64,000 nucleotides of DNA from Gavia stellata (lineage: Eukaryota > Chordata > Aves > Gaviiformes > Gaviidae), in NCBI RefSeq assembly GCF_030936135.1, contig NC_082595.1:64036716-64100715 (forward strand), written 5' to 3'. The notes below the pieces were generated by a model. The model saw only the letters and a program-made list of their open reading frames with translations, was not told the origin of the DNA and did no database searches. Every line of letters starts with the position of its first letter. Within the stretch, counting starts at the first letter, position 1. The position numbers and the translations under genes were made by a program. Positions 1 through 64,000 of this stretch are shown here, one piece after another.

Positions 1-384
1 TTTCCATATGGGTTTACACAGTAATTATGGAAGAAAACTTTCATCAATAAATGGAGGGCTTTTGCTCCTTAATGCCTTTTTCTTTGTTGATAATAATATT
101 AAAAATTTAGACAGTGAATGGTTTAGGAAACTTCAGTTCAGTAGTCCAAAAGCTCACATATTTTAAAATTGCATTTCTCCCTTAAAACCAGTTTGCTAGT
201 TTGGAAGGCAGTTTTCAAAGAACAGCATGTTTGGTGCCTGAAGAACAGGGAAATAGCTCTTAAGCTCTTTTGAACATACCAAACTTTGTGTTTATAAAAG
301 ACAGCTTTTTGGAAGTTGGTCTTCCGTGAACCTGGCAGTGGAACTTTCACTGCTGAGCTTAATTCTTTAAGGTGTGAATACTAA

Positions 385-3226
<2,842 letters not shown>

Positions 3227-3475
3227 GCAAAAATGCTTATTACTGTCTCCTTTAGAAAACAAGGGCTTTAACACCATTTAAGACCAACCAGACTACTACT
3301 TGGTGTAGTACTTACATTTAAGAACTGCAGTTTAATATTTTATTGCTCCAACCTGCTATGGAGTTTTGATCTTCTGTTCTTCCCTCTTTTTGGCATTTCT
3401 TTGCATTTCTTTTCTACTGTGTTCCAAAGTACATTTTGAAAAGCATGTTCAAATAAATAGCTGAGCTACTGTTGG
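3227..3475 (+). other. PREP: PREP 3' UTR with poly(A) signal
   Basis: This non-coding sequence follows the PREP stop codon. A canonical AATAAA lies at 3452-3457 and is followed within 25 bases by a GT-rich stretch (CTGTTGGTGCTGTTGTG), as expected for a cleavage site near 3475. Longer alternative 3' ends cannot be excluded. Confidence 0.7.
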
Positions 3476-6147
3476 TGCTGTTGTGAACATTTAGATTCCA
3501 GAGTTAGTGCTAGTTGAGCTTATTTCCTGTAAACAATTTTAATGTATTTTGCACCTATAAACATATCCAGATCATCTGTAATTAAATGTAAGTACTGTCC
3601 ACATACAAGAACTCTAAGCATACTTTATTTACACAGTAACTTATTTAAGAATGTAAATTGAAGGTGTTCACTGATAACCATGAAATACTGAAGAGACAGT
3701 AATCTGGGTAATTAAGTCAAATATTATTAAAAAGCTTATATTACATGCTGTTCATAAGTGTGGTACAGTCTGTAATAATGATGTTGCTAAATTGTTCTTT
3801 CTTTCCAAAGAGACTTCAAAATGTCACCAGTTTTCTCTTCTGTCATTTATTTCCACATAGAAGAGAAAATTGGAGGCTGGAAAACTTGAAGAATTCTTAG
3901 AGTCTCACTGTAATCTCAGTGAAGCTATACAGATACTCTTCAACAACCCATCTGCTGTTAGCTCTTTAACTGTTTCTGAAGAGTAAACCAGACACTGGTT
4001 TAAAAAAAAACAGCAAAAAAACAAACAAAACCCAAACACCAACCCAAAACCACAGCTTTGTCCAGATTGTTCAAGTTCAGTTTTTCCTGATGCCTTTGAC
4101 AGAACTTTCTCTAACAAGCCCAATTCTGAACATAGGTATATGACCTAGTTCTGGCTGCAGAACAACAAGAGCTCATAGTCAGACTCCCTAATGATTTGAC
4201 ACAGGCACAGTATTTGAACTGCCATTTCATATCTTTCCCATCTAGGGTGCAGAGCTATAAAGTAGATGTGAGTATTTGCCTATTAGCTGTCTAAACTCTG
4301 ATGCACTGCAGCAATTGTGATTGATTTTGCAGAGCAAAGAAGTATTCTACCAGTTATTATTAGACTTGTCGCCCCTCCAGAAAACACTGCTGCTTCTCAG
4401 TTTTAGATAAAATGATACATTCTTCCAGAATCATGCTTGTCGTTATATTCATACCTAGACCCTAAGGCCTGTATTTTAACTCTGGCCTCAGGAGTTTCAT
4501 CTCTAAGCAAACAGTGTCTCAGCCCAGGAAGAGGAGGGAGTGGTATTTAAAAGAGGAGTAGGCTGATGTAAAGAGCAGCAAAATTAAAAATAAATTTGCA
4601 CCAGTTTCACTCTGTTTCTCTCATGCTCTGAGACTTCTGCTGATTCCCTCTGCAATCCAGGAAGGATCATCCTTCCCAGGCCCTTATTATGCATAATTTA
4701 ATTTTAGGAGGGAAAAAAAGGATTTCTGCTTTCCTATGAAATTCCACACCTAAAACCTGTATGTGATCTGGGGTTTATTTGTGATCCATGGGCATTATGG
4801 TTTTACCAGATGCAATATGGACTGATGCATTCTGATCACAGCATTGAATTAAACAATCAGAATAGGGAGTTGAAGAAGGGTTGGGTTTTTTTTTTCCTCC
4901 AGGCTGTGAAAATAGGGTTCAGCAGCCCCCTTTTCCCAGAGGTGTGTGAACTGCTTTCTATGATTTTCTGGGAATTTTCAACAGCTTCCCTGCATGGCAG
5001 AAACAAAGCACATAAAGCAGTGCCATCTCCACCTCACAGTTGCGGCATCTGGCCTTTTATTGAATGTGACAGTATCATCAAGAGGGCAGAGTTTCACCTC
5101 TGAGATGAGAGCTTTGCAGGATAGGGTGTGTGGAAAACATGGTCCTCAGGCATTCGTGAAATAGAGCTGAACTGGGTCAGTGCATTGAATTGCAAAGGCT
5201 TGAGCACAGCCACCTCGATCATCTCTTCAGGTCTTTGTTCCTAAAAATGCTTTTCCTTGTTCTCCAGCTGCTTAAACACAAAGCTTCTGGCACAGGTTAA
5301 AAATCATTCGTTTTCCTTCTGAAGCTTTCTGCTGAAGCTCAGTTCCCTGAATGGCTCAGTATTGGGGCAGAAGACCCATAATGTGGGGAGTTTGGAAACA
5401 AACATTTCTCTTTGAGTGGCAATCAATGGTATTGAAGGTAGAGATGGCTTGCTGGAGACACCACTCACAAAAAAAGAAGTGTTCAAGAGTGTCCCTTGTA
5501 GAATGCTGGTATCTCTATTGGGAAGGCGTTGTTTTTCTGTAATAGAGTCTTAATGTCAACATTTTAATTGATCTTAATCAGGTATGCCAAGTCCCAGATT
5601 CAGGTGCCAAAAAAGTGAGGTTGCAGAGCTGTCCTATTAGCTGAGTTGCTCCTTTCAGTGCAGAAAGGGTCATGCTCCAACTGGAATCTGTACTTAAATC
5701 TGAGCAAGTAATGCTCTTGTAATATAGTGGGATTTAAACCTTCAGGGTTTGGATTAAATAGACCTGGAGCCAAACCATTCCTGCTGTATAAAACCTGATG
5801 AAATCTCTGTTAGTCTGGTTTCAAGGTTAACTACTTTTCTCTACAGTGGAAATGCTATTTTATGAAGAGGCTCTGTATTTTGTGGGTTTTGTTTCCAGTA
5901 CATGAAGCAAAATTCACTAGCTGGGCAAGGTAACCTCCTCACAACTGTCTGCTTTTTCAAAATCATGTTTCTTAGAAAAATAGATACCAATGTTTTGTGC
6001 CAAGATTAAAACCAGAAAAATCTTTGAAGTCCTGTAAGAGGCTTATGCTGCATGAACCAAAATTTGTTTTTAAGTGGAAATAAATTAACTTTTAACATAT
6101 TGCTCCTTCTGATACTCTTCACAACTAACATAAAGAAGAAGAAGAAG

Positions 6148-6591
6148 GTCCAGAGAAGGGCGATGAAGCTGGTGAGGGGTCTGGAACACAAGTCTTATGA
6201 GGAGCGGCTGAGGGAGCTGGGGTTGTTTAGCCTGGAGAAGAGGAGGCTGAGGGGAGACCTTATTGCTCTCTACAACTACCTGAAAGGAGGTTGCAGAGAG
6301 GTGGGTGTTGGTCTCTTCTCCCAAGTGACTAGTGACAGGACAAGAGGAAATGGCCTCAAGTTGTGCCAGGGGAGGTTCAGGCTGGATATTAGGAAAAAGT
6401 TCTTTACTGAGAGAGTAGTGAAACATTGGAATAGGCTGCCCAGGGAGATGGTAGAGTCACCCTCCCTGGAGGTATTCAAGGAGCACGTGGATGTGGCATT
6501 GTGGGATGTGGCTTGATGGGCATAGTGCTGTGTGGTGTTGGGTGGGCTGGTTTTTGGTGTGTTGTGGTTTGTTTTTTTGTGGGGTTTTTTT

Positions 6592-6627
<36 letters not shown>

Positions 6628-6683
6628 GTTGGACTTGATGATCTTACAGGTCTTTTCCAACCTTAGTGATTCTGTGATTCTGT
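6148..6683 (+). mobile_element. CR1 LINE, 3' end, with poly-T expansion
   Basis: This is a 5'-truncated CR1 non-LTR retrotransposon. It encodes the C-terminal end of the ORF2 reverse transcriptase protein ([20 protein letters not shown], then [15 protein letters not shown]), open to a stop at 6516. The 3' end has GGTTGGACTTGATGATCTTACAGG and the CR1 tail ATTCTGTGATTCTGT. Between the ORF end and the tail lies an unusual G/T-rich stretch that finishes in 31 T's (6594-6624) and is absent from the sister copy at 16675. 5' truncation is usual for CR1. The open frame is retrotransposon remnant, not a host gene. Confidence 0.93.
6594..6624 (+). repeat. Poly(T) tract of 31
   Basis: A run of 31 T's preceded by a T/G-rich ramp inside the 3' UTR of the CR1 copy at 6148. 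It is likely unstable and length-variable. Confidence 0.95.
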
Positions 6684-9600
6684 AAAGATATCTTAGTTGT
6701 CTTTGCTCCCATGAGAATACATTTGTATTGGAGTTGATTTATGTGAAAAAGGTCAGAAGTATTTTTAAAAGCTGAGAGTCTTCATATTCTTCACAGAAAG
6801 AGATACTTGAATTCCTTTGCATCAGAGTTAATTTACATTTTGGTAGCTGCAAAAAAAAAAAAAAGGTACTGACTTTAGATAGGTGCTGCGCCCTCCCCAG
6901 CAATATAACCACCAAGATCTGAGGGTGGAAGAAGGGCTGCTGGCCTGTGGATATGTAAGAATAAAGGATGCTCAAGACGGAGTTTGGAGCACCTGTTCCT
7001 GGCACCTAGGACTTCTGCTGTTTCACCAGGATTTTCTTGACTTGGCTCTACTTTGCCATCTGTCTGTAGGAAGGCAGAAACATGAGCAGCAGTACTTTTG
7101 GATTCGATACGTCAGGCAACAGCTTTCAGACATCTATGTTTTCAGGCCATTTATTTATTTTTAGCTTGAGGTAGCCCCTCAGGATTGCCTAAAGATCTGC
7201 TTATAGACTCTTCCTGACAGCCTCTCCTGTGAAAGGGGTTTTCCAAGCTGAGTACACTTTAGATGGGAGGGCCAGGGGAGGGACTTGGAAGCCAAGCTAA
7301 TAAACAACCACCCAATTTTTTGCCAGGTTCTTCTACTTTGAATATCTTTAGTAGACAGCTTTTGTGCAATTGCCTCTTTGTGCAGACCTCTCAGGATTTG
7401 GATAGTCCATGTTGTTTGAACAGCCAGGTTTAGCAACTTTGTTCATTTCTCCGTATGTTCTTTTAATTACTTCTGCCTTACTATACTGCATGCCAGGAAA
7501 AGAAAAGGCATTCCTCTGGCTTTTTTTTTCCTTTGCCCTTGCGGGAGGGGGAGGTGGGGTAACTTTCCAATTCTCACGTCTCTGAAGATAACCAAGGTGT
7601 GTCCTCAAGATAACATTATTCCTGAATAGCTATTTCTGAATAAACCCATGTCTTCAGTTTATTCATGGCAGAGAAATCCCAGTGGTGAAGTCCCTCAGTG
7701 GAAGCTGGACTAGCTACTGGCATCTGCAGAAAGAAACTGAAATTCTGGACTAGGACTGTGATCTGGCCATTTCTCCTAATTTTCCATAAGAAGATTAACT
7801 AAAAATTCAACATTTAAAACCAAAACTGAGCAATAATATGTCAGTGAGCATCTCTGTTCTGTAGACATCCCTCTGCCTTGTTAGCAGGAGTAACAGAGGC
7901 AAGGAGCAAACTTGGTGCTCATGCTGTTACCCATAGCAGGGTAAGTTTAATGCTGAAAGTCTGAATGGCAAGAGTCAGTTTGTGGTGATTTTCACTAAAC
8001 GTTTCTAGCTTCTGCAGCAGATGCAGCACAAGAGCTGGAGTCAACGGATGGATGATGTCTCTGCAAACGTGACATTTCTAGCCTGCCACATGCTGTTCAG
8101 AAGACTACCATTTGTGCATGTGCACTACTTTCAATGCCTCTCAGGCCTTCTATGCAAAAAGGAAGGAGACATTATTCTTGAACCCCTTAAAGTGGGGGGA
8201 CGCATGCTATTTTAAATAACATGCGTATTAGGTAGGTATCTGCTAGTGCTACCTGAAACATTAAATGAGATATTTGTCTATAACCTAAACAGGGCAATAT
8301 TAGGCCCAAAATATTATCTATAATTTTCATCTTAGCATCACTGTCAAAATACGGGGGAAATAATCAGGAGAAAAGCAATAGAAAGGGCTTGATTTTATAT
8401 TATTCATATTAATTTGACCCTTTCAGTACTTCAAGAGACCGGATGAACATTCACTCTGTGGGTTTCAAAACAAGCATTCTCCCAAACATGGAGGGGGGTG
8501 GAATTTCCTGGTTTTAGGAAACAAGGTTGTATTACAGGTACAAGATTGCACACAGTGAAGCTACACACCAGCTGTAGGTTGAGCTGCAGGAAATACCTTA
8601 ATTCAGCAGGGGCACCTGGACTCATAGGTGGTAATTCCATTTAGTTCTTAGCACCATCGTTTTCATGCTGCTTTTCTTCCCCTGCGAAGAGCTGTACTTA
8701 ACCTCTGACATCTCCTCAGAAGAAGAACAGATGAACATTAAGATATATTGCATCTCAGTGATGCCATCGAATATATTCTCTTCTCCTGTGGGACTTTGAA
8801 AATGTCAGAAGACAAGAGGAACAGCGAAAAAATTAATGTTTGCTTTGCCACCTAGCAGTCATTGAACAACCGTGAGCATACTAAATAACAGAGAATTCAA
8901 TAATTCATTAGTTAGTTATACACCAGTTAATGCAATTTTTTAGAAGTTTGGATGAGAATACTTAGTGGGTGAAAAACTGCTTTCTGTGCTGCTTTATGCT
9001 TTTAGGCTGTTTCTGGTGTGCAACAACAGCATGTCATTTTGACAGCAAGTGACAAAAGTGTGGAATGTGGACTGTTGTTTGCTTCCTGGGAAAGAAACTG
9101 GATAAAGGGCTTGGGCATTTCACTATTCAGAATCCTTTGGAACTGCAACAGAGAGCAGATAAACAATACTTAGTGTATTCTGATTGTTTCAAATGAAACA
9201 GTGTCATTTCTCCACAGAATATGATGTTTTCTGGTAGCGTTATATTTCAGAGGAAGCTCTGCTGTAGTAGAACAAGCTTTGAAATGTAGGTATATGCAGG
9301 TATCTATTTCAGTAGCTGGGCAGCTGTTAAATCCTTCCTACTTCATATATTTTGTGTTAATAATTAACATTCTGCTACTGAAATTGTTTTTTGGTTTAGT
9401 TTAAAGCTTCTCACTATGAAAAATGTGTTTTCATCATGAATGGCATAAAGCTGTAGACCTAAGACTGTTCATAGGGACCCAAGCTTCAGCTCTTGTATGG
9501 CTTACCTTTCATCTTGCGTTTCACTAGGTAGACACAGGTACTAGGAGAACTTTACATTACAGTAAAAAAGTGAAATAAACATTCATGATTGCTGCTGGTA

Positions 9601-11426
9601 GATTGCAGAGCTTGGGAAACTATCATTGACTGTGCATAAACACACTTCCAGCTGTATTTTGAAATTAAAGGGATTGCTTTTCCTGATTAGAGATGCTCAG
9701 ACCTCCTTGAGCTTCGAGGAAGCACAGGTCCAAATATGACCTTTGCAAGAGCAGCCATCACTCAAAATGCCTAAAAGCGAAAGCAGAAGTTCTTGAAACT
9801 CCCTGTAGTCGCAGCGTGGTTATCCTTTAGCACTAGCTTGCAGAGCTTTGGCTGCCAAGGACAAACTGGAAAACATCCTCCTCTCACAGATGACAGTCAC
9901 TCACACAACAACCCAGTCATTAAACAGTTTGCTGCCATGGGCCTGCTGCCCATTCCTCCTGCCTGGTGGAGCCTTCCAGGGCCTTTGCGCTTGCCAGAGG
10001 AAGTCGATTGAGGGGGAGGGGGATCAAAGTTAAAGAATCGCTTCCAGCTGATGAATTAGAAACCTTATTGAGACCATTTCATTAGAGGTTTTAGACAGCT
10101 TTCATTATTTTCGATGCTTGTTCCCTTTGGTGAGAATCAGGCAGCCTGTTCTGCCAACTGGGGACAGCAACGCTGGGTCAGAGGAAAGAGTCACCACCAT
10201 GGCGGATATCACCGGGAGAGGCATTCTGGAGAACATGCTTTCTGTTCATCGGGGTCTAACACCAATGTGCACTGACCAATGTGCTTTACGGATCTAATTA
10301 GGTTCAAGGAATACCCATCAGAGCATTAACTGCAGAGGCATGTTGTGGCCTCTTCAGTCCTTCAGAGTGGCTGTGGGGGACAAGACACCTATTGCAGCAG
10401 GACCTGTCAGAAACACGGGGAGCAGTCAACAGCCAAATGTAGATGTGTCACGTCTCTCAGTGGATGGCAGGATAAGAATTGTGTACCTTTGTTTTCGGAT
10501 TCACGGGCCTGCAGAGCTCCTGCTTACGGAGCAGACGGAAGAGCCGTTCCCCTCAGCCGTCAGAGGCTGGTTTTGAGACATGTTGGCTGTAGCTCATCCC
10601 AAGATCCTACACCAGCCCTCGGGCTGGTCCTTGGCTCTAGACACCAAACCATGAAAGTTCTCTATTTGGCTGTTATTTTGGGAGCCGAGGATGATGTACC
10701 AGTGACTTGAAGAGGGATGTGATAGATTGAATCATTTAACCGCTCAGCCACTTCACCCTGCTCTGCAGGCCTTGGTGCAGACAGGCTTTTTGGGTTGCCT
10801 GCGGGCCAGAGTGCCACAGGGTGGTCTCCACTGGTGGCTGAGGGTAGCCGAGTTGAAATGGAGGGCAGATTTTGGTCAGAAGAGTTGGCCCTCTCTAGCC
10901 AGCTGGAAAGGCATGGCAGCCTCTAGGTGAGCCTCCCTTTTGGCCACCACCAAATGGCTGACAGGGATCTAAGCCCCTGCCATAGGTGAATCCTCCAAGA
11001 TGGTGACAGTGCCCTGGTGCCACCCCATCTGGGGCTCCCCTGAGGGTTGTAGGTCCTCTGTTTAGCAGCTCTCTTGTCCTAGCTGTCATCTGCAGCCTGT
11101 GCCCGGTGATGTGGTCACCAAGGCTAAGTCCCTCTGGACAGCCCAGTTTCCCTCTGTGGCAGCTAGCAGTGGCCTCAGCTGTCAGCTGAGGGAGCTGGGA
11201 TCGAGGGGGACACCAGCACAGACCATGCCCTCACCGATGGGTGCAGTCCCACAGGGTTGGACCATACTGGGCAGATCTGAGGGCTGGTAATGGGGCCCAT
11301 CAACAGCCCCTGACATGGCAAGCAATGTACCAGGTCCAGAATCTGGCCATGGGCTCCAGACAGGAGCAAAAGGAGATGTGACCAGAGACAGAGCTGGAGA
11401 GAAGCTATAGTGCCCATCCAAGGGGT

Positions 11427-11690
11427 CACACAGAATCACAGAATCACAGGGGCTGGAAGGGACCTCGAGATCACCTATTCCAACCCCCTGCCAGAGCAGG
11501 TTCACCTAGAGCAGATTGCACAGGAATGCGTCCCGGCGAGTTTTGAATATCTCCAGAGAAGGAGACTCCACAGCCTCTCTGCGCAGCTTCTTCCAGTGCT
11601 CTGCCACCCTCAAAGTAACGAAGTTCCTCCTCGTGTTTAGGTGGAACTTCCTATGATCAAGTTTGTGCCCGTTACCTCTGTCCATGCAGG
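11427..11690 (-). mobile_element. CR1 LINE, 3' end, minus orientation
   Basis: The + strand begins with the reverse-complemented CR1 tail (CACAGAATCACAGAATCACA), then GGCTGGAAGGGACCTCGAGATC and a continuation matching the complement of the CR1 ORF2 end (TTGAATATCTCCAGAGAAGG, then CAGTGCTCTGCCACCCTC). The element is therefore on the minus strand, 5'-truncated near 11690. It belongs to a different CR1 subfamily from the 6148 and 16675 copies, judging by its 3' UTR. Open frames through it are shadows. Confidence 0.9.
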
Positions 11691-12700
11691 AGACAGGCTA
11701 CCCACAGCACACATACAGTAACAGGGGCTACCCAGCACCTGAGATGAACGCTTACTTGCAGGGTTAGTTTTAGAAATAAAACTGAGATTTATTTCCCAGT
11801 CACTGGATAAATAGAGGTCCTTCCTTTCCAGGAGCAGACATTGGACCCTCTCCCAGTGAGAGAACAGGGTATTCAGACATCCCCGTAGATGGTGGTGTCG
11901 GTGCCCTGGGTGCTGCAGTACTTGAGACCCCCAGGTGCCTCCCATGCCCAGTTCGTACCTCCTGTGACTTAATGCTTAACCTAAGAGCTACTGTGAATCC
12001 CGTTTTGAGATCTAGGTTTACTTTCCCCCTGCTCTTGTAGAGGCCTGGCAGACACTTTGCAGAATCTTGACATCTCTTTTGGAAAGCCTAACTCCTAAAA
12101 TTAGGTATTGATGCACTCAACTTAACTGGCATTTAAATCCCACACCAGAGTTAGCCGGAGGCATCTCCATTTGACTGCATAATCCTCTGGGGGCTTTTAG
12201 TAAAGCCTCTGTCTGGGCTCAGTTTACTCAATTCAGATAACTCAGTACCTCACTTGGGGCCAGGTACTAGCTGTTTGCTCTGGTTCAGTATTTTGGGGGA
12301 TGTGATTCAACAGCCATTTTCAGAGCATGTTTAACAAACAATCTGCCAGGACAGAGCTCCCTGTGAATCACAGCTTTCCCCTCTTTCCCTTTTCAAACAC
12401 AGCAGCAGCCTCATGGCTGGGACCCTTCCCACGGAGAGGAGTTTGGGGTTGAGTGACCCTGTAGCCCTCCCTGGCTCAGCGACACCAAGCTGCAATGATA
12501 AATGCAGGAGTCACGCCCCAGGCAGTGCACCACAGCAGCTTACCCCCCCATAGGGATGTCCTGGGCCCTGGTGCCAGCATCCAAAACTGTTTCAGTGTTT
12601 TATCCCATGATGTAAATAGAAAATACCAATATGGGCTAAGGCAAATTCCAGGGATCTCCCATTTCCTGGTAAATACTAAACTACAGAGTCGGGGTCAATC

Positions 12701-12718
12701 TTTTTTTTTTTTTTTTTT
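12701..12718. repeat. Poly(T) tract
   Basis: Eighteen consecutive T's. No SINE or LINE body was recognised immediately beside it, so its origin is unclear. Confidence 0.9.
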
Positions 12719-13179
12719 CTAATCATTCCGGGTCCTGAAATCCTTCACTTGTCTCAGACCAGAGGCAACTGCTTCTTTGAGTAATGGGGAAGGAGGGGGG
12801 ATCTGCTCAGGCTGCAAACACACACATGTCGGCGAGTGCTCAGCCAGGCAGCTAAACGTTGTGCCTTACAGCTCCTGACTTGGGACTGTCTTTAGCAAAT
12901 GTGACCCATTGTGAAAAGTTTTGTACCTCTTTCAATAAATAAATCCCTCTTCCTCAAGTCAGCTTCCAGCATTGCAGACATCTGGTCAGACTCGAAACAG
13001 CTGGTGATAAACCATTCTGGAAAAAAAAAAATTCATTTCTTCCTCTACTTTGTGCCCAGATATGATATTCTTCCGGCTGACACCAGCCTCAAGGCAGAAG
13101 TCCAGCATTAATCATTCTTGCCTGGCTGCCACGGTAAAATTCAGAGGGTCTTACAGAAGCAGGGGTGCACAGCCCCACA

Positions 13180-13450
13180 GGAGCACGACGTGTGCCCTCC
13201 CTGCAGCAGGCAGCCTGGTGACACTGCGCCGGCAAACCTCGGAACAGGTGAAAACACCACGCGAGGTGGAAGCGCGAGGAGGCTCGTGCCTGCCTTTGCA
13301 ACGCAGAGCCCGAGGAGGACTCCTCGGAGAAGGGCTGCCGGCGCTGCGGCCCTGTCTGCCAAGGCTGGAAGGACAGCTGCTGCTGCTGGTGTATTTAATA
13401 CCTCTGCCGTCGTCCAGACTAATGCGCTGGCTCGCGGAAAGGCTGTGCTG
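13180..13450. other. Small GC- and CpG-rich patch (orphan CpG cluster)
   Basis: This stretch is visibly richer in CG dinucleotides than its surroundings (for example GCGCCGGCAAACCTCGG and GCTGCCGGCGCTGCGG). Open frames exist on both strands (13050-13550 plus, 13089-13301, 13141-13362 and 13151-13471 minus), but none resembles a known protein, and simultaneous openness on both strands is typical of GC-rich DNA. It might be a weak promoter of a non-coding RNA or an enhancer. Confidence 0.35.
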
Positions 13451-14614
13451 TTTGTACACGTGCCAGAGCAATGCTGACGCTTGTCGTGGGTCTTGGCTGC
13501 AGAGGAAAACAGGCTTACACGGGAACTTGGGAAATATTTTCAGAGCGTGAGGTCTCTAGGACACCTGCCCTGCCTCAGCAGTGGGCCTGAATGCTATCAA
13601 ATTGCAGGGGCGACCTTTCTTTTCCTTTAAGTATAAACATCTCCTGCACTCAAAGTTATTTTTTTCCAAGTTTTTTAGCATACTCATCTCATTTGTGGGT
13701 TCTGTCCACTGTTCAGAATGACAGCAAATGTCTAGGAAAGTTAATCGCTTCTATGTTCAAGCCCTAGAAGGCTGTGCAAGCCTTTTGGGAGAGCACGTCA
13801 TCCTTATCTCCAGCACAAATTTTGTTGAAAATGCCAGTTTAGCCTAGAAGCCAGCTTCCCAGGAGTCTTCCTCTTTACAACCAAAACATGGAGCTAACCT
13901 CCTTGGCTTGCCAATCTAAGTGTGGCACAGACCTATAGATAACTGAAGGGAGATGCGTCGAGGAAGGAGAGCCCTTGAATAAGCAATGGCAGCCAAGGAG
14001 AGGCAGCTGGGGACCCCAAACCTCTCCAGGACTTACCAAAATCCTACCGCCAGCTCGTTTGTGTGAGCTGTCCTGCTGTGCTGTAAAGCATGAGGCTGGC
14101 AGGAGAAAAGGCACGCAGGAGCCTGACCCTGCCATTGAATAACCAAGGCCTGTCATTCAGTGCAAAGGAGAAGTCCAGCTCAGGTCAGGGCTTGGACACA
14201 ATGGAGACTTTTAGCTACCAAGGGAGCTTTCTGGCCTGCATGAGAGACATTTCTGGAGGGAAGCAATGAATTGACAGGGTTTTCTGAACCACAGTTTCGG
14301 ACTTAAATGCCTAGAGCCTGTCTGACATAAATTCTCCTGTTGACTCTGAGCCCATACTTTACAGCTGCAGCAGCATCCTTCTCATGCTCCCATTCCATTC
14401 TCTCTGCACTGTATTACACAAGAATATCTTGGTTTCTGTACCTGCTCTGAGCTCCACAAGGTGTTCTCATCTTTCCTAATCACATTATGCCTGCTCATTT
14501 TTCATTCTTCGACCTTCTTGCTGTTTTAACCTTGTCTACTTCTTGAATTACCTAGAGCTTCAGCATACAGAAGTCACTAAAAAGCTTATGGCAAAACCAA
14601 ACAAGCTGCAGGCT

Positions 14615-14631
14615 CACACACACACACACAC
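14615..14631. repeat. (CA)n microsatellite
   Basis: A short 17-base perfect CA repeat. Confidence 0.9.
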
Positions 14632-16278
14632 GTATATGCAGAGACCTTTCCTTGGGGCTTTGCTTGATTTTCTCTCTGCTTTGTACCAGATCACTTATTA
14701 GAAATTCAGAAAGCCCTCGAGTCAGTTTCCGAAGACTAGCTGTTCTCCTTGGGTGACATATGGTTCCCACATACGCGGCCCTCCAAAGAACTATGCTTCA
14801 CTCAAGTCTTATTTCTGGGATGCAGCGGGGACTTGAGACAGCATGCTTATTTTCCACGGACGACTGAATCTCACCCATCAGGAATGTTTGGTACCAGCGT
14901 TACAATTCCCGTTCCGCCCTCTGGTTTTAATCCCTACTTTCACTGCGCTGTCACCATCTGCTGCTAACTCCAGCTGTCGTCTTTTAAAGAAACACTTTTT
15001 AAACATTTGTCATTGCTCTGACAAACCTCTCCAGGTGCTTCTGCGAGAATTGGATGTCCCTGGTTAACAAACAGTCAGCACCACCCAACACCCAAGATGT
15101 ACCACTGCTCTGAACGTCACCCTGGTCTGTTTAATTAGCTCCTCTAGTTGCAACTAGCTGTGGTTTAGCTTCTGTTGTTATTTCCCTTCCTTCGTTATTT
15201 CACCAGTGCAAGCTGTCCCTACAGACTGCTGCCACCTCTTGTGCATCTCCTTCATCTTGTTCCTTGAAGTTGCCAACAAAAGCATTTTGTAGAAGTTTTG
15301 CTTTCCACGCTGGCAGACATGCATCTCGCAGAACTTTCAGCCTGATGGTGGTTTCGCCTCTGCAGCAGCCACTTGTCCCAGTAATTGTCTCAGAGGCACA
15401 GGCCCCCCAAGATGATGTGGTCTTCTCCTCCTGCAAACTCCGTACTGTTTTCATCACTGCCTCTTAGGCAGAAACACAAGTAATATGTCTGGCACTACGT
15501 TTCCCTATTCTTATTTCAGGTATACACAGCCAGCAAGGTCCAAATCAAACAAATTCCACCAGAATGGACAAGTTCGGGGATGCCTCAAAGTGAACCACCA
15601 TCCCCCCACCCCAAGGTTTTCAGTACTGGAAGCCAAAAACTGACTGGCAGCAGAAGGCAGTCCTCATCCAAAACACAACAATCGGTGTGAATCTTCCCAT
15701 TTGGGCAATGAACTTTCAGATCAGACCCAAAAATGGCAGGGAACTTTTTTCATACAAATGTAATTTTGAAGTTGCAGCGTAGACGGTGCAAAAGGACTCT
15801 CAAATACCTTTTGAGATCTTTCATAATACCTTACTAGGGCAGTTCTGCCACTGCTAATTCTGTGCCTTTATTTAACCGAGTCTTTGAACAATGCTGGGAA
15901 CTGCAGGTCATTAATTATTACAGCCAACCTCGGCAATGGGGCAGGGGAGAACACGTTAGGGGATGGCCGGAGGAGTGTCTGCACTGTGGGGAGGAGGCCG
16001 GGGAGATGTGACCTGTCCCAGGGATGCTTCCCGGCTGGCCCCATACCAGCAGCTTGCCCTAGGGAGTCCTGCGGGCTTTCCAAAAACAGTGGCTCCCTCT
16101 CAGCCCTGCCCCTGGGGGAGGCTCAACGTTAGAAAAGTGGCAGTCTGACGCCCTGCTGCATGTCCTCAGTTCAGGCCCTGGAAAGTCCTAACCTGACCTA
16201 TGCACTATCCAGTAAAAACATATCTGTGAATACAATTAGAATGAAACAAACAAATAAACAAATAAACAATCCAAGTGT

Positions 16279-16294
16279 CCCCCCCCCCCCCCCC
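16279..16294. repeat. Poly(C) tract beside an AAAC/AAAT-rich repeat
   Basis: Sixteen consecutive C's, preceded within 40 bases by an imperfect AAAC/AAAT tetranucleotide repeat (about 16245-16270). It is a simple repeat prone to length variation and sequencing error. Confidence 0.9.
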
Positions 16295-16674
16295 AAACTC
16301 CAGCACTGATAGGGAAGAGGAGGGACACTGAAAATATTAAGCCTCCTCTGCAATTTGGCATTGAACTGCTTTGGTTCTACATTGAAAAGATGGAGCAAAA
16401 GTAGGAAAGCACCTGTGAAAAACAGTCAGTCGGATGTTAGGAGAGACTGAAAAATTAGGAATTTTTCATTCAGAGAAAAGTGAAACAGGAGGGTATGAAA
16501 GATATATTGACAAGAGACGCTGCAGAGATGGTAAATTTGATACCAAAATCTGCACTTTCTCTAGAAACAAAAAGACATTAGAAGAAAATAAAGAGGCAGA
16601 GAATTTACAAACAGTGAAGAGGAACAGTTTTACACAACACATTAATTTGCAGCACTGCCTGCCACAAGATGCGT

Positions 16675-17120
16675 GTCCAGAGAAGGGCGACGAAGCTGGT
16701 GAGGGGTCTGGAGCACAAGTCTTATGAGGAGCGGCTGAGGGAGCTGGGGTTGTTCAGTCTGGAGAAGAGGAGGCTGAGGGGAGACCTCATCGCTCTCTAC
16801 AACTACCTGAAAGGGGGTTGCAGAGAGGTGGGTGTTGGTCTCTTCTCCCAAGTGAGTAGTGACAGGACAAGAGGAAATGGCCTCAATTTGTGCCAGGGGA
16901 GGTTCAGACTGGATATTAGGAAAAATTTCTTTACTGAGAGAGTGGTGAGACACTGGAATAAGCTGCCCAGGGAAGTGATGGAGTCACCCTCTCTGGAGGT
17001 GTTCAAGAAACGTGTGGACGAGGTATTGTGGGACATGGTTTAATGGGCATGGTGGTATTAGTTGATGGTTGGACTTGACTTACAGGTCTTTTCAAACCTT
17101 AGTGATTCTGTGATTCTGTG
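16675..17120 (+). mobile_element. CR1 LINE, 3' end (sister of the 6148 copy)
   Basis: This 5'-truncated CR1 has the same truncation point (GTCCAGAGAAGGGCGA) and nearly the same sequence as the copy at 6148. It encodes [20 protein letters not shown] and [15 protein letters not shown] through to a stop at 17043, then GGTTGGACTTGACTTACAGG and the tail ATTCTGTGATTCTGTG. It lacks the G/T-rich plus poly-T stretch of the other copy. The shared features indicate the same, relatively young CR1 subfamily. Confidence 0.93.
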
Positions 17121-20100
17121 AAGATGTTATTGGAGTTGAGTGCTTAGTAGAATTTTTTTTAAAAAAAAGGCATATTGCATGCTAATAAAAACGTGCAATC
17201 GTCTGTGATAGCTCAAACTTAGGGAAAAAAATCTGCAGAATTTGTAGAAGAAAGCACAGAAGGTAGATGACAGTGCATGGGTCCATGGAGGTTAACTCTT
17301 ACCACAAAAGTGTGAACAACCTCCTCTGAACTGGAGCAGACCAGTTTTATATACAATTTACTGTTGAAATAGAAAGAAAGAAAAAAAAAAGCATGAGTCT
17401 CAAGTCTCCTTGATGCATCCTGAGGATTATTCAGGATAGAGAGATGGTGTAAGAAAAGTGAGGAAGAGGTTGTAAAAAGGAAACACTTTGCTTCATTCTT
17501 AAAACCCTTTTCAGCCCTTGCGGTCTCTTCCAGATAGAAAAGCCATAGCAGAAAATGACTGAAGCCATTTAACATTTAAAATGGAATAAGATTATAAGGA
17601 GTAAGCTCAAGTTTTCTTTGAATGTGATTCCTCACCACTGATGAGATTTTTCAACCAAAGGAATGCATTTCTATGCTCATTCCTTGTGTTTCTTCATCCC
17701 CTGTGATGATCTGAGGTAGTTTTGCCGGCCTGTGGGAAGGCTAAGAAGCACAGTGTTTTGAAAGAGAGAAACAGGTAAAATGCTCAGAGATGCTTTTATG
17801 CAAAGGGCGATGTAAATACATATGCATTATTGCTGTCTTACCGCTTGGATTCATGCAAGGCTCTATCAAGGAGTTTCCCGAGCTCTTTGCTTTCTGAACA
17901 AGACAGAACTAAGCTTTTGATGCCTGCTCTTAGTACTAGAAATGCCTTTAAACACCTACACCTCTTTTGCTCTACTCACACTTAATTATGAGTTCGTTTG
18001 ACAACTGACACTTAATTAACCTGATGTCCTTTCATTCTTTTTCCTCCTCTCTCCTAACTTAATTGACTGTGCTATAGATGCTAACATTGATGCCAGTGCA
18101 GTCTTAGTCTCTGCCTTTTAACTCCCATTTTCCATTCCTGCTACTTGTGCAAAACATGGATTTCAGTTTTCTTGCCAAACTCAGAAATAATGTGTTCAAC
18201 ATCTCTTTTTTTTTTCCCTCACTGAAACGCATGTCCCAAAATTAATTTTTAATTGAAGAAAATGTGTCATTTGTCCAGGAAAAAAAATAATTAAGCACAT
18301 CTATCCCAAAAGAGAAGCAATTTGAAAATGAAATTACTTGACTTTGCCCACATTTTGTGAGACTCTTTTCCAACAATTCACTGAATTTGTCATGAACACA
18401 TCACTGTGTGGTCCTAAAATATGGGGTCCTGTTTGCTCCTATTGTTGCTCTTCACAGTCCTTCGTGCACTGAACAATTCTACATTACCATAAGACTTCCA
18501 AGATTTTTCTAAAGCATTTGTAAGCTTGTGAGAGATTTTTTGGTACGTTTCCCCCTTTACTTTTGTAAAGCTTCCTCAAAGAATAGGTCTGCTTCTGGTC
18601 CTCTGGTTTTTCCTACTGGATTGCTGCTAAAAAAATATAGGCTCTCAACAGGAGCTAGCGCACAATATCATTAATCAGTGTCACCCACCAAATTCTTGTC
18701 AGTATGTCAGAGTAGCACTTGGGGAAATATTTCTCAGCCTCCATTCATAATCAGTTACCTCTTGCTTATTATTTTTACTGCGGTGACAGTTTTGCTGGAT
18801 CAAGAGTCCTCTGCTGAATTTGCAGCAATTGAATTTTAGCCTGCCTAAACTCATATTTGGCTGCAAGTTTCTTCCCTGTTGTAAGTCTCCTTTTCAAATG
18901 CTTCTGCCCAGTGGATGAAAACTGGTTTTGACCCCTCTCCAGCTACTTTGTGCAATAGGTCTGCATCACAGGAGCAGCAGGCTTTCTTTTCCCCCTTCTG
19001 CATGCTTTGGCTTCCCTTTCCCTTACGGTCTCAGACAGAGGCAGCAGGTAAAACTCCGATCTTCAAGGAGTCATCTGCAACGGTAGTGAGAAATCATAGG
19101 TTTCAGCCTCCCTCATCATTTTTGTTGTTCAGAAAACAAAACCTGACTCACAGCTACGCAGCGGCAGGGGCGCAGGAGCCACCAGCCTCCCAGGGCTCCG
19201 CAGTCCCACCACGGCAGCTGAGCCCTGCCGTCCTTAGGCATCGTGTCCAGGGCCTGCGTATGTCACCTCCCACTGGTGACACTTTCCACCAGTGGCCACC
19301 CGACCCCATTAAGGAAGGGCCACCTTTCCTATCTGAAAGTGCTGTGATGCTGCGGGTGCCACGGGCATGCGGGGAAAGGCAGGAATAATTCCAGCAGTAA
19401 ATTGGGTTGCTGTTACCACCACGCTGCATTTCCCAGTAACATTACTGGAAGCCATGTGTGCACCAAGCTCGGTTTAAAGAGGCTCAGGACAAAGTTATGA
19501 GGAGCCTACTGGAAGATTTCTCTTAAGCCTTTCAGACAATTCAGTTTATACCATCCCATTTTTAGTTCATTCTTGCCCACTTACCATACTGCTACAATGA
19601 ATCTCATGGACACATCTTCAGAGGGAAATGGAAAATATCTTTCAGTTTGCCAGCAGCAAAAAAAAAAAGTTAAGATTAACTGCTGTTGTCAGCTCTGTTA
19701 ACAATGTCTTCTGCAGATTTGTCCAATCTTTGTTAGTATTGTTTTCATGCATAGTGAAGTATTAGCTGCTATATCTGTCATAAGCAAAAAAATCCATTTC
19801 TTTAGCAATGTGCTAAAACCTGAAAAAGAAGAATTGTCCTTCATAATTCCTGACAAGATTCCATTATACTGAAAGGGAAAAGTGATCTTGTATTTTACGT
19901 ACCCAAAAAATGATGTCTTAAAGGCTGTGATGCCTCTGTTACACAAAGAATATTTTTCCACATCAGTGTAGTTACTCTTAGACAACACATCCATTACTCC
20001 CCTCCAAGTCTTTATTTTATACAATACGGGAATGTGTTCTGTGGAAGCCACACAATGACTTTCATGTCACAGAAGAATTAATCAAAATATCACAAAGAAA

Positions 20101-20694
20101 ATACATTTTTTTTCTCAAAATCTTTAAACCTAATAAATTCTCAACAGTAATCTGTGGTTTATAATAAACAGATAATTCTTAACTGTCTGAATAAACTACA
20201 TGATACTGTTTCAGCATATAGTTTTGCACCTCTGGGGTATTACAGCAAAGAGAGCTGGAGGAATCTATGACAGCTGCAGATGAAAAGACAAAAATCCTTC
20301 CCTAATATAAATTCTCCTAACTTCATCAAATTCAAGCAAGCTACAACGATTTACACTTCTCCGGAGTGTTTTCAGCACAGTTTCTTTCATAAATAGAAGG
20401 GTGAAAGTGGGAATAGGAAAAGGTGGAATTATGGATAAATAAAACAGAGAATGGAGACTGCATGACATCTGCTAGAGATCACTGTTCAAAGGTAATTCAA
20501 CTAGGAAGTGCGTGCACTTTATAGCTCTGTGTTGTACAGAAAAAATAAAGATACATTTTTAAAAGTTCTTTAGAAAAGTAACCTATTATGTCCCGCACAG
20601 CCCCTGTGTCAGATGAGCTCATCTGTGTTTGCTAAGAAACACCAGTTCAATCGTGTGTTGTTAGGTGAGCAGTTCAGTTGCCTACACACAGATG

Positions 20695-21140
20695 TCTAGT
20701 GACATTTGAGATGCTCTCGGGCATCCTCTCAGCCTCCAGATGCTCTCCCAAAGGGTGCAGATTTCCCAGGTCTTGGGTGGTATGTGCCAGCCCTGCACAG
20801 GCATTGCAGACACCCTTGGGTATCTCAAATTGAACAACCTTCTTACGTCTGGGCACCTGAAACCTGCCCCTGGCAGGGAGCCAGCTCTAGATTAAGGCAC
20901 CTAAATTTAGATGCCTACATGTAAGCTGTCTGAGATGCCCGGGGGTGTCTGAGGGTCCACACAGGACTGGTGGGTATGACCCAGGCTCTGCAAGAGACCC
21001 ACAGCCCACTGGAGAGGCAGCTGGAGCTGGCCAGGATACTCCTGGGCACCTCAAATGGCCATAGGTGCCCACCTTTGGGCACTTGGATGCAGCCCAAGGT
21101 CTCTGCTGACCGTAATGGGAGCCTGACTTCAGCTCGTATA
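20695..21140. repeat. Candidate ancient interspersed repeat with palindromic core
   Basis: This moderately GC-rich segment carries an imperfect 22-bp palindrome at 20895-20916 (arms AGGCACCTAAA and TTTAGATGCCT). It also has several GGGCACCT/GGTGCCC-type words and an AATGGGAGCCTGACTTCAG stretch. These words resemble old sauropsid interspersed repeats containing TTTAGGTGCCTAA and CAATGGGAGCT. The family cannot be named from memory with confidence. Open frames here on both strands are not taken as genes. Confidence 0.35.
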
Positions 21141-21959
21141 ATGTATGCCCACAACATGGACAGTAAGACTGAAAAACTTCTGCAAGGAAAGCCTTGAGTC
21201 GCCTGAGTATTAGCCGCCCCAAAAAAAGCTTAGCTATTTTTACCTCCTTTGCCAGAGCAGGGCTTGAAAGTGGATGCCCAGTCACACCTCTGCCACCCAA
21301 TATCCCTGTTCTGAGGAGATTACTCATAACTTTACAATCCAAGTGTTTAAATATGTTTTGATACTACCCTGCTGCCACAAATACAGAATTTATACTCTTG
21401 TCACTCCCTTGGCTTCAAAAATAGAAACTGTCCAGCAACTACAAATATAAATATAGTCTTTATCAGATGGCATTTTGTTATTTTCAAATGTTTTTTTGTC
21501 CTGAGATGACAATGAATTAAGCTTGGATACCAAGTTAACTCTTTTCAAGGGTGAGGTCTCAGCAGCTTAAGCTTTGTAGTGCAAAGCTTTCTCGTTACTG
21601 ATGTGAGTATGGACTTCAGGGTGGTTTTGGATTTACTTCAAAGATTGGCAGCTTAGTTCATCCATTCAAACGCTGACTCTTTGGTGTCGGAGTTTATTTT
21701 ATATGCCTATTTTTCAGTACAAACAATTTATGAATGCTCTGAAGACCCGAAAAGTGAAGTTGTTGTATATTGGCTTCCAAGTGATACTGGCTTGGGTTTT
21801 TTGAACTCACGTTTTCTGCATTCACCTGTTCGATAAAGAAAATATTTTCCACTGGTTCAGAAGAAGTGGAGATCTCATCCTACGTGTGGTTAAAAGTCTC
21901 CTGCACTCACTCTACACCTGCTCTGATGTGCCCCAAACAGAGAAAGATGCAAATAGGAT

Positions 21960-22200
21960 TTGGGCACCAAGCTATCACTGCCTTGTCTCTGCAGACCCCT
22001 AAGTCCAATGCTTAGACATAGACTCTGGAAATTTTTTCTTGGATAATTTCCAATTCTGTCATACAAGCATCTAGACTTAAGTGCCTAAATTTCTTAAATG
22101 GCATCTTTTGGACATGCAAATACATGTTCTGACTGAGTTTAGCAATTAGGTACCCAGCCCATACCTAAACTTCATTGGGCCTTACAAGCAGGACACTACA
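21960..22200. repeat. Possible second copy of the 20.7-kb repeat type
   Basis: This stretch has related words: TTTGGGCACC at the start, AGTGCCTAAATTTCTTAAATGG in the middle, and TTAGGTACCCAGCCC and CATACCTAAACTT near the end. They are in the style of the candidate repeat about 1 kb upstream. The match is weak and strongly diverged. Confidence 0.25.
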
Positions 22201-24459
22201 TAGCTTGCCTGTAAAACCCATCTGGGACATGCTACCAGAGCACACACCCACCCCATCCCAGGTGTAACATGGGTGAAGGCAGCAATGCCTTCCTTCCAAG
22301 TACTCCCTGAGAAGGGCTGAGGTGGTGTCTCTGCCCTGCTGATACCAGAGTAAGCAACAGACTAAAAAGCTGTGGTCACTTGCTCACCACTCCAATAAAT
22401 AACAGTCTTGTCTTCAGCTGGAGAAAAGGTGGGCCACACCTCTTCTTCCTACAGGCTACCCCAAAGTCTGTGAGTGAAGGAAGGATTGAATTCATGTCCA
22501 GCCATATCGCACAAGGGCAGGCGAACAAGGGCCAGTGGGTAAGAAGAGGACCGATGCCACCTCCTTACTTGGCTGTGAGGCAAATGACCCCGTTATGAGA
22601 AGGGTCAAGCTCTGGTGCTTATCACCTCATGGCAAGGTAACCCAGCCACAGTCAGTTGCCTTTTTGGAGCCCTAAATCCGTCTAGGTCCCAGGGAAGAAC
22701 GTGGCATTTCTGTTAGTATTTCTTAAACAGCTCAGACAGGTTCCCAGGCAGCGTGCTGGGCTTCGCCGATGACTTTCCCTGGCGTCTGTAACAGACAATT
22801 GGGACCCACAAAGTCAATTCCAGTCCCAGAAAGAGCTGAAAAGTCACAAGCCTTGGTGGTTTGCTATTTGGGATTGCTGCCCTATATAGTTATTCTTCTG
22901 TTGGTATATGCGACAGTGATATAAATGAAGGCTTTTTATCTATTTTCTAAGAGATTATTTCACAGAGGAATGATCGGTCTACTTAACAAACAGTGCAAAG
23001 AGCATCTGGTCTATACAGAAAAAACCCCAAGCTAATTATAAAAAATTCTGTCTATATCTTGTATTCCATATTTTTTTAATTGCTTCTCTGATTTAATTTC
23101 ATTTTAGTATTGTTTCAGGGAGATAAGATCTTTTGCTTCAAGACTTCATCTGCTTTTGCCTGTCATCATTTAGAAGCTAATAATCCTCCTCATGACATCA
23201 CACACACTGACTGAAACCCATTATGCCAAGGACAAAGTATGACAGTCTCAGGCATGGGGAATAAGAACAACAGATGAGAGACAGCAACAGATGCAAATTA
23301 ACTGCTAAAGACAAAGAATTATATTGTCCCTTTCCACAACAAAACTCCGTGAGGAAGGCAAACAGCCCCGCAGTGCTGTCTGTACCCCGGGATGCTTTCT
23401 AAAATCCCTCGCTCATTGTTAGCAGCAATGGAATTGATCAGGCCAAAGCTTCTCTTCTTCGCAAAGGAAATGTAGCGGGCTAACAAATGGCAGCTAAAAC
23501 ACGGTGTTAAACACAGCCTAGCACTTAGTGTAACCAACTCATGGTTAGCCTTAGGTTGCTTTTAGTGCTAAGTCAAAGCATGGCTTTATTCCAAATCATA
23601 GTGTTACCTGTTTTTCCATGCAGTTTGAAATTATGTTCAGTATTTTTTAAACAATTGTATCTTCTTTGATCATTTCTAAAGGATAGATAGCGCCGTGAGG
23701 TGAGCTGGGTAGGAGTGTTAAAAATGGTTGGGATGTTTTGATAGCCCCCATGCTTATTCAGTTTCATGTTTAATGTGGTTTTGGCCAAAGGAGTCCAGTG
23801 TTTACTAAAAAACCTAATGCTGTTAATAACATTGCATTGTACTACAGTTGAGTGGTGGAAACATGGTCAGAGACTGTGGTAGTCACAAACACGGCTTTTA
23901 CTCAAACAAGGGGTTCCCCGTGAGTGCTCTCAGCTGGGAGAGACAAGGAAGGCAGGCGGGTTGGAAGGGTGCAACACCAGGCTCAAATGTAAAGGGTCAA
24001 ATAGCATGTCTGCCTTTTCACTGTAGGTTTCTGTTTCCAAATTGCAGATCAGGAACCACTTATCATTGGCCAAAAAAAAGTTCTGCCTTTCTTTTTTTTT
24101 TAAAGTTTAAAACTGCTTTTTAAACAATAAGAGCAAAAAGGTTCTTTAAGGTGGTGCCTTGTCTCCAGCAGTGACTGCAAGTGGGTGTACTCCAGCGGAG
24201 ACTACAAGAACATGGCAAACACGCATGGTCCTGCTACCAAGTATATTCATGTCTTCCTGTAACCCTCAGCACAGCTCTTTTCCACAAGCTTGTCCTGTCC
24301 CCCTTGAGTCCACGCAAACTTTGAGCATCCATGCTGTCTGTGAGCAGGAGTTCACAGCCCAAGGACACCCTGAGGGTGGAACAACCTCCTCAGCTGGACC
24401 TGCCACCTACTACTTTCATCTGCCGGTGCTCCATTCCTCTACCAGAAGGAGTATGCTGT

Positions 24460-25290
24460 GGATCCCCTCTTTCAATGCCTTTCATGATTTCATAAATTTC
24501 TCTGAAGCACCCCCTGCCCTTAGTTGTCTCTTTTTCAGACTGTTTTGTTCCCTCTCTCGTTGTTCCTCATACAGAAGCAGTTTCATACTTTTGATCATCC
24601 TTGTTGCCCTTTTCTGAAACTGTTTCAGCCTTTCTACAACTTTTTGAGAAAGAAAGACCAGAACTGTTTGCAGAATTGAAGGGATGAGCAAGTCATGGAC
24701 TTATATAGTGGCATGATGATGACGTCCAGTTTTCTCTTTCTTTCCTGGCAATTGTTAATACTTGCTTTGCCTCAGATTGCGAACTGATAATAAGCACAAA
24801 TAGTTTTCGTTGAGCTATCTATCATAACCCAGAGCTTTTGCTGCTGAGGGAAGTAATCAGCCCATCTTTTTATATATGAAATTAGGATTGTTTTTCCCCC
24901 ACCTTCATATTTGTCTACATCAATTTTCATCTGTCATTTTATTGCCCACTCAATGTAGCAAGCTCCTTCTGCAACTCTGCACAATCATCTTTTTGTATCA
25001 TCAGCAAACCTCACTCCTCCCCCTTTTTCCATGTCATATATGATGGTGTTGAACAGCACAAGTCACAGTATAGATTTTCTTGCAGGACTCCCCTTACAAT
25101 CTCACTTCACCATAAAGAATGACCATTTGCTCCCACCCTCTTGTTCCTTTCTTTTCATAAATTATTTATCCACGCACGCACCTTCCCTCTTGCTGTATGG
25201 CTTTTGCTTCCTTAAAAGCTTTTGGTGAGGGACCTTGCTGAAAGCCTTTTGGAAATTCAAGTAGACAGCATAGTCAGCTTTTTCTTGTTC
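24460..25290 (-). mobile_element. Ancient CR1-type LINE, reverse-transcriptase remnant
   Basis: Read on the minus strand this is a decayed CR1 ORF2 reverse transcriptase. Near 25250 it gives YLNFQKAFSKVPHQKLL, matching the conserved YLDFQKAFDKVPH region with the Asp changed to Asn. Further on come remnants of the SGVPQGSVLGP region near 25090 and FNTIIYDMEK-like sequence. It closes with FQKRATRMIKSM and KKRQLRAG near 24610-24510, equivalent to the ORF2 C-terminal block. Frameshifts, stops and substitutions show long inactivity. It is much older than the other CR1 copies here. Confidence 0.85.
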
Positions 25291-26062
25291 AATTGCTGTT
25301 GACATTTCAAAGAACTGAAGGTCTGAGAAGGTGATGTTCATCTATAAAAGCTATAATGATTATTCCCTAGCAAAAGGGATTGCTGTTACTCCAGCCAGGA
25401 AAATTTCCTCAATGAAATGACAGTGCAGGGAATCCGGCACTGATAAAAGGGATAATTTTGCATATGACATATTACACAGCATGCATTTAGTGAGGAAATC
25501 ACCCAGGTCAAGAAGTCAGCAGGATTCAAAAGAAGGTTGGGCAACCACAATCAGAGTTCTCCTGGCTTGTTTTCCACTAGTGTAGGAAGGGATATTGAAA
25601 CTCATGAATCAGGGTTTAATAGATTGTCTCAATATAAAAGATCAGGATTAAATCTAATGAAGCTTAGTAGACAATCCCCTTATTTTCTGAATACTCCTTC
25701 ATTTGAACCTGATCTGACAAAAAGAGGCATAAAACTCAAAGTGTACATTAGCAGGAGAACCAGACATGGAGCTGTAGGTTACAGAACTGGTCAGAGGAGC
25801 TGCCTTCCTGCTGATCACCAGCTGCAGCAGCACTTGCTTGGCCTGCACATGAGGATAAAGACTAAGACTAAATTATCTGTGAAGCTTTTCAACAGCTTAT
25901 TGATCTTCATTTTAATGCTGGCAGTTGGAATATAATATAAGCTATCCAAGATCTCAAAATCTTAAATAACAAAATATCCCTTTTATTATCCTCATAAAAT
26001 AACTGGTAGCACTCTAAACCCAGTCTAATGTTTGTGCTTGGTATGTTTCTCATATTGGTTTG

Positions 26063-26210
26063 CCCTTCCCTTCCCTTCCCTTCCCTTCCCTTCCCTTCCC
26101 TTCCCTTCCCTTCCCTTCCCTTCCCTTCCCTTCCCTTCCCTTCCCTTCCCTTCCCTTCCCTTCCCTTCCCTTCCCTTCCCTTCCCTTCCCTTCCCTTCCC
26201 TTCCCTTCCC
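26063..26210. repeat. (TTCCC)n pentanucleotide array
   Basis: An essentially perfect pentanucleotide array of 148 bases, about 29.6 units of TTCCC (GGGAA on the other strand). All six frames through it are open because the unit length is not a multiple of three and contains no stop, which explains the repetitive proteins predicted on both strands. One strand is purely pyrimidine, so it could form triplex (H-DNA). Copy number is likely polymorphic. Confidence 0.98.
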
Positions 26211-27445
26211 TGCAATTTGCAGCAAGATGGGATTCTCAGACTGTTCAAGCTGGATCTTGTGATATTCGGTGTATTACAGCCCGTGCTACAGCATTTCTTA
26301 ATGATCAACATAAGAGCTGATCAGCACATTGGGAAATACTTTGGAGCTCTGCAGTCCTAACAACTCTCTTGTTTTTTTTTTCTTCCTTGTTCCTTTACTC
26401 CACAGACCATATGGTAAAAGGTAGTATGGTAAATTATGTTTACACTTTTTTTCTGTGTAATACTTTGTATTGGGTGCAAATAATAACCAAAAGTAAAATA
26501 TTAACCCTCTAGGTTCCACCTTGCTTCTCAAAAACTTCTGGTCCTGATTTCTAGTGTATCTACATGCCTCCAGGACTGAGCTAGCACAGACAGCTCTGAA
26601 TTAGCTTCACATGAACTGGATACGTTCACTTTACAACTGTTGCATAGAAATACCCTAGCACAGTAAATTAGCATGCTCAGAGGGCTGTGATTTGAAAATT
26701 AGCTTGGATAGGTCTCTGATATGTATATGTCCACATGTGTTTACTTCAGAAAGGTATCTACTCTTTAGCACAGAAGCAGGATAAAAAAAAAATTAGCACA
26801 AGGTACTTTTTATTTACTCCCCTTTGATTTCCATATGCAGCCCATCACAGTAGTATCTGAACATGTCATCCATGTTCAGATACTCCAGGCATAATTTTGT
26901 GTGCATGTAATAAATGCAAAAGCAGTGCAATTTTCATTATCATTTATTCATTATTTGTGTGCAGTGATACATAGTCTATTGGCATTATGGCAGGTAATCT
27001 ACATTAATAAGCAGAATGACCTTCCCAAATTTCCAATCTTCAAGAACACAATTCAATTGTCATTTTCATAAACGCTTCCAAACAGCTTCATTTTTGAGAG
27101 CAATCCCATTGAGGCTACATTTTAGCCTATGTGCCTGCAATTAGATCTGTCTGTGTTACCCTTCTGGCTGAATGTGTTTAGCCAAAACATACACTGCAAA
27201 TTGTAAAGATAATGCCAGAAAAGACAAAAGAAAAAAAATATTCTCAGTTGCTATATATAAGTGCAGGCAAACATGCTTGAAAACAGATTGTGAAAAGAGT
27301 AATTGAGGTACTCTTTTAAAGTAATTAAGCAACTAGGAGAGTTAACTCAATTGCAAGACAATATCCTTATTAAGGGAGAACAAGGCAAAGGGATATGTTG
27401 AAGCGGATAACACTTTCCAGAAAGAATAAGCTATTTCTGAAGTCC

Positions 27446-28084
27446 CTAAATTGAATTTCGATTGTTATCCATTTTCTTACCTAAGCTTGTGTATGTGTGC
27501 CCAGCATGAGTACATGTATTCAGAACTCCATCCTCCCTTAATGTATTGATTTTCCCTCCCACTGGGCTGGCTCGGTAATATATTTGTACTGCTAATATAC
27601 AGCAAAGGTGCCTCACGTACATGCTGTTCAGCGAGAACAGCATCATGTTCCTGTTTGGGGAAAAGAAGTCCGCAAGCCCTGGCATACCAATACTTGCTAG
27701 TCTTTCATATTTTGTTGCGTTTGCACCCTCCTGCTGATTTCCATGGCATAGAAATATGCTTTGGTAGTCCCAGCGGAGCTCATTAACCCAGTAATTGCTT
27801 CTTTGCTGGCTGTTTCCCTCGGTCGGTCTGGTCCTGCATATGGGCAGAGTCTGGGTGAGCATCTGGAGGTGAGGAGGAGGGAGCGACCTGATGGGACGGT
27901 TCAGAAAGCAGATGCTCTCTGGTGCCAGGGAAGCCCCAGGTGAGGATTTTGGCGGAAAAGGCAGCCATCCTGATTCTTCACCACCCAGCCAGTGCACTAG
28001 CACTCCGTTGCTTATACTTTTTCCATCAGTACCTGTATGAGTGAGGAAGGCAGAAGTGAATTCACATGTCAGGAAGCTGGTCAC
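27446..28084 (-). other. Unrecognised 212-codon open frame, probably not a gene
   Basis: This is the longest open frame outside repeats and CpG islands, running on the minus strand from an ATG at 28082-28084. The predicted protein has no signal peptide, transmembrane segment, repeat or motif I recognise, and its composition (many Ser, Pro, Leu, Asn) does not look like a folded domain. Part of it lies antisense to a GC-richer stretch with other open frames. It may be chance or an exon of a non-coding RNA. Confidence 0.12.
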
Positions 28085-31000
28085 GGCTGCTACTTCAGGC
28101 TAATGAGCCTGGCTAGCCAGAGGATTCTTGGCAGTAACAGGGAAAAACGGATTTTGCTGAAAGTGACTGAGCAGCTTTCACAAGGACCGCTCTGCCCAAG
28201 CAGCCCGGGGAGCTGGTGCCAAGTCAGGACCTGGCTCCGGGAGGAGATGGTCACCTCTCTGCAGCCAGCACCTCTGCCCTCCCTCGCATGGGCTCAGGGA
28301 GAGCAGCTGTACCCAGCTCTGCTCAGACCTGCTGACTCTGGCAGCCTGCAAGGAGGCAGCGAGGGAGGTCACAGTCTCCCTGGGAGCCTTTTCTTGGGTT
28401 TTTCCTCCCTCCCTGCCATGCAGCCCATGGGAACTGCTCCCCCTTCACATGGCAGGACTTGGAGGCACTCATCGTCCTGGACTACATCTGTCTGCCACCC
28501 GTGACAAGTGCCTGCCTCATCCCGGCCGACCAGGCTATGGGACCTCACGGCTGAATGTCGCAAAGTCAGTGCAACAGCCAGGACGCGGGGTTTTGCCCCA
28601 TGTGAGGATTTTCAACAGTAGGACCTACCCCAAATCCTTCCTCATCCAGAGCTACACCTAAGCTCCCCTGAACTCAAGGAGAGTCTCCTTTTCGGTAATG
28701 GATTTGGAGATGGCCCTCCCAGAGGGCCACTGACTAAATGTGGTGAGCTGCATGTGTGAAAACAAAGGCAGGTTTGAACCAAGGAAGAGGCATATTACTA
28801 GGTGAAGGAAATTGTGTTCTCTTTGCTGGTTTTTTTTTTAAATGTCATTCTTCCCACATGTAAATGTTGCACTTTTAAGAAAAAGAGCACTATCAAATGC
28901 AGCCAGCTGTGGTTCAGGCGCTCTGCCTTTTCTTTGTTATCCAAAACACTTACAAAATATTAACATTTTAAACTCCCTTACTTTCCTCTTCTCCAAGTTA
29001 CTGATTTTGTTTTGCCACAGCCTACATACGAGATAACTCTATGCCTTTTTACTAAACCTTCACTCAAATATTTTTAATACAGAGAGTATTAAAACAGTCT
29101 GGATGTTCTTCATAATGGATTAACTGTATTTTGCTCTTTCCTTTAACTTTCATCGGCTGTGGCTAAACTGTACACCCTGAAGGCATTGCGTCTGACAGCC
29201 AGGTGTGGTACGTTCCTACTGACTTCTACTCCTCCTTGTTTCCCATCACTGTAAATTGGTTGCTTCACATTATGCAAGATAAACCATGCTACACTAATTC
29301 TCCAGTGCTTCTTTCTTCCTATGTAAATGCACATGCTGATTTACTAGATTAAAGTAATCTGCTTACTGACACCTAAGTAGTTGAGTATATGGACCAACAT
29401 CATTAATTATCTGACATGAACATGGCAGCTCTTCAAGACATGAAACCCGTCAGTGGCAAGGACAGGTGGCAGTCAACATTTTCTGTGTGTCTTGTGCTAG
29501 GATGCCAAAAAGGAATACCTAAGCTCAGGATTTACTTATTTAAATTCAGTGCGAAAGCATTTTTCTCTGCCCGTGAACACTTTCATTAAATCAGTCCTAA
29601 TCTTTCAACAATGATGTGAATGCCATTATGCAAATAAGCAACTGCTTTTCAGCCTTGCAGAAATGATGACACCTATGCAAAGGTTTCTGAGGCTCTTTAA
29701 TAGTGGCAGTCGCTGAACTTCATAAAAACCGATTTGTAAGTATTGCATTTGGTGATAATGATTCTTTTTCTGTGAGGCTGGTCACTTTTAAAGCCATATC
29801 TCAAAGCTGAGAACCAATGAAATGTTTAATATTCTGGAATAATTCACCTCTGTGCATCAGAATGTTGTAAAAAGGCTCCCATCTGATGACGCCTGTAACT
29901 GGCACGGTACGCTCTGCATTTATCACAGTGCTCCAGATAATATTAGTATTTAATGACTGTGCACTGATAAGCTGAAACTGGATGAATAGACTGTCTTCCA
30001 TCTCATTCTGCTTAAGGTGACATGAACTTTCATTTATGTCACAGCCACTTGCAGCTGTTCAGATGATGCACTCTAAAAATGCTGAAAGGAATACTCTATC
30101 AATCCACAACTGAATGAATGACCACAAGAATGAGTCTGTTGTCTTACTGTCTTTGGATTGCTTTTATAAAAGCATTTGTATTCCAGGAAGGAAGCAAGAA
30201 TATAATTAATCATTGACACAACTGAATAGGCACATTGTCTAAGTGATTCATTAGGAAGCAATTTCAAGAATATTTATTTTGATGATATACATTTTATAAT
30301 TCATTAGCAACATAATAAAGTGAACACTCAAAAGAATCCATTTCCTATTTTTATACCTTTGAATTAAATATAGCTGCATCCTTGCTAGCTGCGACTCTCT
30401 TTGCAAAGCTTTGTGTCTGAAGCAAAACGCAAGACCAGTGATCGTGACAGATATAGTTAGTAATACTGAGAACCTGTATTTACAGGGCTGAAGTCCTTTT
30501 TGTATTGATAACCACTACTCAAAACAGAAATATGATACACATGGTGAAATTCAGCCCCACAATTTCCTGATAACAACCTCAGCAGATAAGTCTCGAACTA
30601 AACGAGTGCAACTACGTGCAAGAATCATTTGCAATGATTTTTTCCATACTCCAGGTGCACTTCGGTGTGTGCAGAGTATGTGCAGAAGGTGAGAAACAGC
30701 AATGCAGAATTCCTCACACCGCCATGCCACTCTTCTGTACCTACATGGAGCTAGGGCTATACTATAGAGGCTTGGTATGCTATGTGATTTTTCTCTCTTT
30801 GAATGCTTCAAGAGAAAAAGTTTGAAGAGGAGGCTTTTTTGACAAATATTTGATTAGTATGTCTTAAATTCCATAAGCCTTCATGGCAAGTCTGCCCACT
30901 AGGGCTTACCTTGGTTCTGTTCACTGCTAGGGCTTGATGACATACGTTACCCATAGTTTCCACCTGCAATTAATCTAACACTTTTCTGTAGATGCATCTT

Positions 31001-31837
31001 CCTAACACCGAGAATGAGAGCTACAGTGGATGAAACAAAAGTTAAACAGTATGATATGTGGGTCATCTGAAACTGGTGCAACTCTGAACTAGTCCAAAAC
31101 TTGTTTTTAACAAGAAGATGGGCTCCCCCAGCCAAACAGACCTCTTGCATTGGCCAGCACATCTGGTCATCTGGATCTTTCTAAGCAAAGGTAATAATTT
31201 ATTTAAAAGATCTTTATCTATTCTTAATGACAATGCTTGTGAAAATAGCTTGATTGGTAAGAACTGAGACAGAATGCTTCTGGAAAGAGATGAAGGGAGA
31301 GCTGGAAGAAGACGAAAAAGCAAAATAAGCAGTGAGAGTATAGAGTTAAAAATAAGGAGTGTAAATCTAAAAACTATTGAAAACATGATGTAACTACTAA
31401 GATATTTGACATGAAAGCCTAGGCAGGGAATTACAGGTTTCCTTCCTTTTTTCTAACAACTTCTAGTAGGAGGTTGATGACAACTCAGAACTTCAGCAAG
31501 AGAGAGCATCAGATAGTGATATCAGAAACCATTTCCATGCCTGAAGACTCTTTAAACATTTGTGATGGAAAGCATCTGCTTTATTCGCCTGACTATAACA
31601 TAACCTTTTCATTTTCACAGTTGATGTCTTCCATAGTTACATAATGCTTTGAGGAGCTTTTAGGTTTACACTCTGTATTTTCAACTATATTCTCATTCCT
31701 GAGCAGACACCTTGCTTGAGGGATGGACTGAACTACGGCTCTGCAGTGATGGAGAAGTCAGCCCAGTGAAGCACCTCGTCTCACAGAGCCATGTTTCAGC
31801 TGCATCCCTCCCCCGTGCAGGCAGCCTACCTTGTACC

Positions 31838-31915
31838 TAACAGTCTCGTGGTTAAAGCACCCATCCGAGAAGCTGGAAGTCTAGAACAATTCAAATCTAC
31901 ATCTCTTTTTTTGCC
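31838..31915 (+). repeat. Possible tRNA-like SINE remnant
   Basis: The words TCGTGGTTAAAGCACCCATC and CTAGAACAATTCAAATCTAC are spaced like the A-box and B-box of an old tRNA-derived SINE (compare TAGTGGTTAGAGCAC and GGTTCAAATCC). It is highly diverged; the call rests on this spacing and remembered consensus only. Confidence 0.3.
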
Positions 31916-32134
31916 ATACAAGTGTTTACCATGCTATATTTGCCAGCTTCTGAACACCTGGAGATAGTCAGCATCAGCAGGGTGTATCTGAAAGAGGCAG
32001 CTATGCCATGGGGCAGTGGTTTTGGCACACAGTCCAGCTTTAGTGCTAGTTTCCAGATTTGTTTCTGTACTTGGCATTAAACTGTATTTAGCTGCAAAGT
32101 GGAAATAGTCTTGAGAAAATGCAGGTCTTTCCTC

Positions 32135-32290
32135 TCCCACACTGAGTGCCCTAAGCACTGGGCTTTCAACCCACATGGGTTTTGCACCCCTCTTCTTGGC
32201 ACACAGAAATCTTGGACCATTCTCTGGTTCGTATATTTGACAGCAGCTGAACTTTGTGCGGGGCTCAAACCTTTGAGGATGAGAGAAGCA
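32135..32290 (-). repeat. Possible tRNA-like SINE remnant, minus orientation
   Basis: GAGTGCCCTAAGCACTGGGC (from about 32145) reads on the minus strand as the head of the same tRNA-like SINE type suspected at 31838, and is followed by GGGCTCAAACC near 32260. If both calls hold, they form an inverted pair about 230 bases apart. Weak evidence. Confidence 0.3.
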
Positions 32291-35200
32291 GGCTCTAAGC
32301 CTGTCCTTGGCTCTGCCACGGTCAGGGACAGTGACCGAGCTTAGCAATGGCTGTGGCAAGTGCTCTGAGCAGAGCGACTCTGGCCACATGCAGAAACCGC
32401 AGAGGGGGTCCCTCTACAAACCTAAAGCCAGGAAAGTACTCACTGAGTGGATTTAAACATGTCCTCCAGTAGCAGCCACAGACTGGGATTCACATATTTT
32501 TGTTACAGCTAACTCCTACATTGGGTACTTCTTCCACCACTTCTTCCACCTCTTCCACCTGGTGTCTGAAATGAGCTCAGGTTGGGAAGAGCCAGTTTCC
32601 AGAAGGAGAAGTCTCCTTCTCTGTGGTCAGGCTGCTTCAGGGTGTGAAGTCACTTGGTCAGGGAACTACATCCCCCACACTCTTGCTTATGGAACCCTGG
32701 GTGGAGAAGCAGCTGAGGGGCTGCACCTTAACTGCAGCTGAGGATACTCAAAACCAAGTCTATTATATGAAAGCCTTTAAAAGTGAAAAGATAAAAACTT
32801 AAATGCACTATTTAGCATTTTGTTTGACTGATGCATAAAAAAGCACCTTTTGCCTAAATTAAAACTATTTTATCTGTACCTGACAGGGAATGCTGTTAAT
32901 TGAATGACATTTTTTAAAAGGTTTCCAATTTGAATTTTGCTCAGTTCTGCAGGCTGCATATGAGCTGAACTACAGGATTATATTGTGTTATGACACGACT
33001 TTGTTGATGTCTTGCTTGTAAAAGGTAGCAATAAAAACTAGTTTACTGCCTGAACGCAATCCTGATTCTTCTTACTTCAGTTGTACCCACAAATAAAGGG
33101 AGGAGGGGTTTCTGTAGAACTCAGCTGTACAAAAGTCTGCTAAAACCTTTTCAAAGCACATCAAGAGTTTAATTCTCATTCCAAAATGACTAAGAGCTCC
33201 TGTACAAGAGCCCTCTTGTGACTACCTGGGAAGTACAATATTACATCCATAGAGGAAAAGCACATCGCTTCTTAAAGAGATAATTCATCATGTCACCTGC
33301 TACCATATCCCCCTGCTTCATAACTTATTTTTATTGGCCAAGGACAATGCAGGGAAAGAAAAATGCAGTAGAGATTTATTAAACATTAAAAAAGTCTAAG
33401 AAAATATAAAAAATCTCCCCCTTAAACACAGTTATTGATAACTTCTCCTCCTAGAGTACAGCATGATGTAAGAAACACCATTACTTCAGTTCAGAGATAA
33501 TGGGAAGGCAACCATCTGATGTAAGTCAGTCCCTCCTTAAGAGGTTACTGAGGAAATAGATGGGGCTGTTTTCTGGACAGTGAAATCATACACTGAGCTT
33601 TTTTCTTCCTCTGTCTGGGGGAAGACATCAGCACACCCGGGGGAAGGTCTGGTGCCAGCACTCTGGGGACACTTTTGGGTGCCTGCTCGGGTAGCCCTGC
33701 CTTGACTGCAGCAACACTCTGAGCGGCATCTGGAGGCAGGGCTGTCGAGAACCTGACAGCAAGGCAATCTGCACATTTTACGGAGCTGTCAAACTTCTCG
33801 TAAGATGGATTGTGCCCAGAGATAGGTGCATCTAAGGTACTCCCATAAATCTAATAGCAGGTATGAGAAGAGAGCTGTTTACAACCAGCCAGAAACTCAT
33901 GCCATCCAGTGGGACTGGCCCAAAGACGCCAGTTCAGGTGTTCAGGTTCCTCTCCAGCCCCGCTGGAACAAATCTTGCACTTTCTGCTGGCCCTTGCTGG
34001 CTCCTTGGCCAGGTGCCTTCCCACCCTCAGCGCAGAGCATTTGCCACAGCTGAGCCTCTCCCTTGACCCCGGGCCACAAAGTTTCCTACAGCTTTTTAGG
34101 TTTGATACTGGATTTTGGAGTCTCACCGCAGGCTCTCCTGTAAGCCTGCCTTTAAGTATGACCTTTATATCTTGCCATACTGCTGCAAAGAATAATATTG
34201 GTTATAATTTGGGTTTACATTTATTATATTATTTGACCTTTTAAAAATAGTAATTTTATGTAAGTACCACAAGCGGTTTGAAATATATCAAAGAGTAGTC
34301 CGATCACGCGAGTGGCTGGTTCAAAGCACACTGGGCAGTGCTCCTCTCTCCTCAGCACGTGGTGGCTTTGCCGTTTTATTATTGCCTCCCTTGCATCTCT
34401 CACCCAGGCCTGATTTTCAAGGCTAGATTGAGAAGGTCATTTGTAGTCTCAGTCTTATAGTGCTAGAGAATATTTGATGTGGAGTTGATTGAATTAAAAT
34501 AAAAATAATTATAGTAGAACTGTTACAGATATGCCATCAAAATTTTCTTGCTTCTTTTATGATGATTGGGAGGAACATGCTTTAATTGATATAATAGTGA
34601 TTTATTAGAATAATGTAATCTCAGTAGATAAGTAGATCAAATAACAAACTTTAGCATCCTTCTTTCATTACGTATTTCCCCATCCCTTTGCAATCATCCC
34701 AATGAAGAGCAAACATAGTGGGTAAATTTATGCCTAATGCAACTGGGGATGAATCTGAATAAGTGGTTGGGTGCTTTCAACTCCACGCAAGTACAAAGAA
34801 CAAAAAGGGGAAAAAAAAAAAGTAAATCAGCACTGCCTCAGGTTTGCCAGTATAGAAATCTATCAAACAATACTGCTAAAATTAAACAAGTTGTAAAATA
34901 TCATATGCAAAGCATGTCTGAAAGGTATTTGGAGCTACACTGCAAAACCCTTTAAATGTTGAATTAACTACAAGAACCTTAATAGATACTTGATTAGATT
35001 TATAAAAAGACTTTTTTCTCTCAAAAATAATAAATATAAAACTAAGTTCTGCAATCAGATAATGAAGTTTTGAATATATGTAATTCAGGATAGCTTTGGG
35101 TTAAACTGTTAGGGCACTTTGTTTTCTCAAGTTTTAGGAGAATCGATTATTCAAAAAAATTATGCATCTTCTTCCCTGGTAAATATGGAGCTGAAAATCT

Positions 35201-36238
35201 TTGAAAATAAAGAACCCCCTTGGGAAAGCAAGTTGCACAAAGGTGTTAAGAAAAGCCCTAATCCCTCTATCCAGAGCACGACAGGTAGCTCTGTCCTCTT
35301 CATCTGGAGAATTTCATGTCAGTGCATTGCCCTGCATCGTCCTGCTGTACGATGAGCGTGTCAGCCTACTGTGGGCCCTCAGAGCTGGCCACCGGCAAGC
35401 ACACGAGGTTCTCCACGCTTACTATTTAAAAGATATTATTGCTCATGCCCCAGTTACTGAGAAATAGCTTCTGTAGTAACAGGAGCTGCGCATCTAATGT
35501 GCTGTGATTTTTTGCATATTAACAACTTGTAAGTCTGTCTCCTTCCACCAACAAATTCTCTCTCCCCGAGACACAAAGTGATCACCAGAACAAATGCATG
35601 GCTAGTACACTGAAGGGCTTGCGTATTGACACTGTACCAACACTTTTAACTGTATTCTTGTTCTGACACGAAGTAACTGGAGATTGTGTGTAAATAGATG
35701 CACTAGTCACATAATGAAGGCAACCCTGAAGGCATCTATTTCCCTTCTGAAGAAACATGCTGCAGGGGTGAGTAGGTGAAAGAGCAGAAAACGGTATTTT
35801 TATTTATTCCAAAGCAATAGTTCCAGACAACTGAACCCGAGGCAGCAGAACCAAAGGAGACGTCTTTCTCTGTGCGCCTCAAAAGCCGCGGGTTTTGCCT
35901 GCAAGTCCCAGCCAAGCACCCGGGCTGCAGCCGCAACGGGTTTTAAGGCGCCCAAGTGTAGCGGGCGGCACCGCCGCGGGCTCTGCCGTCCCTGAGGGGT
36001 CTCCGCAGGCAGCGGCGCCGCCTCCGCCCTCCCCTGCCCGCCCCGTCGACGCCTTCGGCGCCCACCGCCAGCGCGGGGCGGCGGGGGAGTCCCGCGACGG
36101 GACCGGCTGCCGGGGAGGGGGGAGCGCGGCCGCCGCTCCCCGCCGCAGGAGAGGCGCGGCGGGACGGGCGGCAGCTCCCGCCGCCTCGGCTGCCCCCGGC
36201 TCGGCCGGCGCAGCGCGCCTCCTCTCGCCTCGGGTGGC

Positions 36239-36373
36239 CCCGCAGCCCCCCGGGGCCGGCGGCAGGCGCCTGCGCGCTGCGGCCGCCCGGTGCCGGCCCC
36301 GGAGCTGGCGCCGCCCGCAGCCTCCCGCCGGCTGCTGCCTATTTTAGACACAGCGGCGGCTCGGTGCCCGCGG
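36239..36373 (+). repeat. Shared promoter core, copy 1 (paired with 62310-62444)
   Basis: This 135-bp block aligns without gaps to 62310-62444 with only three mismatches: two adjacent to GGCGCCTGCGCG and one just after the CCTATTTTAG element. The flanking sequence on the left is unrelated. On the right a second, less perfect block follows and ends at the splice donor. Confidence 0.95.
36338..36347 (+). promoter_or_regulatory. CArG/TATA-like element in POPDC3 core promoter
   Basis: CCTATTTTAG fits the relaxed CArG pattern CC(A/T)7G recognised by MADS-box factors such as SRF, and also contains a TATA-like TATTTTA. It is the only AT-rich word in a GC-rich promoter core and is preserved exactly in the second island. 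Confidence 0.5.
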
Positions 36374-36480
36374 CGGGACGTGGTGCCGGGCGCGGTGTGG
36401 AGCGGCAGCCCGAGCCCTCCGCCGTCCCGCCCGGGCGGCCGGGAAACTTTTCCGAGGGCGCGGGAAGGGGCACGGGGCAG
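36365..36480 (+). other. POPDC3: POPDC3 inferred non-coding exon 1
   Basis: The 3' boundary is a consensus donor, CAG followed by GTAAGG at 36481. The 5' boundary is a guess, placed about 25-30 bases downstream of the TATA-like word. No ATG in this interval opens into the POPDC3 frame, so it would be 5' UTR. Confidence 0.5.
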
Positions 36481-39400
36481 GTAAGGGGCGCGGGCAGGGC
36501 GAGGGCCGGGCCGGGCCGTGCCAGGGCGGGCTGAAGCCCCGGCGCTGCCTCCGCCCGCCCCCCGCCGGCGCTGTCCAGTCAGGGAGCGCGGGGAGCGTCG
36601 CCCCGCTCTGCCGGGGGCGAGGGGGAACCGGGGCCGCCTCCCGCCCCGCTGCGCTCCGGCGACACCCGCTTCGGGCCCGGAGCGGCGGCGGGGACTGGCC
36701 GTCGGGGGAGGGCTGCCGCCCCGAGGGCTCGGCGGCGTCCTGGGCGGTGTGTGACGGGGAGTAACGTCGGGCGGGTCGGGGCACTCCCTGCCTTGGGAGG
36801 GGAGCGCTCCTCCCCAGCACGCCCCGCCGGTGCGGCCCGGCGGCGGTAACCGGAGCGCCCGAGTTCAGCCGCGGCTGGAAGTTGGAGCGCTTTACCGTGT
36901 GCCCTGTATGAAGGAGCGGGGCACGCTGCCCTGCGCTTCGCCCCGCGAGGGGCCTGTCTGAAGCGAGACTCTTCGTCATGTATCTCGGGTTTAGGGTTTA
37001 TTTCTTAGGAAAGCGTGGTTTCTGGTTTCTCCGCGGGTGCAGCTGCTGCCCGCTCACACAAGAGCTGACTCGGGGAGTATCTCTACTTTCGCAAAACCAA
37101 CTCGGGATCCGGGCATTTCTTCCACTGACTAGGGGCTTGCTTCATGGGCTGCCGTTATTTGATTCTTCTCTCTCCCCATCAACAAATGGTAAGAGCAGAT
37201 GAACGCTGAAATTAAGCTCTGGTTTTGCATTTGCAGTTGTTTCTTTCCAAAGATACAACAAATGATACAAAACACTTCTTTTCCCCGAACTATAATATTT
37301 TTTTTCCAAACTATAATATTTTACCACATTTTCTTCAGCTGTTCTGTAAAGCTTTGTGTGCATTTAGGCTGTCAATCACTTTATGGGCAAACATTTTATA
37401 TAGCTTGTAGTATTGAATCATGGACCACCTGGTAGTGTTATAAAGATGTCATTGATGAAATCTGGCTTCTAGAACTAGGGCTTCTTGCCACTCTGTTGAT
37501 TAATGGGAATATGATTGTATACATGCAAGTAAAAATGTCTTCACTGACCGCAGCAAAACAAGAAATGGTTTCCACATCTGCAGAACTGTTGCTGTTCAGG
37601 CTTTCCACAAAGTTCTGTGTGGTGCCAAATACTAAAGTAGCTTAAAATGCCAAGTTTTTTAAGAAATGCCTTGCCTGCAAAGTAGCAGGTACACCGCAAG
37701 TCCTGTAGCGAGGAGAACAGATACTGAAACGGAAGGAAAAGTTACGCAGGTAATTGTGATGGCAAAGTTTGTGGCAGGAAAACCTTTTATGATGAAAGGT
37801 GAGAACAGAAAGTTTATTAAGGATTCAAGAAAAGGATTGCTAGCTGAAGCTACAGTTAATCTTTTTATTAAGTGTGCAGGCTCTTCAGAGATGAGATTTT
37901 ATTTTATCATTCTAGTGTGTTCCACTGTCTTGTGAAAAAGAACTCTGATCAGTGTCGCCAGGTGATGATACAGTACCTGTAATTGGGCATGCCGCTGTTG
38001 CCCAAACAGAAGTCGGATATTGTACAGTCAACAAAGGCTCGGTTTGTGATTACATTATGTGATAAAACTAAGAGTATTCTGGCTCTCGTAGATAGAAAAC
38101 TAATGAAAGTGATGCTAAACCAGTGCCGTGTGCATGCTTCTGCCTGGCTGTTTTGTATGTAAAGCCCTGTGACACTCGTTTCAGTACAGCAGAGAGTAGA
38201 ACTGTACTTCTAACCCCAAACCCTCCAGTAAAGATAAATAATTTCAGCAGCTCCATTAGGGCATCCTCGCTACCTTTCACTGTGTTTAGCTCTGGTTTAG
38301 AGCTCACGGGGTACATAAATGTGGCGTTTCATGGCTCAGTGTTTATCTGTTTGAACACATGGCTCATGACACTGCTTCTCCATAATTCAGTTGTACATGC
38401 AGGGGTAGTGCAATGAACCAAGCCTCTGTGTTTTATTTCTTTTTTGGGAAATGAAGTTCACATCATGTGGTTGGTTTCATGGAAATACATTCCCATCCAA
38501 AGGCACTACTACATGTACAAACTGATTTAAGCTGAATTCTGCAGAGTTCAGCTGTAGTTCATTAACACAGTTTTAAAGTACTTGTGAAATATGCATTGCA
38601 GCTGTTTTATTATTAGATTAAAAGTGGAACTGTAGAAGTGCTTGAATTTGTGCTTCACCTTGCAGTATTTGTTACAAAATGCGATAAAACAGACCCCCTG
38701 GATTATTATTTGGCCAATGCTGTTCAATATACAAGAGCCTTGCTCAAATTTACCCAAGTGCTAGCAATCCATAGTTAGTTTAAAAAAAATGTCTGACTGT
38801 CATTCCATATTCATGTTTCCTAGGAGCAAAAGACCTTAAAAAAAGGAGAGAGGGCATTATTCTTCCTAGTTTGGCAGGAATACCACATGTACTTATGGTT
38901 CATCAGTTCTGATGCAAATTGGAAGAAAATCTGTAATTTTTTTTCATATCGGATACTGTCTAGATGATAAAATAGATAGCATCTTCAATACTGGCTTTGC
39001 AACCACAGAGGATTGCATTGTATATTTTACAGTGATAAATGAGGAATCGTTCAAGTACTGTAAGCTGTGTATAGTAAGCTGGTCTTTAAATATTTAAAGT
39101 CTAAATAATAGAGCTTCGCTGTATGCAGTGCTTCTAATGAACCTTAAACTATTCTGTATTGCTGTGGGTTTTCTTTCTCTCTTGATGCCTCCCCCCACCC
39201 AGCTTTTTTCCACTTCTTAAAAAGTTTAGTAGGAATTCGAGCAAAGTGTAAGTAGAATCAGGCCTTCCCAGCTGCAGCCAAACAAGCTCAATGAATCAAA
39301 AGTCCCATGAAAAGGCTCCTGTTAAAGCGCTCTGCTTTGGAGAAAGCAGTTCTGCATCTGCTGCAGCAGGGAGGCAGGAGTCAGGCCCAGCCTGGCGAGG

Positions 39401-42400
39401 AGGAGAACCCGTCGCCAGCCTCGTGCCGTTGGTGGGTCGTTCGCGTGGACCATTGAATTCAACGTAGAGGTGGCATTGGGGTGTCTACAGGGTTAGGCAG
39501 CAGCTGACTGAAGGGGGTTCTTGGTTGAACAACCTTGAACATGGGAGCCTAAATTCTGCCTGACCAGAGCAGGGGTTTGGCCCCGAAAAGTCCTGCTTGA
39601 CTGGTGGTTATTTCTCAGGGTTGCCCTGAAGGCAGTGAAGCACCACTGATGTCTGGATGTGCCCCAGCTGCTTGTTTTGTAGCTCTGAGCATTCCCAGAA
39701 GGATCGCTCTCCGAGAAGGTATCGCTTCACGTGGATGCTCTGGGTGTGGGGGTCCAATTTGGCAATTGCAGCCTGTGCAGCCCAGGGGGCTACTGGAAGG
39801 ACTGGGAAGGGTGTGGTTTGACCACTTTTCCGAAGGCCTGAGATGCTTTACCTTCCAAGTGAAAGCCTGCACTCAGATCCAGGGGGGTGAGACATAGCGA
39901 TGAGACATCAGTGAGACACAGGATGCCTTCCTCGAACCAAGGGAGTGCAAATCCGTCTTCCCTCCTCCCATGAGGGTGCCCCGAGTGACTCATTTTGACT
40001 CGTGTAGGAGGGTCACTTGTTGCCCTTCTTGTTGAAGCTGTGATGTGCAGAGAAGGAGACTGAGGGAGGGAGAACCGCGCTACAGTCGCTCTTCATCCTG
40101 CGATGGGGACGCTCACCCGGGAAGTGGCATCCTGAGGCTCGGCTGCCAGGGGTACATAACATGTTTCATGATAAAGCATTCATTGATAAAACAACCCTTT
40201 CTTTGAAAAACATTGGCAGGAAGGGATGCTGGCTCCACATGGATGAAGGCTTCTTCTGGAAGGTCTATAAGAGGAATAATTTCAGAACTATACCTGTCTT
40301 CAGTGTTTTCTGTTGTCTAAAGTAGCTGCTTAGTTGATATATGAGATAGGTTTCTAGATTTCATTGGGAAGACCAGCTACGTAACTTTCTAGGTATATAC
40401 AACTTTTTTATATTAAGTAACTTAAGACAAAAGTCCAGAAGATATCATTGCCATCATCTAATCTGACTTCCTGTAGAATAAAAAATAGAATCTTAGTAAA
40501 TCAATTCATTTTTTAATAATAGTATACCCAGATTTATCTCAGGTACCAGACAGCATCCTGACTTCCTTAATTCCCGGCAAAGGAAATCTTTAAAGCCATC
40601 CCCTTAATTAATTACCTTTGCTATGTATGCTTGTGTGACTTTGTAATCTGAATATATCTAGCTTTATAGTGACTGATTATCTTGATACCTTTGTCTTTTG
40701 GATTGGGTAGTCCTTTTCTTCCTCATCTTCCTGAGTAGATGTTACAGACTGTGATGAAGCTACTGTAGCCTTCTCTATGTTGTGCAGACTGCATTTTTCT
40801 GGGAAAAACATGTGTTTTCCGGTATTGTAATTACTGCTTTCTCTAGGATATAGTCTCAAGACATTTAAGGTAAGCTAGCTTGTGTTGTTAGTTACTATCC
40901 TAATCACTGCATGCATGTTTTGAGCCTGGAGTGGGTTCAAGGATAGTTTATCACTGAAAATAGCTTGTTTATCTGCCCATACATGCCTATAGGCACATAG
41001 CCATACCTCTCTGTAGGTGCATAGCTCCTCCGTGCACCAAGTTAGACACTGCATTGCAATTAAGAGTTTGGTTGTCTCGGTCCCTTGGGGTATCTAACGC
41101 CAAGTGAACAACTGCAGAAGGAAAGTAGCTTGGCGAAAGCGTGCTACGTGAAGAACCATTGCGAGCAAGAGGTGTCAGTAGGGAGGGAGACAGGATTTCA
41201 GAGACGTAGGGGCAATGGAAGGAAGGGGTATGTTAATCAACGTATGCATTTACATTGCACGTTAGAGGAAGTACTTGCTAATATTAAGAAGCAGCTTCTT
41301 TCTATACATCTAAATGATGGCCAGACCTGATGTAACTTGCCAGCCTAGATGGGTTGCTCAGAGCTCGTGCCTCTGGAAGTGGGGGGCGTTGAGGCCGGGA
41401 GGGCACCCCTTGGCTGGAGGGACCGCTTGGTTCCCGGCGGAGTTGCTGGAGCAGCTTCGCTGATTGCCGAGCCAAGCTGTGGCCGCTAGCTCATGTGTAA
41501 ACATCTACACTGTCGATGGCTAAAACCAGTGAGACAAATCCTGCTAAATCCAGCATAATCTCATTTTGTCATGTAAGCATATATGCTGTAAAGGAAAAAT
41601 CTTCCCTTTTGCTTCCAAACCTGTAGCAAACAATTCATCCAGGCTGGTTACATGATCAGCATGTACAACTCTATGGCCTGTCAACATGTACAGTGTGGAA
41701 GTGCTGTGGGCTTTCTGGCTGACTACTTGGGATAAGGCAACTAAACAACGGAGTATTCGAACTCTGAATAGCTTTACTTTTAACTTAATTAAAAAGGCCA
41801 AAGAGAGAACTGCTGGTGGCCTGAGGGCTTTTAGGGTTTATTTTTTGCGGGAATTGTTGTGCTCCAGACACAGTAACTAACACGCAAAGCTTCTTAGAGT
41901 TGAATTTGAGTCCTCAGTGACAAAAATGGGTTAAAGTACCCAGTTCTCAAGCAAATTAAAAAGGTATGTAATTGGTAATTCTTTATGGGAATACTACAGC
42001 GTATGGGGAAAATGCCCATTTGGGGAGGGGGAGGTTGTACTATGTGCATTTAAATTACAATATAAATTAGTTCTGTTTTGACTGTTTTAGTATACTGCTT
42101 ATAAAAAGTTTTAAGTTGCTGGCAGGTATTTATTTTGGAGAGTATAAGTGAAATACTCCATTTACTGCTTTGAAGCTCCAGCAAACTTGGTGGGTTTAAC
42201 ACTTTCTGATGACAGCTTAGTCCTTTCAGCAATGCTGTTATTTGTTTTAAGGAAGTTCATGCCGCTGTATATTGCTCACATCTCTAGTCTGGGCTGATTT
42301 TTCCCAGTGCTTGATCTGCTCCTGCTGGAAAGGGTGGGATCTGTGGTGGGGCAAAACACTGAGAAGCATCTCAGTAATTCCACCTGTGTTGGCAGGGCAT

Positions 42401-45400
42401 GTCTCCTTCCTGAGCTGGGAGGAGACCACTTCCATGCACCTCTGGCTCCGGCAGCCTACAGATGTCAATGTTGTGTTATTCTGAATACAGTAGACGCATA
42501 GCAGAGGCTGTGCTTGTGCGTGGTGCTCCTTCTTCTCTGTAGGCAGAGGACAGAGTAGAAAGTATTCAACATTTACTTGGGGAGGATACCGTTCTTCAGG
42601 CTTATAATTCAAGATAGCTGCTTTAAATGCAGTTTCCTGCTGAAGCATGCCTGATCACCACCATCAAATGAACCTGTAGTGATAACTGTTCGCCACAGCC
42701 CTGACGACTGAAGCAGGACATCAAACAAGGCCGCGTCAGTTGGCACGTTCCCTGTCCTGGTAGCTAAGAATGCTGAAGCATCTCGGTGAAAGGATGGTTT
42801 CCCCTTCAGCTGCTTACAAACTTGGTAATGCGGTGCTACTGTGGGCACTTGTAGACAGGTCCTCGGTGGAGGATGACTCACAGTTGATACCACATCTGTT
42901 TGGTTTTTTGCTTTGGGGGATTTTTCTCCCCCCCACCCCTGCTTGCAGTAGAGGAATGGCTTAATTAGAGTCACTGTTCTGAAGCCCTCAAGAGTTTAGA
43001 CTTTGGGCTTGTAGGAACTATAAAGAAATATATGAAAGACCTTATCCAGCACTAAATAACAATCAAAATTAGAAATTTTACTAAACTTGGGCCCATACAT
43101 ACTATTGTCTCTGCTCTATTTAATACTTTATAAAAAGACTACCGACAATTTTTAGCTCCCAAATCTCAGAATAATTTCCTCATTAAAAAGAGGTGAATCT
43201 TCTCTTTCTGTCTGCAGCTCACTGACAGCAACCATGCCTGCTCTTCACTGTAGCCCTGAGAAACCAGCTCCATTTAGTAGTAGGCTTTGTCAGTTATTTC
43301 CAGAGGGTTTGCTTTTGCCTGCACACCTTATGTAGCTCAGGAGAGTGTCATGTTGGTGAGGCTGTATTCTGTGCTAGCGCTGGCCTCCCTCCTTTGCCCT
43401 TCTTGCCCGGGTGGAGGGAGGCCCTCTCCAGCCTGGGTGATGATGTAGCACAGTAAAAGTTCTCATTGTGCGGAACTAATAAGTGGGAATTTTGCATATA
43501 GTGATTTTGGAAGACAGGTCCCATTCCAAAAATAAACAGTTACAAATACAGGACACTTTTTCCAGGGGGTTGGTTCTGTGTATGAGGACCCTCTATCTCT
43601 GTCCTAGTGGTGTGCTGTTCTTTCCAAATTATTTTGACCCATCTTGTTATGAGTAGATGTTTTACAGCAATGCTATGAGCTGTTGTGTGGGCAGACTGTG
43701 AACGCTATAAGCAATCTGGAAATTGAACATAAATTTTGTGAAATTATTGCAACATCATGTCAAATTATTGCGATGTGTGACTTTACATTATCAACATCTT
43801 TTTATCATGTAAAGTAGATTACAGTACAGATCCATGGTGTTTTTGTTTGTGGCATGCATACAGCTTCCCATGTAACTTCTCAGTCATTGTTCCATTCAAA
43901 ACGCTGAATTTTTTGCAGAAATTAGGGTCTTCATGAGAACTGCTCAGAGCAAAACATTGGCAATAGAGTAGAAGTATTAACAATAATCCAAAATCACTGT
44001 TGATTCTATTTAAAAAACCAAACAATCAAACAAAAAACTTCTGCCACCGATTTTTGACCATGCAGTGGAAATGCTGACTGGATTCAGAACACAAGGTCTG
44101 GGAACTGCATGTTCCAGTTTTATTTTCTTTTGGTTCAGAAATCTTACCCCTTGATCACCAGAAGTACTGCCTAAAATTCCTTATGCTCTAACCACACTTA
44201 GGTAACTTCTTTGTAGCTGACGCAGTTCTTATTTCCCATTCTCCAAGGGCTAAATCCTGTATCTGGGGGGAATCTGGTACCAGATAAGAGTATTTGGGTA
44301 AAAAGACAAACAGAAAAGCTTATAGTTACAAAGTACTTCATTCTTGTAATGCTGGTTCTTCCACTGCAGTAGGATAGCAAGCATTTTAATTTGGAGAGGT
44401 TCCGTGCTCTATAGCTGTGATATTTTTATGGGTCAGTGACTTCCCTATTGCCACTCCCAGAGGGGGAGAGCTTTCCCCCTAACCTTTTCTTCTGAACTCT
44501 GCTGCTCGGTTGTTTGGGATTTTATGTCTTCATTTATGAAGACACATTTATCATGTGTTTTTGAATCATGGAATTAATGTTGGGGCTTGAATAAACTTAA
44601 AAGAAGAAAAGCTGTAGCAGCTATGATATGACTTTGTTTTATTCATTTCTTAGACCTGTCACTGTAAAAAAAAACCACCACTGAAAGCCCTGCTGAATAA
44701 TGTTGGATGCTTCACTGCACCAGCAGTACTTTTTAAGTATTGACTTCTGTGGCTCTTGGGGGGGGGAGCTACCTTTGATATTCTAGAGAATCTAGTAATT
44801 TAGATAGCAAGATATTTCTTAGCTTCCCTGCTGTTTTACCAGGAAAAGAACTAAACAGTTAAAGACTTTTGTGGGTTTCAATCCTGATTACACTACTCAT
44901 AGACTCTGGCTTTGCAATTTCTACGATGCCTAATCTCACATTGAAGCGTGTATTTTTACTTTAAAAGACAGACATAGAAAGCTGGATTTGATTTTTTTAA
45001 ATTTATTTTGGTTTTTTCATGCTTTTCAGTTGTGTATTTTACGTTTTATTTAACTCTTAGGAATATAGTATCATATGGAAACAAATAGCATGTTTAACAT
45101 TTTACAGTGTTGAACAATGAAGTTATGTGGTCCATGGCATGAAATTATACAAGGTAGAACTTTGAATGTTATAAAATTGCTTTGTAAATGCCCTTTGAGA
45201 AGTGTTTTGCAGGACTACTTTCTTCTAATAACATAATCTGTATAAAGTTGCCTTTAAGCTTTGTAGTCTTCCTTAAACATGACAGCTTTTTGCCTGTCAT
45301 CCTTGGAGTAGAAACGACCATCCTGCCTGATACTTGGGTTTCCCTTATTGCGATGTTTGGGGATCTAGTTTATTGTCTCTGGGGACAGAAAGCAGCCTTG

Positions 45401-45872
45401 CTCAACTCCATTAGTGATAACAGAAAGGCAAAGGAGGGAAAGGAGAGTGGTTTGACAGAAATCCAGAGGGAGATAGAGGCGGTGAAGAAGGGACAAGAGT
45501 TCACTGCCTCTTCTCGTTCAAGAGCTAGGTAAGGGCATTAAATGAGACTCGCAGGCAGCAGGTTCAGGACCAAAAATGCAGCTACTTTCTCAGCAGTTAG
45601 GCTGTGGAAAGCCTTGTCCCAGGATGCTGTGGATGCGATGTACAGGTTTAAATGGATTCAGTGGCAATTCGACAGTTGCTACAGGGTTCATAGATACAGA
45701 AACATGATCTTCAATTGAAAGAGTATTAAGGTTTGATCCTGGAATCACAGGGCTACAAGGGGAATTGGATGATTGTAATGCAGTCTGTAGTTTTAGACAA
45801 TAAAAGGCTTTGATAGAATTTAATTGATGAAAATCATTTTATAAGTAATTCATCTTTTTTTCACTTGTCCAG
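36481..45872 (+). other. POPDC3: POPDC3 inferred intron 1
   Basis: About 9.4 kb from the donor at 36481 to a pyrimidine-rich acceptor (CTTTTTTTCACTTGTCCAG) ending at 45872. It contains an old CR1-like fragment near 45.4-45.7 kb and otherwise AT-rich DNA. Open frames such as 41085-41330, 42247-42648 (minus) and 45188-45532 show no recognisable protein. Additional alternative 5' exons are possible but not visible. Confidence 0.55.
45430..45735 (+). mobile_element. Old CR1-like LINE fragment
   Basis: AGGCAGCAGGTTCAGGACC, then TGTGGAAAGCCTTGTCCCAGG, ATGCTGTGGATGCGATGTAC and GGTTTAAATGGATTC follow the order of the 3' part of ORF2 in ancient CR1/L3-type elements (compare TGGAACTCCTTGCCACAGGATG). 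It is strongly diverged and truncated on both sides. It accounts for the open frame ending at 45532 near it. Confidence 0.65.
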
Positions 45873-46127
45873 ATCAGATGAAACTACAGATGACATGGCC
45901 AAAGTCAAGACAACGCATGAACTGATGAGAAACAGCATTGCCTTCTGAGAAGATTAGCCTCCTAGTTGCTGGAAACCCTAAGTGCAACTTTACTGCCAAA
46001 AGAGACCCTGACGTTATGTGATCATTGAGCAGAGTTTGCAAGAATGGAGAAGCAAAGGACCCTGCTAGCTGTATTGCATAAATAAAAATTTCCAAGACTC
46101 AGCCGAATCAAAAAAATTATTCCAGCC
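45873..46127 (+). other. POPDC3: POPDC3 5' UTR in exon 2, with upstream ORFs
   Basis: This is leader sequence between the inferred acceptor and the start codon. It contains at least four short upstream ORFs: 45878-45925 (15 codons), 45925-45948, a start-stop ATGTGA at 46016-46021, and 46044-46085 (13 codons). All terminate before the main ATG. The main start lies in a strong Kozak context (CCAGCCATGG), which may allow reinitiation. Another acceptor-like CAG lies directly before the ATG, so the exon could be shorter. Confidence 0.5.
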
Positions 46128-46618
46128 ATGGGAGAAAATGCAAGTTTTTGGGAAAGTTTGATATATGCACATCCTACTTGTACTACCTGGAAGCAAGAGG
46201 CAGAGGGATCTATCTACCACCTAGCCAGTATTCTCTTTGTTGTGGGCTTCATGGGTGGAAGTGGATTCTTTGGGCTTCTCTATGTCTTCAGCTTGCTTGG
46301 ACTGGGCTTTCTCTGCTCTTCTGTTTGGGCTTGGCTGGATGTCTGTGCTGCTGATATATTCTCCTGGAATTTTATACTGTTCGCTATATGCTTCGTCCAG
46401 TTCATTTATGTTACCTACCAAGTTCGGAGTGTTTCCTTTGACAGAGAATTCCAGGAGCTCTACAGTGCTCTCTTCCAGCCTCTGGGAATTTCCTTGACTG
46501 TCTATAGGAAGATCGTCTTGTGCTGCGATGCAGAAGTGGTTACCCTGGAGAAGGAACATTGTTATGCCATGCAGGGCAAAACACCTATTGATAAACTGTC
46601 CTTGCTTGTGTCAGGCAG
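46128..46618 (+). CDS. POPDC3: POPDC3 first coding exon
   Basis: This encodes residues 1-163 plus two bases of Arg164: the extracellular N-terminus, all three transmembrane segments (rich in FVVGFMGGSGFFGLLYVFS-type sequence) and the first part of the Popeye domain, ending at LSLLVSG. The donor is AG followed by GTTTGT at 46619, a weaker site than consensus. Read-through frames continue to 46703 but the match to the family stops at the donor. Confidence 0.95.
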
Positions 46619-49600
46619 GTTTGTATCCGTTTGTTCAGACTTACTGCAAATACCTTTTTTTTCTTTCTCCTTCTTGAAAATGAAAGCAAAAAAAAATCCC
46701 TAATTTGTGTATTGTTTGTTCATTTTCCAGTACAATAGATTAAATATTAATGCGAGTAATATAAATATTAATAGGCTAAATACACTTGTCTAGGACAGTA
46801 CTAGCGTAAAAACACTAAGCACAGAATCTGTAATAGCTTAAAGAAAAGGATTTTAAATCATTCTTCCAGACCACTGTAGCATAGCACTTCACAGGTTAGG
46901 CAGATAAAGGGAATAAATGTGTGCTTCAGTCTTCAGGCTATGGTTTGCTATCTATCTACTGCCTAGCTGATGAACACAGCATCTTTCTTATTTTTCTCTG
47001 CTAGTATCATCTAAAACATGACTAAAAGGTAGTTATGAGACTGAATATGCTGAGATAAACTCTGTTTAAAAGATATCTTGACTTCGACACAGATTGTATT
47101 TGGTTGCTTTCTCAGGGGTGGGAGAAGGGAGGGAGTAAGGGAGAGGAGAAGGCCCAAAAGCACCCTTCCATTACAAGGGGACATTGTTGAGCCCTATCAA
47201 GATTTGCAGAACTGAGTCTACAGTTACTGTATACTGTGGCCCTTAGACCCTGAGGCAATAAATCCACCTGCTTGTACTCTCTGCTTACTGGAGACCCTTC
47301 TGGCAACCTTGATGCTTTCCTGAAGGGAAATACTGGCTTTTGTACTGTGTACAAAGTGGTATACAGTACTGGACCACCACAAGAGTAGATGGGATACCCA
47401 GAGATGATGGCCATGGTCTGTCCTTGATGGGACACTTCGTAGGTGCATTTTGACAGCCTGCTGCATGGACAGATGGAATTTGTAAGCAGCTTGAAGCTCA
47501 GCTGATTTAGGACTACTTGCAACGAACAATATGGATTTTTCGGTAGTTGTCCCTAGTGACATCCTGGTTCAGAGCATTCTTGGGAGCTGTCAAGGAAGTA
47601 CCACGTGGAGGTTGCTTTTGGTCATAGTCATCCTGAAGGAGAGGTACCCATCCTTCTACATGCCCAGCCAGTTAGTAATCATGCAGGGAGTTCCTGCTAC
47701 CCTCCTTCGTGCAGTATAGGGCTGCTTCTTCTGATGTTGTAAGAAGCTTTAATCTCAGTGCAGAGCAGATGTAACAGAGGGACTCCTACAGCTTGCTTTT
47801 TTTCTTTTAGCTCATGAGGTTCAAGCATACATCTCCTGCTTGTGTGCCTTCAAACTTTAATATGATTTAAAAAGTAGAAAGAAAAATTTTCTTTGGCAGC
47901 TGCAGAAGGCCACACAGAGATCCCATACCTCCATGCTGTTCTCCTGGCTTCAGAGCTAGTCCTGTGGCCATGTAATTCCTGTTAACCGTTGAGAGAGCCC
48001 TACCTAACACATGCCATGGGGAACTCCTGCTTCCCAGTCCCTGCCTTTGCCACTTTGTTCCCTCTAAAATGCATATTTGCCAAACCTAGAAGTATATCCC
48101 ATGGCTTTTAAGTGAAGGAGGCAACCGGTGTTACGTGCATTGGTCTTTCACCTCTCCAGTGCAACCTGGCCTCTTCATGACAAAGCTTGCACTTTGCTGC
48201 ACGGACCTGCCCCAGAGAGAATAATATGACTTGAATAAGGCCTAGGAAGATTTCCATTTCAGTTGCGTGATTGTCTTGTGTTCTCTTTCAGCTGGCCTGA
48301 TCAAGTTGTGTTCAAAAATATGATTAGGATACTGTTGGCCAGTGATCGCTTTTTTTCTGCTCTCAGAGCTATATTTAAACTCCTCACATAGTAGGAATAA
48401 CACATTCTTGTTGCAGTCGTTGCTGCTGTACAGGTAGTACTAACAAATTAACACATCTTATCTTGGTAGGATCAGAGTGACAGTTGATGGGGAGTTTCTG
48501 CATTATATTTTTCCTCTTCAATTTCTGGATTCTCCTGAATGGGATTCACTGAGGCCCACAGAAGAGGGAATTTTCCAGGTAAAAGTAGAGGGTTTTTTTG
48601 AATACTACAGAAAACTGTTCAAGTACTAATTGGTAAACTTCATTTCGTTGTGGGTTTTGTTTGTGAAATAACACAAGTGGCATCCCAATATTTTGGGGAG
48701 GGAAGTCCTCTTTACCATTTATATCTTCTTTCTGTTTGCATCTTGTCGTTAGAATGAACTGGGTTTTTCTTAAAGCTAATCTGGGAGGTGGACTCTGCGT
48801 TCTTTGGCTGTGCTGAAGTCCAGCCCGGAGAAACCAGGGTTGCGGGAGGTGGGTGGAAGCTGGTGCTGAAGGGGCTTCCCTGTGGGAGGTGAACCAGAGA
48901 GCACAGGCTGGGGAGAGGCGTGCCTGTGGTACAGCTTGACATGGGGGGACAGCGTGGGACACAGTGTCCGTCTGGGCTGCCTCCTGTGACCCGTGAGCCC
49001 TCCCGCTGCCGTCACTTGACTGACGTGCTAGCTCCTGCGTGCATGGGATCTGATGTCTCGTGTCATGAGGGCAAAGGGCATTTCTCGAGAGCTTTCTTTA
49101 GACCCCCCTTTCCTGCTGGGGCTGCGGAGAGCGAAGCAGGGAGTGCAGGGCTGAGGCCGGGGCGCGCCATCAGTCTGCATCCAGGCTGGGGCTGCTGTTC
49201 AGCGTGGGCATAGGCATACTGTCACTGCGGCCGGCAAGATACAACCTTTCGGTCCGTTCCCAGTCACCCCTCTTGCTAGTCTTCGGCGTACAGTAGACCT
49301 CGCAGAGCTCTCTGGCTGGATTAAATGGCTTTAATTGCGGTAGTTACAAGGACAGGAGGTGTACGTTATGGACACAGCCTGCGTGCCTGCTCAGAGAGAG
49401 GGGGTTTTCTGAGCAAGGGCAGCAGCGGCAATATCACTGCCTTATAACCTAGCTAATTTTAATTTTCTGTTCTATAGGTAACACTTACAGCAGAGACAGA
49501 TTGTCGGTATGTGGCCTGGAGGAGAAAGAAGCTGTATCTGCTGTTTGCTAAACACCGTTTCATCTCCCGCCTGTTCTCAGTTTTAATTGGGAGCGACATT

Positions 49601-49798
49601 GCTGAAAAACTGTATGCCTTGAATGACAGAGTGCACGTGGGGAAAGGCTTTAGGTATGACATTCGGTTACCGAACTTCTACGACGTCTCGCTACCAGAGA
49701 CCCCTCCGGTGCAGCCCTCCCACCGCCTACAGCGAGGGTCCCCCCGGCGCAAGCCCGCGGGGGTTACAAACTGCGGCTCCTTGGGCACACAGTCCTAG
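46128..49798 (+). CDS. POPDC3: POPDC3, Popeye domain-containing protein 3
   Basis: POPDC3 is a membrane protein of heart and skeletal muscle whose cytosolic Popeye domain binds cAMP. The coding sequence joins 46128-46618, 48470-48578 and 49478-49798 (921 nt, 306 codons plus stop; the human protein is 291 residues). The order is a short extracellular N-terminus with an N-glycosylation sequon (Asn4), three membrane segments at about 31-47, 49-70 and 77-97, and the Popeye domain from about 100 to 260. The two family cAMP-binding signatures are present: DSPE (184-187, in FLDSPEW) and FQVT (199-202). The start was chosen for its Kozak context and match to the family N-terminus (CTTWKQEAEG). The C-terminal tail after NFY is Pro/Arg-rich and unlike the human tail. 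All splice sites are GT/AG and in phase. It looks functional. Confidence 0.96.
46619..48469 (+). other. POPDC3: POPDC3 intron between coding exons 1 and 2
   Basis: A 1851-bp phase-2 intron with a GTTTGT donor and a TATCTTGGTAG acceptor. A G-rich stretch at about 47115-47140 has four closely spaced runs of three or more G's and could form a G-quadruplex. The segment 47112-47562 is open on the minus strand in two overlapping frames without recognisable family. Confidence 0.9.
48470..48578 (+). CDS. POPDC3: POPDC3 second coding exon (cAMP-binding cassette)
   Basis: This 109-nt exon completes Arg164 and encodes residues 165-200: IRVTVDGEFLHYIF, then FLDSPEW and GIFQ. It carries the DSPE signature that contacts cAMP in Popeye proteins and the first half of the FQVT signature. 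The donor at 48579 is CAG followed by GTAAAA. Confidence 0.95.
48579..49477 (+). other. POPDC3: POPDC3 intron between coding exons 2 and 3
   Basis: An 899-bp phase-0 intron ending in TTCTGTTCTATAG. Its middle (about 48780-49300) is GC-richer and open on both strands, but no coding similarity is seen. Confidence 0.9.
49478..49798 (+). CDS. POPDC3: POPDC3 terminal coding exon
   Basis: This encodes residues 201-306: VTLTAETDCRY, WRRKKLYLLF, LFSVLIGSDIAEKLYALNDR and YDIRLPNFY, all family-typical, followed by a divergent tail of about 38 residues rich in Pro, Arg and Gly that ends at TAG (49796-49798). The tail-coding DNA is noticeably GC-rich compared with the rest of the gene. Confidence 0.94.
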   Translation, partial: VTLTAETDCRYVAWRRKKLYLLFAKHRFISRLFSVLIGSDIAEKLYALNDRVHVGKGFRYDIRLPNFYDVSLPETPPVQPSHRLQRGSPRRKPAGVTNCGSLGTQS

Positions 49799-50607
49799 GA
49801 AGGAAAACTCTGCTGCAGCCATTCCCCAAAGCGATGAAGGGAAATGTGAAGCGGTGAAGCAGAAGAGCAGAAAGATGAAGCAGAATGAGGCCTAGTCAAG
49901 CCAAATTTGACTGATAAGTGCCATTTACTTTCATTGAAGTAGCTTGAATCCTTCCTCTCCCTGTAAAGCCAGCGGGTTGGCTTCTGCATTTTGACTGTTT
50001 GGGCAGTATGTCTAGCTTCTGTTGATTGTTTTGTTGATCTTCATCCTCCTTACTTTTGGAGAAAAAAAAATCATAACAGGCTGAAGTTTTATTGTTATTG
50101 TGGTGGCCTCTGTGTTGTGTTTTTAAAAAAACCAAACCCATGGTATTTGTAATTATTTGCCATCATAAAGTATAGTCAATGAAAACAAGTAAGTTGTCTT
50201 CAGAATACAGAATCTTGCTTGTAACATTCATATTTATGCCACATGAACATTGTCTCAATTAACATGAAGAATATTGCAGAAAAAGGCTAAGAGACTGATT
50301 GTATTGGTTTTGTTTTTTAAAGAAATGAAAGATTTTTAAATGAACAGCAAGATTCTTAAAAAGCAAACAAAAGAAAACAACAAATTCTGTTCCATGAGTG
50401 ATTGGTTTCTCTCCAGCTGTCCTAAAGAGGTATTACGTGAAAACACATGCAATTGCTGGCATTGGAAAGTAAAGCACTTGTAACTGCTGCAAATATAGCT
50501 TAGGGAAATGATTGTGTAGTGTTTCTGGTAGAATGCGATGCTATAGGACCTAGGCTTCCACAGTGTCAGTACCATTCATGACATGTACAATAAATACTGT
50601 TAATAAA
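49799..50607 (+). other. POPDC3: POPDC3 3' UTR with poly(A) signals
   Basis: Non-coding sequence after the POPDC3 stop. Two AATAAA signals lie close together at 50589-50594 and 50602-50607, and a third at 50693-50698 could serve a slightly longer transcript. Which one is used cannot be told from sequence. Confidence 0.65.
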
Positions 50608-52725
50608 TACTGCCAAACCACTGGAGTTTGTTTTACAATATCCTTTTTAGCCAGGTTTGTCAGGAAGTAACTAATGAAGAAACAGCCACAGCAATAAATA
50701 CAATTTTTAACCAAAACACTCTTGTTTAGCTTCCGGAGTCACTTCTCTGTGCCTGTGGAATTCTTGATTTAAAAGGTATTCTCTCCCTAATTCTGTGGTG
50801 TTTTAATGGCGTAAGGGAGCACCAGCTCACGCCTCGGTAGGAGAGAGTTGGTTTCGACCCTTGAGGTCACTGCGCCTTTGGGGAGAAGTGTCTGAATGTT
50901 TTTGCTAACTCACCTTCCTGCTGCTCTACCTGATGCCTGCCAGTAATCAAAAAATAAGAAGCATTACTATTTTATGAGACTGTATTGCTGCTTGATAGAT
51001 GTGGAGGTAGATCATATTTTTAATATTTTAAAATTGCTGGACTGTTTGGTAGGACAACCGTTGTGTGTTTGTGTATGTGCGGGTATACATATGCGTTTAG
51101 ATCTTGGAAGTTGTTGCTGGAGGACTTAAAATAATGATACAGCACCACGCTTGAAAGCTAATCATGCAGGATGTATAAGGATGCTATTAGAAGTGATATG
51201 AAACACCACCTGTTTGAAGGACTCTTCGGTGTAGAACAGATAACATTGTACAAGTTTTGCTTTTAGCTGTGGGTCCCTTTCTCAGAGACAAAAATCTGCC
51301 AAACATAAGTAGCATAGCATGCAATGTGATAATCCCCAAATCCTGCTAATAACCATTCCACATAATGTATTCTGTATGTATTACTTACTGTGTGAAGTCC
51401 CTGAGTCACAAAGCTACTGTGTCTTTGTCAAATGAGAATTGAAAAAATGCGAACAGAGAGTTCATTGATGGCTATTAAAGACCGGCCCAGGAAATAACGA
51501 AGGCACAAAGTGCTGGCAGCGTGTAGTAAGGATGTACAGCTGTGTGTGCCCTCTTCCTATACTTTTCACGGTTAAGGGACAGGATAGCAGGCTGCCTGAT
51601 CCCTTGGTATGACCTAGCACAGGTTTTCTCATGTAACTTCAGTGCTGTAGTTAGTATCATGCTTTACTTGTCGGTGATGCCCAGTGCCTGAGGCGGGTAA
51701 GAAGTGTGTCATCTCTTGTGGATGTGGTCACTTAGGCTGTGCCTCGTGTTCCCTGCTCTGCTTCACCTAGCCAAGCTGCTCCTGCTGACCGTGCCATGTG
51801 CTGAAAACCTCACTCTAGTTTTTAAGAGGTGAATCAAAAACAGCCCCCCATGTCATTTGATAAAATTTATCATGCTATAAAATGTGTTGGACCAGTATCA
51901 AGTTTATACTTGATGTTTTATGTGTTATCAGTCTACAAATGTAGAAAGATTATAGCCTAGAAACATAAAAAAGATCAATTAATGCTCTCCTCAGTTTTCT
52001 TCAATATATGGGCTTGTCCCATATGTTCACCTTTCCCTTAGGGTCAGCATTTAATAAACTAGTGTGATCATCTTCACCTTCAAAGTAAGACTAGGAGTTT
52101 TGCCCACCCAATTCCTGTATCAAGCTTATATATTCTATTTAAACTATAGCATACTGCTTAGAAAGATACCTGCTCTGGAGTGATGGGTGCTTCATTACAT
52201 ACTTAGGTATCGTCTTCATTAGTGGTGCATGCCTCAGTGTCAGCCTGGTTTCCAACCACAGTGCTCTGTGATGCTTTTCTCTGCTGGAATCAGTTACCAT
52301 CAGAAATATCTACTAGGACATGTCTGAGTCAATATCTGACCACACTCTTAGCTAATCTTGTTTAGCTTTTGCTACTGTGCTTTTTGGCCTTTGAGTCACT
52401 TTTTAAAAATCATTTCCAGTTTTCCAGCATCTGTTTGAGTCATGACTAGCAGAACATTTCAGTTTTGGAATTCAGGGCATATATAGCTACAGTAATATAA
52501 GTACACACAAAAGAACTGGAAGCGAGACAGCAAGCCCTTTCCACCCCTGGTATTTTTTTTAATCTTGACAGCACTTCTAAAATGTGCTGTAAAATACGCT
52601 CTGGTATGTGACTCATAAACCAATGTTTTAGGAGAGCTGTATAATCTACCTAAGTAAAGACAGACTCAGACTGATGTCAGTGAAATAATACCATCTTTTA
52701 TGATATCATATATACCCAGTCATTA

Positions 52726-53120
52726 GAGAGTTGGGGTTGTTCAGCCTGGAGAAGAGAAGGCTCCGGGGAGACCTTATTGCAGCCTTTCAGTACTTAAAGG
52801 GTGCTTATAAAAAAGATGGGGACAGACTTTTTAGTAAGGCCTCTAGTGATAGGACAAGGGGTAATGGTTTTAAACTAAAAGAGGGTAGATTCAGACTAGA
52901 GGTAAGGAAGAAATTTTTTATGATGAGGGTGGTGAAACACTAGAAGAAGTTGCCCAGAGAGGCGGTAGATGCCCCATCCCTGGAAACATTCAGGGTCAGG
53001 TTGGACAGGGCTCTGAGCAACCTGATCGAGTTGAAGATGTCCCTGCTCATTGCAGGGGCGTTGGGCTAGATGGCCTTTAAAGGTCCCTTCCAACCCAAAC
53101 CATTCTATGATTCTATGATT
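52726..53120 (+). mobile_element. CR1 LINE, 3' end (different subfamily)
   Basis: A 5'-truncated CR1 beginning in the ORF2 C-terminal block ([16 protein letters not shown]) and ending in GGTCCCTTCCAACCCAAACC with the tail ATTCTATGATTCTATGATT. The tail (CTATG instead of CTGTG) and 3' UTR differ from the 6148 and 16675 copies. An in-frame TAG at about 52942 (after RVVKH) interrupts the frame, so it is inactive. Confidence 0.92.
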
Positions 53121-55484
53121 ATTTATAGGTTAGTAAACATTTGGCGCTAGATGAAGCTCTGACTTAAGCATCATCCAATTTATGTCTATGTTACTACTCG
53201 GGAATAACTACCGGTGAGGTGGTCAGGCTCCTTAATAATTGGTTTAAGTGAATGGATACTTGAGTCTGTGCTGCTTTGTGAATTGAGGGCACTATCAGTG
53301 AATCCTTTTCTTGATCTGCAGTGATTCCTCTTTACTCAGCATTTTACATTTTCAACAGTTCCATAATCTTCTAGGGGGCTATGTCTACGTTTGTATACTG
53401 TTATAGGTAAGAGTGGCAGAATCTGGTGTATGTGATGATTTGCTCATTCATCAACATCAGTTGATCTTCTGGAGTTTTTATAATTGTGAACATCATGCTG
53501 AAATCGCTCTTACAGCCTGCAGAAGGCTTCAGATGTACTGCACAAGCTAAAAAAATACATGGCCTAGGACAGTCCAAAGAGGGGGGGGGAAAAAAAAAAA
53601 GAAAAAAAACCCCAACAAACAAGCACCACTCAACTTCTTACAGGCTTTATCCAGGAGAGGTTTATTTTAATTTGGGCTTGTGGCAAATTAATTTATTGGA
53701 TGCAGCAATATATTGTGAGAGCTTCAAATGAGTCTTGCTTATTTAGGAGCCCCAGTGGCAGGCTGACTGCAGTCCTTTGGCAGAGCAATGCCTGTCTGAT
53801 AAATGCCTTAAATAAGCATGGGACTGAACCTGCAATTCTTTCATTAGGTGGTAACTGATTAACTAGTGGTAGTATAAGTACAGGTAACAGATTCTAAGCA
53901 ATGTTTTAACTCCATCATGCAACTCTACTCAAAGCTGCAGAATAACCAGAGAGAATGTATCCCAATATACTATTATAACTAATAATGCTATGCAAGGCAA
54001 ACTGTAAGTACTTAATGAAAAAGATTATTTTATGTGGTTGCGTATGATAATAGAGGCTGGACTTGGTGAATTGAGGAGGACCATCCTGGTCCTAAGTTTT
54101 CAAGAATTAATTGCCCTGCAACAAACCAGCAAACGTGATAGTGATCAAAGTAAACTCAGTGATGGGAAGAATGATGGCAAACCATATACATAGACATATA
54201 AGACCTCCGCTAGGATAAAGCTGGGAAAACTGAATACATGCTTAGATGAAATTGTATAGTTTTGCCACACCACAAAAAAGGCATATGGTTGCAGTAATTA
54301 AATAATATGTTGATGCTACATTTCCAGAAAAAAGTGCTCTACAGTTTTTGGTTATTGTAAATCATAAATACAAGACATATTTGGGCTCAATATACATGAA
54401 AAATTAAAATACAATTTTGTACTGCTCATATAAACAGGTCTTGCAAACTATGTGTTAAAAATGAAACAAAACCATAGCTATTTTGATAGAAGAAAACTAT
54501 TTAAATAGGAAAGGAAAAAATCAGTATCTCTTTGCTGAATTCAGACATTAACAGATTAAATATTTTTCTTTCTATTCCTGTAATAATTGAATGTATATTA
54601 TTCTGCTCCAAAGTGTTACTGCATAACAGATATTTTTTACAGTACAAAATAAATACCTTATTAAGCTGATTTGTTAATACCTCCTGAAAATACTTACTTT
54701 GATTACATTAATATGCGTAAGAATATAACAGCTTCAGGGCTCCCAAGGGAAAGCACCCATTTTTTTTCTGTTTGTCTAATTCACATTAACTTCCCTTTCT
54801 TGTAGATTTTTGTGCATCTGCAGTGTCTGCTTACTCTAATTCTACTTCTGTGTGAATCAAAAGAACTTAGCGTGTAAATCAAGCCACCTCATCCCGATGA
54901 ATCAAACCGTGTAGGTGGAGTTTCATCAGTAGGAGTGTGTAGGAGAAAGCCAGTGCAAGCACATCATGTGCGAGCCCCAGAATTCAGGGTCACGTCCCAA
55001 ACCATGGCTGGCAAAGCCCTTCTAGAAGGTAGCTTTGCAGGTGGTTCTGCCAGCAGAGGGTTTGGACCCAAATCATCATTCTACAAGCCACAAATTTTGT
55101 TAAACCTTGACCGGGAAGAAGATGGGATGTTCCCAAAAGCTTGTGGGAGCAGAAGGATTTTGTAGCAGTTATTCTTCTGCTGTGGATTCCCAGGCAATTT
55201 TATTCAGCTGTCAGTTCTACCACAGCTCCTAATTTAAGGGATCTGTGGTGTATTGTGGGGACAGGACTATTGCCCTGCCTCGGTGGGGTTTTGAAGACAA
55301 ATGATGATAAAAAATAGATTATTAATAACTCGGAAACTAAAGTCATATAAAGAAACAACTGCAATAAAATAGTGGTAAATAACTATTTTAGCAGTGAATC
55401 TCATAGTTTTCATTGTATCCACTAGTAACTCTCCACCCAAACTTGTCTGAAGTGTGGGAGATACAATAATTTTCTGGGAGTAAG

Positions 55485-55565
55485 GTGCCTTAGGCTGAGA
55501 AAGACACTGAAGCCGCAAGTCCCATTTCATGGATAAATGCTCTAACTATGTCATTGTATAGAAGT
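55485..55565 (-). repeat. Possible tRNA-like SINE remnant, minus orientation
   Basis: On the minus strand this reads ATAGTTAGAGCATTTATCC, then AAATGGGACTTGCGGCTTC, resembling the TGGTTAGAGCAC head of old tRNA-derived SINEs. A very diverged candidate. Confidence 0.28.
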
Positions 55566-56599
55566 GGGCAGCACCATCACCTTCTGTAGAAACCATACGT
55601 CATGGGTGAGCGTCAAAGCATCTCAGATCCGTGAAAGGAGGTGGGTGGGTCCCTGTGCCCAGGCAGGGATTCTGGCTGGATGACCCCAAGTAGCTGGTGG
55701 CCTGCGGGAGCCAGGGCTCGGTGGGTGAGGCACACATCTCTGTTTAGCGTTTCCCATGTGTAGGTTTTAGTGACTCCTAAGAAGCGTACAGGACAATATA
55801 GATACCCAGCACTGGGTTTGGACTTCCAGGGGCCAAATGTAGGGCATGGCTCCAAGGGTGGGATACCGGCAGGTAAGCTACGGGATGGGTTTAAAACACA
55901 TTGGATAGGACCCTGTATCTTCCCATATGCCTTCTCTTACACTGAGGTAAACACAAAATAACTCATCCCATAACAAAAGTGAGGCAAGCAAGTTCACATC
56001 TGCTAGGATGCATGAGGATGAGTATCAGCAGTTATCATAAAGTAGCTGGAAATCTTTACTGCGCTTTGTTCATTTAACTCATCCATGTTAAAATCCTTAA
56101 AATCTTTAGTGAATCCAGTTGTAGCAGATGTTCTATTTTACTAAGAGATTTAGCTTAGATAAAATATTTTTTGTATGAAGGAAAACTGTCCTGTTTTCAT
56201 TTACAGAAAGGTCAGGTCCTCTCAGACAACCTTTTGAAGCAGATCACCCTAGTGAGGTGAATGGATTTACTTCTTAAAAACCAGTCACACAGCACCGCGC
56301 TCTGGTTTTTACTGGCTCTCCATTTTCTTGTTGGGTTATGGCTTTTCAAAAACATAGTGTCCTTTCAGTATATATGTTCATATTTTAAAGAACTAAGGAG
56401 TAATTATTAGTAGGAAAAAATACAATAAATACTGATATTCTGAAATCAGGTATGGAACATAAAACATTTTTATACTGGTTTTGGTTTTACAAATTATTAG
56501 TACTTTTCTCTTTACCATAGTCATTGCCGTTTTAGTTCTGAAACTGTTTATACAGTGGTATGTGTACTTATGCTAATACTACATGCAAAAGCAATAATC

Positions 56600-56612
56600 A
56601 TATATATATATA
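56600..56612. repeat. (AT)n microsatellite
   Basis: A short run of alternating A and T in AT-rich DNA. Confidence 0.85.
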
Positions 56613-57498
56613 TTATCTGTATGCCTATTGTGGTCTGTATCCCTGTTTTTAACCCTATATAGTAGGGTTTTGTTTGTTGCTTTTTTCTTTACTGAACAAA
56701 GAAGTGTAATAAACATTCTTCAGAAGGCTGGTCTTATTTATTCATTGAAATTAGAGGATTTTTTTTTTTTAATTCTGTGTTTGTCTTTACTCTCACAGAT
56801 CACTCAAACAGTAGCAAGAAGCAGTTGAGGTATAATATAACGCTGCATACATTTTGATAGTCATTTACAATACGCACAGCTGATGTCCAGCATCTGGACG
56901 TACAAAGCAGCATAGTTGAGGTGGACAGTAAATGTGGACCAGACGTTCCTTAGCGATTGTTTGATGCTGACTCTTTGAAATGGTAGAGGAAGCAGCTAAT
57001 CCAGAAATTAGGTGCTTATTATCTCCTTAAGGGTTGTGCTCAAAACAAGGAGTATTTCAAAGACTCTTATTTAGGACTGCTAATTTGATCAAGTGCATGA
57101 AATGCTCCTGCTTGATACTTGGGCTACATCAACCCATTTCTGTGCATTTGGACCAGACTTCTGCATTCCTGGTTTGCTTTTTGCTCTTGAACTTTTGTTC
57201 CTAACATTTATTTTGGCTTACTTTCTTCCCCAGTATGTTCCTTCATGGAATGATCCATTTTCTCCCCACTCTTGCTCTCTTCTCTCTGTGTCTTTTTGCA
57301 AAGAAAAAATTAACTTTAAAAAAGCTACCTCATGCCTCTATTTACCTTTTCTTCCCCCTCAGAGTGTGGAGTATTTTCACTCTCAAATCCTACATGCGTT
57401 CTCTGCTGTTTGTTTAAATAGTTGCGTAGACTCATCTTCTGCCTCCCTCCACTTCCTCTTTGTCCTCATTCCTCAAGTTTTTAAGTTAGATTTTTTGA

Positions 57499-57517
57499 TT
57501 TTTTTTTTTTTTTTTTT
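57499..57517. repeat. Poly(T) tract
   Basis: Nineteen consecutive T's within a T/C-rich stretch that keeps the 57093-57578 frame open. No retroelement body was recognised next to it. Confidence 0.9.
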
Positions 57518-60309
57518 AGTTCTGTCTGCCCTTCTGGGTATGTTAAACACTTGTTATTTAGTTCCTATTTTATCTTGAAATAAAATTCTAAATCCTTATC
57601 AATAATTTTAAAAATTCCTAGAAGATAGTAGTTTTCAATGATGCTAATGTGCAAAGTGCTGGAGATCCAGGCCTAGCCTTCGCTTCTCAAAAACAGCCAC
57701 TGGTGAATATTAAAATGCACAGCTAAACAGGACTAATATTGCAACAAATCATTAATCGCTATTCTACCAACACCAAAAAGCACGCGTACATTTATACCCT
57801 GACAATATTTGCAATTCCTTTCGCTCATACAGACAGTCACATAGGCTCTCACAAATTGACAAAGATCTCTGCAGAGAAAACATCATGAGCTGCGGTTGAG
57901 ATGGATTTACTTCAGGATTAGCACAGACATCTTTGCGTGATCATTTTGAACTTTCTTTGTGCATGGAAGTTGTCCAAAAAGGGAACAGAGAAATCACAGC
58001 CAGTTCAACCAGCGCTGCCAAATCCGCTGTCGCGGGGACCCCTAAGAAATGGGCTGTCGCCCAGCGAGGGGACAGATGCAATGCAAAAGCACTGCTTTAT
58101 TTCTTGTCTTCCAATTATGCATGAAGTAAGAGCTGCCTCACATTAACCGAGAGCAACATGTTGATAGCAAATTGAGTCCTGGACAAGCGATGCAGTCAAA
58201 ACCCATCTTCGGTACTCCTCTTACTCCTCTATTTCCAGAAACAAGCAGACCCGTTGGGGACAGGCTCTTCGTTATTCCCTGCCACCGTTAGCAAGCTGCC
58301 CCGGCGGGGCCGTGACAGGTGCACCGTGACCCTGGCCTTAGGAAATCCAATCGGTTTTATAGCAGCTCTCCTTTTTTTTTTTTGGGAGCCATGTGATTTC
58401 GGTAGAGCAAGAGCAAGCAGAGCAGACCCTTCCAGCAGCAGTCTCAGGAAACGCGCTTGCGAGCAGCTCGTAGGCTTGCTTTTATATTCATAAAATCGTT
58501 CACGGAGCAATTTCAAATAATGAACATACAAATTAAACTGTCAGCAGGAGACGGCTCACGCATAATTCAGGAACAGGGATAATTGCTAAGTGTAATTGAA
58601 TAAATTGTTTACTGTGCACAGTTTAGATAACTTCAATAGCAAACAATTTTACTCTGCCCTTACACCTCAGGATTGCGTACCCTTTGCATAAACATCTACG
58701 ACAATCTGTTAAAACTTGGATACTTCGACAGATCATTTCAGAAGAAAGTTGGCTCCTGGCTCTAAGTTTGCAACAACCAATTTTGCAACAAACAAACCAA
58801 TTACAACCAATATCAGTCAGACACTTGAAAGCCCCAGGATACGATGTTTTATATCTTCCATTCAAAGGAGGTTCACAAATAGATAGCCCTTCTTGTATAA
58901 GCAGGAGACACCCTCCCTGCAGAAGCGGCATGGAAAAAATTGCCAGACTATATTGCGATACATCAGAAAGTGCCCGTCAGAAGGTCTGAGGTAAAAATGC
59001 ACCAGAATGCACACTCCTCTTAAATAAGCCTCCAGAATATTACAGAGCGGAGAGAGTATTTGTCATTCACAACCTCTTCCATACAAACTTCCTTCTAATA
59101 AAATGTAATTCTTGAGGATGCTTTCAGGTAAACCCCAAACAGATATTTTTTTCTGTGGAAAATATGTGTAATTTTTCAGTTATATGGCACATAATTTCAG
59201 CATCTGGGATGGGATTTGTCTCAGTGAAATGTGGCACTTCTGAACTATGCCAGCATATTTCATCCCACTCCAGACAGTTGTCAAACACACAGAGGATTAA
59301 TTACTTTCTAAAAGAGCCCCCTTGCATTGTCTATAGAGAGAGTTTAAAAGATTAGTTTAGAGTAGACATCTTTTAGCCTGTAGATGCTGAGTACGCTTCC
59401 TGAAACTGTAAATGGAAACATTTCATAGATCTCACCATTGTCTGAAAATAGCCCTGTCAGCCTGGCACATCTGGGATCCCGACTGCAAAGCATTTGTTCT
59501 CTTTAGTGAAAACTTTGCCTAAAAAAGGCTGCGAAATCGGGCTCTCGTTTGGAAGACACAGAGCGCTTGCAATTTTACAAAAAGTTATTTTATCATCTGC
59601 TTAATAAAGTCTTTCAATGCCTGGCTAGGCTGAACTGAGAAGCAGGAGAGGGAGGCTCTGGTCTCAGCTGTGCTTCTGAACTCCTGCCTGACGTCCGCTG
59701 AGCAGCATCTCCCCGCATCGTCAGCGGGCCTTAACTTCCCCTCTAGTACAGAAGAACAGCCAGGCACCAACATGTTGGGGTATACTATCGAAGATGACAA
59801 AGCCGGTCGATGGAGATAAGGAACAAGACTGAGCAATTTACAACATCCATGTGACGTTTTCTACTGTGGACCATTACTGTGGAAAATAACTAAATAACTG
59901 GAGAAAGTACTTAAGCTATCAAGACTTTAATAGCAAGAGAGAGAAACACGACAGAGGGAAAGCCTGCATCAATGCACAGCTGTAACACCGTTAGACCTGT
60001 TTCTGCTAACAAAATGCATCAAGCCAAAACAAATCTCTAAAAATGGAGCTGGCTATTTGAAGCCAAATCCTCATCAATGTAGATGCAAACAGTTTTTATT
60101 TCTTGCCTTTGTCAGATTAATTTACATTAGCAGATTTCAGTGAACTTGTGCTTGGTTAACCCAAGTCTTTACGGTGGTTTAACAGTAGGACATTAAACTG
60201 ATTTAATTAAACCAGCCCATTCTTCTACAGTACACGAGACCGTGGTTTAAGAGAATAAACTGTACTTAATACATTCTACTTAGAGAACGTTTATGTTAGC
60301 TATATAACT

Positions 60310-60327
60310 ATAGATAACGTTATCTAT
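60310..60327. promoter_or_regulatory. Perfect palindrome of paired GATA motifs
   Basis: ATAGATAACGTTATCTAT is a perfect 18-bp palindrome made of two convergent AGATAA sites, followed at 60329 by a further TTATCT. It lies about 2 kb upstream of the inferred BVES promoter. GATA factors act in heart, so it is a candidate binding cluster. The surrounding AT-richness means chance is possible. Confidence 0.35.
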
Positions 60328-62266
60328 GTTATCTAATATTGTATATGTAACTAAAAGTTATGTAAAATTATGGCCATTAATATCTGCCTAGGGCTATGTG
60401 CTATTATTTATATAAAATTGATGCTAGTCATTCTATTAGAGAAAGGAAGATTTTTCTTCTACATGCGAGTACACCCCACAGCACAAGACTAGAGCCCATC
60501 AGAGCCATGTCTATACTCTTCATCTGCTTATGGTCCTCCTGAAAGGACCAGGAGATAGGGGCAGCTCTCAGATCCTCCCTTACTTCCCTCTTTCTGCTGA
60601 CAGCTGTACTAGATACCACCATCTATGACAGCCATGTAGCCTTGGTTCTTACCCCTCTGCTGCGCAGGGGAAATCACATTAAATCACCAATATACTGAAA
60701 TACAAAGATTCCAAGGGACTAGCTGCAATCAGGACAAAGTTCTACACCTTCACATGGCTGCAAATATTATTAGTTCATTGCCACGCTTTCCTAACGAGGA
60801 TTTTCGACATTGGGCCAAGCAGATACTGTTTATCACCAAGGCTCCCCATAAAAACTGAGAAGACCTGGAGGGTAATGAGAGAAGTACAAAGACTCTATAT
60901 AAAGACACAACTAGTACAACAAACTGTGCTTCTCCAATGCATAACATTCAGTAACGTGCTAGAAAATGCTTACATGCCAGTCTAGATTTGGATAGGAACT
61001 CTCTGACAGGCTGCTTTGTGCTGCTTTTGGAAGCTACTTGGCTTTGCTCCAGCAAGCATAGCTGAATATTATCAATCTCAAACACGTGCTAGATGCTATC
61101 TCTCATGACCGCTCCTGTGGCCGTGCTATCCTGACTTGCTCTTCCTACCCATTTTCCAGCTCACTTACTCTGCGTATCTCAGGAAACAGCGAATACATCC
61201 ACAAGAATGACTGGCCGATCAGAGGAAACGCGGTACCAAATCACGTCCCTCATAATAAATTCATAATATATTTTGGAAAATCAGGTCTTATACCAGGCAG
61301 CAGGATTCATAAAAACCCTATTCACATGGCACACGTTACTGGAAAGGTCCAGATCTCTTGCCCAAGATGTAAAGCTAAGAACAACCGTAACAAAGATGGA
61401 CCCTCCTGGGACACATGTTGATGTGTACGTGTATAAGCAGTTACTTCAAAAATGATTCCGGATTCTGTATTGTTCTTTCCAAAAATATTTAAGTATAATC
61501 CTGACCATATGCTCTCGGCTGCTGAAAAAAAACCCAACCCACTTTGTAGCTAGCTCATCAGAATGTATTGAAAGAGATTTTCTGCCTTTGCAGTCCCCAT
61601 TTATCGCTGACAGTCAGGTTTCGGGATGGGCTGGGATGCCCGTAGGCTGTATCTGCGATGCCTTTCATCGCTGGATGATGCACATCGGCATCCCGCAGAT
61701 AAAGGCAGGCTTGGTGGCTACTTTGCCCATCCTGCAAGACTGGCGGTGCAGGAGAGGGCTAGACAGGACATCGGCAGAGCAATCTGCTGACACACAGGGA
61801 CGCAAGCGGTGCTTTGGAAGCACGTCATTTCTGGGAGCCGTCAAACTGCCACACGAGCAAACTCGGTGACATTTCTTAAACATTATGCTTGTGACAAAGC
61901 AACCACAGCAGGTGCCAAGTTGAGGAGAGCAGTTTCATAAAGGCTATTGTGGCTCCTTGACTCACCATATAGGGGAAATACTGCTTGCCGCTCGTTTAGA
62001 AGAATTCAGCTCCTCTAATTTTAACCAGCAAGAAGCGAGGCGTGTTGCCTAAGCGCTGGGTTCACTCTACAGTGAATGGAGGCATCTCTGGGGGGTGATT
62101 CACCCCACGTGCTTTAGATGCCTCAGCTGGGTGCTGCTCAGCACTCACAGGCTTCAAATTGAGAGGGAATATTCGGAGGTGATGCTTATAGTCAAAGGGG
62201 GGCACGGAGAACAGGGCCGCCTCCCAAACCGCTGGCCCCTCATACCCCCGCCCCGCCCCGCGCACC

Positions 62267-62284
62267 GCACCGCCCCCTGGCGGC
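62267..62284 (-). promoter_or_regulatory. CTCF-like motif
   Basis: On the minus strand this reads GCCGCCAGGGGGCGGTGC, a good match to the CTCF core (CCASYAGRKGGC). It lies about 25 bases before the shared promoter core. I did not see an equivalent next to the POPDC3 copy. Confidence 0.45.
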
Positions 62285-62309
62285 CGGGCCTCGCCCGGCG
62301 GCCTCGCCG

Positions 62310-62444
62310 CCCGCAGCCCCCCGGGGCCGGCCGGAGGCGCCTGCGCGCTGCGGCCGCCCGGTGCCGGCCCCGGAGCTGGCGCCGCCCGCAGCCTCCCGCC
62401 GGCTGCTGCCTATTTTAGTCACAGCGGCGGCTCGGTGCCCGCGG
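62310..62444 (+). repeat. Shared promoter core, copy 2 (paired with 36239-36373)
   Basis: Gapless partner of 36239-36373 with three mismatches in 135 bp, at an offset of 26071. The left flank differs completely from copy 1. A second shared block ends at the donor at 62542, with a net 10-base length difference between copies. Confidence 0.95.
62409..62418 (+). promoter_or_regulatory. CArG/TATA-like element in inferred BVES promoter
   Basis: CCTATTTTAG, identical in sequence and relative position to the element at 36338. The base two positions after it differs (T then C here, A then C in the other copy). Confidence 0.5.
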
Positions 62445-62541
62445 TGCCGGGAGCGGCAGCCTGTCCTCGTCCTGCCCGGGCGCGGAGTCCTCCGGCCGGC
62501 TGGGAAACTTTTGCCAGGGCGCGGGCAGGGGCACGGGGCAG
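62436..62541 (+). other. BVES: BVES inferred non-coding exon 1
   Basis: The 3' boundary is the donor GGCAG followed by GTAAGGGGCG at 62542, identical over more than 20 bases to the POPDC3 exon 1 donor. The 5' boundary is estimated from the TATA-like word. No coding start that would fit BVES is present. Confidence 0.45.
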
Positions 62542-64000
62542 GTAAGGGGCGCTCCTGCCGCCGTCTGTCGGCAGCACCGAGGTGGGGGACGGCCCTGCGG
62601 CGGGGAGGCCGGCGGGCAGCGAGCGAGCGAGCGGCCGGAGGGGCGGTTTACCTGGGCGGCGGCGGCGGCGGCGGGTGCCTCCGACTGGCTGCGGGCAGCA
62701 GGCGCCAGCGTCGTCGGGTCCCTCTGCCTCCGGGGCCGGGGGTCCCGCCGGCGGCGGCGGCAGGAGAGGTGGGCGCCGGGCTCCGTGCTGGACCTGCCCT
62801 GCCGCCGGCGACCGGGGGGCCGCGCCCCCTGCCCTGGCCCCTGCCTTCCCCTGTCGGGGGCTCGCAGGGTTTCGCTGCGGGCGCAGCTGCCGGGCGCGGT
62901 CCTGCCCGCCCCGGTCACAGCCCCGACGCGCGCCCGGGGAGCGGGGGCTCCGCTGTTGTCCTTCCCGCGGGCAGGCGCTGCCTTGGAAATGGCCCCTTGT
63001 GGGGCAAAGGGGCGGGTTGCTTGGGTTGCTTGTTTTTATTTTTTTTTTTAATGTTTCGATGGGTTCGGTGTTTGCACGTTGTGGGCTAAAATGAAGCTTC
63101 GGAGGCACGGCTGGAAAGCGGGGCTGCAGGGTGGCACTGTGCTTGCGTCCCTCACCTCGGGCTTTCTGCGCATCTCTGTGCAATGTAATCAAAACGGAGA
63201 GCGAGCTGAAACACGCTTAACAAACTTCCAGTGCCATAGTACAGCTATGCTGCTGTTATGTTGAGCGTGTGTAAGAGTATTTCTCATGGTATGGATGTTT
63301 TTGTTAACTATGCAGAATGGAAATGTTGTTAAATTTTCTCTAGAATGAAGCGTAGAGTGAGACTAACAAATTTCTGTGGTTAATGACACGTTTAATGGAA
63401 ATGAACTTGCCCCAAAGAGCATATTGAAATACATCTTTTCTTATGCCACTTTCCCATTCACTCCTACTTCATTATAAAAAGGAAATTGGTAACTTAAACT
63501 GTAATTAACTTAATTATGCTAGCACTAATAGTTTGTCTTCAGCTCACAAAAGCAAAGAAACTGACTGTCTAGATTCTCTATGAAGCTTTTGTGCTACAAG
63601 GCCATAGAAAAGTAGTTGAAGTTCTGCAGATATGATTTGAAAAAAGTAATCAAGCTTTTGTCAGTTTTTTTTCTTTAGAGTCACAAAATCCATCTACATA
63701 AATGATGGACTATAAAGTTGCAATGACTGTAAAGTTGTACAAACATATTCAAACAAAGCTTTTAGAAGCTCGCTTGAATAATGTTGAACCGTAAAGCTGT
63801 GAGATATGACTAATCTCAGTAAAGTGGATGACAAGGTGAGTGGGACACTGCATTGTCCCGTATCAGTTTGGCTCACCTGTTCTCCCACTAGAACCAACTG
63901 CTTTGAAATTTTCTTCTACGTCTATCTTCTGTGAGTGTTGTGTAGGTATACATAAAACCCCCATTTTTTTTAAAGAAATCTTTGTGTCTGAAGATTTAGG
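62542..64000 (+). other. BVES: BVES inferred intron 1 (runs off the window)
   Basis: The island continues to about 63010 and then gives way to AT-rich intronic sequence. No acceptor followed by a Popeye-family coding exon is recognised before 64000. Confidence 0.5.

Follow-up and report, generated by a model that had tools for sequence, protein, structure and literature searches.

A near-identical promoter and first-exon unit shared by the linked paralogues POPDC3 and BVES of Gavia stellata, probably maintained by gene conversion under constraint

The linked paralogues POPDC3 and BVES of Gavia stellata are each preceded by an almost identical stretch of 135 nt, which probably belongs to an inherited promoter and exon-1 unit that has been kept under constraint and re-homogenised by interlocus gene conversion. 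Both copies are located in the 64,000-nt stretch of DNA analysed here (the window), inside CpG islands which, as the initial annotation had described them, are 26 kb apart; these islands have 75-79% GC, extend over about 35.9-37.0 kb and 62.2-63.0 kb, and are in direct orientation. The similarity of the two cores is far beyond chance and is longer than the 135 bp first noticed. In addition, the core of one bird copy is closer to its paralogue than either bird copy is to the corresponding sequence of another animal, which speaks more for conversion acting on a promoter under constraint than for constraint by itself.

Extent and borders of the shared unit

The two cores (36239-36373 and 62310-62444) align without gaps and are identical at 132 of 135 positions, which bears out the earlier report of three mismatches. 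These are all transversions, at 36261 (G/C), 36263 (C/G), and 36348 (A/T), and, as far as three sites allow GC-bias to be weighed, they are GC-neutral. A repeat finder returned, unprompted, the same 135-nt pair (98%) and a second block further downstream in both islands (92%), and blastn joins both blocks in one collinear match (36239-36491 versus 62310-62552, 83.7% over 258 columns, E 1e-76). The GT of a shared splice donor, CAG/GTAAGGGGCGC, lies inside the second block, at 36481 and 62542. The shared unit therefore looks like a core promoter followed by a non-coding exon 1 and its donor, with a presumed start site, and the homology, which the initial annotation had limited to the core, continues through this putative exon 1 up to the predicted donor. 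A chance match in GC-rich DNA was ruled out by the identity of the cores, by the blastn E-value, and by shuffle tests. Outside the unit, the 200-bp left flanks score like shuffled sequences (119 of 500 shuffles reach the observed score), in agreement with the earlier statement that they are unrelated, and the same holds for the 200-bp right flanks (440 of 500). The ungapped blocks are separated by an indel-rich spacer of 57 nt in POPDC3 and 47 nt in BVES. A good-looking alignment of the spacer (pieces of 69 and 59 nt) was not counted as homology because it is only marginal, its score being reached by 217 of 5000 shuffles and by 412 of 14040 same-sized pairs from the islands. Of separate note, C/G swaps two bases apart occur at 36261/36263 and again at 36452/36454 with their BVES partners; each pair of swaps can also be read as the gain of one base and the loss of another, with the spacing preserved.

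The first core has a GC content of 0.83 and contains 22 CpG. Both cores hold the element CCTATTTTAG, presumably a TATA or CArG-like motif. Searching the 1.32-Gb assembly with the 135-bp core matched two places, which are these two islands, and searching it with the 243-bp BVES tract likewise matched two; these counts are lower bounds, since very common words are skipped in the search. A common or interspersed repeat, which the initial annotation had named as an outcome that would undo its reading, was therefore rejected. No third copy of the core was found genome-wide by this search, which is blind to a diverged copy, for instance at POPDC2. A known structured RNA was also rejected, since nowhere in the window does an Rfam family reach its gathering score, and a 20-base word of the core returned no match in collections of viral and prokaryote contigs, as expected there.

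Genes of the window and beyond

The coordinates of the features are collected in Table 1. POPDC3 is encoded on the plus strand downstream of the first island, and its first coding exon scores above the curated cut-off of PF04831 while the last exon, taken alone, falls below it. Among the best 120 of 505 related proteins, the top-ranked one is the avian POPDC3 of Nyctibius bracteatus (96%), which, together with the CR1-like repeat family of the window, agrees with a bird genome; part of the first coding exon returned no solved structure at E 0.001. The gene upstream of POPDC3 is PREP, of which two exons were detected with a human PREP protein sequence as probe. The window stops short of the BVES coding sequence, which was searched for in a further 40 kb of the same contig. 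In these extended coordinates, BVES coding matches start on the plus strand at 68020, 71389, 82283, 83405, 85471, 89381, and 96985, the first being preceded by a pyrimidine-rich acceptor and located 5.5 kb past the BVES donor block. Since these matches lie just past the window and on the plus strand, the second island is by position the predicted BVES promoter; the assignment of the cores to POPDC3 and, by synteny, to BVES, as proposed earlier, thus agrees with the coding exons of both genes.

Table 1. Positions of the shared unit and of neighbouring coding exons in the window.
Feature	Position	Strand	Evidence or remark
PREP, two exons, gene upstream of POPDC3	406-582, 2909-3220 (406..3220)	+	tblastn 83% and 87.5%
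Core copy 1, putative core promoter of POPDC3, probably with the start of exon 1	36239..36373	+	132/135 to copy 2
CCTATTTTAG, TATA/CArG-like, identical in both copies	36338..36347	+	sequence; putative function
Spacer, indel-rich, probably 5' UTR, diverged between copies	36374..36430	+	alignment
Second block (92%): predicted POPDC3 exon 1 end, donor CAG/GTAAG, 11 nt of intron 1	36431..36491	+	exon structure predicted from sequence
POPDC3 first coding exon, ATG to donor	46128..46618	+	PF04831 2.5e-40; tblastn; donor read from sequence
POPDC3 second coding exon	48470..48578	+	tblastn; acceptor and donor read from sequence
POPDC3 last coding exon	49478..49798	+	tblastn 84%; PF04831 5.4e-05
Core copy 2, putative BVES core promoter	62310..62444	+	132/135 to copy 1
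BVES counterpart of the spacer	62445..62491	+	alignment
Predicted BVES exon 1 end, donor, 11 nt of intron 1	62492..62552	+	predicted from sequence

Age of the gene pair

Over 86 codons from two exons, the coding sequences of POPDC3 and BVES share 137 of 258 bases, 34 of 86 third positions, and 35 of 86 residues. Near-identical 5' non-coding DNA (132/135) lies here beside diverged coding DNA, one of the features by which gene conversion between paralogous 5' regions is recognised. A rough date for the core was set aside: the avian substitution rate is near 2e-9 per site per year, at which 3 differences in 135 correspond to about 5-6 million years, and the region is constrained, so this value is not used. 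According to the accessible part of PMC4918794, the duplication that gave rise to the pair seems older than chordates, and the accessible part of PMC10100218 reports that promoter similarity of human and mouse paralogues is usually low and declines with age. Given the diverged coding DNA, this old duplication, and the usually low similarity of paralogous promoters, a core identity of 98% is far higher than paralogues of this age would lead one to expect, and the earlier remark that it is notable for paralogues separated so early holds.

Comparison with an outgroup sequence

On the minus strand, a frame of 354 codons stays open through the POPDC3 island (35803-36864), which let promoter DNA be compared by way of a protein database. 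Such open antisense frames most likely arise simply from high GC content. With this frame as query, the protein search reports a single match at E <=0.01 among 4614 candidates, P0121 (E 9e-4 in a very large database), which comprises 278 residues and comes from a 7239-base contig of another animal; the plus-strand frame of the island returned nothing at E 0.01. P0121 aligns to the minus strand of the window at 37057-36662, 36578-36405, and 36426-36238 (joint E 9e-51), and its matches to BVES fall inside the shared tract, save one weak match (E 3). Because it follows the POPDC3 island from intron 1 into the core and matches BVES only within the tract, P0121 is most likely a fortuitous translation of the orthologous POPDC3 island in another animal.

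Within the core, 41 codons (36363-36241) can be compared in all three sequences, P0121 being available as protein, so that its synonymous differences are unseen; the counts exclude the spacer as well as five codons at and beyond the left edge of the core. The minimum number of base differences is at least 7 between POPDC3 and P0121 and at least 6 between BVES and P0121, against 3 between the two bird copies, and hence in the core the paralogues are closer than the orthologues, as seen with one outgroup sequence, at the protein level, and at few sites. Still, 34 of the 41 residues are common to P0121 and the POPDC3 copy of the window. The odd one out is P0121 in five codons, POPDC3 in two, and BVES in one, while a tree by gene would make BVES odd most often. 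The probability that BVES is odd in at most one of eight codons amounts to 0.195, 0.035, 0.0085, and 0.0026 for BVES-odd shares of 1/3, 1/2, 0.6, and 2/3, respectively, these shares being assumptions, so that significance depends on the tree assumed. For equal shares, the probability that P0121 is odd in at least five of eight is 0.088. Under a Poisson model, three or fewer differences have a probability of 0.082 when 7 are expected, the case in which the paralogues are merely as old as the orthologue split, of 0.010 when 10 are expected, and of 0.0005 when 14 are expected. A fast-evolving P0121 lineage would mimic this pattern.

The end of exon 1 leans the other way. In the 18 codons shown, BVES is odd in three, P0121 in two, and POPDC3 in none, the direction expected by gene, and the 15 codons summed by script give two for BVES and one for P0121. 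A conversion tract of limited length would give such a difference between core and exon end, which in these small samples is not significant (Fisher p 0.22). Lastly, the left edge of the match between the paralogues falls about where clear similarity to P0121 ends, which suggests that constraint shapes the borders of the unit, and the persistence of a recognisable core in P0121 suggests that constraint acts on the core as well.

Origin of the near-identity

Three causes had been offered for the paired cores, namely recent conversion, a recent promoter duplication, and strong constraint, and the comparison with P0121 (3 differences against at least 7 and at least 6) separates them in part: it favours conversion or a recent copy and speaks against constraint as the sole cause, although constraint does appear to act. 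We consider it less likely than conversion that a promoter and exon-1 piece of about 250 bp was recently duplicated once in this lineage and became the first exon of the other gene. Such copying would leave sharp left and right edges between unrelated flanks, both blocks and the donor common to the copies in conserved order, and the same three-way pattern with paralogues closer than orthologues, all of which are seen. However, P0121 carries the POPDC3 copy, which makes this copy old, and BVES would then be the recipient; the piece would have had to arrive in the correct orientation and with a working donor upstream of the BVES coding exons, the searches of the assembly turned up no other copy, and the exon-end block (92%) is more diverged than the core (98%). 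If the recipient already possessed a homologous unit, the event would amount to conversion.

Constraint by itself, by which each gene would have preserved nearly every base of the core from the pre-chordate duplication onwards owing to the same promoter and start-site needs, is less probable still. The conservation of the core in P0121, the TATA/CArG-like element common to both copies, and a conserved-variable-conserved layout that tracks functional borders are what it predicts, but so is a similarity of orthologues at least equal to that of paralogues, and the core shows the reverse, at few sites; moreover, promoters of old paralogues are usually little alike in human and mouse, as far as the accessible part of PMC10100218 goes. 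In short, the borders fit constraint alone and the distances do not. That one GC-rich promoter was filled with the sequence of the other during assembly is very improbable. Islands of 75-79% GC can be poorly assembled, but a copied patch does not account for the three mismatches, the divergence of the spacer, the lower identity of the second block (92%), or the distinct flanks; P0121 independently has the core at POPDC3, and the window is free of N bases.

Gene conversion on a constrained promoter is the most probable of these readings, and the following course may be proposed for it. POPDC3 and BVES would have arisen by tandem duplication before chordates (PMC4918794, accessible part), and a substrate for pairing would have been preserved because both the core promoter and the donor of exon 1 were under constraint, as the conservation in P0121 suggests. 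In the zebra finch, where PRDM9 is absent, recombination is enriched at CpG islands (PMC12047795, accessible part), which makes meiotic breaks in these islands a reasonable source of events. Some of the breaks, in the lineage of this bird, would have been repaired from the paralogous island 26 kb away in direct orientation, so that the core became uniform again and the spacer and flanks were left to drift; homogenisation within the lineage is what the greater closeness of the paralogues points to. According to the same source, non-crossover tracts in zebra finch average about 32 bp. The core exceeds this length, so a single event of the ordinary kind would be insufficient and repeated events would be needed.

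Known systems and implications

The closest precedent is the BGW element in the 5' UTR of the BEX, WEX, and GASP genes, located at Xq22 in placental mammals, for which interlocus gene conversion was invoked (Winter and Ponting 2005, PMC1274310, accessible part). As described there, a GC-rich first non-coding exon is nearly alike among genes whose proteins have diverged, paralogues are more similar than orthologues (in the present case with one outgroup sequence and at the protein level), and the genes are chimaeric in their history, as those of POPDC3 and BVES may be. In contrast, BGW is found in a cluster of more than 20 genes and is backed by trees that cover human, mouse, rat, and dog, whereas POPDC3 and BVES are one tandem pair in a bird, much older as pre-chordate paralogues and with weaker phylogenetic support, and their near-identity peaks in the presumed core promoter. 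The pair would be one more case of the BGW type, now in a bird and with far older paralogues. Concerted evolution of avian MHC class II genes, as far as the sources accessible describe it, resembles the present case in that linked bird duplicates are homogenised and differs in that it concerns genes of an immune family, while here promoter and 5' UTR are alike and the compared coding exons far diverged. Recombination directed to CpG islands in birds without PRDM9 offers a likely source of breaks, but the accessible part of PMC12047795 concerns allelic events and does not treat conversion between paralogues. In a search with most subscription literature outside its scope, no paper on gene conversion at the POPDC3 and BVES promoters was found, and the promoter pair is not described in the accessible text of the matches listed, nor in that of the POPDC reviews PMC6726836 and PMC6952887.

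If this reading is right, the promoter and coding parts of one gene differ in their history. Paralogous promoters normally diverge fast, and an old pair with a near-identical core suggests a promoter history separate from that of the coding sequence. With a core in common, the two muscle genes probably have similar promoter activity, as predicted from the sequence. It is conceivable, though we put this forward only tentatively, that in birds and other animals without PRDM9 the promoters of linked paralogues are homogenised time and again by meiotic breaks in their CpG islands. POPDC3 and BVES would then be one visible instance of a general concerted evolution confined to promoters, through which old duplicates could stay co-expressed. 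The pair is well suited to asking whether recombination directed to CpG islands converts promoters in birds, and whether such conversion preserves the co-regulation of POPDC3 and BVES, which are both active in muscle. In practice, short reads, ChIP, and methylation probes may confuse the two promoters.

Two further features of the window lie outside the islands. A perfect CCCTT pentamer array occupies 26063-26211 (29.8 copies, 100% match), and an interspersed repeat is present at 6148-6548 and 16675-17075. These two copies lie 10.5 kb from each other in the same orientation and are 90% identical over 401 bases; a third, weaker one is located at 52725-52995, and we take this three-copy family to be CR1-like.
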